From the NCBI RefSeq assembly GCF_032854445.1, contig NC_088297.1, positions 26,219,915-26,283,914 on the forward strand: a stretch of DNA of 64,000 bases, in the 5' to 3' direction. This document shows positions 1 through 64,000 of this stretch, in pieces; positions within the stretch are counted from its first letter, which is position 1, and each line of letters opens with the position of its first letter. Below the pieces are notes generated by a model. The model saw only the letters and a program-made list of their open reading frames with translations. It made no database searches and was not told the DNA's origin. Made by a program: the position numbers and the translations under genes. Source of the DNA: Liolophura sinensis (Eukaryota; Mollusca; Polyplacophora; Chitonida; Chitonidae).

Positions 1-189
1 TGTCTCTACCACTCGCCTCCCCAAACGGAGGAGAATAAACTGGTGGAGACGGCTTCCATAGTCACCGGAGCCATGTCCAACTCGGCCTTGTCCACGACGA
101 GTAGAGCCACGCCAACCAATCTCAGCGTCCAGTCATCAATGACACTGTTGGAAGAAGAGCCCAATGGAATTCTCATAACGCCCTCATGA
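1..189 (+). CDS. Terminal coding exon of an upstream gene (partial, product not recognised)
   Basis: Frame 1 is open from the first base to a TGA at 187-189, giving 62 residues. The stretch is rich in Ser and Thr and ends in GILITPS. Codon use looks coding, and no start or acceptor is needed because the exon begins outside the window. It is followed by several kilobases of T-rich, gene-free sequence with polyadenylation signals, as expected for a long 3' UTR. The Ser/Thr-rich, uncharged composition suggests a disordered cytoplasmic tail, but I do not recognise the family and assign no function. The exon is unrelated to the dehydrogenase cluster downstream. Confidence 0.6.
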   Translation, partial: CLYHSPPQTEENKLVETASIVTGAMSNSALSTTSRATPTNLSVQSSMTLLEEEPNGILITPS

Positions 190-280
190 GAGCCGGCTCA
201 GTGTTTGTTCTCTCTCAGCCATTCTTATTGCATTTATCCTTACCTGAAGCATTCACAGTTCAGTTAGTTGATACTAAGGC

Positions 281-712
281 ATGTAGACATCTGATGGTCT
301 GGCGTGTTGTCTAATGGCTTTGTTTTTGACCAGACCTGTAGGCATCTGAAGGTCTGGCATGTTGTCTAATGGCTTTGTTTATGACCAGACCTGTAGGCAT
401 CTGAAGGTCTGGCATGTTGTCTAATGGCTTTGTTTATGACCAGACCTGTAGGCATCTGAAGGTCTGGCATGTTGTCTAATGGCTTTGTTTATGACCAGAC
501 CTGTAGGCATCTGAAGGTCTGGCATGTTGTCTAATGGCTTTGTTTATGACCAGACCTGTAGGCATCTGAAGGTCTGGCATGTTGTCTAATGGCTTTGTTT
601 ATGACCAGACCTGTAGGCATCTGAAGATCTGGCGTGTTGTCTAATGATGTTGTGTATGACCACACGTGTAGGCCTCTGGTGGTTCTATAATGCTGTTGGG
701 TATGACATACAG
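281..712 (+). repeat. 60-bp minisatellite, about 7 units
   Basis: Units containing GACCTGTAGGCATCTGAAGG recur exactly every 60 bases between about 330 and 640. More decayed units occur at both ends (281-330 and 650-712). The inner units are nearly identical, so the array is young. It lies just downstream of the terminal exon of the upstream gene. Confidence 0.9.
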
Positions 713-3700
713 GGATAGACACAATCGCACACAGGTAGCTGTACAAGGAAGCACAATACATATGTAATACAGAATACATCAGGTAACATTCTGATGGACC
801 CTTGCCAAACTCAAGGGAAGCAGCTGTGAGGACTTTTGTGACATGCTTCCTAATAATGAAGTACTATTGTACTGTTCTTCTTAGCTGAAAAACTGCTGCA
901 GTCAGTACAGCTGAGAGAAAATTTCTTTGAAGCCTGGTCTTATTTTACATGTATTTTCCTGAATTTCTCTGACATATTCTAGATTTATTTAACCTCCTGG
1001 TGCTGTCATATTTTTAATTATTATTTACAAGAATCACAGTTTGAGTGTCACCCAAAATGGCACTATCTGTTCTGTTCATATAGATTCATATACAAGTGCT
1101 TTTATTCTAACCCCACAAAAAATTAATTTGGTATGATATTAAATATTTGTTGTACTTGTTGTACGATCCATGGCCAGATTGAGATGAAGTGCTTAAAGCA
1201 ACTGGAGCAACTGCTTGGTCTTCTTAGCATAGGTTTATCACTACAGAAGAAGATATCTTTATACACCCAAACAAATATTAAATGCCATCAGTGACCCTGT
1301 TCAGTAGCTTTACATATCCTATGGCAAAGAACATTTTACTTTTATCATCCATTGCAAATGGAAAGTGACATTCAAGAGAAGGTAACATAATGACATTAGG
1401 AAAACTTGAGGAATAACAATTTTGTATACATATACATTTTGTGAACATACACTGTGATATCTTAATAACTGAGATACATTGTCTTGTTTCTGAACTTCAG
1501 TTTTGTGTCAGAAGTAGAATATATGAAATTATGGCACAACCCTGAGAAATGTCACTGTTTTGATAAGAGCTAGGTCAAAAGTTACCATTGGAACTGGAAG
1601 GATGGCAAGAGTGGTTCCGGTAAGCTTGCAGAGACTATATCGAGTAAGTCAAGTGTGGCATGACAACAGTTTTGTTTGACATAATGTGATGATGATATGT
1701 GGATAGGCAACAGTGAAACAAGTGACAGCTAAATAAAAGACAATCACAGAAATAAGCTATGGACATGAGTCAAGGTATTTCTTGTGTAAACAATGGAAGG
1801 AACCTGTCTTGGATGATGTCAGTGTTCCAGTTGTAAACCATAGATATCGTGGCAATGATACAGTTAGTGTCAGCAAGTGTTGTGCAAACATGTGCTACGT
1901 AATTGCAAGGCATTGCAGTGAACTTTTATTACATAGATTGCCCATGAAACGGAGATGAAATGTCAGTCTGTTTGGTGTCAGAAGTTGGAGGATCCAGCAG
2001 ATTTGGTGTGGCATTGACACTTATATTGAGAGCAGTGCCTCGGATAATGGAGTGCCATGTTGACTCCCAAAATGGCTTACTATAATTCAGTGAGAAAAGA
2101 CTATGTTATGCCATCAAGGGAAATGTCATACTGAGGAGGAAAACATTGTGTGTGTTTCGTAGCTGACAATGCAAACTGGACATCATCATTGCGTCAGTTC
2201 TGGCTTCTTAGCAGTGTTTTGAGTATGGATGGATCTAAAATAAAACGTATCTGTGAACATCAAACCTGTGGCTTAAAGTATGCTACAGATGGAATTGTTT
2301 TGTAATGGTTTTGTTAATGATACAAAAAAAAATATATGTACCAGAGTTAATACTGAATGTCAGTATAATCATTATGAATTTTAATGTGCCAACTACTGTT
2401 GAGTTCATTTGTTTTATAGAAGTTAATATTGATGATTGAAGCTGGGTTAGTTGTTTGAGTCTGGGAATATTAGGGTACCGTTAAAATTGTGAAATCATCC
2501 TGTGATGTAAAAAAACTGATTGCCTGGGAAGCTGGGATGCAAGCCCTTTGTTGCTGGATCACAGATTTAAGGCGTTGAAAGATAGATTTTCCAACATGAA
2601 AACTTATTTGTTGCATCATTAGTTGAATATAAATATATTGAGGAGTGTACGTGCATTATGTCTTTTTGAATGCCAAACTGTTGAATTTGTCGCTGGATGG
2701 GAAAGCAAAAAGAAAATGTTTATTAATGTACAGTCAAATTGACATGCAGCCGCAAGTGCTGACCAAATGCAGTCATTTTGAAAATTTCTTATACAAAAAA
2801 GTGGTTTTGTGGCTTATAGGGAAAAGGGGAGTATATGTATTTTCAATGTATTGTGTAAATAAAAAATGATATTGTATACATATAGAGGTGCACATGCATT
2901 AGGTGAAAGACAGGTGTTAACAAGACGTGGACGAATGAGATAGTATGTCTGTGTCTTGGTTCATAGGCTAGATTTCAAGGTATGAACAGTCACTACTCAG
3001 TATCGACTTAGTGAATCTTAATTTAGTGAAGGTCTAATATTTAATATGGACTCGCAAAGTCTGAAGTTATTGTCATAGATTATATATCTTTAGGCTCATA
3101 AATTCCTCCATTTTATGGAGCTGTGTAGGGATAGCTGTTATCATAACCATTCATATTCTACTTTCTACACTCTGGTGAAGTCAGTACATAACCTAAACCT
3201 CTTTCTTGTCTTGAAATGTTACTAGTGGGTATATTAACCCAAATAGCAACATTTGCAGTTTCGCCTCACAGTCTTCCCTTTCAGATTTGAACTCTGTATT
3301 CTTGAGAACCAAGCCCCTGTTTGGGTTTTTACCAGTTACTATGTATTTTTCTATTGACATGTAGAATAAGAATACTTTGATGTGTTCTCTTCAAGCAGAG
3401 ATTTAGGACGCCTAGAACTTTCGTGCTGTTGCCAGTAATATAAATAAAAGGTTTAAGCTATTGAACGGCGTTTGTAACAGTGTGATCTGGATGTTTTGGG
3501 GTTCTGAAGATTTCGGTGACGTTCATCACAGACTGTGGAAGAATAAGGCTACAAAGATTGGAGCGCTGGAGAAAGGCCGTTTTGTTGATCCAGCAAGCAG
3601 TAACAACTTGAGGATTTCTAACATTAGTGTGAGGGGTATGTACTGAGTTATCTGGGCAGGGAAATGGACAGGACCTAAGTGGATAAGCCAGGTGGATAGG

Positions 3701-4953
3701 ATTATAAATTCTGAACTTGAATGGCTAACAAAGCTTGTGTGGTGTGTTAGGTAGGCCCACGGTATTTTATTATGATCATGCTAATGACTGAGAGGGACTT
3801 TACTCGCTATTTTTGAGGTAATAGAGGAACTGTAATGAAACAGAGTAATTTTAGTTTAGATTATGGATTCTAAAAGTCTACCATTAGACAGTGATACCAA
3901 TAGCCTTTGTTGTCAGGTGCTAGTTTGGGGAAAACGGTGCTGTACTCTAAGAAAAAAGCTGCCTCTAAAAATTGATTTTCACATATTTGGAAAGATAAAT
4001 GATCCCATAAGAACCATGTATAACAGCATTGCAACGGGCAACAAAGGAATGGATTTTCTCAAATGCTCTCATTGGGATTTACATTATACTGTCTACATTT
4101 GTTTGTTTTGTTATTACTTTCTTTTTTTTTTTGGATATTTTTGTTCTGGTTTTTTTTATGTTTGACATCTTATGCTGTTGTGCCATTTTGTAAAAAGGCT
4201 TTTTGGCCCCCTTTTTTGAAAGTATACTGCCTTATCTAAAATCCTGCTAATTTATTTTACAAAATCTTGGTACTGCAGCAGTGTTCTGTCTGTGGTATCT
4301 GGTGTTAGAACATATGCTTCTATTTTATGCTTCAATCCTCCCAGCTACATTAACGCCGCCAATATTCTATGGAAATGCCATTTTGTGTATACCTGTAATT
4401 GTTAACTTGTACAAAAGTCTTATGTTGTGGGAATAAGTCACAGTTGTTAAATATTTATTTGTGAGGTATACAACTAGTCATGTATTATTTGTTACTACCT
4501 ACAAACCATTATGTAATAGTTTGTTGCAATTTGTTTCTAGTTACCTTTAGTTAATATATGTTATGTTTTATGACGTTTTTTAACACTCGGAAACGAGCTT
4601 GAAATGCATCTTGCATTTGTTTCAAATTTGTTTAGTAAATGTAGCACATTTCTTGGTGAAGAACAAATTTTTTTCAACAGGCTAAATTTAAAATAAATTT
4701 AGCGTTCAAGAATGCATTCTTTATTTCAGATTGTAGTCTTTCTGTGTCAGAGGTTGAAGAATTGAGTCTTGCCTTTCACGTCAGTATTACGTATAATGAG
4801 TCAGGAATCAGACTGGAGAAGGAATTTCAGCAAATTATAACGTATTATTTAACTCATTGTAGCCAAAACCTGTTGTTGGATTCGTAAGGTTTAGTACACC
4901 TTACGTTTGGTACACGTTTTGACTGAATATACCAAGTAGGGTATTCTATTGCA

Positions 4954-5023
4954 TGGGTATGCCGTTGTTACCATGGGTGTGCGGTTGTTACCATGGGTGT
5001 GCGGTTGTTACCATGGGTTAACC
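4954..5023 (+). repeat. 20-bp tandem repeat, about 3.5 units
   Basis: The unit CATGGGTGTGCGGTTGTTAC is repeated with one variant first copy and a truncated last copy. It lies in the T-rich 3'-UTR-like stretch. Confidence 0.85.
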
Positions 5024-5330
5024 ATTGATCCAACAATTTGTTGCAGAAATGTATTGTTCTGATTCTTCACAGCAGGAGTATAACTTACAGAAAGCTCTTT
5101 ATTGTTATCTGAGACAATTTTATACTACTTTCCAGAAATTGAGATGGTCCTTTGTTAAGAATATTTAGACAGTTGTCAGTTACCTTAAAACCGTAAAATG
5201 CTTTTGTTTCACTGTAAAAATGAAACATGTTGTATGTTAATGGGATTTACATTTGTGTATATATATTTCATATCCAAATCGTGTGGCTCAATTAATAAAG
5301 TGTTCGTTTTATCTATGTTGAAAAGAAAAA

Positions 5331-8082
5331 AAATATATGCGTATATAAAATGTATACCTGTAGATCACGAATAAATGTGACTTCCTTCAGGGTGTAAAAT
5401 TACAAGTTTTGTGTCAGATTTTAATCAATGTTGATGTCTTTAGCATTATGGAATTCAGAGTATTTAGATATGGTTATTAAATTGTAGTATTTTTGTATGT
5501 ATTATAAAGATAGACTCCCTTACTGTATCTGTTGAATGAATGTATTTAAAGAAAATCAATACGGCAGACTCACGAATAAGTCGGTCCCAAAACGGAGATT
5601 AATGGTATTCCTTTTGTGACGTGCCATTATTTGTGCTCTAGGTAATTGCTTTTGTGTGCAATAGGTCACAGATTCTGCTGAGCGAACGAAGGGAGAGCAC
5701 TGCTTGGGGGACCGGTTTGTTACAGGCGGCGGGCTGCGTTACCAATGAGGATCTTTTCCTGCCTTAAGTAATTAGGGTCCAAGCTGTCTAGTCTTTAGGT
5801 CATTCGCTCGATACCGTTTTGTGGGCAAGCTGGTAAATTGTTTCCCATGTATTACAAAAGAATAATGGTCACCCAGCTTGGACCCGAATGGCCATCGCTA
5901 GGGAAAATGCACTGCATTATATTGATGGGGATGAACGTCGTACCATCGACAGTGGTCAGTGGTCGAAGATTTTCTTGGGAATTTATGCTGTGTTTGAATT
6001 GTGACTTATGTCTAAAATGGTAGAGAATGTGATTTGATGATCACCTTAGCTGAGGCTCTAATGTCTGACTGATTTGTCCTGTGTGTATGGAATCTGTGTG
6101 AGAAAATCCACGGTCAGTGTAACAGATGAACTGTTGGTTTGTTAAGTCGTGTGATCTTTGACGACAGTCGAATACGGGGTAGAGTTGTGTCCCCTTCATT
6201 GTTCTTTTTTGCCGGTGAAGTTCGAGACTGAAATAATGGTGAATTTATATTGTAACCAAGTAACAAATATGATTAAAAAATATTTTGATGTCTATACAAT
6301 GATCTTATTTCTTGTCTTCTTGATAATATAACGTTAAACTTAATTCCCTTACGTGGTGTTAAAATCAGTTTGTCCTTTCGTTGTATGAAAACCTTACAGT
6401 AACCGGGCGTCTTCACCTTTGTGTCCAGCACAAACTAATCAGCATAATAATACAAACCAACTGGAGTTGTACCTCCAACTGGAAATGTACCTCCAACTGG
6501 AGTTGTACCTCCAACTGGAAGTCGCACAGATATGTATACAGCAAGCGTATAGTTAATGGACAAACGTTGGTATCCTCCAGTTATGTAATCAAAGAATAGG
6601 GTAGCACCGTATTACCCCCCCCCCCCCTCCATAAGGTCACTTTCCCGTTTAAGAGGTGCGTGTTAAAAATAAGTAATGATGAGGTAGGACCTCAGAAAAT
6701 GGGTAAAGGATGTCATTAGCTAATTGAAGGCATCTTTGGGACGCCCAGGATAAACGTTATGTATTTTATTAAATTCATTCTGAGGGAATTTTAAAATATT
6801 TGCCCTAATTAAATACACACAGTTACGGCGAACACTTAAGCTGAAAAACATGGACTCCTTTCCAGACATTTCGGCATTTCTCCGACTCACAAAAGCTGAA
6901 ATGTTGTTTTTTTTTTCACGTTTTGTTGCCCAGAAAATATGGATTGCATGCTGTAATAAGCCAGATTCCACTTTTTATAGTGTCACGCCTCAAATCTCGC
7001 GTAATTTCGCGTTACCTCATAGCCACAGGGACGTAATTTAGAGCAGGTCTTTAAAAACTTTTCACGGAAATGGCAGTCTGGTTACCATAACTGCGGAAAT
7101 GATCAGTTGTTAGTTGCGAATCATCGTCTCATTATTATCACAGACACCGACGGGCAGACAGAGGTACAATACTGCTTTACCATAATAGGCTCCCCTAAGG
7201 GCGGCGGGCATATAAATATCAAATCTTGAACGTCAATATGATAAAAAAGAAAAACACACATACATATACAGATCCGCTGTAAGTGAGTGCGAATTCACGC
7301 TTCTGTATTCTGGCCTTTTCAAAAAATTGAGGGAACCGGAAAGATGGGAGCAAACCATTGCCATTTGGCATTGAATTGACAATCCGCCTTATGTGTTGCG
7401 TACAAATTTCAACTCGCAGGGCAAAACCAATGGATGTGTCATATTGGTGGGCAGTAAGCAATGTCCTGAAGACCATTACGGGATCACGGGCGTCTGCATT
7501 AAGAGAGTAAGGGGCTTGGTGTAAGACGACATTCCCAGGTGGACATATGAGCACTGCCAAGCGTTGATAACCGTGACTGCCCTCAGAACACTGTATGGAC
7601 GCAGTGGACTCTTAAGGATCTTCAGGCCAATGCACGTCTCGGTCACTGTATCTCCAGTGTGATAAAGCTAAAGCTCTTGATGGATGGCCCCCAATGAAGA
7701 TCCCCAAAGATAGCCTATTTCACCCTAAGTACACAATAGGACGATGAACTTTGGGATATCCGGCACGGTATAGTATTGTAGCCGTACTTCTTCTAAGAGG
7801 TATTCTAGTTTTGCGTGCATTTTTCGCGAATACAAACATCCAACACTTACCATGAGTGAATAAATGGGGAAATAAATCACAATTGTATGCATAAAAAGTT
7901 TTGGACGTAAATGTTGTTTCTTTGTCGATCACGTCATTCCACGTGTAGAATGGGATTTTATGACACCTTTATGCAATAGTCAGCAACACAGCCGGCAACG
8001 ATCGACGTCGCCAATATGTAACCTTCACTGAAGACAGGTTAAATGACAATCAGATAAATAAATAAACGCGAGTTGTACGCGA
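5331..8082. other. Intergenic stretch without a recognised gene
   Basis: I see no gene here. There is an 18-bp tandem repeat with core CTCCAACTGGAGTTGTAC at about 6460-6522 and a C-run at 6616-6627. A minus-strand open frame of 113 codons (7219-7560) has mixed, protein-like composition but matches no family I know and has no supporting splice or signal features. A second minus frame (7720-7932, 70 codons) is equally unsupported. Either could be part of a decayed gene or transposon. Confidence 0.4.
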
Positions 8083-8225
8083 GTACAAAAATACAATAGC
8101 ACAGAGAGTAAAACCAGAGCAGCGACAGCGGCATTAACAAACGTCCACACGTGATGGTGAAATACGGCCCCTTGTCAGTTCACCTCAGTCATGGTTTTTT
8201 TCTAACTATTCATTTAAATGCTTAA
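8083..8225 (+). repeat. Dispersed repeat family A, upstream of copy 1
   Basis: The core AGTAAAACCAGAGCAGCGAC and about 120 bases of flank, including a stretch like TACGGCCCCTTGTCAGTTCACCTCAG, recur in degenerate form at 30935-31065 (plus). Shorter pieces are at 8450-8500 and 37845-37900 (plus) and at about 30300-30360 and 33040-33090 (minus). No coding content is seen. The family is unclassified. Confidence 0.5.
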
Positions 8226-8828
8226 ATAGTAGCAAATTACACGCCCCTCCAGTGTCATGGCGTAAGCGGAGATATGTGATGATGTACGTTACAATGTATT
8301 CTACTCCACTGGTTTAGAATCACTCAAAACGCTCTGTTGTCGTCACATTTAATACATAAATACATTAAAACAATGCAATGGGGCCAGATGTCGGGGATGC
8401 TTAGTCCATCAGTAGACTCTAGTTTATGTTGGAATACAATGTACACAGACTACAACATAGGGAGTGAAACCAGAGCAGCTAGGACGGTGTGGTAGTTGCT
8501 TATGTCACTGATAACCGAGAGGCCTCTCACATGCTAAACCCATGTTACATGCAGGAGGTTGATTGACCTGAACAGCAGGATATCTCAATGGGTCAGATAC
8601 ATGACCTATTTGCGACGAGCTTGTCTTCGTGTCAGTCAGATACCACGCTGGTGATATGCGACAACTATCGGCGCTATCTTGAAACTTGACTTTGACGTCA
8701 CTTTGACCTAGTCAGCTTGGACAACTTGACACTTTGAGTCCTGATAAATATGACCACGTCCTACAGCTTAGTGAACAACTAGCTACTCGCTCATTGGGCA
8801 TCTTTCCAAACTTCTGTTAACGTGTACA

Positions 8829-11800
8829 ATGGCGACGCGCTGGGGAATCTGTGGAGCCGGGAAAATCTGTGGCGATTTTGCGGGAGGATTGACGACGTTG
8901 CCTTCATCAGAGCATAAGGTGAGATAAAGCTTCTGAACTTTCTTTATGTCATCGTCACAGCATAAAGTGGGATCAGCCCTATGTACTCTATAAGTCATCG
9001 CAGGGCATAAGATGAGATCAACCTTCTACGCTTTACGTGTCATCTTCAGAGCATAAGATGAGATCAACCTTTGTGCTTTATATGTCACCGTCGGGGCATG
9101 ACGTCAGATCAGCCTTCTGTGCTTTATAAGCGATCATCAGAGCATGCGGTGAGATTAACCTTCCGTGCTTTATATGTCATCGTCAGAGCATAAGATGAGA
9201 TCAACCTTCTGGACTTTGTATGTCACCGTCAGAGCATAAGATGATGTCAAACTTGTGTACTTTATATGAGTGGCTTTTGAATGTTAAGTTCTGCTCACAA
9301 GGCACCGGTGTGGAATAGCCCCTATTGGACAGACGGTATGAACACAGCCGTGATATCATCGTTGCAATTTCAACTGAAGTTTAGCCATATCACAACAGTA
9401 CATCGTGATAGCACATCGTATATTGTTATGTCTTGTGGAGTAAGTTTCCTCTTGATTGGTCAATACACAGTCACATGATATTCCGCAAGAGAAACTTCAT
9501 GCTTACGATGTTATATCCGATGCAGTTGGCCATACAGTAGCTAACGATCAACGCCCTGACATTCAACGACCTCAGGGGATTTTCTACTACAGTTATTTCC
9601 CTTTGTGTACTCTATTACGTTTGCTTGCAAATAGCACCGGTATCGTAATATAAAACTGCATTTCTTCACCACACCAAATGGTTTGGTACTACAGTGCCTG
9701 TACACGTACATGTCCTTTGATTAGTTTTGATACATTTGTAAAATTTCTACACTGAAAGTGACCAAGTTTCGTATTTAGACTGAAGTCAAGCAATAGCGCC
9801 ATTAATACATCTATGAAACCAACAAATTCATCTGTTTGTCGACCAGTCAGAAGCTGGTGTTGATACATTTTTGTTCATATTTCATAGGCTGTTGCTGTGG
9901 CGGCACGAGACCTGTCTAGGGCTCAAGAATTTGCTAAAGAACGGGGAATTGCCACAGCTTATGGGTCCTACCTTGAACTTGCCCAAGATGCCAATGTAGG
10001 TTAGTATGTTACGATTCTGAAATATAAATTACAGTTCTTCGGAAATGTCCCGTCACAGGGGCATGTTATTTCCAGTTCTTCTGAATGTCCCGACAAAACG
10101 AAATGTAATTTCCAGTTTTCCTGAATGTCCCTTCACAACGGAATGTTATTGCCAGTTCTCCAGAATGTCCGTCACAAGGAAATGCTATTTCCAGTTCTCA
10201 GGAATGTCCCGTGACAAGGAAATGTTATTTTCCGATCTCGTGAATGTTCCGTCATAACCAAATGTTATTTCCAGTTCTCCAAAATGTCCCGTCAAAAGGG
10301 GATGTTATTTCCAGTTCTCCTGAATGCCCCGTCAAAACGAAATGTTATGTTCCGTTCTCCTGAATGTCCTGTCACAACGAAATGTTATTTCCAGTTTTCC
10401 TGAATGTCCCGTCACAAGGGAATGTTATGTTCCGTACTCCTGAATGTCCTGTCACAACGAAATGTTATTTCCAATTCTTCAGAATATCCCGTCACAAGGG
10501 ATGTTATCTCCAATTCTTCAGAATGCCCTGTCACACGGCAGTGGTATCCAGTTATCCTGAATGTCCCCTCAGAAGGGAATATTTTTTGCAGTTTTCCTGA
10601 ATGTCCTGTCACAACGAAATGTTATTTCCAATTTTTCAGAATGTCCTGTCACAAGAGAATGTTATTTCCAATTCTTCAGAATGTCCCGTCACAAGGGATG
10701 TTATTTCTAATTCTTCAGAATGCCCTGTCACACGGCAGTGGTATCCAGTTATCCTGAATGTCCCGTCAGAGGGGAATGTTTTTTTTGCAGTTCTCCTGAA
10801 TGTCCTGTCACAACGAAATGTTATTTCCAATTCTTCAGAATATCCCGTCGCAAGGGAATGTTATTTCCAATTCTTCAGTATATCCCGTCACAAGGGAATG
10901 TTATTTATAATTCTTCAGAATGCCCTGTCACATGGCAGTGGTATCCAGTTATCCTGAATGTCCCCTCAGAAGGAAATGTTATTTCCAATTTTTCAGAATA
11001 TCCCGTCACAAGGGAATGTTATTTCCAATTCTTCAGAATATCCCGTCACACGGCAGTGGTATCCAGTTGTCCTGAATGCCCCGTCAGAGGGGAATGTTTT
11101 TTTTCGCAGTTCTCCTGAATGTCCTGTCACAACGAAATGTTATTTCCAATTCTTCAGAATATCCCGTCACAACAAAATGTTGCTTCCAATTCTTCAGAAT
11201 ATCCTGTCACAAGGGAATGTTATTTCCAGTTCTCCTGAATGCCTCGTCAAAACGAAATGTTATGTTCCGTTCTCATGAATGTCCTGTCACAACGAAATGT
11301 TATTTCCAGTTTTCCAGAATGTCCCGTCACAAGGGAATGTTTTTTGCCGTTCTCCTGAATGTCCCGTCACAATGAAATGTTATTTCCAGTTCTTCTGAAT
11401 ATCACGTCACAAGGGAATGTTATTTTCCTTTCTCTTGATTGTCCCGTCACAAGGGAATGTTATTTCCAGTTCTCCTGAATGTCCCGTCTCTATGCAATGT
11501 TTTTTTGCCCTTTTCCTGAATGTCCCGTCACAAGGGAATGTTTTATGCAGTTCTCCTGAATGTCCCGTCACAAGGGAATGTTTTTTGCTGTTCTCCTTGA
11601 ATGTCCCGTCACAACGAAATGTTATTTCCAATTGTTCAGAATGTCCCGTCACAAGGGAATTTTATTTTCAATTTTTCAGAATGCCCGTCACAAGGAAATG
11701 GTGTCCAGTTCTCCCGAATGTCCCGTCACAAGGGAATGTTTTTTGCAGTTCTCCTGAATGTCCCGTCACAAGGGAATGTATTTTGCAGTTCTCCTGAATG

Positions 11801-14800
11801 TCCCGTCACAAGAGAATGTTATTTCCAGTTCTCCTGAATGTCCCGTCAGAAGGGAATGGTATCCAGTTTTCCTGAATGTCCCGTCACAAGGCAATGTTAT
11901 TTCCAGTTTTCCTGAATGTCCCGTCACAAGAGAATGTTATTTCCAATTCTTCAGAATGTCCCGTCACAAGGCATTGATATCCAGTTCTCCTGAATGTCCC
12001 GTCACTAGGGAATGTTATTTCCAGTTTTCCTGAATGTCCCGTCACAAGGGAATGTTTTTTGCAGTTCTCCTGAATATCCCGTCACAACGAAATGTTATTT
12101 CCAATTCTTCAGAATGTCCCATCAGTAGGGAATTTTATTTTCAATTCTTCAGAATGTCCCGTCACAAGGCAATGGTATCCAGTTCTCCGGAATGTCCCGT
12201 CACAAGGGAAAGTTATTTCCAATTCTTCAGAATGTCCCGTCACAAGGCAATGGTATCCAGTTTTCCTGAATGTCCCATAACAAGAGAATGTTATTTCCAG
12301 TTCTCCTGAATGTCCCGTCACAAGGCAATGTTATTTCTAGTTTTCCTAAATGTCCCGTCACAAGGGAATGCTTTTTGCAGTTCTCCTGACTGTCCCGTCA
12401 CAACGAAATGTTATTTCCAATTCTTCAGAATGTCCCGTCACAAGGGAATGTTATTTTCAATTGTTTAGAATGCCCCGTCACAAGGCAGTGGTATCCAGTT
12501 CTCCGGAATGTCCCGTCACAAGGGAATGTTATTTCCAATTCTTCCGAATGTCCCGTCACAAGGCAATGGTATCCAGTTTTCCTGAATGTCCCGTCACAAG
12601 AGAATGTTATTTCCAGTTCTCCTGAATGTCCCGTCACAAGGCAATGTTATTTCCAGTTTTCCTGAATGTCCCGTCACAAGAGAATGTTATTTCCAGTTCT
12701 CCTGAATGTCCCGTCACTAGGCAATGTTATTTCCAGTTTTCCTGAATGTCCCGTCACAAGGCAATGTTATTTCCAGTTCTTCTGAATGCCCCGTCACAAG
12801 GGAATGTTATTTCCAGTTCTCCTGAATGCCCCGTCAAAACGAAATGTTATTTCCAATTCTTCCGAATGTCCCGTCACAAGGGAATTTTTTTTCAGTTCTT
12901 CAGAATGCCCTGTCACAAGGCAATGGTATCCAGTTCTCCGGAATGTCCCGTCACAAGGGAATGTTATTTCAAGTTTTCCTGAATGTCCCGTCACAAGGCA
13001 ATGGTATCCAGTTCTCCTGAATGTCCCGTCACAAGGGAATGTTATTTCCAGTTTTCCTGAATGTCCCGTCACAAGGCAATGGTATCCAGTTCTCCTGAAT
13101 GCCCCGTCACAAGGGAATGTTATTTCCAGTTCTCCTGAATGCCCCGTCAAAACGAAATGTTATTTTCAATTCTTCATAATGTCCCGTCACAAGAGAATGT
13201 TATTTCCAATTCTTCAGAATGTCCCGTAACAAGGCAATGGTATCCAGTTCTCCGGAATGTCCCGTCACAAGGGAATGTTATTTCCAGTTCTCCTGAATGT
13301 CCCGTCAAAACGAAATGTTATTTCCAATTCTTCATAATGTCCCGTCACAAGGGAATTATATTTTCAGTTCTTCAGAATGCCCTGTCACAAGGCAATGGTA
13401 TCCAGTTCTCCGGAATATCCCGTCACAAGGGAATGTTATTTCCAGTTTTCCTGAATGTTCCGTCACAAGGCAATGATATCCAGTTCTCCTGAATGTCCCG
13501 TCACAAGGCAATGTTATTTCCAATTCTTTAGAATGTCCCGTTACAAGGGAATTTTATTTCCAGTTTTCGTGAATGTCCCGTCACAACGAAATGTTTTTTG
13601 CAGTTCTCCTGAATATCCCGTCACAACGAAATGTTATTTCCAATTCTTCAGAATGTCCCGTCACAAGGGAATGTTATTTTCAATTCTTCAGAATGCCCCC
13701 GTCACAAGGCAATGGTATCCAGTTCTCCGGAATGTCCCGTCACAAGGGAAAGTTATTTCCAATTCTTCTGAATGTCCCGTCACAAGGCAATGGTATCCAG
13801 TCCTCCTGAATGTCCTATAACAAGAGAATGTTATTTCCAGTTCTCCTGAATGTCCCGTCACAGGGCAATGTTATTTCCAGTTTTCCTGAATGTCCCGTCA
13901 CAAGGGAATGTTTTTTGCAGTTCTCCTGAATGTCCCGTCACAACGAAATGTTATTTCCAATTCTTCAGAATGTCCCGTCACAAGGGAATGTTATTTTCAA
14001 TTGTTTAGAATGCCCCGTCACAAGGCAGTGGTATCCAGTTCTCCGGAATGTCCCGTCACAAGGGAATGTTATTTCCAATTCTTCCAAATGTCCCGTCACA
14101 AGGCAATGGTATCCAGTTTTCCTGAATGTCCCGTCACAAGAGAATGTTATTTCCAGTTCTCCTGAATGTCCCTTCACTAGGCAATGCTATTTCCAGTTTT
14201 CCTGAATGTCCCGTCACAAGGCAATGCTATTTCCAGTATTCTTGAATGTCCCGTCACAAAGGAATGTTTTTTGCAGTTCTCCTGAATATCCCGTCACAGC
14301 GAAATGTTATTTCCAATTCTTCAGAATCTCCCGTCACAAGGGAATTTTATTTTCAATTCTTCATAATGCCCCGTCACAAGGGAATGGTATCCAGTTCTCC
14401 CGAATGTCCCGTTACAAGGGAATGTTATTTCCAGTTTTCCTGAATGTCCCGTCACAAGGCAATGGTATCCAATTCTCCTGAATGTCCCGTCACAAGGCAA
14501 TGTTATTTCCAGTTCTTCTGAATGTCCCGTAACAAGGAATGTTTTTTGCAGTTCTCCTGAATATCCCGTCACAACGAAATGTTATTTCCAATTCTTCAGA
14601 ATGTCCCGTCACAAGGGAATGTTATTTTCTATTCTTTAGAATGCCCCGTCACAAGGCAGTGGTATCCAGTTCTCCGGAATGTCCCGTCACAAGGGAATGT
14701 TATTTCCAATTCTTCCAAATGTCCCGTCACAAGGCAATGGTATCCAGTTTTCCTGAATGTCCCGTCACAAGAGAATGTTATTTCCAGTTCTCCTGAATGT

Positions 14801-17800
14801 CCCTTCACTAGGCAATGCTATTTCCAGTTTTCCTGAATGTCCCGTCACAAGGCAATGCTATTTCCAGTATTCCTGAATGTCCCGTCACAAAGGAATGTTT
14901 TTTGCAGTTCTCCTGAATATCCCGTCACAACGAAATGTTATTTCCAATTCTTCAGAATCTCCCGTCACAAGGGAATTTTATTTTCAATTCTTCATAATGC
15001 CCCGTCACAAGGGAATGGTATCCAGTTCTCCCGAATGTCCCGTTACAAGGGAATGTTATTTCCAGTTTTCCTGAATGTCCCGTCACAAGGCAATGGTATC
15101 CAATTCTCCTGAATGTCCCGTCACAAGGCAATGGTATCCAATTCTCCTGAATGTCCCGTAACAAGGCAATGTTATTTCCAGTTCTTCTGAATGTCCCGTA
15201 ACAAGGAAATGTTATTTCATCTAATACATTTAACGTCTAATACATTCACTGTGGTTGGTTAGGTTGGTTAACTAGGCCACGCTAAATTCGGTGAACAGTT
15301 CTGTTAAATAACATTACAAGAAATCGACAGATCCATTACAAATATTTAGATGTGATTAAATAGTGAAGTAATTCTCAGCTGATATAATTATTCGGGTGCT
15401 CTGGAGATCGGTGTATTTGTGTATATTGCGACCATTGATCTTGGCAGCCGTGAATTAATCTCTCTCGTCTTGCAGAGAATGTGTACATTGACACCACCAC
15501 AACAGATGTGGTGTACATTGACACCACCACAACAGATGTGGTGTACATTGACACCACCACAACAGATGTGGTGTACATTGACACCACCACAACAGATGTG
15601 GTGTACATTGACACCACCACAACAGATGTGGTGTACATTGACACCACCACAACAGATGTGGTGTACATTGACACCACAACAGATGAGGTGTACATTGACA
15701 CCACCACAACAGATGCGGTGTACATTGACACCACCACAACAGATGTGGTGTACATTGACACCACCACAACAGATGTGGTGTACATTGACACCACCACAAC
15801 AGATGTGGTGTACATTGACACCACCACAACAGATGCGGTGTACATTGACACCACCACAACAGATGTGGTGTATATTGGCACCATCTACCCCGAGCCCTGT
15901 AATCAGCTCTTCATTATCTTACAGATGTGGTGTATATTGGCACCATCCATCCAGAGCACCACAAACTCACTCTTCTATTCCTTAACCATGGTAAGCACGT
16001 GCTCGTTGAAAAACCGGCCGCCATGAACTTGAAACAGCTTAAGGAAATGACGTCATTGGCTAAGGAAAAGAAGCTCTTCTTTATGGAGGTAAGAAATGGC
16101 ATTCTCTGTTTCTTTTTTAATTTATAAATCCGTTTTTGTATATGTATAAAATGAATGTGTAAATAAATCATGATGTGCAGTAATCATTGTTTCCGGATAA
16201 ACAAACAAAGATATACTCTTTGTCCAGTGAAAATAAAATATCGTGCTCAAGCGTGCTCAAATAACATTGAATAGGACTGATCATCGAAGTAAGATTTGGA
16301 CTACAGTGAAACTGTATTCTTATTTTCGGTGTGACCTGTGTAGTATAATTCTGCCGGAAGTTTCTGGGAGTGTGAGTGTTTGTTTGATGTCATCCTCTGA
16401 TCACAGCGGCTTCATATACTTCACACTTTTACATGTTAAAATGCTGACTACACGCCCATACTAGCACGCACGTAAGTATTTCTTATGGGCCTTTGTACGA
16501 TGGAAATTCCTAAATAGTTCATTGAGTATCTTTAGCTCAGTTGCTTAAACATCGCTCTCCCTGGAATCACAAAATGAGATCACTTATCCGAATCCATTTG
16601 CAGCTGGTCTGGATATAGCTTTAAATAGGAGGTTCGTCCTGTATCTCCACACAGATGTTCGAACGTGTGTTAACAATTAAGGCCGGTATTAACTTTAGCC
16701 TGGGCTAACGTGCATTTGATTTATATATGGGAAAGACTGGCATTAACCCTTGTAATGCCTGATTATGGAACTAGATGTCAAAAAAAAAGTTATTTCATCA
16801 AATAACTAATGATCGTTGAAATAAACCAAAACACACATGTCGGTGAAAAGATATATATTTGGATATATATTACGAATGTATGATATATGATACACTTGGT
16901 ATTAGCTGGTGGGTTCCGTTTCAGAGTCTGTACCTTATATGATGCACAGAACACGTATCACAAACCAAACAGAACACGTATACATGAACAACCATGTTTA
17001 TATTACTGAAGTGTATAATTTATTATCAAGCAATAAAGCGCCGATTGGCGCCGATAAGTTATTAAACAGCAACAGAAAGTAACGTCTGCCACATTTCAGA
17101 TTTTGGCGTTTGTCTTCTGCAACTAACAAACAATCTGGTCTGGCTTGTGATAGTTTAAAAAGGAATTCCTGGTCTTTATAAGGTTTAAACCTGCTTTGAA
17201 TTTTAATACACTTTTGAACAACGGGCAACTGGTGGCTTTCTCTACCGGTGCCAATAAATCAGACTGTATTTTGGACCCAAAATCACAATCAAGCTACAGA
17301 TAATGACTGGATAAACAGCATCGAACACAAAGTCCCATGACATCAGTATTTACTACATGCACGTGAAACCCTCGTCGTTCAGTTCATCGATTTCCTCTCT
17401 TCAAGGCCGTATGGACCCGATTTTTCCCCATTTTCAAACGGGTTTTGGAGGAACTGGCTAAGCAGACTGTGGGAAAAGCCCGGATGTTGCGAGTGCAATT
17501 TGCCTTCCCTGCCTTCAGCATGGAGCGGATCTCCAACAAGGCTCTGGGAGGTGGAGCCTTGTTAGACCTTGGGGTCTACCCGCTTAACATTGCAGTCTTT
17601 TTGTTTGGGAAACCCGACAAGGTGACGATAGAGGGGACAATGATAGGAGGTGTGTATAATGCTTTGACGGGTTATAAAATGTGCTGTCCTCAGATTGAAC
17701 CTGACCGCTTCGGTGACCTAATGGATTGTCCCCCTCGATGTCGGGTGACCCGAGATTATACCGGGTTATACCAAAGACTTGGCGATCAGCAATGAGAGGT

Positions 17801-20800
17801 TAGAGCAAGGAAACAGGGCTGGTTGGCCCACTGTCAGTATAATGTGACTGGGTGGGGTGTCATGTCTGGTGTCTTCGGTAGAACTGTGGCGATATGGAGA
17901 TGTCACAAGAAAACAGTAAATGTACACACAACTAATGACTCCTCGTCATCATATGACTGAAAAATTAGAACGACATTAAACATCAAGAATTCGTTCATTC
18001 ATTCTTTCATTCATTCAAATTGAGCCACTGGATTAAATACGCTAGACTTGCTTCACAAGTCGGAATTATTTGGGAGTTATCTACAGGCCTACAGCCTTCG
18101 CTTTAAATCAGGGCGTTTGCCTGGTACCTTGTTCGTGTCAGATTTTTGAAGGTATTGTTTGGATATAGCTTTTTATGAACGTCATTTTAATTTTATGCGA
18201 CAAGATTATCTGTTAAGGACTGACATCCTGTATGCCTTGTGTAATATTGTGTTCCTATATTTTGTCAGATGTGGATGAAGCTGGTTGTATTATTTTTAAA
18301 TACAACGATGGTCGAATGGCTGAACTGAACTACAGCGCCGCTTATGAGGGTACAAATGACGTTGTTATATTCGGAACAAAAGGTCAGATAAAGGTACGTG
18401 CTGCTTATGAGGGTACAAATAACGTTGTTATATTCGGAACAAAAGGTCAGATAAAGGTACGTGCTGCTTATGAGGGCACAAATGACGTTGTTATATTCGG
18501 AACAAAAGGTCAGATAAAGAGGTATGTGCTGCTTATGAGGGCACAAATGACATTGTTATATTCGGAACAAAAGGTCAGATAAAGAGGTACGGGCTGCTTA
18601 TGAGGGCACAAATGACATTGTTATATTCGGAACAAAAGGTCAGATAAAGGTACGGGCTGCTTATGAGGGCACAAATGACGCTATTATATTCGGAACAAAA
18701 GGTCAGATAAAGGTACGTGCTGCTTATGAGGGCACAAATGACGTTGTTATATTCGGAACAAAAGGTCAGATAAAGGTACGTGCTGCTTATGAGGGCACAA
18801 ATGACGTTGTTATATTCGGAACAAAAGGTCAGATAAAGAGGTATGTGCTGTTTATGAGGGCACAAATGACATTGTTATATTCGGAACAAAAGGTCAGATA
18901 AAGAGGTACGTGCTGCTTATGAGGCACAAATGACATTGTTATATTCGGAACAAAAGGTCAGATAAAGGTACGTGCTGCTTATGAGGGCACAAATAACGGT
19001 GTTATATTCGGAACAAAAGGTCAGATAAAGGTACGTGCTGCTTATGAGGGCACAAATGACGTTATATTCGGAACAAAAGGTCAGATAAAGGTACGTGCTG
19101 CTTATGAGGGCACAAATGACGTTGTTATATTCGGAACAAAAGGTCAGATAAAGAGGTATGTGCTGCTTATGAGGGCACAAATGACATTGTTATATTCGGA
19201 ACAAAAGGTCAGATAAAGAGGTACGGGCTGCTTATGAGGGCACAAATGACGCTATTATATTCGGAACAAAAGGTCAGATAAAGGTACGGGCTGTTTATGA
19301 GGGCACAAATGACGTTGTTATATTCGGAACAAAAGGTCAGATAAAGGTACGTGCTGCTTATGAGGGCACAAATGACGTTGTTATATTCGGAACAAAAGGT
19401 CAGATAAAGAGGTATGTGCTGTTTATGAGGGCACAAATGACATTGTTATATTCGGAACAAAAGGTCAGATAAAGGTACGGGCTGCTTATGAGGGCACAAA
19501 TGACATTGTTATATTCGGAACAAAAGGTCAGATAAAGGTACGTGCTGCTTATGAGGGCACAAATGACGTTGTTATATTCGGAACAAAAGGTCAGATAAAG
19601 GTACGTGCTGCTTATGAGGGTACAAATGACGTCATATTCGGAACAAAAGGTCAGATAAAGGTACGTGCTGCTTATGAGGGCACAAATCACACTATTATAT
19701 ACGGAACAAAATGCCAGGTAATGGTAGCTGATGAGGTGGAGGCACACATAACGTTGCTATATTCGGAGAAAAATGTCGCATGAAATGTAGGTTGTTATAT
19801 TCCAGCAGATATGCCACATAATGGTATGTGTAATAAACCCGGATTGTTTCAGTTACACGCATTTATCTGATCCAAATGTTTTGTAATTCCTGATGGCGAA
19901 TCTCTGTAGCCTTTGTGGTCACCTAAATCTTAGAGATAATCACAGGTTAGGGTGGGGTCAACCGGATGTGTGCCATATGTATGTTGGCAATAATGTGAAA
20001 TGCGAGCTGAGACATCTTTGACAAGATTTGTACTTAATGTACTTTAAAGCATTCAGGAACATATATAGTGTGGCGGATTACTCTGAAATTCTGTCCACAT
20101 GTTGCCGATCACAGTGTATATAAACGGTAATATGCTTTCTGGTAAACTGCTTTTCTTTCTCTATGTAAACAAGCTATAAAACTGAAATTTAACAGTAAAT
20201 GTGATCAAAGAAAAAATATTGTGTTCATTGTTCGGAAAAGCTTTGACAGAAACAAACAAAAAAAAAAACGCGAAGCTAAGATTATCCAAAGTTATTGAAT
20301 AATTTACCGATTACCTTGACTATAACCAAGGATGCCGTATTTTGCAGTGGCCTATTCTGTGCACGGCAGTGTTGTCAATTGAAGTGATAATCTGTACCTG
20401 ACCGCCAGATGTCGCTCTTTTCTGCCCACAGATAAATAGCCCCATGTGGTGTCCCACAGAAATGACCTTGCCATCCGAAACAGTGACCATTGACCTACCG
20501 AAAACAGACGCCAAGTTTCACTACAGGAACAGTGCAGGTCTGTCATACGAAGCGGATCACGTCAGGCAGTGTATTCTCAAAGGTAAATGTCACAGGAAAA
20601 TGTATCAGAAGTACTACTTCTTTGTTGGATAACATAGTGCACCTGACACCTGACACCTGACACGTGTAACAGAATTCCGTGGGATAGAGATAGATTAGAT
20701 AGAGGTCAAGCGTCTCATCCACCTGACACGTGTAACAGAATTCTGTGCTGTGGAGATAGATTAGATAGAGGTCAAGCGTCTCATCCACCTGACACGTGTA

Positions 20801-21135
20801 ACAGAATTCTGTGCGATGGAAGTAGATTATATAAAAGGTCAAGCGTCATATCCACTTGACACGAGTAACAGAATTCTGTGCTGTGGAGATAGGTTAGATA
20901 GAGGTCAAGCGTCTCATCCACCTGACACGTGTAACAGAATTCTGTGCGATGGAGATAGATTTGGTGCAGGCTTGAATTTAAAGGACAAATTTCATACAGT
21001 ACTCTGATGCGTGTTTATTTTCATTTAGGTCTGACAGAGAGTGCCTTGTTACCGGTGTCACACAGCGAATTCGTGATGGGATTGGTGGACCAGGTTAAGA
21101 GGGAGGTTGGGATGCGATATGATGTGGATGACTGA
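8829..21135 (+). CDS. DHDH: Dihydrodiol dehydrogenase (trans-1,2-dihydrobenzene-1,2-diol dehydrogenase-like), copy 1, complete
   Basis: Seven exons: 8829-8918, 9888-9999, 15925-16088, 17406-17649, 18269-18393, 20432-20582 and 21029-21135. All junctions are GT..AG, and the exons sum to 993 nt, or 330 residues plus TGA (mammalian enzyme about 334). The family is an NADP-dependent Gfo/Idh/MocA oxidoreductase that oxidises trans-dihydrodiols of arenes and D-xylose and reduces dicarbonyls, usually as a cytosolic dimer. Residues 1-120 form the Rossmann fold, beginning [12 protein letters not shown] with its glycine-rich loop; the rest is the alpha/beta substrate and dimer domain. His79, Lys97 (in VEKP) and Tyr180 (in LLDLGVY) sit at the numbers known to be catalytic in mammals. 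Introns 1, 2, 5 and 6 are filled with tandem arrays, those in introns 1, 5 and part of 2 built from exon edges. The start is the only ATG before the glycine loop and is conserved in all three copies. D-xylose dehydrogenase activity is the main alternative name. Confidence 0.93.
8904..9268 (+). repeat. 46-bp array derived from the exon 1 donor edge (copy 1)
   Basis: About eight units share a core like AGAGCATAAGATGAGATCAA. The first unit is the last 15 bases of exon 1 (CATCAGAGCATAAG) plus its donor GTGAGAT; the others follow in intron 1. In most decoy units the donor GT reads AT (AAGATGAGA). A GT remains at two weaker positions, near 8964 and 9138. The array therefore copied an exon edge with its splice site, and the copies mostly lost the donor dinucleotide. 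Confidence 0.85.
10040..15205 (+). repeat. Giant 40-bp minisatellite in intron 2 of copy 1, about 129 units
   Basis: Units contain GAATGTCCCGTCACAAGGGA followed by one of a few variants of TTATTTCCAGTTCTCCT (GGTATCCAG, TTTTTTGCAG). The period is 39-41. Block duplication is visible: 14206-14481 and 14837-15112 are almost identical at an offset of 631 bases, and a further related block lies at 12350-12665. Many overlapping reading frames of 60-147 codons on both strands are by-products of the repeat. Each unit has a pyrimidine-rich stretch ending in AG, resembling a 3' splice site. Confidence 0.95.
15481..15924 (+). repeat. Exon 3 acceptor-edge array in copy 1 (13 x 30/27 bp plus one 62-bp unit)
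   Basis: Thirteen units with core ACAACAGATGTGGTGTACAT run from 15481 to 15867. Twelve are 30 bp and one is 27 bp, so frame is kept, giving the peptide period [11 protein letters not shown] 62-bp unit, ATGTGGTGTATATTGGCACC plus intron sequence ending CTTACAG, follows directly before the real exon 3 at 15925. The unit is the first ~28 bases of exon 3 with its AG. A second good acceptor (CTCGTCTTGCAG, exon start 15476) precedes the array, but starting there runs out of frame before the conserved exon. Confidence 0.9.
17790..17895 (+). repeat. Dispersed repeat family B in intron 4 of copy 1
   Basis: The segment AGAGCAAGGAAACAGGGCTGG ... GTCAGTATAATGTGACTGGG recurs, truncated, at 30625-30675. 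I associate the GTCAGTATAATGTGACTGGG-type sequence with interspersed repeats of molluscan genomes, which is memory rather than a search result. Confidence 0.45.
18331..19790 (+). repeat. 63-bp array derived from the exon 5 donor edge (copy 1), about 21 units plus 2 decayed
   Basis: The last ~60 bases of exon 5, including the donor, are repeated through the start of intron 5. Each unit ends GGTCAGATAAAGGTACGT or a variant with AAAGAGGTATGT or GGTACGGG. All of the ~21 good units keep GT in a strong donor context. The first two intronic units keep the reading frame (VRAAYEGTN...GTKGQIK, 21 residues each). The next carries a 2-base AG insertion that shifts frame to a stop. The variant order near 18519-18900 reappears near 19151-19400, suggesting block duplication of about ten units. 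The two distal units (from ~19690) are decayed and resemble the copy 2 array. Confidence 0.95.
20641..20962 (+). repeat. 66-bp tandem repeat in intron 6 of copy 1, about 5 units
   Basis: The unit contains CACCTGACACGTGTAACAGA followed by ATTCTGTGC and GGTCAAGCGTCTCATC. Units are nearly identical, with one weaker copy near 20820-20880. No exon-derived sequence is visible. Confidence 0.9.
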
Positions 21136-21166
21136 TTAAGTCATATAAAATATAAAAGTTGAAATG

Positions 21167-21172
21167 AATAAA
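21167..21172 (+). terminator. Proximal polyadenylation signal, copy 1
   Basis: AATAAA lies 32 bases after the copy 1 stop. A second AATAAA at 21386-21391 is followed by a segment (ATGTTCATCAAAGC) conserved behind copy 2, so the distal site is the more likely main signal. Confidence 0.4.
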
Positions 21173-21385
21173 TATGAGGCGCAAAGGGTTCTAGTATGTG
21201 TGACTTATACGGCAATACTTGGTGAACGTATATTAACTTCATTTTAAGTCATTCCATCTCCATGGTGTTTTTTTTTTCAGAGTAAACATGTTGTTCAATT
21301 AAAGTTCCTTGTGGGGCACACGTATTTTAACTTTGTATCAATAGGTATGCGCGTTCTTCATTTGACTTACACGTTTTTGACTACG

Positions 21386-21391
21386 AATAAA
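21386..21391 (+). terminator. Distal polyadenylation signal, copy 1
   Basis: The AATAAATGTT context and the following ~35 bases (AGC.ACTT..TCGTCAGC-like) are recognisable at the same place behind copy 2 (36482-36487). This suggests a functional 3' end conserved between the two paralogues. Confidence 0.5.
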
Positions 21392-21671
21392 TGTTCATCA
21401 AAGCCACTTGACTTGTCAGCCTTCGCATTTTGTAGCTTTATAGAGTGTGATGAAAAGCATCCTTGATTTTGTCCCTTGTGAAGAATTTCTTTTGGCATAT
21501 CATTTGCAATATCTCAGCTGCTAACTTAACAAATAATGGAATAAGTGGGGGATATGTGTAGAAAGGGAAAGCACAAACAGTTGCTACAAGCAGAACCCAG
21601 TTCATTTCTGTTTGAAGAGTCACTTATACTTATTGGCGTTAGTGTTTCCTCTTGTAAATTATAGCTTTAGT

Positions 21672-21865
21672 GTTGATTCGCCATCACCAGTCCACATTGA
21701 TACGACACATTGGTGTCAACAAGTGTTACAGATTTAGTGTTAACGATTCGCCATCACCAGTCCACACTGAGGGGACGAACCTGTCCACATTGTGAGGACG
21801 CACCAGCCACATTGTGAGGACGCACCAGTCCACATTGAGAGGAGAAATTGGTGTCAACAGGTATT
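21672..21865 (+). repeat. Nested short tandem repeats (CACATTGTGAGGACGCACCAG type)
   Basis: CGCCATCACCAGTCCACA occurs twice, the shorter CCACATTGTGAGGACGCACC occurs in tandem, and GGTGTCAACA(A/G)GT flanks both ends. It is a small compound minisatellite between copies 1 and 2 with no coding content. Confidence 0.7.
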
Positions 21866-22204
21866 ATACAATTACGGGATATTATGATGAATTTTAAAAC
21901 CCAGTGTGTCTTTGTAATGGATAAGGAATGTCTGTCTGTTTGGAGTCAGACGTGGGGATGGGGGGCGGGTGCGAGTATGTGGAGGGGGCGCCTATCAATC
22001 CATTCGGTATAGATTCTGGTTCCGATTGCCATGCCACGTTAAATGTATAATAATGTGGTTGGTTTTAATATATTGCATTAATTTAATGCTCCAGAATATT
22101 TGACTTGTACGATGTTGGGTGGAGATAGCCCATTTCTCAGAGACGATATTAGAGTAACTCATTTGTGGGATGAACAATGACCATTAAGAGGTCTTCAGGA
22201 ATTG

Positions 22205-22437
22205 TCGATTGTAGTTCCCTTAAGAGAGTAGACGTCCGTCTACACTACGATATAGCATAGACGTCTGGCTACACCACTTCTCTATATTACGATATAGTGT
22301 AGGACGCTTATATTACATTTGAATGTAGACGTCTGCCTACACCATTCGTTTACACTACCACTCCACTACACTACGATTTATGTATTTATTTGATTGATGT
22401 TTTATGAGTACGGCGTAAAACACCAATCAAATAGATA
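22205..22437. repeat. GTAGACGTCTGNCTACAC repeats and palindromic SINE tail
   Basis: Short, imperfect, partly palindromic repeats of TAGACGTC-CTACAC lie at 22225-22375. They are followed by TTTATTTGATTGATGTTTTA and its inverted counterpart TAAAACACCAATCAAATAG, which form a hairpin from two SINE tails in opposite orientation. Confidence 0.6.
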
Positions 22438-22668
22438 AATAAATTGTTGTTTTACGCCGCAATATTTCACTTATACGACGGCGGCCAGCATTATGGTAGG
22501 AAGAAACCGGGCAGTGCCCGGGGAAACCCAACACCATCCGCAGGTTTTTTGCCAGACGTTGCAACGTACGGCTGGACTAGAACTCACAGCGATCGCATTG
22601 GTGGGAGGCTCGTGGGTCATTGCCCGGCGGTGACGTGCTAGCCCCTCGGCCACAAAGACGCCCATTAC
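22438..22668 (-). mobile_element. tRNA-headed SINE, minus orientation
   Basis: On the minus strand the element starts with a tRNA-like head (box A TGGCCGAGGGGCTAGC, box B GCTGTGAGTTCTAGTCC). It continues through a conserved body (complement of GGAAACCCAACACCATCCGC) and ends in the tail that reads TTTACGCCGCAATATTTCAC on the plus strand. A second, palindromic tail piece (22380-22437) abuts it. The element is flanked by two diverged copies of ATTACATTTGAATGTAGAC (22311 and 22665). Confidence 0.75.
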
Positions 22669-23738
22669 ATTTGAATGTAGACATCTACCTATACCCTTCG
22701 TGGAATATAGCGTGGGATTGCCACTGTTCGTAAGCCTTACACCAAAATTTGTGTGTCTTAGACAAAGATTTACAAATATCGCACGTAGATGTCAGTTGCA
22801 AAAGGAGTAACTCAGAGGAATGTTTATGTGGATCATACTGTAGGTGTGTTTGTCGTGTATAAAATATTCAGCATTTATACCACATTAGTTCTGCCAGAAC
22901 AACAAGGTGACTGTACAGAGTCTGAAGTAGATAAAATGCTTCAGGCGCATGATGAAGAATGGAAATGTTGATCACCTCGCTCCAGATGTAGAAGAACGCG
23001 TGAGTATGACTGCGGTGACGTGGCTTCGTCAGTGCTCCACCCATATTACGAGCAGACATGCAGATGAGGTGCTGAACAACAACAACAACAACGGTTTCAC
23101 GTTGTGACGTTTGGCGTTGGTACATGTAGCCTGTGAACGTACATATAAATGAGCTTAGTGCAGCAAATCACTAGCCCAGTGTCCTCTCACATCCTAAGGG
23201 GATGTACATATATCATGATTTAGCGGTTTGATTTGTGCAAATGGAAGTGACGAGGAAGGACGTGGGAAAATATTATGATCTTAAATGATACCTGAAAAGA
23301 AACAATGAATTATGCAGAAAGTTATGAGGCAGAAAGTTCTGTCTCAGTGTTTGTTTGCATTAATACATGGTACTTACCCCTTCCCTTTGATCTTAAGTGT
23401 ACATAAAATAGCACCAGTGATGCATTGTATTCGATATCGTTGTGGGTTAAGGCGAGGAGGGGGGAGGGGAGTATTGACCAGCTTCTACAGTAAGCCATGC
23501 ACGTAAACATGCCTTGCGTCCCCTCTCCCCTCCTCAATCAACCATCATAACGAATTAATTGTATTACGAAGAAAAGAGCCGTTGTTTGTGATTTTCTATA
23601 TATATACCGATGTTTCGCACAGATCTGACACTAATCACGTTTATATATGGCTTATATGTAACTGTAAGACGCACCCTCATTTGCATGCAGACCAATCAGT
23701 TCAAGCGGAACTGACAATTGTGAGAACGCAGAACAGCA

Positions 23739-24076
23739 ATGTATGTATGTATGTATGTATGTATGTATGTATGTTTGTATGTATGTATGTATGTATATAT
23801 CTATGTATGTATGTATGCATGCATGTATGTATGTATGTATGTATGTATGTATGTATGTATGTATGTATGTATGTATGTATGTATGTATGTATGTATGTAT
23901 GTATGTATGTATGTATGTATGTACGTACGTACGTACGTATGTGTGTATGTATGTATGTATGTATGTATGTATGTATGTATGTATGTACGTATGTGTGTAT
24001 GTGTGTACGTACGTACGTATGTATGCATGTATGTGTGTGCGTGTGTATGTGTGTGTGTGTGTTGTGTGTGTTGTGT

Positions 24077-24108
<32 letters not shown>

Positions 24109-24119
24109 AGTATGTATGT
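23739..24119 (+). repeat. (TATG)n microsatellite, about 380 bp
   Basis: Pure and variant TATG repeats (with TACG, TGTG and GTGTGT segments toward the 3' end). Open frames read MYVCMYVC and similar; they have no coding value. Confidence 0.97.
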
Positions 24120-27100
24120 ATGTACACGAATGCTTGGGGTTTATGCCGCACTTCCAGGGCGTCGATAACTTTTAAGAAGTCGATGTGCAGGATTTTTTTA
24201 GGCGAATTAGCGCTTCTACGTCTGCTGTGGAATAAGTTTATCCCATGTACCGCATAATTGTCACTACAGCCATTTTCAACTGCTGTGTTGTTCTGAACTG
24301 TCCACTGGAACCTGATTGGGCCGTGAATCATGCATATGTATAGCGGGAAATTCTGGGCTTTTAAGAGCTAACACACCTCAGTGAATCAAGGTAGTTGATG
24401 GTGGACATCAATATGGCTTGATTAATAAAGATGGCGGACCCTAGACAAGACGCAGTGATACTTCGCTGTATGTTTAATTTCTAGATGTTGCCGACACGTT
24501 GATAGAATGTTAACGATGGCAAACTCTTGTGCCCAATGATTGCCAATATCTGTGCTGCACCGAAACGAAGTATTTCGAGTTTTAAGAAAGGTTTGGTTCT
24601 TTTACCTGGTCCTAAACATGTCTGTCTATCTATTTTGTTTAATTTTGAATGATTTTATTTTTAGCGCATAAAAGTATATAACTGAACACTGGGTGCCGAT
24701 TTGCAGTCAATTTCTGTCATGGTGTTCATACGCTGTATAGTTTACATGGCGATATCCACTTATAGTATGGAGTCTAATTCATTTAGTTCCCCTTTTTTCT
24801 CTGTATGTATATAGCAGCACGTTTCTTTCTTTTACACTCGTGCATACCACTTTGTTGACATGGGGGGTCACTACTTCTATGGATGCCATGGGTGATATCG
24901 TTTGGTTCAACCAGCTCCCAGCAGACTTGTTTATGGCCCTTTGTTCTTATGCTCTTCCCAACATCCTCCTCTGACAGTACTCAAGGGTTGGCTTTTCGCG
25001 CCCTTTCCGCATTTCATTAGCTTACTTCCTAGCAGTCATGTCATAGACTCATTACATCTAGCCCCCCCCCCCCCCCCCCACCAGTTTTCTTCTTGTTATT
25101 TCTCCTGCTTAAGGTTTTCATTTATAAATGTAAGTATACCCCCCAGTTAAAGCGTGTGTGGGTTAATTGCACGCCGATCCTTCCACGTACAGGTGTGTCA
25201 TCTATAGGACCATCCACATCTGCATAATTATATTTGCCTGTGTCTCTGGACGGACCTGCTGTATATTGCATAGAGGTTTTAGTCCTCTCCCTAGTGACAC
25301 ACGCTTGCATGTCGGGCTCGGCCGTAAATTTTTGCCCCAAATTCAATAAAACAAATACTATATTTGTACTTAATACTTTGTTTTGTTTGTTTTATTGTTT
25401 TTATGGTACATAACTAATTTTTATTATTTTCTTTAGTCGCGTTACATCCTGTGCATAATTTTCTCATTATCACATCGAAAACGTTTAACAGCTTCTTGAT
25501 TTAAATATGTTCTCTCCACATTATGGCTGAAAAGGGTGGCGTTAAGCCATAATCATTCATTCATTCATACCGAAACGATTGTGACGCATCGGGTGGCTGG
25601 GGCTCCAGAAGCCAGTGCTGATCGGAGGGGAGATGACCAATCAGATAGCAGGGAAATTACACTGTATCAGCAAAATTGTATGTTTACAGATAAAAGTGCT
25701 GGCAAATGGGCGACCAATACTTTTTGCTGTACATATACAGCAATTTAGATGGGGTATTTTTACAGATGATTGTCTGGTTAATCGGTTGTAATTGTACACC
25801 AACACGTTCTGTTGCTTTACACCTATATATAGACTAGTTTTATTGTTGATTTTCGGGTAAATTTACAAAATTGTTATGTAAAGCAACTCATCTTGCTGCT
25901 AAGTGTGTATTTACAGTATGAATACATTATGATGAATGCATTCTGAATGCTTTTGTACGGTAAAAGTACAGGTTATTTTACTGTGCAATGTATATGAACA
26001 CCAATATAACTGTATACTAACGGTCAAAAAGATGAGGATTTGTTCGTGTGTCAAATAAAGGACCAGTAACCCTAACGACAATTTATTCGCAGCTGGAGTA
26101 GAATCAGCGTAAATATGGCTGTCTACAGCATGATATAGAAGTCTCAAATTACATTCAGTTAACTGTAACTCCATGCCGTCCTACGTAACCCATTTACCCT
26201 AAGACGGAAAAGGATCTGTAAACAAATACTCTTCACACAGAACAGGTAGGGGTGAAGAGCAAGCACCTATTTACATGTACTCAAGAATAATTCTCTGGTA
26301 CATGCACCTTGTGGGTCTGGGGCCTATACTCATATTGTCAGTACAAAAATGCTGAAGGTACAGGTTAGGTATGACAGCCAGGCCGCTGTCCCAGAGGTAA
26401 ATCTAAGGATGAACTGTCGAACTCGAAAGCAGTTTGTCTTGAAAATTTACTTAACTTAATGCAACGGCTCTATGAAAAGATTTGGATAAAAACGTTTCTT
26501 TGCAACATGGAACTCAACCAGGAAAAATATATATAAAAAAAACAAAAACACAAACAAAAAATTCACTTTTTTCAGTATAAACAATCGCTAGTCACTTATT
26601 TCAAATGTTTACCAATTACATCTTTCAACTTTAAACTACAAATATAGCTCCAGAATTAATTCCTACTGCAATACCATTACAGTTAGCCAGAAAAGGCAAA
26701 TCTGGTTCTTCCAAATAAAGGGTAAAAATTTATAACGGTTTCATCATTATCATTGGAATTTCTATTCAATGGGAACAAATAATCTACCCTTTAATCCAAA
26801 GGAGTAGAAATGTTTTGTAGCAAGATGCAATGCTGATTCAAAAACACAAGTGAGTTCAATCAAGTAAACTGCTCAAATATATCTTATCTTGCTCTAATAC
26901 TGGGATGCTACCGCATCTAAAACACAACGTCTAGTCTTCCAATACAGTTGTGTATTTTCAAAACTTGAGTCATATAAAAACATGCAAAGGGGAGAACACT
27001 CAGACAAAGGACGTAAAAGAGGCACTCAAACACTAAAAAAGTGAACATTTCTTTCATTTTTCATCTGCTAACTGACGAGAATGGCAAAAGTATGTTAAGT

Positions 27101-27799
27101 GAAAGAAAGATATCTTCATTTCAGTCTGATTTGGTTCACAAATGAGAAAAATGAGGTCATTTGATAAAAAATTTTAGCATTTCTGAATGTGATTTCCAAA
27201 ATTGCAAAATGTTACCTAATGATACACATGAAAACTGTACGTGTTATCATACAAGTGAAAGGACTTCATTACAAGAAAAGACAGAACACATGACAACATG
27301 GTCTTAGTGTAAGCTGTAAAGAGCCCCACTCACAAATAATTTTTTCTAAGCACAAAAAAATCTGATTTCCAATACTTTTGTGCATGTTTAGGAACAACTT
27401 ATTCTTGCCAAATAAAAAGAGTTAAAGGGCATGCAAAGAAACTCAAAGTTACATGGTACTTAATAATAGCATTTCTTTTTCTCCCATCACGGGGTAAGGT
27501 GTTACTTTGGTGTCATACAACATTATAATTTCTATACATGTACATCCTTTAAAAGCAAAGCAATGAAATGGTAACTGCTTCCTTAAACTTTTGGTCAATG
27601 AGTAGTAGTTGATCATTCAATATCTTTTCTACTTCGAACTTAATGTCACAATTTGGGTATGGGAAATTACATTAATTAAGTTTGCATGCTCGTGTTCTTT
27701 CTTGCTTTTAAGGAGATTAAATTCTTATTGTAGAATGATCTGAGTAATACGTGCATGTGACCCAAAAAAATAAACTCCAAAAAACAAGCAAGCAAACAA

Positions 27800-27847
<48 letters not shown>

Positions 27848-30050
27848 AAATTAGAATGAAGTCGGACGAATACTGTAGCTGTGCAAATCACTCTGAAATA
27901 AATCACTGTAAAATAAAAAAAAAATTGCTAGTAGCTAAAGTGTGTGTTACATTCTGGATGCTGATTTCTCAAGCTGAATTTTTCATGTGGACCACTGTTC
28001 ACTTTTTAATGTTCCAGTCCACCTCCTTATACCCACGCAAAAAAAACCCATCACCTTGTTTGCAACACCGGCTTTTTTCGCCCTGGATGTGCTTCCCCGA
28101 TTCGGACTGAGATCCGCAAAGCACCACGCCAAGTGTACTACGCATCTGCTCACTTTTGTTGAAATGTTCTCTTGAATATCTGGCTCGTCCCGCCTTTTGC
28201 ACTCTCCCAGCAGACGACACGGATTTACCCAAGCAGTAGGAGAGGATCAACAGAGGTAGACAACTCTTTCATAGTCATTGACTTTGCCTGCACCGGTCTG
28301 GAAGCAGTACGCTATTAGCGCTTCCGTATCCCGGAATGTAATTCTGTGTATTTTAGGGTGTAAAGTCTTTTTTTCGCTGCCAGTCTGCCATTTTTGGTGT
28401 ACAGGTGCATGCTTGGTATCAAAATGATGGAAACTGTCTAAGCTTTGGGCAGGTATGAGTTCGAATGATGAAAGTTTGAAATTCTGGGCGAGAGGACACA
28501 AGGAGACAGGTGGTGGTGAGGCTACAAGTGAACTCCCCTTGGCGTTGCTAGGCACCTCTCCCAGCTGCCGGCATAGAAAGTTCCAGATTTTTACAGTCAA
28601 CCTATGTCAAGATTTTAATGGCTTCTTTCTCACAGGCTGGGACAGGTATGCACCAAAGCTTACTGGCCACGGAATGTTTGGGACTGAGCTACAGCGATAA
28701 ACGTTAACATTGTCGCTTATGGAAGATTAATGGGGGTCTGTGGCCATCCCTACTCTCTTCCGCGTGTTCGCTGTCTTGTTAAGTGAGATGAACTACCGAC
28801 CAAAGGGGAAACTGGTTCAGTCACGCAGGGAGATTGTTTAGCTGGATTACTCGATGTCAAAGCTGACTGGCAAGGCGGGAAACTATATATGTTGGTGTCC
28901 TAAAAACTCGGATTGTCTGGGTCCGGAAAAGAACTGGTGTGCGATATACATGCACAACTGATAACTGCACAATAAATAAACAATAAAACACAGAATACAG
29001 GTCTATCACTGACATTGACAACAGCTGCAACATTCACAAAATATTTGTAATCAAAAGTTGGACAAATAGTAGTAAGGTTTTTTTTATACCTAATGTGCTC
29101 CCGTTCGATTTGAAATTCTTCGTGTCAGCGTTTTAGGGCGGACAGTAAGAAACACTTTCATATGCTCTCGTATATATCTGGGACATTCGACATTAAAATA
29201 AACATCGTTAGTGGCATAATACATTCTCACTCTTGTAGATTTCAACATTATACACCGTCGGTACATGACCTCCTAAAACTAGTCTCGACAACAATGACAT
29301 CACCGAAACGTTTTAATCAACAATTAGGTCCCCTAAATCGAAAGGGTCAAGCTAAATAAATTTCCAAATTAAATATTTAGCTCAAGCCAAGACAAAGCAC
29401 AGTTTGAATGAGAGGCTAAGAAATTGGCATAAAAAAAAATTTGCTCCTTCTCGTTTGTGTCCCCCCCCCCCCCCACCCAGACAAGAATGAATACAAGTGG
29501 TTTGAGCTACATACATGTATTGTGGATGCTTAAGCCGATACATGTAGAGTTCAGTCACACCAGCCGTGTGTAAAAGTAAAGCTAAAATTATGGTAAGATA
29601 TTAAATGATTTATTATTGTAAATTATTACTACACAATTCATTGTAAATGTCCAACCCTAACGTTGTGTTCTAGCTAAATTGTAAATTAACAGCAACACTC
29701 TGCAGATCTACAGTGACACGAGGCCACATACAGCGATTGGCGGGATAAAATAAATACGATGAATATTGCTGTGGTAAAATACACCACATCCAACCGAAAA
29801 TGAATAAATGTTTTTTTACAATGTAGCCTATTGGGGGGGACAGTGAAGTGGATCACATACCATCAACAAGACATTGGCCTGATTGTTGAGGGTGAGCTAG
29901 ACCAAACAAGCTTATATGTGTCTCTGTTGATAATGATGTGTGGCGAAGCGTAGAAAGCAGAACCACTAATTACGTCCAAGAGCTAAGAGAACAAACAGTA
30001 CAGCTATTTACTCCAGCTAGGGTCTGTCTTCCCGGTCACCCATAAACGTG
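24120..30050. other. Long stretch with no recognised gene
   Basis: I recognise no gene here. Contents include C-runs near 25062-25080 and 29461-29473, a SINE-like tail (GGGTGGCGTTAAGCCATAAT then CATT repeats) at 25527-25570, and a (CA)n tract at 27804-27845. From about 26.0 to 27.9 kb the plus strand is markedly A-rich, which could be the 3' UTR of a minus-strand gene, but I find no supporting coding exon. Minus frames at 27999-28250 and 28247-28600 are unconvincing. Confidence 0.5.
27804..27845 (+). repeat. (CA)n dinucleotide repeat
   Basis: About 20 uninterrupted CA units. Confidence 0.97.
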
Positions 30051-30054
30051 CACG

Positions 30055-30156
30055 ATGGCGACGCGCTGGGGAATCTGCAGTGCAGGGAAGATCTGTGGAG
30101 ATAGGCGCGATAGATCTGTGGAGCTAGGCGCGATAATAGCGATACAATCACTATAG
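30055..30156 (+). pseudogene. Broken exon 1 of copy 2
   Basis: Codons for [16 protein letters not shown] are kept. The sequence then changes to two copies of ATCTGTGGAG(A/C)TAGGCGCGATA about 22 bases apart, with a TAG at 30154-30156. The exon 1 end seen in copies 1 and 3 (CAGAGCATAAG or GAGCATCAG plus GT) is missing. The event looks like loss of the exon end with a small tandem duplication. Confidence 0.8.
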
Positions 30157-30624
30157 AGGTCACAGTACTGAAGACATGACGAGGATCGTGTTTCTAGAAA
30201 AGTGATATCTAATAAATTATATAGTAACTCACAACATTTTCAGCCTAATTTTGGTAAATATATGCTGCTATCCTTGCACGAACAGCTCTCACACTGTTGT
30301 ATCTGCACTGGTTCTACTTTCTATGCTGTAGCCGTATTTCACCTGTTACTTGAAAGCACATTAAAAAGCACAAACGGACTAAGCCATGTACGGGAACCGC
30401 CAGATAAGCAGAGGACTGCTTTACACGGCTTCTTGTGTATATCGCAACACAGGCTGTCAGAAAACTGCTTGTCGATGAGACATGTCAGATGAATGTAGGA
30501 CATGCTCTAGTTAACACGATTATAGCATCAGGAAAATCATCGTCAAACGTGACTTGAACCAAACTTTCTTATGAACAATACTACTTACATCACCAGATTT
30601 GATATATTACTACTAATTTTGTAT

Positions 30625-30675
30625 AGAGCAAGGAAACAGGACAGACTGGCCCGTGTCAGTATAATGTGAGTAGCA
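30625..30675 (+). repeat. Dispersed repeat family B, truncated copy
   Basis: AGAGCAAGGAAACAGGAC and GTCAGTATAATGTGA match the copy at 17790-17895. Confidence 0.45.
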
Positions 30676-30934
30676 TACTCCGTGGAAAAAATGTCGGATT
30701 GTAGAGGAGTCAAAATTGCGGAGGAGCCATGTCGTTGAATCCGCATAGGTTAGGATAGTTTATAGGATAGGAGAGCAGAGCAGAGCATAGCATAGCATAG
30801 CATAGCAAACTTAGAAGGCTAGTCCGTGAGCAAATTTATATAGACGAGAGTTTATTACCGTTACTAGTCAGTAGTTAAGCTTTTATTACTCGGCATAGTG
30901 AAGCTAATGTTTACAGGATGTATTTGTAACTTAT

Positions 30935-31065
30935 CATGTACAGTAAAACCAAAGCAGCGACCACAGTGCCATAGTTTGTAAATGGTTACACGTAAACGCT
31001 GAATTTCGGTCTCTTTCCGGTCAGTTTACCTCAGAGCGCTTTTTATTTTAACTGTTCATAAATGT
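30935..31065 (+). repeat. Dispersed repeat family A in intron 1 of copy 2
   Basis: AGTAAAACCAAAGCAGCGAC and the following GGTCAGTTTACCTCAG align with 8083-8225. In copy 1 the element lies upstream of exon 1, and in copy 2 downstream of it, so these are separate insertions or the result of rearrangement. Confidence 0.5.
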
Positions 31066-31204
31066 ATTTATTTATTTATTGCATTGGTATTTTACGCCGT
31101 TCTTAAGATGAACTGGACTTGAATTCACAGGTACCGCTTTGGTGAGAGCCACCGAGTCAATTTGCGGCGTTAACACGCTAGCCACTAGGTCAAGGAGGCC
31201 CAAA
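31065..31204 (-). mobile_element. Internally deleted SINE, minus orientation
   Basis: The TTTATTTATTTATTGCATTGG and TTTACGCCGTTCTTAAG tail is joined directly to the tRNA-like head (GAACTGGACTTGAATTCACA ... GCTAGCCACTAGGTCAAGGAGGCC). The middle of the element is absent. Confidence 0.7.
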
Positions 31205-31365
31205 ATACTCTCACACCCCATAACACCATGGCTAATGAGCAGGGTTTCTCTCATGAACTCGTAGAGCGGAAATTTCAGTCAGTAAAAAGCATTTAATCTC
31301 TACACCAGTTACATAAATCTACACGATTCATTTTTTTTTTTATGCCATTGGAAGTTCTCTAAATT

Positions 31366-31618
31366 ATTTATTTATTTGACGCCGTACTCAAGAATATTAC
31401 ACTTATACGACTGCGGCAAGCATTATGGTGGGAGGAAACCGGGCAGAGCCCGGGAAAAACCTAAGACCATCCGCAGGTTGCTGACAGACCTTCTCACGTA
31501 GGGCCGGAAAGGAAGCCAGCATGAGCTGGACTTGAACTCACAGCGATTGCATTACTGAGAGGCTTTTGAGTCATTACTCTGCGTTAACGCGCTAACCAAC
31601 CGAGCCAAGGAGGCTCCC
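31366..31618 (-). mobile_element. tRNA-headed SINE, minus orientation, near full length
   Basis: From the plus strand: tail ATTTATTTGACGCCGTACTC, body GGAGGAAACCGGGCAGAGCC and CCATCCGCAGGTTGCTGACA, then the inverted tRNA head ending CGCGCTAACCAACCGAGCCA. This is the best-preserved member in the window and a good reference for the others. Confidence 0.85.
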
Positions 31619-31991
31619 ATCTATACTGATAATCGTAAACCTATATATCACCATATCGGGTATACTATAGTCTGATTATCGTGCTGACACTTCCAACTCA
31701 TTAGCACATATCCCTAATCACTCATTTTATAAGTGAATCGCTGTCATTTTATCCCAGTCACGTTATATGTTATTTTTGCTCATATTTCTTAGGTTGTTGC
31801 TGTAGCGGCACGAGAGCTGTCAAGGGCTCAGACGTTCGCTAAAGAGCGGGGAATCCCCAAGGCTTATGGGTCTTACATTGAACTGGCACAAGATGCTAAT
31901 GTGGGTGAGTATTCAAACAGACAATACGGGAGCCCGTCATGGACAAAGTAGCTCGCCAAGAGCATTGCTAAATAGCGTTTCTTTGCCTTAC

Positions 31992-32178
31992 AGGTGTGTA
32001 TATCGGCACAACTCAGTCAGATCACTGCTAAATAGCTGCTATTTATCTTACAGATATGGTGTATATAGGCACCATCCATCCAGAACAGTGTTAATCAGCT
32101 CTTCATTATCTTACAGATGTGGTGTATATTGGCACCATCCAACCAGGCACTGTTAATCAGCTCTTCATTATCTTACAG
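31992..32178 (+). repeat. Exon 3 acceptor-edge units in copy 2 (2-3 decoys)
   Basis: Decoy exon 3 starts at 32054 and 32117, spaced 63 and 62 bases from the next, each preceded by CTTCATTATCTTACAG or similar. A more decayed one follows CCTTACAG near 31995. The 32117 unit carries the variant CAACCAGGCACTG that also marks the last decoy of copy 3. Confidence 0.9.
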
Positions 32179-33681
32179 ATGTGGTGTATATTGGGACCAT
32201 CCATCCAGAACACCACAAACTCACTCTTCTATTCCTTAACCATGGTAAGCACGTGCTCGTTGAAAAACCGGCCGCCATGAATCTGAAACAGCTTAAGGAA
32301 ATGACGTCACTGGCTAAGGAAAAGAAGCTCTTCTTTATGGAGGTAAGGAATGCGATTCCAGTATAAACAAAAAACAGTATTTGTCCTCTGCAAGTCAGTC
32401 CCATCCTGTAGACTTATAGCGGGATAACATGTGATGACGGCTATTTTTTTTCAGTGTAATGTTCCTTGAAAATCCCTTGTGTTCCACCAATATGGTGTGA
32501 ATATCTCCACATCACTCGTGCTTAAGCTCCTCAGTTAATTGCCAAAGGTCGATGGTTTATCCCGGGGATATCTGGCTTCCTCCACCCATAAAACTGATAG
32601 TTACCAATGAAGTAAATGAAGAAATCAATCTTCCAGGCCGTGTGGACTCGATTTTTCCCAGCTTTCACACGCGTGCTGAAGGAGATGGCAAATCAGTCTG
32701 TGGGAAAAACCCGAATGTTACGTGCACAGCTTGGATTCTCATCCACGTGGGTGAGGGAGCTCGGGAGCGATGGTTTCATGCATGGGTGCTTGCTACCTTT
32801 GGGCGGGTACTTGCTTAACGTTGCAGTCTTCCTGTTTGGGAGGCCTGACAAGATGATCGTAGAAGGTACCATGGCAGGAGGTGGGTATCGCTGTGTGATA
32901 GAGCAATGACAGGTGCACGTCCATATGTACAGATGGATGCACAGGGATAGTGTGTGCATAAAAAAGTTAAAATAAAGCCCTAGCTAAGATATTTTGACAA
33001 AGGACCGATTATAGATGTGACCATTTTCCATCCATCACACTATCGTCGATGCTCTGGTTTTACTCTCTATGCTGCAGTCTTCTATTTTGCTATACGTAGT
33101 GAGAATTAAGAGTTTAGTCTATTTTGAAAAGGAAATAATTATTATTAGCATCTTTTTCAGTCGTTAAGGATTGTCAGATACCTGCTGAAGGGCGATGGTT
33201 TATTTTCGACAATCCAGACTTTGCAGCAGTCTATGAAAATAAACATTTGAGAAACACTGAGTAGATGTCATTTTTATTTAATGCAAGACTTGAAGTTTGT
33301 AAAAGACTGACTCCCCAAATCTCTTCTGTTGTTCAGTGTGTTTAATATCTTTTCCTTTTCGTGTCAGATGTGGATGAAGCTGGTTGTATTATATTCAAAT
33401 ATAAGGATGGTCGAATGGCTCAGTTGAGCTTCAGCTCCGCCTTTATGGGTGCAAATGATCTTAATATATTCGGAACAAAAGGTCAAATAAAGGTAAGTTC
33501 CGTTTATGAGATCGAAATGACGTTGTTATAATCGGAACTAAAGGTCAGCCAAAGGAAGGTAACGGGATAGGGCCACACGCGCTCCAATCCAGTCCGTAAA
33601 CCTGATATATACCATATACCAGCTAAAGGATGATAATCAGTAGGGGCACAATGCCATTGTTATATTCGGAACAAAAGGTCA

Positions 33682-33842
33682 TATGTGCTATCTGAGCCCA
33701 TAAGACATCGCTGGTGTCCACCCGCCATTTTTCTCTACGATATATATCCCCTTATAGATTATAAACAATAGGGACAAATTTCTAGTCAAAGCAAGATGGC
33801 GCGTGGACACCAGAGATGTCTTATGGGCTCGGATAGCACATA
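33682..33842. mobile_element. MITE-like inverted-repeat element in intron 5 of copy 2
   Basis: The two ends are inverted copies of about 48 bases: left TATGTGCTATCTGAGCCCAT..., right complement TATGTGCTATCCGAGCCCAT..., differing at only a few positions. The centre is about 65 bp without coding capacity. This is the structure of a short non-autonomous DNA transposon. It sits among remnants of the exon 5 donor array. I cannot assign a superfamily; a TA target duplication is possible. Confidence 0.75.
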
Positions 33843-34075
33843 CAATTGCCACTGGGACAAAATGCAATTGATTTGGGTATACTAAGGGTGGATTCAAGCA
33901 GATAATAGCTCCGGCTAGGGAAACGAGTGGAAAAGTTGGAGGTTGATGGCTTTCTTTCTTGAATTTCAGAGACATTGTGTGGTGCCGGTGGAAAGTCGCT
34001 TCATACCTTTACATCTTACATATCTATGAAGTTGGGAAACGGCATATATAGGATTTGCAGACTGGATTCGAGTGC

Positions 34076-34945
34076 CAGTGTTTGGGGGCACATATGATAG
34101 GGTTACATTAAGAACGAAAGGCTGGGTAAAGGTAGGTGACGAGTGGAGGGTACAAATAATGTTCACATTGCTGCATTCGGAACGAAAGGATAGGTAAAGG
34201 TAGGTGACGAGTTGAGGATACAAATGACGTTCAAATTGCTATATTCAGAGCGAAAGACTAGGTAAGTAGGTGACGAGGTAGGGACACTATTGACGATATT
34301 ATTTTATCGTGACGAGTTTAAGGCACAAATGCGTTGTTATATTGGGAACAAAATGTCAGATAATGGTAGGTGACGAGTTGAGGGCACAAATGGCATATTG
34401 GGAACAAAATGTCAGATAATGGTAGGTGACGAGTTGAGGGCACAAATGGTGTTGTTATATTGGGAACAAAATGTCATAGTGGTAGGTGACGAGAGTTAAG
34501 GGCACAAATGGTATATTGGGAACAAAATGTCAGATAATGGTAGGTGACGAGTTGAGGGCACAAATGGTATATTGGGAACAAAATGTCAGATAATGGTAGG
34601 TGACGAGTTGAGGGCACAAATGGCGTTGTTATATTGGGAACAAAATGTCATAGTGGTAAGTGACGAGTTAAGGGCACAAATGGCATATTGGGAACAAAAT
34701 GTCAGATAATGGTAGGTGACGAGTTGAGGGCACAAATGGCGTTGTTGTATTGGGAACAAAATGTCAGATAATGGTAGGTGACGAGTTGAGGGCACAAATG
34801 GCATTGTTATATTCGGACCAAAAGGTAGGTGACGAGTTGGAGAACAAATGACGTCGTTGCATTCGGGACAAAAGGTAGGTGACGAGTTGGAGCACAGATG
34901 ACTTCGTTACATGTGTAACAAGAGATCTGATAAATGTGAGTGGCA
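34076..34945 (+). repeat. Decayed exon 5 donor-edge array in copy 2, about 14 units
   Basis: Units of 48-75 bp contain GGTAGGTGACGAGTTGAGGG, then GCACAAATGGCGTTGTTATA and GGGAACAAAATGTCAGATAA, clearly related to the end of exon 5 (ACAAATGA..TATTCGGAACAAAAGGTCA). Most units read AATGGTAGGT rather than AAAGGTAAGT. A lone decayed unit lies directly behind exon 5 (33493-33560). Alternating long and short units (with or without CGTTGTTAT) show a two-unit higher-order period. Confidence 0.85.
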
Positions 34946-36134
34946 AGTTATAACATCAATTACACATATTTACCTGATCAAAATTGGGTCAGAATTGTCA
35001 CGATCGCCTGTTCTGTACCTTTGGAAGTGATATAAATGAGCCTACGAAAGCTCTCATTGAAACAAGAGATCTGCATATAGCAGATGTGGGCACGCATGGA
35101 TCAGATACTGCCAGGGGTGTGAAATGTCATCTGAGATGTCAATGACAAGAAGCGTACTGAATGTACTTCAAATCCATTCTAGATGACTGATAATGTGTGG
35201 GCTGATTACTCCCAAAATTCTGCCGACATGTTGGCATTATCGCAGGCTGAAGGTGTTGGTATAAAGATGCAAATCACAATGAGCTAAGTTTGCAATAAAG
35301 TTCTCTTTTCATCCTCTACACGAGTAACAGAGTCAAAGGTTGTTTTATAGTTCGTGGAAGTTTAGAAAAACAATCAAGGATGACGAAATAAACTGTACCT
35401 CACCGCCAGATGTCGCCCCCTTTTACCCACAGATCCATAACCCGATGTGGTGTCCTACAGAGGTGACCTTGCCTTCGGAGACGATAACTTTTGACCTTCC
35501 GAAAACAGACGCTAAATTCACTTTTCCAAACAGTTCCGGTCTGTCGTATGAGGCTGATCACGTCCGGCAATGTATTCTCAAAGGTAAATTGCTATAAAAA
35601 ATTGTATAAGGAATTATGGTTGATGTTACAATTTTACAGGTGTTTAAATCATCCTGGCATGATTTCAAATCTCTAACCTGACAGTGGTCAATCAGCAAAA
35701 ATCTCTGGTAGACATCTTGAGAGGATATGACCATGCAGTCATAAAACTGATATGAGGCTCTTTACAGATCTGTACGGCCATGGGCTAACCTAAGTGTCCG
35801 GCCAAAACCTCAGTTCTCTTAACTTCAAATTAAAGCGGATCCCGAAGGGGGTATCTTCAGACTTGACCTGTTGTGAAGTAAACCAGAATGAGCGTGTTAA
35901 TACTTGAAATTCAGAAGCTGTCGTGTATAAAATGAGAACACGGTCAGATTTACGCCAAGATCACAATACTTACTATGCCATTCTATATCAATAGGCTAAC
36001 AGCAGCCTCGTCGAAATTATCAGGTGTTTTGTGAAATCATACGATGTCTAACTATTATTTACCTTATACGACGGTCCAGTCAGCGCTATTCTTTCTGTCA
36101 TGTAGGCCTGACAGAGAGTCCACTCTTACCATTA

Positions 36135-36290
36135 TCACACAGCGAATACGTGATGGGATTGATGGACCGGGCTAAGGAGGAGATCCGGTTGCGATGTGGC
36201 GTCCACGAATGATCACACAGCGAATACGTGATGGGATTGATGGACCAGGCTAAGGAGGAGATCCGGCTGCGATATGGCGTCCACAAATCA
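36135..36290 (+). repeat. 78-bp tandem duplication of the end of exon 7 in copy 2
   Basis: TCACACAGCGAATACGTGAT and the following bases to the stop codon (36135-36212) are repeated at 36213-36290 with few differences. The first copy ends in TGA; in the second the stop position reads TCA and the frame runs on. The second copy therefore lies in the 3' UTR unless the first stop is bypassed. Confidence 0.9.
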
Positions 36291-36481
36291 GATGAACAAA
36301 TCAGACGTATTCTGAACACTTACCTAGATATGATTCTCAACGTGTTCTGGTATATATTTTCTGTAACAGCATATATAACTCTTATTTTAAATCATTCAGT
36401 TCTCTTGTGAGACGAGTTTTGAATGTTTCTGTCAGAGGATACGTTTATAGATCTCGGCTTCTTAATACGGGGGAAAGAACA

Positions 36482-36487
36482 AATAAA
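36482..36487 (+). terminator. Polyadenylation signal, copy 2
   Basis: AATAAATGTTTAGCAAAGC matches the distal signal of copy 1 (21386). Confidence 0.5.
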
Positions 36488-37547
36488 TGTTTAGCAAAGC
36501 TACTTAATTCGTCAGCGTTGTTGTCGACTTTGCACGTCCCTTTATGCTTTACGAGTGGTAACGGATGTCTGACTTGACGCTTGGATTTATTTGTAGAAGA
36601 TATACCATGAGTGACCCATTATATCAGTTTTGCTAAACAAGTGGTGTAATTTTCATTTGTTCCGAGCCTTTGGTGAGGAACGAAAGAAAGTTACATCATG
36701 AATTTAACAAATTTGACATAATGGGTCACGAATTGCATATCCTATTTATCCCATAATTTATATGGAACGGATGCAGGTGGTTGATAAGATAACTTGTTTG
36801 TTTGTTTTGACAACTATGTAAAGCGGAGTCGTACTGATATCGATGTACAATGTATGTGAAGCGGAGCCGAGCCACACATTTAACTAAATATAGTTCTAGA
36901 AGACTGAGGTAATCTGTGGTTTTCTTTAACAGAAAACATAACACCGTCCATTGATGTGCTTTAAGAGGACGAGCTTTGATTTTTGTCGAAAATATCATAA
37001 TTCATAACCGCTAATTTATCAAAAAATTTTGGCTTCAGAACTGTGCTGTGATCTAAATCTAGGTCATGTCTCTATGACAACTGACGTCACGCAATGGCTT
37101 GCAGGCTGCGAGAAGCGGGGATTTCAAAAACTGCACTGAACGAAATATTCTAATTTAGGCTTTTATTACGAACAGTCCAACTCAAAAACTTATTTGCTGG
37201 TGTCATTATGCTTCATGGAACTTGAAGAGTGCAATGTCTACGTGATGTTGAATCAAAGGGTCACAGTGACACCGATTATCGTGTTCGATGTGGTAACTAG
37301 AATAGACTAGATCTAAGAGCAATCTTGAGGTACATCAGTTGCAGATAAGTGCATACACATATTTGGTGTATCAACTCTTTGGTGCTCTACAAAGGTAAGG
37401 TAAATTTGTAGGTTTTTAATTTCGGGAAAATGTGATATCGAGGCATGCTGCTGTCGTTGACGACTGTTCACTGTTTGTGAGTGCCTTAGGGCTTACAGCG
37501 TCAAGCGCTTCATTTCCTTTCAACGACCTTTGCTATTTTTTACATTT
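36488..37547. other. Intergenic stretch without a recognised feature
   Basis: I see no gene, RNA or clear repeat here. Confidence 0.5.
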
Positions 37548-37820
37548 CGGGCCCTCCGTGGCTTAGTTGGGTAGCGCGCTGGCGCATCTTAATGACCTAG
37601 TATCCTCTCACCAAAGCGGTCTCTGTGAGTTCAAGTTTAGCTCTTGCTAACTTCCTCTCCGACCATATGTGGAAAGTTCTTACATAACCTGCGAATGGTC
37701 GTGAGTTTCCAACGGGCTCTGCCCAGTTTCCTCCCATCACAATGCTGGCCGCCGTCGTATAAGTGAAATATTCCTGAGAACGTCGTAAAACACCAATGAA
37801 ATAAATCAATAAATAAATTT
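37548..37820 (+). mobile_element. tRNA-headed SINE, plus orientation, full length
   Basis: The head is CCTCCGTGGCTTAGTTGGGT (box A) and GTCTCTGTGAGTTCAAGTTT (box B region). The body is CGAATGGTCGTGAGTTTCCA and GGGCTCTGCCCAGTTTCCTC, and the tail is GTCGTAAAACACCAATGAAA with AATAAAT repeats. Same family as 31366-31618 on the other strand. Confidence 0.85.
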
Positions 37821-38308
37821 TCACATTCGTGAAGATAATGTTTATGCCTATACAGCGTAGGCGGTTAAATCAGAGCAACGACGATTGTGCGGTGGTTGGC
37901 ATATTATAAGAAAAGACAGCAAGAAATATAACCTTATTCACGTAGGTAAAATGGTGAAACAGATTTCAACAGCAACGCACTAGGCATAAATCTGAAATTC
38001 TAGAAAGGCCATTGGATAGGCTATGGTATAAAACCGGAACACGATGTCACATCATTCGTACCCGACGCATTTTGGCTGTAGACAAAACAGGATTCACGTC
38101 AAGTCATCAGAAAATGCTGGGCTTAGGAATTAAAAAGATAACTCGCGTCTAATTGGTTACAGCAGATAACATGTTTGAGCTCTCAAAGCTGTGCAAGTTT
38201 TGATAATATTTACCTATATCTTGGAAACACATCATTAAAATATAAAAGTACGCTTTTAAAGCTTGACGTGGAATAATTTATCGATTCATGTATACATTCC
38301 GTTTGGCT

Positions 38309-38395
38309 GGGAGCTCCGTGGTCAAATGGTTAGCCTGTTAGCGCAGTACAATACCTCTCGCCAATGTTGTTGTGTGACTTTAATCTTTACGTCGA
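38309..38395 (+). mobile_element. SINE head fragment
   Basis: GGGAGCTCCGTGGTCAAATG ... GCGCAGTACAATACCTCTCG and TGTTGTGTGACTTTAATC match the tRNA-like head of the SINE family. The body and tail are missing. Confidence 0.55.
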
Positions 38396-38424
38396 AGCAG
38401 ACATTTGCATGCCAGTCGTCAACC

Positions 38425-38705
38425 AAAATGGACGTTCCAGGTCAATATTTGCAGGGACAATTCCCAAAACGACGTTTAACACAAACCACTAAAGAACTTA
38501 GAAGTGTATAAACTAGGAAATTAGGGCGGAATCATGCGAAAGGAAGCAGTCAACAGTTTTCAATGATGTTGGGAAAACGCAAGATATGTTACGGGCGAAT
38601 GAGAAAAAGCAGTATTCAAATCATGTACCATGCTAGTGTATAAGTTGACCATAATAAAATATGTTTCTCGGTTGCGCTTTAATTGCAACTGTTCATACAT
38701 CTAAG
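38425..38705 (+). repeat. Dispersed repeat family C, first copy
   Basis: Segments such as ACAGTTTTCAATGATGTTGG, GCGAATGAGAAAAAGCAGT and AAATCATGTACCATGCTAGT align in order with 52990-53310 (ACAGTTTTCAGCGATGATAG, AATAAAAACAGTTTCCAAAT, GTATACCTTTGCTAGCTTAA). No coding content is seen. Confidence 0.45.
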
Positions 38706-39377
38706 GTGACGATCTAATTCAACACGATGAGTACCCAGCCCCGAGTTAAGCGGTATTAGACACAACCATGAAGCAGAGTGCCAGAGAATCTGGACGCTCT
38801 GTTCATAGTTACTTACAAGAGAATTATACTCATTGTAAAATTTAAAAATCTTAGAGTGATGACCAGTTTTATTAAACACCGATACAATACGTGATGAAAT
38901 GTTATTAGTTACATCTTTGTGAGACGGCAGTAAAGAGAATGCACAAATCTCAAGTGAATAAAGTGACCTTATGTGGTACATACATTTGAGCTTCTCGTAT
39001 TTCAGTCAGATGTTTGAGGTTTTTAAGAATCGACGTTCAGTTGATGCCAAAATATTCGGCAGTTGCACAACAATACTTTTTCCAAAATGACTGTATTTCT
39101 AATAGTGCATTTGTTAATAGAGTAGATACAAGTTTCCTGATACAGCTTCCCGACCCCGCAATAAAGCGAGCTTTATATGGGGATTTATGTAACACCGATT
39201 AAGTTCTGGTTAATCGGTGTGACGAGAAGGTACGGGTATACTCCTGCGATTGACAAAGGACTCATGTTGTTTAAATAGCGCCTCCAGAGTAAAGGCCGCT
39301 GTAGAATACGTTGATGTTGAGACAGTTGTTACAGTGATTTTAAGCTACCCTACAAGAATCTGAGCAGTAATAGTAAC

Positions 39378-39541
39378 AAGTCCATCTCATGCTGGCTGTT
39401 TTTGCGATCTTACGTATAGACATGTCTGCCAGGAACCTCTGAACAGTTTCCTCCCACTATATTGTTGGCCAACATCGTGTATATAAGAGAAATAGTCTTG
39501 AGTACGGTGTTAAACACCAATTAAATAAGTAAATAAATAAA
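39378..39541 (+). mobile_element. SINE 3' part, plus orientation
   Basis: CTCATGCTGGCTGTTTTTGC, CAGTTTCCTCCCACTATATTG and TTGAGTACGGTGTTAAACACC with AATAAATAAA tail match the body and tail of the SINE family. The head is missing. Confidence 0.7.
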
Positions 39542-41433
39542 CTAGGTTACCAGTAATAGTTTGGGCAAGTTTTTGTCTTTAATTGATTCAGATAGAAAAG
39601 GATTTATTGGATATAAATCCGTCAGGTTTGTGGGTGGTACAAACCGGAGTAAAGCCCGGAGTAAAGCACCACCCTCCGCAAAACTTGTCAAAACTCCAAC
39701 AAGAGATCTGTGGAGATGTTGGGGGAAGTTTCACATAGTAATCTTATTCAACACTGTGCCTGCACGACCACTGTCCTCTCGTCAGGACACTCCGTCCATA
39801 TTTACTCACAAGAGAATTACAAACCTATGCTCAGTGTAAAATTTAACAATATTACCTGTTGAAGTCGGTTGATGCAATATCATTGACACAACAGATTTTG
39901 TAGTAAGCCACAATATAACTTGTTAGTCGTGTAATATGGCTTTATTTTTGCAGTGTTGTCACCAACACTGAACCAGCCCGACTGCATAATCTCCCCAGAG
40001 TATAAGAACTCTAGCTGGGACATAGTGTTCAAGCACGGCACACTGATATGTGTTCTGTGATACTTTACGCATACGTGTGCTGGATTGTATCTACGGTGTC
40101 AGTGCTAGCTCAGGTTAAATATTCAAGTCTATACCCCAGGTATGTAGAGTAGGGCTACGGACGGACAGAGAGAAGGCTTGTCTATTTCATCACAGGTAGG
40201 ATAAATACGGGATGTAACAGGTCGACCATCTAATATGGGTGAAGGCGGTAGAAAATGAGCCCCCCAGGCAAATTTTCTCTTGATAATAGCTAGCTAACAA
40301 TTCTGATTTTAAAATAGGAAGATATATTAATTTGTTTGGGTTTGAAACTGCAGGCCTAGGTATTTCGCCTGAGCCTTAATTTTAAGCTAGAAGCTTTTGG
40401 CCGATCAGCATTTATTTTTATTCGGAAATGTTCTCCATTACTTTTCCTCCAAAGTGATCGACTTTAATTTACCTTTTTGTACTAAAGGGATATACTATAT
40501 TCGAACAGCCAGTAGCCGACAGGTCTAGACGCAATCTGAAACTGTCCTGTATATGGTCAATACATAGAAAGGCAAACTGTTTGGTCAGTTGACTGAAGCA
40601 CATGGACAACGCAATGTTAAGAGTAGCTCTGTACTGCGATAAGCATTAGTGTGCTGGTATGACAGCACTAGTGTACTAGTCCGCACATTTCGGCAAGTCA
40701 AGGTTTTAGTGGCAACCACTAACCAGGTACGTGCGATGGATGGGCGTAAGGCGGACAAGGGACAGTAGGTCTAACAGAATCGAAATTGAAGGCCACCCAA
40801 GCCTTTGTGAGTATCCGGGATAAGGTAGAATGATCCAAGGCTTAAATGCTACTTGAAAAATGTGTCTTGTCTAACTGACAACCAATACGGCGTGTTTTGT
40901 TTAAAAAAATAATGTCGTGGAGGTCGCGTAAATTGGGCCCGGTATAACCTCCCGTAACTTACTTGTTTATATATAATCAGTCCGAGACCTCCGTCTAAGA
41001 GTGGCTCATATATACTGATACGCGGCGACCGCGAGCCACCCTTAGCCTGAGAGTTGTCTGCGCCCGATTTCGGTATATTGCTTACGAAGAACTACCCTCT
41101 CGCTCAATTTCGATGCATGCGCATAAGATTCGCCCTGAATAGGGGGCTACACATAAAGGACGGCAATTCTGAAAGCTAAAATATTTACGCACATCGTGCC
41201 ACAATCGCTACTAGCATTTACATCCCCATTCTCCTGTAAATCTTCGCTGAAGTCGAAAATACGGGTATATTCAGCAGGTCGCCACGCGCTGGCATGTTTT
41301 TAAAATCTGGGTCAGCGAGGTGCACATGCGCAGCAGGGGGTTACCGTTCCGTGATGTCATACTATGAAATTTACACTGATACTCGAAGTCATATATGCCT
41401 TCAATCTAACATGTGATAGAACACGGATAAAGG
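39542..41433. other. Intergenic stretch; one hairpin
   Basis: No gene is recognised. An inverted repeat CTAAGAGTGGCTC (40995-41007) / GAGCCACCCTTAG (41033-41045), 12 of 13 paired with a 25-base loop, is the only structure I note. Confidence 0.45.
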
Positions 41434-41590
41434 TTTAATAAATGTTTAATAAAGGTTTTGAAAAGACCACAGATGGATGCAGTCACGGCGATACTTTCCA
41501 ATACAAGTGTATTTTGCCATCTCCCAACTGGGTTTGGGAAAAGTTACGGTTTCATCCTCCCACCACTTATTTTGGACGAGATAGGTATGA
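41434..41590 (+). pseudogene. RecQ-like DEAD/DEAH helicase motif I fragment
   Basis: The plus frame reads LKRPQMDAVTAILSN..., then LPTGFGKSYGFILPPLILDE. This matches the start of a RecQ-type helicase core: the Q-motif-like LKRPQ, Walker A PTGFGKS, and the following hydrophobic helix. A potential donor (ATAGGTATGA) follows the match. No start codon precedes it in frame (TAA at 41428-41430), and no further helicase motifs are seen in the window. It is either a lone exon of a larger gene or a fragment carried by a transposon. Confidence 0.45.
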
Positions 41591-41638
41591 TTTTATCCAT
41601 TATAATTTATACACACCTGAATAATAGATATCCCCATC

Positions 41639-42052
41639 TTACCAAGCGGTAATGAAAAATAATATGCAATTTTTTTTCCTTTTTTTTTCACATGCCATAT
41701 CAACTTTTCTTCTTTTCCGCATGTAGGGGCTCTTCGCTGGCGTCGACAATGTACTGGTTGTAATTCTTTTTAATTCGACGTATCCCCTACATTCCATCCT
41801 TTCCAGAAATTGACATTCTGACGACTTGCCAACTGTTGCTTTCAACAGCAAATGGCACACGAATCGTCTTGCATGATGTCGTTTCTGGACTTCTGGCGTA
41901 CATGCCACATCCTTCGGCAAAAAACTATCGAGGCCTTCACGCACCGTAATGCCTGTGGTACCCAATTTGGAATGGAACAGATTTCGAGGGTGACCCTCCT
42001 TTTTCACTGCGAATTTAATCTGACAGTTTGCACAAACTGTGGGGTCCGTCAT
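41639..42052 (-). CDS. Unrecognised 137-codon reading frame with CxxC and basic NLS-like segment
   Basis: The frame begins MTDPTVCANCQIKF and has a Cys pair (CANC) near its N terminus, a segment HHARRFVCHLLLKA, further Cys residues, and TPAKSPYMRKRRKV, which looks like a nuclear localisation signal. The last ~20 residues are low-complexity and probably intron. The layout of a small Cys motif then a basic tail resembles first exons of zinc-binding nuclear proteins, some of them transposon-linked, but I do not recognise the family. It converges on the helicase fragment. No later exons were found. Confidence 0.35.
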   Translation of the reverse strand: MTDPTVCANCQIKFAVKKEGHPRNLFHSKLGTTGITVREGLDSFLPKDVACTPEVQKRHHARRFVCHLLLKATVGKSSECQFLERMECRGYVELKRITTSTLSTPAKSPYMRKRRKVDMACEKKRKKNCILFFITAW

Positions 42053-42445
42053 TTTGCACCATAGCCTTCTATCAAATTCGCGTCTCCTCGGTCACATGGC
42101 TTTGTGCCTGTCAGAACTGACAAGCCAGTTCGTCAAAACATAGTGACGTAATGAAAGGTCAACCACGGATGCGCATGGGCGGGCAGCTATAACACGGTTT
42201 AGTAGGTCAGAATGTCGACATGGCATGTCAGCGTAAATCACAGCTATGAATTATCATAGATTTACTGGTCGTAAAGGCTACAGAATGTGGGAAAACTTGG
42301 CAGAAGAAAACAGGATGACTCGGTGAACATTGGAGATTTGCCCTGTTAATGCATGTTTTGGTACATGTTGCACGGATTTTTTGTTGCACGTAGTTCCTCC
42401 GCGCTAGGCTGTTCTTACATACCACTGTTTTAACCTGGATGACTC

Positions 42446-42493
42446 CTCGGCTGTGATCTACGCCTAACCCCATATTAAAAGATCACAGCCGAG
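42446..42493. repeat. Perfect 13-bp inverted repeat
   Basis: CTCGGCTGTGATC (42446-42458) and GATCACAGCCGAG (42481-42493) are exact reverse complements with a 22-base loop. Confidence 0.8.
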
Positions 42494-43046
42494 ACCCCTG
42501 GCTAATATATAATCAGACCTGCAATCCCATGAACAGCTGGTGAAAACGAAGTTGGTTTTGTCTTTGTTGATGTTTCGTGTGCTAATATTTATAACTTGCA
42601 ACCCATCACAGTTGATTTGAAATTGTATGTTTGCAGCGCGACTTTTGGCGTAGACACTACAACTATTAATGCATGTAAGAGATAGCTTGATGGTTGGCAT
42701 AGGGGCCCATATTTATTTTGTGTCAGGCTAAACTATATTTAGGCTATATACATCATTATCGGTAACAATCCCAGCTCTGCTTAAGACGTATCACAGACGC
42801 GCTTCAAAGTGCGAGGTCACGTAATAGCTACGCTACTGTAGTCTGTGTACGAGCCACACGTAGTCGTCCCAGTGAGTAGGCCTACAGGTTCATGTCATCA
42901 GTTATGAGACGGGCGACCAATGGTCTGTACGGAATTGGGTCACGTTATCTATTTGACCTCTGACCCGCTAATTGGCCTCCCACTTTACGTCATCAAGGAG
43001 AACACCTGGCCAGTTACACGCAAATAATTATAACAAAAGGTTCGTG

Positions 43047-43218
43047 GTCTGAGTGATGCTAGAATATGTTCTGCTGTTGCAACAGATTATTCTGTTAAAA
43101 ATGGCACACTTATTTTTTAATTAAACAGTAAGGGTGCTATTAAACTAACAGGATATTGTGTTGAATATGACACAGTATTATGTGATGATAACAAGATACA
43201 TTCTAGCATCACTAAGAC
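43047..43218. mobile_element. MITE-like element with ~22-bp terminal inverted repeats
   Basis: The left end GTCTGAGTGATGCTAGAATA and the reverse complement of the right end, GTCTTAGTGATGCTAGAATG, match at 18 of 20 positions. The interior is AT-rich and non-coding. Superfamily unknown. Confidence 0.55.
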
Positions 43219-43277
43219 AAGAAACTTTCTGTTAAAATGAAATAATTAAATATTTTTTTTTAGTGTAGCTGTGGTCG

Positions 43278-43415
43278 TTTCAGGGAATGGAAAGGCCCTT
43301 CTCCACCCCTTGTTTCTCACAATGCGTATTTTTCAGGGATGGAAATGCCCTTCTCCACACCTTGTTTGTCACAATGCGTATTTTTCAGGGATGGAAATGC
43401 CTTTTCCACCTCTGT
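43278..43415 (+). repeat. 62-bp tandem repeat, about 2.3 units
   Basis: CAGGGATGGAAATGCCCTTC and TCACAATGCGTATTTTT recur about every 62 bases. Confidence 0.85.
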
Positions 43416-43489
43416 GAAATTTAATGACAACTTAACACGATACATTTGAACAATTTAGAGTTAAATATGTTATTGGTCTGCCAGCCCCA

Positions 43490-44115
43490 TCCGTTTGATG
43501 GCCACCATCGGTTTGCTATTCGTCATTAGTGTGCGTCAGTGTGCCATTCTTCCTCTCTGTGCCAGTCGTTGTCCGTGTGATAGCTGTCATCCGTCATTAT
43601 TGTGCCTCAGTGTGCCGTCCGTAATCTGTGTGCCAGCTGTTGTCCGCGTGATAGCCGTCATCCGTTATAGAGTGCCTCAGTGTGTCATCCGTTCTCTGTG
43701 TGCCAGTCGTTGTCCGTGTGATAGCCGTTATCCGTCATTGTGTGCCTCAGTGTGCCATTCTTCCCCTGTGTGCCAGTGGTTGTCCGCGTGATAGCCGTCG
43801 TCCGTAATTAGTGTGCCTCAGTGTGCCGTCCGTCCTCTGTGTGCCAGTTGTTTTCCGTGTGATAGCCGTCATCCGTCATAGTGTGCCTCAGTGTGCCATC
43901 CGTTCCCCGTTGTCCGTGTGATAGCCGTCATCCGTCATTAGTGTGCCTCAGTGTGCCATTTTTCCTCATTGTGCCAGTTGTTGTCCGTGTGTTATCCGTC
44001 ATTAGTGTGCCTCAGTGTGCCATTCTTCCTCTGTGTGCCAGTTGTTGTCCGTGTGATAACCGTCATCCGTGTGCCACCCGTCATCTGTGTAGCCTTGTGC
44101 CACCCGTGGTGTTTC
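43490..44115 (+). repeat. ~70-bp minisatellite, about 9 units
   Basis: Units contain GTGTGATAGCCGTCATCCGT followed by GTGCCTCAGTGTGCCATTC and CTCTGTGTGCCAGTTGTTGTC. Units are diverged, with indels, and read in several overlapping frames without coding value. Confidence 0.9.
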
Positions 44116-44429
44116 AACGGTTATCCGAAAAAGGAAATTTCTGTGGGTACAATATAATTAAGAAATAGTGATTGTTGTTGATTTTAGACTGGTAAATGTG
44201 GAAGAGTTAGAACGAGGCGCCACAGGTGTCCGAGGTCTAAAATGTCAACTCTTCCACGTTTGAAATGGTGTTGTCCAGTGTTGAATTTTGTGACACGAGT
44301 GGTGACACGAGCCTCTGATTTTCGACCCGTTGACGTTCAACGTTGTATGTAGTTGGAAAATCCAAAGTATAATAGAATTTATCATAATAGCCATTTCCAC
44401 GATAGCAATTAACACCAAGACCAAACCAT

Positions 44430-44597
44430 ACTCTGTGGCGGAGTGTTTAGGGTGTTAGCGCAGCATCGTAACTCAGCAGCTATCATCTATGATGTGAGTT
44501 CTAGGCCAGCTAATGCTGGCTTCCTCTCCGGTCGTACGTGGGATGATCTGCCGGCAGCCTACGAATGGTCGTTGTTTTTTCCCGGGCTCACAAGGTG
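44430..44597 (+). mobile_element. SINE 5' part, plus orientation
   Basis: The head TGGCGGAGTGTTTAGGGTGT ... ATGATGTGAGTTCTAGGCCA and body CTTCCTCTCCGGTCGTACGT, CTACGAATGGTCG and CCCGGGCTC match the family. The tail is lost. Confidence 0.7.
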
Positions 44598-45004
44598 CAG
44601 TATTAATATATGTGCGCCCGTGAAGCGCTGTTGTACGCATGGCCACTTAAAACGGACTGGAAAAAGCATTTTGTAATACTGTTCGAAAAGTGCGGCTCGG
44701 CTTTGAAGTTCCTTTTCTCGTCCATTGATGATCATTTCGGGTACAAGCTGGATTGGTCGTTGTTTTCTTGTATTGTCTTGTATAGTTCCAGAGTGCAACG
44801 TTATAACAGTTCGGGAGTTAATCATCGTCTCTAGGACAGTAAGTAACAGTGAACTACTACACAACTTTGGCTGGAATAAACGGGTATGGTTCAGCGCTGA
44901 AAGAAATTAAAAATGTAGGTACAGCGTTAAGTTGAGATATTCAATTTGTTTAATCACAAAGCTGTTTCTTACTAATCCTCAGTGTCAGCCTGAGAGAGAT
45001 AGTG

Positions 45005-48000
45005 ATGGCCACAAGATGGGGAATCTGTGGGGCGGGGAAAATCAGCAGCGATTTCACCAACAGCCTGACGTCACAGCCAACTACGGAGCATCAGGTACGC
45101 ATGCGTGGCTGCAAAGGCGATTGCATACGCCATTTGTCATGGAAACAACCTGAAATAAACGTACATGAACATTTTTAAGTTTTCAGGACTCGTATGTAGA
45201 AATTTGAGCGGCGTTGAGTCATTTTCATATGGTATTTTGTAAGATAAAGCATATTGCGAAAGGTAGACATATCAGCAATGCGGAATATAGTATATGTGTG
45301 GTATTTAGATTAGTGAGGCGGAATGTAGTATATGTGTGGTATTAGGATTACTTTGGCGGAATGTAGTATATGTGTGGTATTTAGATTACTGAGGCGGAAT
45401 ATAGTATATGTGTGGTATTTAGATTACTGAGGCGGAATGTAGTATATGTGTGGTATTAGGATTACTGAGGCGGAATGTAGTATATATGTGGTATTAGGAT
45501 TACTGAGGCGGAATGTAGTATATGTGTGGTATTAGGATTACTTTGGCGGAATGTAGTATATGTGTGGTATTAGGATCACTGAGGCGGAATGTAGTATATG
45601 TGTGGTATTTAGATTACTTTGGCGGAATGTAGTATATGTGTGGTATTTAGATTACTGAGGCGGAATGTAGTATATGTGTGGTATTTAGATTACTGAAGCG
45701 GAATGTAGTATATGTGTGGTATTAGGATTACTGAGGCGGAATGTAGTATATGTGTGGTATTAGGATTACTGAGGCGGAATGTAGTATATGTGTGGTATTA
45801 GGATTACTGAGGCGGAATGTAGTATATGTGTGGTATTAGGATTACTTTGGCGGAATGTAGTATATGTGTGGTATTAGGATTACTGAGGCGGAATGTAGTA
45901 TATGTGTGGTATTTAGATTACTTTGGCGGAATGTAGTATATGTGTGGTATTTAGATTAGTGAGGCGGAATGTAGTATATGTGTGGTATTTAGATTACTGA
46001 AGCGGAATGTAGTATATGTGTGGTATTTAGATTACTGAAGCGGAATGTAGTATATGTGTGGTATTTAGATTAGTGAGGCGGAATGTAGTATATGTGTGGT
46101 ATTAGGATTACTTTGGCGGAATGTAGTATATGTGTGGTATTTAGATTACTGAGGCGGAATGTAGTATATGTGTGGTATTAGGATTACTTTGGCGGAATGT
46201 AGTATATGTGTGGTGTTTAGATTACTGAAGCGGAATGTAGTATATGTGTGGTATTGAGATTACTGAGGCGGAATGTAGTATATGTGTGGTATTAGGATTA
46301 CTGAGGCGGAATGTAGTATATGTGTGGTATTAGGATTACTTTGGCGGAATGTAGTATATGTGTGGTGTTTAGATTACTGAAGCGGAATGTAGTATATGTG
46401 TGGTATTGAGATTACTGAGGCGGAATGTAGTATATGTGTGGTATTTAGATTACTGAGGCGGAATGTAGTATATGTGTGGTATTTAGATTACTTTGGCGGA
46501 ATGTAGTATATGTGTGGTATTTAGATTACTGAGGCGGAATGTAGTATATGTGTGGTATTTAGATTAGTGAGGCGGAATGTAGTATATGTGTGGTATTAGG
46601 ATTACTGAGGCGGAATATAGTATATGTGTGGTATTAGGATTACTTTGGCGGAATGTAGTATATGTGTGGTATTTAGATTACTGAGGCGGAATATAGTATA
46701 TGTGTGGTATTTAGATTACTGAAGCGGAATGTAGTATATGTGTGGTATTTAGATTAGTGAGGCGGTATGTAGTATATGTGTGGTATTAGGATTACTTTGG
46801 CGGAATGTAGTATATGTGTGGTATTTAGATTAGTGAGGCGGAATGTAGTATATGTGTGGTATTTAGGCTTCTGATTGGAACAGTAAGAACGAGCACATGT
46901 CGTGGAGAAATAGTTTAGTCAGAACTATCCTGGAGCCGATACTACAAAGATATCTGTGACCTTAGTCAAAACTTAAACGTTGTCACAAATGTTTAGTTCA
47001 GTAATGCAACAAGAAATTTTCACACGTTTGTGTTACATATATCATTGATGAAGTGATCAAAATTATATTTTACAAGTGTAAAGTAATATTTCAAATTTTT
47101 GACCGAAGTCAAAACTGGCTTTGTGGAATCGATTCCAGTTTCTGAAGATTACTGGGTTTGTCACATAGTGTCGAAAAATGACGATAATCCAGAGGACAAA
47201 GAAACCAACTTGATCCAGTGATGTTTTTTTGGGATTACAGGTGGTGGCTGTGGCAGCCCGGAAGTTAGACAGAGCCCAGGAATTTGCCTCGGATCACAAC
47301 ATTTCGCAAGCCTACGGTTCTTATGAGGAAATGGCAAAAGACCAAAATGTTGGTTAGTACCAGTCACAAACCAGTCTACAGTGAACTGCTTTCTGGTTTC
47401 CCCCCCAATAATTCAACAACCACATACTGGATAGTAATACTAGTAACGCATGAACTTACGTGAGAATGCCCTTCAGCCACCTCCGGATGATCTTACGTAA
47501 GAATGCCCTTCAGCCACCTCCGGATGATCTTACGTAAGAATGCCCTTCAGCCACCTCCGGATGATCTTACGTGAGAATGCCCTTCAGCCACCTCCGGATG
47601 ATCTTACGTGAGAATGCCCTTCAGCCACCTCCGGATGATCTTACGTGAGAATGCCCTTCAGCCACCTCCGGATGATCTTGCGTTTTCCCGGTTTCCTCCC
47701 ACCTCACTGCTGGCCCCAGTGGTATAAGTGGAATTTTCTTGAGTAAGGCGTAAAAAACACCAACAAAATAAATAAATAAAGTGCGGTTTATTTCAGCTAG
47801 ATAGCTCTTCTGTAAGCACTAGCCTACTCATCCGGAACACTGTTACTCAGCTATTCATTATTTTACAAATGTGGTGTATATCGGCACCGTAGCGCAACGT
47901 AATAACCCAGGAGCCTCTCACCAATGCAGTTGCTGTGAGTTCAAGTCCATATATATATAGGCACCATCCATCCAGAGCAGTGTTTATCAGCTCTTCATTA

Positions 48001-51000
48001 TCTTACAGATGTGGTGTATATTGGCACCATCCATCCAGAGCAGTGTTAATCCGCTCTTCGTTATCTTACAGATATGGTGTATATTGGCACCATCCATCCA
48101 GAGCAGTGTTAATCAGCTCTTCATTATCTTACAGATGTGGTGTATATTGGCACCATCCATCCAGAGCAGTGTTTATCAGCTCTTCATTATCTTACAGATG
48201 TGGTGTATATTGGCACCATCCATCCAGAGCAGTGTTAATCAGCTCTTCATTATCTTACAGATGTGGTGTATATTGGCACCATCCATCCAGAGCAGTGTTA
48301 ATCAGCTCTTCATTATCTTACAGATGTGGTGTACATTGGCACCATCCATCCAGAGCAGTGTTAATCAGCTCTTCATTATCTTACAGATGTGGTGCATATT
48401 GGCACCATCCAACCAGGCACTGTTAATCAGCTCTTCATTATCTTACAGATTGGTGTATATTGGCACCATCCATCCAGAACACCACAAACTCACTCTGCTA
48501 TTCCTTAACCATGGTAAGCACGTGCTCGTTGAAAAACCGGCCGCCATGAATCTGAAACAGCTCAAGGAAATGACGTCACTGGCTAAGGAAAAGAAGCTCT
48601 TCTTTATGGAGGTGAGAAAGATATAATATAAAATGAAATCAGGTCCACTTTACTTCAAAACTATAAGTAATGAACAGGAAAATGTGACAGCATTCATGAG
48701 TGTAGGGAAAGTTCTTTCCCATTTTCTTTGCTCATCGGATATTCATCTTAATTGAATATATTGTGTCTGTCTGGAAAGATTAAATCATAGAAACGGTAAG
48801 AAATCTCAAGGCTAATAAAGGTATAATCGATAATACTATTTTGACTGGAATTTTAGCTTCAGATAGACTAAAATTTGATTTCTTGGTCCGCAGGAGTGTG
48901 TGTTCGAACCCACATTCCGCGTGGTGAGCTGCGTGCTTAGGCAGGAAGTTTGTCAGGTACCTGGCGCAGGGCAACTCTTTATGTATGAGTCTACAACAAA
49001 CAAACCCGACTATCGTCTTATAAGTGAAATATTCTTGAGTGTATCAATTAAAATAAGTAAATTCTCTAAGGACATGTACTTTAGTCTGTGTTCACTTTAC
49101 GCAGGCGGTGTGGAGCCGATATTTTCCGCTGTACGAGAGATTGGTACAAGAGCTAGCCTCAGGAACGATCGGAAAGCTCAAGCTGCTCAGTATCCAATTC
49201 GCGCTCCCTCTCTGGGATGTGCCCAGGATACGGGATAAGGCCCTGGGAGGAGGGGCTCTGCTGGATATCGGCGTTTACCCTCTCAACATCGCAGTCTTCC
49301 TGTTCGGCATACCAGACAAGATCCTCACGGAGGGCACCATGATGGATTCAGGTAGTCCTCAGCGCGGAATAAAGTATTCTATTCCTATCAAAAGCGCTTG
49401 ATCTGAAAAGTTCGTGGCATGGGAGGGCGGGGGTGGGGGTGGGTGTGTGGGGTGTTTGTTGGGGGTGCGGCCGTGGCCTACTGGCTGGTGTGCCAGAGTG
49501 GCGTAATGATCCAGGAGCATCTCATGAATGTGATCGGTGTGAACTCAAGTCTAGCTCATGCTGGATTCCCTCTCCTGTCTTATGTGGGAAGGTCTTTCAG
49601 CAATCTGCGGATTGTCGTGGGTTTCCTCTGTGATGTGTTTGAGTTCTGCCCACCATTATATCGACCACCGTTGCAGAGGTGAAATATTCTTAAGAATAAC
49701 GTAAAACACCAGTCAGATAAATACATCGTAAAAAGTTAATCCTGTTTCCAATTGACACTCCTCTTTCCATGTCCTGGTCTTGTCCTGGATAGTAGTTGTA
49801 TACAGGACATCTAATCAAGTAATCACTTAATGCCTGTACAATAGTGCCATTTTCATGCACCTTTCAGCCAGTTTTCATGACACATACTAAAGTCTTGTTA
49901 CATTTTAAACCAGGATTCTACTGTTGGACTAAGCACTATTGAGACCCGGTCCCTCTGTATTATTTTCACGTGATTACACAACATTTTGAGTAATTTTAGA
50001 CCGTTCACGTCAAATACATTTTGACCATTTTTCAAACTGTTGTATTGATCTCGCTGGTCTGGGTTTCTCTCGGCGCTCTAATTGTTTATATGGTAGATGT
50101 GTTGAAGATCGTATAAACAATTTACATCAGTTTTGTTGGTTTCCTTCGGGGAATTAGTCTCCAAGTTATTGTCGATTGAAGATATAATATGGAGTTGCTT
50201 AAAGTGAGACGTCCTAACTCTCACAGCGGATTTTCATGAAGCGTAACAGATTTGTTGTCACATGTGACCTTTTAATTGTCATGTGTGACCACCTAACTCT
50301 CACAGCGGATTTTCGGGAAGATTGACAGATTTGTTGTCATGTATATGACCACCTAACTCTCACAGCGGATTTTCGGGAAGATTGACAGATTTGTTGTCAT
50401 GTATATGACCACCTAACTCTCACAGCGGATTTTCGGGAAGATTGACAGATTTGTTGTCATGCATATGACCACCTAACTCTTACCGCGCATTTCCATGAAG
50501 CTTGACAGATTTGTTGTCACATGTGACCTTTTAATTGTCATGTGTGACCACCTAACTCTCACAGCGGATTTTCGGGAAGATTGACAGATTTGTTGTCATG
50601 TATATGACCACCTAACTCTCACAGCGGATTTTCATGAAGCTTGACAGATTTGTTGTCATGTATATGACCACCTAACCCTCACAGGTGATTTTCATGAAGA
50701 TTGACAGATTTGTTGTCATGTATATGGCCACCTAACTCTCACAGGTGATTTTCATGAAGATTGACAGATTTGTTGTCATGTATATGACCTCTTAACTCTT
50801 ACAGCTGATCTTCATGAAGCTTGTCAGATTTGTTGTCATGTATATGACCTCGTAACTCTCACGGTAGGTTTTCGTGTAGCTTGTCAGGTTTGTTGACAAC
50901 GATATGTAGACGTGCACTTCGGTTCCATTCTGCTTTTCCTCCAAGTTATCGCCGCCCGGAGATTCTGTTGGACACTAAAGAGTATTTATGATTAGTTGAA

Positions 51001-54000
51001 CCATTGGTCTGTCGCTTTGTCTGCAGGTGTGGACGTAGAGGTAAAGAGTGTTTTCTGTTGGACAGTAAAGACTCTTTATGACTAGTGGAACCATTGGCCT
51101 GTCGTCTTGCCGGCAGGTGTGGACGATGGAGTAAACAGTGTTTTCTGTTGGACAGTAACTTGATGGCTGTAACGATTAGTTGAACCATTGGCCTGTCGTC
51201 TTGACGGCAGGTGTGGACGATGGAGTAAACAGTGTTTTCTGTTGGACAGTAACTTGATGGCTGTAATGATTAGTTGAACCATTGGCCTGTCGTCTTGACC
51301 GCAAGTGTAGACTTGTCCGCAGGTGTGGACGAAGGAGGAAACATAGTTTTCTGTTGGACAGTAACATGATGCTGTGATGACTAGTTGAACCATTGGCCGG
51401 CCTGTCGTCTTGACCGCAAGTGTAGACTTGTCCGCAGGTGTGGACGAAGGAGGAAACATAGTTTTCTGTTGGACAGTAACATGATGCTGTAATGACTAGT
51501 TGAACCATTGGCCGGCCTGTCGTCTTGACCGCAAGTGTAGACTTGTCCGCAGGTGTGGACGAAGGAGGAAACATAGTTTTCTGTTGGACAGTAACATGAT
51601 GCTGTAATGACTAGTTGAACCATTGGCCGGCCTGTCGTCTTGACCGCAAGTGTAGACTTGTCCGCAGGTGTGGACGAAGGAGTAAACATTGTTTTCTGTT
51701 GGACATTAACATGATACTGTAATGACTAGTTGAACCATTGGCCTGTGGACGATGGAGTAAACATAGTTTTCTGTTGAACAGTAAAGGCTCTTTATGACAA
51801 GCGTGAATCATTGGCCTGTCGTCTTGCCCGCAGGTGTAGACTTGTCCGCAGGTGTGGGCGAAGGAGTAAACAGTGTTTTCTGTTGGACAGTAAAGGCTCT
51901 TTATAACTAGTTGAACCATTGGCCTGTCTTCTTGCCGGCAGGTGTGGACGATGGAGTAAACAGTGTTTTCTGTTGGACAGTAACATGATACTGTAATGAC
52001 TAGTTGAACCATTGGCCGGCCTGTCGTCTTGACCGCAAGTGTAGACTTGTCCGCAGGTGTGGACGAAGGAGGAAACATAGTTTTCTGTTGGACAGTAACA
52101 TGATGCTGTAATGACTAGTTGAACCATTGGCCGGCCTGTCGTCTTGACCGCAAGTGTAGACTTGTCCGCAGGTGTGGACGAAGGAGTAAACATAGTTTTT
52201 TTGTTGGACAGTAAAGGCTCTATATGACTAGTTAAACCATTGGCCTGTGGACGATGGAGTAAACAGCGTTTTCTGTTGGACAGTAAAGACTCTTTATGAC
52301 TAGTTAAACCATTGATCTGTCGCCTGCAGATGTGGACGAAGGAGTAAACAGCGTTTTCTGTTGGACAGTAAAGGTTCTTCATGACTAGTTGAACCATTGG
52401 TCTGTCGCCTGCAGATGTGGACGAAGGAGTAAACAGCGTTTTCTGTTGGACAGTAAAGGTTCTTCATGACTAGTTGAACCATTCTGTTGGACAGTAACTT
52501 GATGGCTGTTTAACCATTGGTCTGTCGTCTTGCTTGCAGGTGTGGACGAAGCAGTCTGTGTCATTTTCAAGTACAACGATGGTCGAATGGCTCAGCTCAA
52601 CTGTAGTGTGGCTTATAAAGGTGTCAACGAGGTGGTGATTTTCGGAACAAAAGGACAGATTAAGGTAAACCAATGTTAAAGGAAGATGTTTTATTTATTT
52701 GATTTATTGGTGTTTTACACTTTACTTAAGACTAAGTCACTTATACGGCGGCGACAAGCATCTTGGCGGGGGATAGAACCCACGACCGTCCGCAAGCTAC
52801 TGACAGATCTTCCCACGTACGGCTGGACTTGATATCACAATGACTGCATTGGTGAGTTGGTCTGCGTTGCCACGCTAAGCACTCGGACAGGGATGCCCTT
52901 GTAATGAAAGATATGCATAAAATCTAGATACGACAAGGTTTTCTTACAGCTCTGTTTTTGTTAAAACGTAAGGATCGAAAAAGATATTCATCGTCAGCCG
53001 TAATGTACGTCCCAGGTCAGCAATCGCCAGATCAATTTCCTGACCAGTGGTCAACAAAGAATCAAGAGAGGATATGAAGTAATAAATTAATATGAATTCA
53101 TGCAAATAGAGGTAGTGAACAGTTTTCAGCGATGATAGAAAGACGCAAGGAATGTTCTATGCGAATGAATCATCAATTTATGTGATTGCTGTTTTACGTC
53201 GTGCTCAAGGGAATGAATAAAAACAGTTTCCAAATTGTATACCTTTGCTAGCTTAAAGCTGTGGTTAATCCAAGTATGTGTATCAGTTGCACCTTGATGG
53301 CAGCTTTTCCTATATGCCATTAGACACCTGAACGGATTGTTTATAACACGTGGTGACGTATGTGATGACGTAGTTATTGACGCATATGATAACGTAGCTC
53401 TGATGCAAAGAAGGTTGATTTCTTTTTGCCCTTGTACTAGGTTCACGAGCCGATGTGGTGTCCTACGGAAATGACATTGCCTTCCGGAAAAGTGACCTTT
53501 GAACTGCCAAAAACCAGTGCCAAATTCAATTTCCATAACAGCGCGGGAATGGTTTACGAAGCAGTTCACGTCAGGAAGTGTATCAAAGAAGGTAAATTTG
53601 TATAAGACAGAAACACTCTGGGCCAAGATTAAACTTGTGAGTTCGAATCCTCCCCACATCAATGAGATTGTTACCCTTACCCATTATGTAGTATTGGATT
53701 GCATGGGCAGTTAAGTGATCTCAGGATCTCAAAGCTGCTTTACACTTAAGTCAAACTCACATGCACTCTTAACTTCCAAACAGGTCACTGCTCTAAAATA
53801 GTTACTTGCTTCTGGAATTTTTGTGCTAATGAGTTAGAGTTGTTTAGAGAGTTCCTGACAAAATAGAAAATTAGGACTTAAAGCGACATGATCGCCCAAA
53901 TATCAGGTGTTTTTGTGCTAATGAGTTAGAGTTGTTTAGAGAGTTCCATGACAAAATAGAAAATTAGGACTTAAAACGACATGATCGCCCAAATATCAGG

Positions 54001-56097
54001 TGTTTTTGTGCTAATGAGTTAGAGTTGTTTAGAGAGTTCCATGACAAAATAGAAAATTAGGACTTAAAGCGACATGATCGCCCAAATATCAGGTGTTTTT
54101 GTGCTAATGAGTTAGAGTTGTTTAGAGAGTTCCATGACAAAATAGAAAATTAGGACTTAAAACGACATGATCGCCCAAATATCAGGTGTTTTTGTGCTAA
54201 TGAGTTAGAGTTGTTTAGAGTCCCTGACAAAATAGAAAATTAGGACTTAAACGACATGATCGCCCAAATATCAGGTGTTTTTGTGCTAATGAGTTAGAGT
54301 TGTTTAGAGAGTTCCATGACAAAATAGAAAATTAGGACTTGAAACGACATGATCGCTCAAATGTCAGGTATTTTTGTGCTAATGAGTTAGAGTTGTTTAG
54401 AGAGTTCCATGACAAAATAGAAAATTAGGACTTGAAACGACATGATCGCTCAAATGTCAGGTATTTTTGTGCTAATGAGTTAGAGTTGTTTAGAGAGTTC
54501 CATGACAAAATAGAAAATTAGGACTTGAAACGACCTAGTCGCCCAAATGTCAGGTATTTTTACGTCATTACAGAATGAGTATCGGGGATTTTTCTCAAGA
54601 AGTAAAAGTTACAAGGTTTTCGTTAATCCCATTTCCAGCATTATACGTAAAGTGAATGTTTAAAAATAATAAAAATCTGAAAAGTCTGCCAGAATATTTA
54701 TATGGGGCGCCATGAATTCAGTTGAAATTGATCATGCGCACAGTGCTCGGTAAACTTCATATGTAAACTAACATGAATGAATCAACGCCTAAAAGAAGGA
54801 CTTACGGGTTGCTCGTGACAGGATCGGTCAAAAACAGGCGTAAAAAAGAGCTCGACAGGCTGACAAGCAAGTGTAGAGTTGTAATTGATGGTCAGTTTGA
54901 ACAGTGGAGTACTTTGAAGAAAGAAAAGGGTCTTACCAAGAACGAAGATGTCGCTTAGTTAGTGCCAGTTGAACTTGCCACTTACCTGCAGCTTATTTCG
55001 TGGACAACCGCGGTCAGCCTTAAAACTCTATTATAAGTAGCATTTTTAGCCAAGCTTCCTCTTTTTATTGCATGCCAGTTCTAATACAGTACATGTATGT
55101 ATATCTTCGGTATAATACTTAGATGGAGCAATGTGGATTGAGTAGGAAAGACGTACCTCGCTTGACATGTTTTTTTTTTTTGCCTGAACTTTCCGAACGC
55201 TGCGCATATGCTTTGGGCCCTTCCGGTTGACGATTAATGAGGCAAAATGGCACCCCTCTTTGTGTGCTGAATTTATGAACGAACTTTAAAACATCGTTAA
55301 GACGTTGCAATCAGAATTTGTTTTAAAATCTAAATTTTTGGCGACCAAAATCGAAAATAAGTTCAGGAATTATACCTAAATCTTATAGACTAAATCTTAC
55401 TTAAGTCTAAGACAGCCTCATGATCCTTTGGGCCAGATCAACCATTGAGTTATAAACTGATATACAGATCCCCAAATCCCCTTTGCTTACACTAAGGGCG
55501 GGGCTTGTGTGACAGTAAGTGGCTAACGACTGTGGCCTTTGGGGCATTTTGCATTCGTTGAAGACTCGAGTTTGTGCCACCTATAAAACTGACGGCCACT
55601 GTAAAGTGGAAAAATCCTAAATATGACGTTAAGCAGCGTTCAAATAAATATGTCAACAAAAGACTGATGTCACACGATATCTGGCTCAACCAGTCAATTA
55701 TTTAGTATTCTTAAGTCAACCAGTCAATTTTAGTGACAGTATAATAATTAAGTCTTTTTTTCTTGATTTAATAGCAAGATCTTAGCAGTATATAATTAGA
55801 GGATAATATATGTGTATGACAGTGTCAATCATTCTACTTTATTTTAGTTTAGAGGTCAATATTTGAATGTATCACATGACACATGACTGGCCACCGTTGT
55901 AGGAGTGAAATATTCTTTCAGTACGACGTAAAATATCAATCAACTAAATAAAATAAATGAAGTAATCAGGTGTTATATCTGATTTTTCAGGAAAGTTGGA
56001 AAGTCCGTATGTGTCTATGGACCATAGCGAGTACGTCATGGGGTTAGTGGATCAGATTAAGAAAGATATTGGTCTCCGGTACGACGTGGACGATTGA
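45005..56097 (+). CDS. DHDH: Dihydrodiol dehydrogenase (trans-1,2-dihydrobenzene-1,2-diol dehydrogenase-like), copy 3
   Basis: Seven exons: 45005-45094, 47241-47352, 48449-48611, 49105-49351, 52540-52664, 53441-53591 and 55991-56097 (TGA). Intron phases match copy 1. Exon 4 is one codon longer (TMMDS for TMIG). His79, Lys97 (VEKP) and Tyr180 ([11 protein letters not shown]) are present, and the N terminus [18 protein letters not shown] is the closest of the three to the vertebrate enzyme. The total is 995 nt, one base short of a multiple of three. The loss is at the 5' edge of exon 3, where ATTGG replaces ATGTGG, and none of the seven upstream decoy acceptors restores frame. This may be a true lesion, a sequencing or assembly error next to a repeat, or an allele. 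Four introns carry tandem arrays, two of them made from exon 3 and exon 5 acceptor edges. Outside exon 3 it is clearly more diverged from copies 1 and 2 than they are from each other. Confidence 0.85.
45270..46864 (+). repeat. 38-bp minisatellite in intron 1 of copy 3, about 42 units
   Basis: Units contain GGCGGAATGTAGTATATGTG followed by TGGTATTTAGATTACTGA or TGGTATTAGGATTACTTT. The few unit types are arranged in recurring order, suggesting block duplication. No exon-derived sequence is visible. Confidence 0.95.
47450..47790 (+). mobile_element. SINE 3' part with an internal 37/38-bp tandem expansion
   Basis: CCTTCAGCCACCTCCGGATG with CTTACGTGAGAATG is repeated six times (47450-47680) and runs into an otherwise normal SINE end: CCCGGTTTCCTCCCACCTCA, GTATAAGTGGAATTTTCTTG, AAGGCGTAAAAAACACC and AATAAATAAA. 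The repeated part corresponds to the SINE segment (CTTATGTGGGAAGGTCTTTCAGCAATCTGCGGAT-like) seen in 49461-49728. A VNTR has thus grown inside a SINE. Confidence 0.8.
47869..48448 (+). repeat. 63-bp exon 3 acceptor-edge array in copy 3 (7 decoy acceptors)
   Basis: Decoy exon 3 starts follow CTTCATTATCTTACAG at 48009, 48072, 48135, 48198, 48261, 48324 and 48387, each 63 bases apart; the real exon starts 62 bases after the last. Each unit is about 35 bases of exon 3 (ATGTGGTGTATATTGGCACC...) plus 28 bases of intron with pyrimidine tract and AG. Use of any of the first six decoys would read [13 protein letters not shown] and stop. Confidence 0.95.
47889..47948 (+). mobile_element. SINE head fragment inside the exon 3-edge array
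   Basis: GTAGCGCAACGTAATAACCC ... GCAGTTGCTGTGAGTTCAAGTCC is the tRNA-like head of the SINE family. It interrupts an exon 3-edge unit (ATGTGGTGTATATCGGCACC before, TAGGCACCATCCATCC after). Confidence 0.7.
48890..49062 (+). mobile_element. Possible SINE of a second type in intron 3 of copy 3
   Basis: A box B-like GTGTTCGAACCCACATTC is followed by GGCAGGAAGTTTGTCAGGTA and a tail (TCTTATAAGTGAAATATTCT, TTGAGTGTATCAATTAAAAT) like that of the main SINE. The head differs from the main family, so it may be another tRNA-derived family sharing the tail. Confidence 0.45.
49461..49728 (+). mobile_element. tRNA-headed SINE in intron 4 of copy 3, plus orientation
   Basis: The head is GCGGCCGTGGCCTACTGGCT and GTGTGAACTCAAGTCTAGC. 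The body is CTCATGCTGGATTCCCTCTC and TTTCAGCAATCTGCGGATTG, and the tail GTGAAATATTCTTAAGAATA and ACGTAAAACACCAGTCAGAT. Confidence 0.75.
50213..50900 (+). repeat. ~58-bp minisatellite in intron 4 of copy 3, about 11 units
   Basis: Units contain CTAACTCTCACAGCGGATTT and GACAGATTTGTTGTCATGTA. Two units instead carry CACATGTGACCTTTTAATTG, spaced so as to imply a block duplication. Distal units are more decayed. Confidence 0.9.
50955..52539 (+). repeat. Exon 5 acceptor-edge array in copy 3, about 15 units of 85-118 bp
   Basis: Each unit has a pyrimidine-rich CTGTCGTCTTG, then GCAGGTGTGGACGA(T/A)GGAG and AAACA..GTTTTCTGTTGGACAGTAA. This copies the real acceptor and first bases of exon 5 (CTTGCAGGTGTGGACGAAGC). 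Some units have an internal extra piece (GCAAGTGTAGACTTGTCCGC), giving the longer periods. Reading into a typical decoy gives [15 protein letters not shown] and a stop. Long minus-strand frames over the array (up to 201 codons) are repeat by-products. Confidence 0.92.
52690..52905 (-). mobile_element. tRNA-headed SINE in intron 5 of copy 3, minus orientation
   Basis: From the plus strand: tail TTTATTTGATTTATTGGTGT and TTTACACTTTACTTAAGAC, body CGGCGGCGACAAGCATCTTG and CCGTCCGCAAGCTACTGACA, then a decayed inverted head (GACTGCATTGGTGAG ... GCACTCGGACAGGGATGCCC). Confidence 0.75.
52990..53310 (+). repeat. Dispersed repeat family C, second copy
   Basis: Aligns in order with 38425-38705 and is interrupted by a short inverted SINE tail (TGCTGTTTTACGTCGTGCTC, 53182-53205). 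An antisense frame of 178 codons (53126-53662) crosses this repeat and exon 6 and is not a gene. Confidence 0.45.
53817..54556 (+). repeat. 92-bp minisatellite in intron 6 of copy 3, 8 units
   Basis: Units contain GTGCTAATGAGTTAGAGTTG and AATTAGGACTTAAAACGACA. They are nearly identical, with two sub-types (GACTTAAA and GACTTGAAA) clustered 5' and 3'. Confidence 0.95.
54773..54958 (+). pseudogene. Small reading frame with an FExWxxLKxxKGL motif, gene or transposon fragment
   Basis: The 61-codon frame reads [20 protein letters not shown], a basic stretch RRKKELDRL, then [25 protein letters not shown] and a stop. The pattern FExWxxLKxxxGLxxxxxVA is one I recall from N-terminal segments of unannotated, partly zinc-finger-containing invertebrate proteins that occur in many copies. 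The frame stops where that motif usually continues (…FLL), so this is probably a truncated or intron-interrupted copy inside intron 6 of copy 3. No function is assigned. Confidence 0.3.
55500..55650 (+). mobile_element. Possible degenerate SINE, plus orientation
   Basis: ACTGACGGCCACTGTAAAGT, AAAATCCTAAATATGACGTT and AAGC..AATAAAT resemble the SINE 3' end (GACGGC..GTATAAGTG..ATTCTTGAGTACGGCGT). The upstream part is weak. Confidence 0.35.
55890..55957 (+). mobile_element. SINE tail fragment
   Basis: CTGGCCACCGTTGTAGGAGT, GAAATATTCTTTCAGTACGA and CGTAAAATATCAATCAACTA match the SINE 3' end. It lies 33 bases before exon 7 of copy 3. Confidence 0.6.
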
Positions 56098-56635
56098 GCA
56101 AAGAAAAGCACCATCTTACGTAAAAGAAGTATAATCATTCGAAGAGAATGACATATGTTATAGGTTATGTTATAACAGAACAATATTCAAGTGTTTTTTT
56201 TTGTATTTCTGTTAAGAGCAACCATAGGTAATCAGGATTAGCTGTTATAAACTTACGTATATTTACAAAAATTGTCCAGTGAAAGTCATTTGCATATTTG
56301 TAAATGTATTAATGGTCAGAAATCTTGGAAAAGTCGGAAAATGAAATTCATTCTTGCATTGTTCTCTGCGTATATCAATTGTTAGATATATATTTTTGTG
56401 CAGTTATATACATCTGCTTTATTGATAATGCATATCTTTGATAGATGATGTGACTTTGCGTACTGGTAATGCATATCTTTGATAGATAATGTGACTTGGC
56501 GTACTGTATTTAATTTGTTAGAAAGTTATATACACTTTTTCGAATTTTGTTAATTAACATCAGTTTCATAGAATGAGTGATTAAAGGAAAAGACCTTTAA
56601 AAATCGAAGTAGTCATCACTAAGTAGTCACTTTAA

Positions 56636-57028
56636 AACTATGCGTAAATAGACTTTCATTTATTTTTTTAGATTTTTGTGAAAAGAGATAAAGGCGCTCA
56701 AACATTTGACTTCTAAGGTGGGCTTTATGGACCATACTGTCAGAGGTTAGGAACTCTGACGTCACAGAAAATTTATCCAACTCTAATTATGACACTGAAT
56801 GTTGGAATAACTCTTTTTGCCAATGAGTGAAAGATTACTGAAATAATGTTCCCCAAAATTCCTTTCTTCTGATGAACAGTAGGAAAAAAAAAATGATGTG
56901 ACGTCAGAGTTCCTAGATGCCGTCAGTATTGCTCGTAAAACCCATCATAGTTTTCAAATATTTGAATGCCTTTCATCACTCTCAAAAAATCTGAAAAAAA
57001 TTGAATGAAAGTATTTTTACGCATAGTT
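56636..57028. mobile_element. Long-TIR foldback element (MITE-like) downstream of copy 3
   Basis: Arms 56636-56766 and 56897-57028 are imperfect inverted repeats. Both begin AACTATGCGTAAA at the outside and end TAGGAACTCTGACGTCACA on the inside; the central part is about 130 bp. Nothing in it codes. The structure is that of a non-autonomous DNA transposon. Divergence between the arms shows it is not recent. Confidence 0.75.
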
Positions 57029-57167
57029 CTCAGTTGTCTTTATATTGTGTTTTACTGCATATTTTATCTTCCTTTTACATTAAGGCTTAGCATTAATTTC
57101 TGACTGATAAATGATATCACCTACCAGCAGTGCTGTATTCTTTTAAGATGCCTCCAAGTCGTTGTAG

Positions 57168-57540
57168 TTGGCTTGTATGAATGTGTGCTATACGCCAAAT
57201 TCTACCACAGTCGTTTACAGTATTTTCCACTTGTTACGTGTAATCAGTGTGTTTACTCTGAACACGCGGCATTTATCACCTCACTTGTTTATAACACTGA
57301 GCGTTTTAAAATATGCATTAATCCTCGATTGTGATATTTATAATCAGAAAATTAATACTTCATACTGTATCAGAAACAGATATATTAATTTTGACTTTTT
57401 TCACCTTATTGATCAGCCGAAAACAGAGAAGTATATTAGTGAGCAAAGCTGTACACAAGCTGTAAACGTTTTGGTTAAGAATGTTAAACGCTTTGTACAG
57501 CTTTGTTTACCTTGGTTAAGACTGGTTAAGATTTAGTGTT
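57168..57540 (+). other. AT-rich stretch with an unsupported 122-codon frame
   Basis: The frame is long for AT-rich DNA but shows no motif, signal or splice context. The inverted repeat CAAAGCTGTACA / TGTACAGCTTTG (near 57444 and 57494) is the only clear structure. No gene is called. Confidence 0.3.
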
Positions 57541-57708
57541 GAATTCGTCAGAGGAGACACTCCGTGAAGCATGGTGACGACTATTTGAGAATTGATATCT
57601 TGTAACACAACGCACGAATAGCCTGAAATGAACAACCCCAACCAATATATTTCACAAAGCCATTTCTGTCCTGGAGGCCATTATTTAAAGCCATGGTAAA
57701 GTGCACAG

Positions 57709-60476
57709 ATTTTCCTGCATTCCCATATTGTCTGATACACCACAGATTTTCGTGCCCTCCCATTTTGAGATAGGTCTGAAACGCCACAGATTTTCGTGCC
57801 CTCCCATTTTGAGATGGGTCAGAAACATCACAGATTTTCCTGTCCTCCCATTTTAAGATGGGTCTGAAACACCACAGATTTTCTTTCCCTCCCATTTTGA
57901 GATAGGTCTGAAACACCACGGATTGTCCTGCCTCCCATTTTGAGATGGGTCTGAAACACCACAGATTTTCCTGCCCTCCCATTTTGAAATGGGTTTGAAA
58001 CACCACAGATTTTCGTGCCCTCCCATTTTGAGATGGGTCTGAAACACCACAGATTTTCGTGCCCTCCCATTTTGAGATGGGTCTGAAACACCACAGATTT
58101 TCGTGCCCTGCCATTTTGAGATGGGTCTGAAACACCACAGATTTTCCAGCCCTCCCGATTTGAGATGGGTCTGAAACACCACAGATTTTCCTGCCCTCCC
58201 ATTTTAAGATGGGTCTGAAACACAACAGATTTGCGTGCCCTCCCATTTTGAGATGGGTCTGAAACACCACAGATTTTCCTGCCTCCCATTTTGAGATGGG
58301 TCTGAAACACCACAGATTTTTGTGCCTCCCATTTTGAGGTGGGTCTGAAACACAACAGATTTTCGTGCCCTCCCATTTTGAGATGGGTCTGAAACACCGC
58401 AGATTTTCCTGCCTCCCATATTGAGATGGGTCTGAAACACAACAGATTTTGCTGCCCTCCCATTTTGGACATGGGTCTGAAACACCACAGATTTCCCTGC
58501 CTCCCATTTTGAGATGGGTCTGAAACACCACAGATTTTCGTGCCTCCCATTTTGAGGTGGGTCTGAAACACAACAGATTTTCGTGCCCTCCCATTTTGAG
58601 ATGGGTCTGAAACACCACAGATTTCCCTGCCTCCCATATTGAGATGGGTCTGAAACACAACAGATTTTGCTGCCGTCCCATTTTGAAATGGATCTGAAAC
58701 ACCACAGATTTCCCTGCCTCCCATTGGTCTGAAACACAATAGATTTTCGTGCCCTACCCTTTTAAGATGGGTCTAAAACACCACAGATTTTCATTCCCTC
58801 CCATTTTGAGATGGGTCTGAAACACCACAGATTTTTGTGCCCTCCCATTTTGAGATGGGTCTGAAACACCACAGATTTTCTTGCCCTCCCATTTTGAGAT
58901 GGGTTTGAAACACCACAGATTTTCCTGCCTCCCATTTTGAGATGGGTTTGAAACACCACAGATTTTCCTGCCTCCCATTTTGAGATGGGTCTGAAACACC
59001 ACAGATTTTCCTGCCCTCCCATTTTGAGATTGGTTTGAAACACCACAGATTTTCGTGCCTCCCATTTTGAGATGGGCCTGAAACACCACAGATTTTCCTG
59101 CCCTCCCATTTTGAAATGGGTCTGAAACACAACAAATTTTCCTGCCTCCCATTTTGAGATGGGTCTGAAGCACCACAGATTTTCGTGCCCTCCCATTTTG
59201 AGATGGGTCTGAAACACCACAGATTTTCGTGCCCTCCCCTTTTGAGATGGGTCTGAAACACAACAGATTTTCGTACCCTCCCATTTTGAGATGGGTCTGA
59301 AACACCACAGATTTCCCTGCCTCCCATTGGTCTGAAACACAATAGATTTTCGTGCCCTACCCTTTTAAGATGGGTCTAAAACACCACAGATTTTCATTCC
59401 CTCCCATTTTGAGATGGGTCTGAAACACCACAGATTTTTGTGCCCTCCCATTTTGAGATGGGTCTGAAACACCACAGATTTTCTTGCCCTCCCATTTTGA
59501 GATGGGTTTGAAACACCACAGATTTTCCTGCCTCCCATTTTGAGATGGGTTTGAAACACCACAGATTTTCCTGCCTCCCATTTTGAGATGGGTCTGAAAC
59601 ACCACAGATTTTCCTGCCCTCCCATTTTGAGATTGGTTTGAAACACCACAGATTTTCGTGCCTCCCATTTTGAGATGGGCCTGAAACACCACAGATTTTC
59701 CTGCCCTCCCATTTTGAAATGGGTCTGAAACACAACAAATTTTCCTGCCTCCCATTTTGAGATGGGTCTGAAGCACCACAGATTTTCGTGCCCTCCCATT
59801 TTGAGATGGGTCTGAAACACCACAGATTTTCGTGCCCTCCCCTTTTGAGATGGGTCTGAAACACAACAGATTTTCGTACCCTCCCATTTTGAGATGGGTC
59901 TGAAACACCACAGATTTTCGTGCCCTCCCATTTTGAGATGGGTCTGAAACACCACAGATTTTCCTGCCTCCGATTTTGAGATGAGTCTGAAACACAACAG
60001 ATTTTCGTGCCCTCCCATTTTGAGATGGGTCTGAAACACCACAGATTTTCGTGCCCTCCCATTTTGAGATGGGTCTGAAACACCACAGATTTTCGTGCCC
60101 TGCCATTTTGAGATGGGTCTGAAACACCACAGATTTCATGCCTCCCATTTTGAGATGGGTCTGAAACACAACAGATTTTCGTGCCCTCCCATTTTGAGAT
60201 GGGTCTGAAACACCACAGATTTTCGTGCCCTCCCATTTTGAAATGGGTCTGAAACACCACAGATTTCCCTGCCTCCCATTTTGAGATGGGTCTGAAACAC
60301 CACAGATTTTCGTGCCCTCCCATTTTTAGATGGGTCTGAAACACCACAGATTTCCCTGCCTCCCATTTTGAGATGGGTCTGAAACACCACAGATTTTTGT
60401 GCCCTCCCATTTTGAGATGGGTCTGAAACACCACAGATTTCATGCCTCCCATTTTGAGATGGGTCTGAAACACTAC
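57709..60476. repeat. 42/44-bp minisatellite, about 64 units, with a 603-bp block duplication
   Basis: Units contain GGGTCTGAAACACCACAGAT followed by TTTCGTGCCCTCCCATTTTGAGAT or a 2-base-shorter form (CCTGCCTCC). The segments 58721-59308 and 59324-59911 are essentially identical at an offset of 603 bases. All three minus frames stay open for long distances (up to 374 codons) only because the unit lacks stops on that strand. Confidence 0.95.
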
Positions 60477-60928
60477 TTTTTGCCTTATCCACTGTGAACG
60501 TGAAATATATAACACTGGGGGTGAAAAAATATCAGTTGAACTTGGTTACCTACAACGTAGATATAAAACCGCTAGCAACCACACAGTCACCCTCTCAACA
60601 GTTAACGAGTAAAAAATCTCCTGAAAAATGTCTTTGAATACTAATCTGCTTTCTTATAAAATTTATAAGGAGATCAGAAGTCTCTGTTGCCAAAAATGAT
60701 TAAAATTTAGATCAAATGCTGACTTATGCCTTAAATGACTTAGGCTACGATGGCTTAGGTTTAACAGTGCCCTGGTAAAGCTCGTGCCTTTCATGCTTGC
60801 TTCGTTTCCTAGGAATGATTTGTGAGTGTGGTAGCCATAGAAATGTGACAGCATTTTCAAGTAGACGCCAAAATGACCGGCATTGATGACCTTTACGCTG
60901 ATTTCAAACCAAAAGTATCACATAGAAA
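60477..60928. other. Spacer between two large arrays
   Basis: No gene is recognised in this 450-base spacer. Confidence 0.5.
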
Positions 60929-63293
60929 ATCATAGTGGACTACACTGATGTGGCTGAATGTTTTTTTCAGAAATCAGTGAACTACACTGATGTTGCTGAA
61001 TGGTAGGTTCGGATATCAGAGTGGACTACACTGATGTGGCTGAATGGTCGGTTGGGAAATCAGAGTGGACTACACTGATGTGGCTGACTGGTCGGTTAGG
61101 AAATCAGAGTGGACTACACTGATGTGGCTGAATGGTTGGTTTGGAAATCAGAGTGGACTACACTGATGTGGCTGACTGGTCGGTTGGGAAATCAGAGTGG
61201 ACTACACTGATGTGGCTGACTGGTCGGTTAGGAAATCAGAGTGGACTACACTGATGTGGCTGAATGTTCAGTTAGGAAATCAGAGTGGACTACACTGATG
61301 TGGCTGACTGGTCGGTTGGGAAATCATAGAGGACTACACTGATGTGGCTGACTGGTCGGTTAGGAAATCAAAGTGGACTACACTGATGTGGCTGACTGGT
61401 CGGTTAGGAAATCAGAGTGGACTACACTGATGTGGCTGACTGGTCCGTTCGGAAATCAGAGTGGACTACACTGATGTGGCTGACTGGTCGGTTGGGAAAT
61501 CATAGAGGACTACACTGATGTGGCTGAGTTGTCGGTTCGGAAGTCAGAGTGGACTACACTGATGTGGCTGAGTGGTCGGTTCGGAAATCAGAGTGAACTA
61601 CACTGATGTGGCTGACTGGTCGGTTGGGAAATCAGAGTGGACTACACTGATGTGGCTGAGTGGTCGGTTGGGAAATTATAGTGGACTACACTGATGTGGC
61701 TGAATGTTCGGTTGGGAAATCAGAGTGGACTACACTGATGTGGCTGACTGGTCGGTTGGGAAATCATAGAGGACTACACTGATGTGGCTGAGTTGTCGGT
61801 TCGGAAGTCAGAGTGGACTACACTGATGTGGCTGAGTGGTCGGTTCGGAAATCAGAGTGAACTACACTGATGTGGCTGACTGGTCGGTTGGGAAATCAGT
61901 GGACTACACTGATGTGGCTGAGTGGTCGGTTGGGAAATTATAGTGGACTACACTGATGTGGCTGAATGTTCGATTGGGAAATCAGAGTGGACTACACTGA
62001 TGTGGCTGACTGGTCGGTTGGGAAATCAGAGTGGACTACACTGATGTGGCTGACTGGTCGGTTCGAAAGTCAGAGTGGACTACACTGATGTGGCTGAGTG
62101 GTCGGTTGGAAAATCATAGTGGACTACACTGATGTGGCTGACTGGTCGGTTTTTAAATCAGAGTGGACTACACTGATGTGGCTGACTGGTCGGTTCGGAA
62201 ATCAGAGTGGACTACACTGATGTGGCTGACTGGTCGGTTCGGAAATCAGAGTGGACTACACTGATGTGGCTGACTGGTCGGTTCGGAAATCATAGAGGAC
62301 TACACTGATGTGGCTGAGTGGTCGGTTCGGAAGTCAGAGTGGGCTACACTGATGTGGCTGAGTGGTCGGTTCGGAAATCAGAGTGAACTACACTGATGTG
62401 GCTGACTGGTCGGTTCGGAAATCAGAGTGGACTACACTGATGTGGATGACTGGTCGGTTTTTAAATCAGAGTGGACTACACTGATGTGGCTGACTGGTCG
62501 GTTCGGAAATCATAGAGGACTACACTGATGTGGCTGACTGGTCGGTTCGGAAGTCAGAGTGGACTACACTGATGTGGCTGAGTGGTCGGTTCGGAAATCA
62601 GAGTGAACTACACTGATGTGGCTGACTGGTCGGTTGGGAAATCAGAGTGGACTACACTGATGTGGCTGACTGGTCGGTTCGAAAGTCAGAGTGGACTACA
62701 CTGATGTGGCTGAGTGGTCGGTTGGGAAATCAGAGTGGACTACACTGATGTGGCTGACTGGTCGGTTTTTAAATCAGAGTGGACTACACTGATGTGGCTG
62801 ACTGGTCGGTTCGGAAATCAGAGTGGACTACACTGATGTGGCTGAATGGTCGGCTGGGAAATCAGAGTGAACTACACTGATGTGGCTGAATGGTCGGTTA
62901 GGAAATCAGAGTGGACTACACTGATGTGGCTGACTGGTCGGTTCGGAAATCATAGAGGACTACACTGATGTGGCTGAATGGTGGGCTGGGAAATCAGAGT
63001 GAACTACACTGATGTGGCTGAATGGTCGGTTTTTAAATCAGAGTGGACTACACTGATGTGGCTGACTGGTCGGTTCGGAAATCATAGAGGACTACACTGA
63101 TGTGGCTGAATTTTCGGCTGGGAAATCAGAGTGGACTACACTGATGTGGCTGACTGGTCGGTTAGGAAATCAGAGTGGACTACACTGATGTGGCTGACTG
63201 GTCGGTTCGGAAATCATAGAGGACTACACTGATGTGCTGAATAGTCGGCTGGGAAATCAGAGTGAACTACACTGATGTGGCTGGGTCGGTTCG
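60929..63293 (+). repeat. 44-bp minisatellite, about 53 units
   Basis: Units contain GGACTACACTGATGTGGCTG followed by A(C/A/G)TGGTCGGTT(C/G)GGAAATCA. The variant string CATAGAGG...GAGTTGTCGGTTCGGAAGTC recurs 264 bases apart (near 61501 and 61765), so blocks of six units were duplicated together. Unrelated in sequence to the neighbouring array despite the same period. Confidence 0.95.
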
Positions 63294-63383
63294 TAAGCGC
63301 GAGATCCGTTCTGGAATGAATCGTTCTGAATCGATCCTAATATTTTTGTTTATAACCATTTTATTTCCCCCAAGTAAGGGGTT

Positions 63384-63605
63384 TTAGTGAAGAGTCACGT
63401 CATATGGCTTAAGCCGAACAATCTTTTGATCGTTTATATCCGACCGAACGCTAAGACAGCCTGTTCGTTGAAATGAAGGCTCTGTTTTTTCTGTTATCGT
63501 TGATGTCGGTCTAGCTGTATTGCGTGCTGTTGTCATTGATTTCGGTCCAGCTGTATCGCGTGCTGAAACACCGAATTTCTGATGAATGTATGGCCTACAA
63601 ATCAA
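63384..63605 (-). CDS. Possible downstream part of a small minus-strand gene (unrecognised)
   Basis: A 73-codon minus frame ends SVRSDINDQKIVRLKPYDVTLH. Its SDIND segment echoes SDINDLTYKGP of the frame at 63690-63956 (nucleotides TCGGATATAAA.GAT in both). It contains two tandem-like peptides (ARDTAGPKSMTT and ARNTARPTSTIT). The two frames could be exons of one gene or a duplicated segment. No splice pair is clear enough to join them. Confidence 0.25.
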   Translation of the reverse strand: MICRPYIHQKFGVSARDTAGPKSMTTARNTARPTSTITEKTEPSFQRTGCLSVRSDINDQKIVRLKPYDVTLH

Positions 63606-63689
63606 AAGAAATTTGTTTGTTTAGGCTTATGGGCGTACTATTAGTACTTTCCCACTTGGAGTTTAACTTAAGGTGAGGGCTATAGGCCA

Positions 63690-63956
63690 TCACGGGGAAG
63701 CCAGGTTTGAGCACATAGTAACTAGGTGGGTCGTTATGCCAGGGCCCTTGTAGGTTAAATCATTTATATCCGATTTAAATTTAAGCGAAGTCTTCAGTTT
63801 TGCACTTGGCCCAATATAATTGCGTTTAACAGTATACGAAATGTGAACAAAGTCTGGTGCTGTTTCATTTGGCCCGGTAACTGTATTACTGGGTTTTGTC
63901 GAAACCGCAAACAATATAATAACACTTAATACCGGTATTAGCAAATACATTTTCAA
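63690..63956 (-). CDS. Small putative secreted protein, 88 residues (unrecognised)
   Basis: The minus frame starts MKMYLLIPVLSVIILFAVST, a typical signal peptide (hydrophobic core about residues 4-17, likely cleavage near residue 20). About 68 mature residues follow with one Cys and one N-glycosylation sequon (NET). The start has a good AAAATG context. It is unrelated to known families as far as I can tell, and it lies at the window edge, so its upstream region is not visible. Confidence 0.4.
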   Translation of the reverse strand: MKMYLLIPVLSVIILFAVSTKPSNTVTGPNETAPDFVHISYTVKRNYIGPSAKLKTSLKFKSDINDLTYKGPGITTHLVTMCSNLASP

Positions 63957-64000
63957 ACAAGCGGCGAACTCCCGGTTTCACGAAACTTCGCAAATTCTTT

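Follow-up and report, generated by a model that had tools for sequence, protein, structure and literature searches.

We analysed a 64,000-nucleotide stretch of DNA (hereafter, the window) from Liolophura sinensis, a chiton (Mollusca), and found three DHDH paralogues, designated A, B and C. The joined exons of gene A gave an open 330-residue protein, which matched the Pfam GFO_IDH_MocA domains, and a piece of gene C matched dimeric dihydrodiol dehydrogenase (2o48) in the PDB. The seven-exon layout and the intron positions were identical in A, B and C. The genes and the exons referred to below are as follows.

8829-21135, + strand: DHDH gene A
8829..8918, + strand: A exon 1
15925..16088, + strand: A exon 3
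18269..18393, + strand: A exon 5; its last 54 nt, with 9 intron nt, form the repeat unit of the adjoining array
30055-36213, + strand: DHDH gene B
30055..30102, + strand: B exon 1, first half only
32179..32342, + strand: B exon 3
45005-56097, + strand: DHDH gene C
45005..45094, + strand: C exon 1
48449..48611, + strand: C exon 3, 1 base shorter than exon 3 of A and B
52540..52664, + strand: C exon 5

Among the 120 matches listed, of 4519, no protein was identical to gene A. A protein from L. sinensis in the database, the DHDH-like P0002, corresponded to gene C: the two were identical over 48135-48611, and its other exons were near-identical to those of the gene. Exons 2-7 of gene B were open, with AG/GT borders, and a frameshift considered for its exon 4 was rejected on that reading; the second half of exon 1 was absent. 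Beside this lost half, the remainder of B exon 1 carried a 23-bp duplication (30089-30135). At the other end of the gene, a 78-bp tandem duplication (36134-36288) gave two copies of the end of exon 7 with its stop codon.

Border arrays in the three genes

TRF, self-BLAST and direct reading identified seven arrays in which the repeated unit consisted of exon-terminal bases together with the adjoining splice site. An earlier note on this DNA had reported at least six such arrays in the three paralogues, and each case that it named was present with the period that it gave.

8907..9268, + strand: A exon 1 donor array; 46-bp units of ~12 exon nt (TCAGAGCATAAG) plus intron
15481..15924, + strand: A exon 3 acceptor array; 30-bp units (15481-15883), then a single 62-bp unit ahead of the real exon
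18340..19726, + strand: A exon 5 donor array; 63-bp units of 54 exon and 9 intron nt, ~22 copies
32043..32213, + strand: B exon 3 acceptor array; 62-bp units
33493..34937, + strand: B exon 5 donor array; a diverged copy and remnants by the exon (33493-33684), 56-68-bp units at 34083-34937
47954..48478, + strand: C exon 3 acceptor array; 63-bp units, with a decayed copy near 47858
50988..52483, + strand: C exon 5 acceptor array; 85-115-bp units with ~16 exon nt

The 63-bp unit at exon 3 contained ~34 exon nt. The B exon 5 units were diverged, most of them lying 0.6 kb downstream from the exon. An ungapped 30-mer border test missed the exon 3 arrays of A and C because their units differ by small indels; fuzzy matching was used in the window instead.

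Arrays were abundant in general: those with a period of at least 10 accounted for 32% of the window, rising to 47% within the gene bodies. The following gene-body arrays touched no exon.

10032-15218, + strand: A intron 2 array; 40-bp unit, 131 copies, starting 33 bp past exon 2 and showing no exon letters
20654-20961
45280-46866
47450-47683
50213-50895
53818-54561

Shared descent and gene conversion at exon 3

All three genes had the exon 3 acceptor unit in common, and A and B also shared the exon 5 donor unit, with 72-75% identity between their arrays over ~600 bp. Since array copies are related between paralogues, the seven arrays go back to about four origins. The recurrence of arrays in the cluster had been taken as repeated seeding, but most of it reflects shared descent and gene conversion instead.

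Exon 3 was 97.0% identical between A and B, 96.3% between A and C, and 98.2% between B and C, versus 51-88% for the other exons. Third positions of exon 3 differed at 3/55 sites (AB), 4/55 (AC) and 3/55 (BC), compared with 55/165, 95/164 and 104/164, respectively, in exons 2, 5, 6 and 7 (Fisher P = 1.5e-5, 5.7e-12 and 2.5e-15). The homology ended ~10 nt past the donor and reached upstream into the array. Thus, a tract of high silent-site identity lies between diverged exons, the pattern of interlocus gene conversion.

Strong selection alone was considered as the cause of the exon 3 identity and was rejected. The identity extends to silent sites, and a fourth DHDH paralogue, located 10 Mb away (L005), differed from A exon 3 at 24/164 sites, including 16/55 third positions (Fisher P = 0.0055 versus 4/55); selection on exon 3 therefore does not explain the identity. 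The exon 3 of this fourth paralogue had no border array. These results indicated that exon 3 has been homogenised between A, B and C by gene conversion, with a tract that includes the array. The array may in turn have promoted the conversion.

Border arrays across a genome sample

We then turned to exons of the same genome that matched the myosin head (PF00063), P450 (PF00067) and CCT (PF00118) domains, taken with their flanks. The sample comprised 121 exons, that is, 242 borders (121 donors and 121 acceptors), in 58 segments covering 242 kb. At each border the splice site with the highest score in the vicinity of the match was chosen, and copies of the spanning 18-mer (10 nt on the exon or 8 on the intron side) were counted within 1.5 kb, allowing at most 3 mismatches; a border with at least 2 copies was scored as a border array. 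A candidate splice site was present at 240 of the 242 borders, and the other two were scored as misses. Stretches were chosen by exon density, except for two 10-kb stretches (L067 and L068) that were chosen for arrays already seen there, so the sample was not wholly blind; the exons added by these two alone (C11:2676744 and C12:678432) had no border array. Two exon matches at or beyond a locus end were left out, and two weak, second-ranked sites (the C2:5379301 donor and the C2:5638655 acceptor) were not counted. At C8:53405971 a rung lying 63 nt beyond the core ranked highest among the donors, and the site at -3, which scored equally, was taken as the real one. Arrays near exons in L016, L021, L026 (3' side), L030, L062 and L063 were dropped, as no exon letters were seen in their units.

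Border arrays were found at 10 of the 242 borders, 8/121 donors and 2/121 acceptors; hence both kinds of border are duplicated in the sample, as in the window.

Myosin donors: C12:686729, C12:684214, C11:2675303, C8:10565028, C1:26644459
CCT5 donor: C1:72038329, named by protein P0122
Donors in loci that we take to be CCT3: C8:53405971, C8:53407400
Myosin acceptors: C2:5378501, C1:67512493

Their units were 31-109 bp long, with spacing up to ~140 bp. By family, the counts were 7/104 for myosin, 3/58 for CCT and 0/80 for P450 (P450 versus the remaining families, Fisher P = 0.033).

Whether these numbers exceed chance depends on how array positions are counted. By raw present-day coverage, 4.1% of borders lay in arrays versus 10.2% of intron positions, and 24.7 borders were expected. 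Borders are rarer in arrays than intron positions per present-day base; therefore, an excess exists only under a collapsed-seed null. In this null each position was weighted by 1/copy number, because each border marks one point, whereas an array within an intron adds to the number of its own positions. The collapsed fraction was 1.15%, which gave 2.8 expected borders against the 10 observed (P = 0.0006). Donors accounted for the excess (1.4 expected, 8 observed, P = 0.00009), and acceptors were at background (1.4 expected, 2 observed, P = 0.41). A segment-specific null gave 4.0 expected versus 10 overall (P = 0.006) and 2.0 versus 8 for donors (P = 0.00065). Under a stricter TRF-overlap rule, 7 borders (5 donors and 2 acceptors) remained against 2.57 expected (Poisson P = 0.016), and shuffled flanks yielded 0/1200 border arrays.

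A selected exon copy could make border arrays recognisable for twice as long, and when a two-fold detection bias was assumed, the excess was not significant overall (P = 0.28) and marginal for donors (P = 0.051). The 8:2 ratio of donors to acceptors was not itself significant (P = 0.11), and the focus on donors was post hoc. The data thus lend moderate support to an excess of border arrays at 5' splice sites in the chiton sample. The proposal that borders seed tandem duplication is partly supported: border arrays in unrelated genes of the same genome exceeded uniform seeding (10/242 versus 2.8-4.0), with the excess at donors and with acceptors at background. This comparison is a small version, with 121 exons of three families, of the one that the earlier note had asked for; it gave an excess under the collapsed nulls, but no significant overall excess once the two-fold bias was allowed for.

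An alternative is that some initial duplications straddle borders simply at the rate usual for introns, with gene duplication and conversion multiplying the cases in the cluster. The density of arrays in this genome (32% of the window; 10.2% raw intron coverage by 18-mers in the sample) is in its favour, as are the reduction of seven cluster cases to about four origins, the first 60 loci alone (2 observed versus 0.90 expected, P = 0.23) and the doubled expectation. The collapsed and segment-specific nulls speak against it, most strongly at donors, and so does the array density itself, whose collapsed fraction stayed at 0.010-0.017 across intron bins with no clear rise toward donors. We give chance plus inheritance a lower, though appreciable, probability.

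Fate and origin of the ladders

Copies in the arrays form ladders of potential splice sites, which the earlier note described as decoys. In 14 arrays the splice dinucleotide was kept in 114/130 copies (88%), and other dinucleotides were kept in 1506/1820 (83%). Retention varied: the C11 myosin ladder kept the dinucleotide in 10/18 copies, and the A exon 1 ladder kept GT in 2/6 further copies and lost it in 4/6. Decoy ladders therefore exist, but not every rung is live. Retention showed no sign of selection, neither of purging nor of special keeping.

Protein models differed in how they treat the ladders. In the CCT5 protein P0122 (540 aa), the exon tail joins the next segment directly (...SKAADK-ISTLEQ...), as in the limpet Lottia, with no ladder residues, indicating that the 109-bp ladder past the CCT5 exon is left out of the protein model. 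The unit of this ladder (L071 1-531; G000:C1:72037900-72038430) was nearly all exon, with ~96 exon nt and 13 intron nt. P0002 read through the C exon 3 acceptor ladder: its start is an ATG within the array (48135), from which ~105 array-coded residues lead into exon 3, and it lacks exons 1-2. This argues against ladders being always skipped. For the same gene, none of the 8 acceptor rungs tried connected exons 2 and 3 in an open frame. In a donor ladder the exon-proximal donor still comes first, whereas in an acceptor ladder the competing AGs lie upstream of the exon; donor ladders may be better tolerated than acceptor ladders for that reason.

The ladders might instead be functional, for example by offering U1 multiple binding sites where the intron begins or by providing graded in-frame inserts. 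The mostly intact dinucleotides would fit such a role, and the first two rungs of the A exon 5 array are in frame, adding 21 residues each. However, splice dinucleotides were not clearly better preserved than other dinucleotides, several ladders (A exon 1, C11 myosin) are mostly dead, some periods (for example, 46, 31 and 109) do not preserve the frame, and the fourth DHDH paralogue does without an exon 3 array. A function of the ladders is thus very improbable.

The earlier note knew of no named class of such arrays, but one has been named: 'mirage' minisatellites are known in amphioxus from Adh3, troponin C, the globins BflGb6/BflGb9 and PGBD5, of which TnC and PGBD5 were added by PMC3902484. 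In mirages and in the chiton arrays (seven in the window, 10/242 sampled borders), the tandem unit spans an exon-intron boundary. Mirage units are ~10-160 bp long, and the chiton units were 30-115 bp in the window and 31-109 bp elsewhere. Both 5' and 3' boundaries are duplicated in both animals, and many but not all mirage repeats keep AG/GT, as did 114/130 chiton copies. All the reported mirages that we found are cephalochordate, whereas the chiton is a mollusc; we did not regard taxon as defining the class. The chiton differs further in having several ladders in one cluster, the coupling with exon 3 conversion, and a measured donor excess. Our literature search, which covered open-licence papers, found no splice-border arrays in molluscs.

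Three other systems are comparable. The human CBS 31-bp VNTR, c.1444_1467+7(16_21) (PMC2630376), comprises by its numbering the last 24 exon nt plus 7 intron nt and is thus a donor-spanning array; it is described there as a single locus, polymorphic in people, with neither a cluster nor demonstrated gene conversion of the array, unlike in the chiton. Human segmental-duplication genes contain internal tandem repeats, some at exon-intron boundaries, and like the chiton arrays these are minisatellite expansions in recent paralogues, but that account focuses on repeats that change the mRNA and not on arrays around each border (PMC2812944). In the Rogers model (as cited in PMC3087553), introns are created by tandem duplication of AG/GT segments, which likewise copies splice signals. 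The chiton arrays duplicate an existing border, and no new intron position was seen in A, B or C. The arrays might be intermediates of such intron gain, a model already proposed for mirages; given the shared seven-exon layout of A, B and C, we find this hard to credit.

Assembly artefact is the least probable explanation: HiFi depth is only 14x and arrays are difficult to assemble, but the mean HiFi read of 8,347 bp, as given in PMC11068029, exceeds each border array (at most ~1.5 kb), units diverge inside arrays, and many loci are affected.

The arrays are therefore probably mirage-type minisatellites, seeded at borders somewhat above uniform expectation, with conversion accompanying the exon 3 array. 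A local tandem duplication would straddle a splice border. The copy adjoining the exon body would keep the whole border, so that the extra copies could be removed with the intron and would be tolerated. The array could then grow, shrink and drift, presumably by unequal exchange or slippage. In the minisatellite-rich chiton genome, exon borders, and 5' splice sites in particular, may have received the first duplication somewhat more often than expected under uniform seeding, as our small sample suggests. Within the DHDH cluster, the conversion that made exon 3 nearly identical in three diverged paralogues went along with the long array that they share next to this exon; silent sites show the conversion itself, and we infer the array's part as its promoter. 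A stronger version, with 5' splice sites as hot spots of minisatellite birth in chitons and arrays as homology tracks that drive conversion of neighbouring exons, is a tentative proposal that we hold with some doubt.

The arrangement itself was known; the present analysis adds its occurrence in a mollusc, an excess at donors and a link to gene conversion. Splice-border minisatellites, previously described in a handful of amphioxus genes and as a single human VNTR, thus extend to a mollusc, both in a cluster of paralogues and in housekeeping genes (CCT3, CCT5 and myosins). Should arrays indeed be seeded at 5' splice sites, the place where minisatellites arise would be predictable, which would bear on how exons evolve, on gene conversion and on gene annotation. 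The array-coded residues of P0002, a public chiton protein model, are an example of the last.

Rfam and tRNA scans gave zero matches, and Pfam gave none for three other ORFs. On the minus strand, 41642-42091 held an open stretch of 150 residues, with abundant Cys, Arg and Lys and without a Pfam match. Two large adjoining arrays, at 57730-60473 and 60927-63283, had the same 44-bp period but different units (~63 and ~54 copies, respectively), and the first of them contained long open frames on the minus strand.
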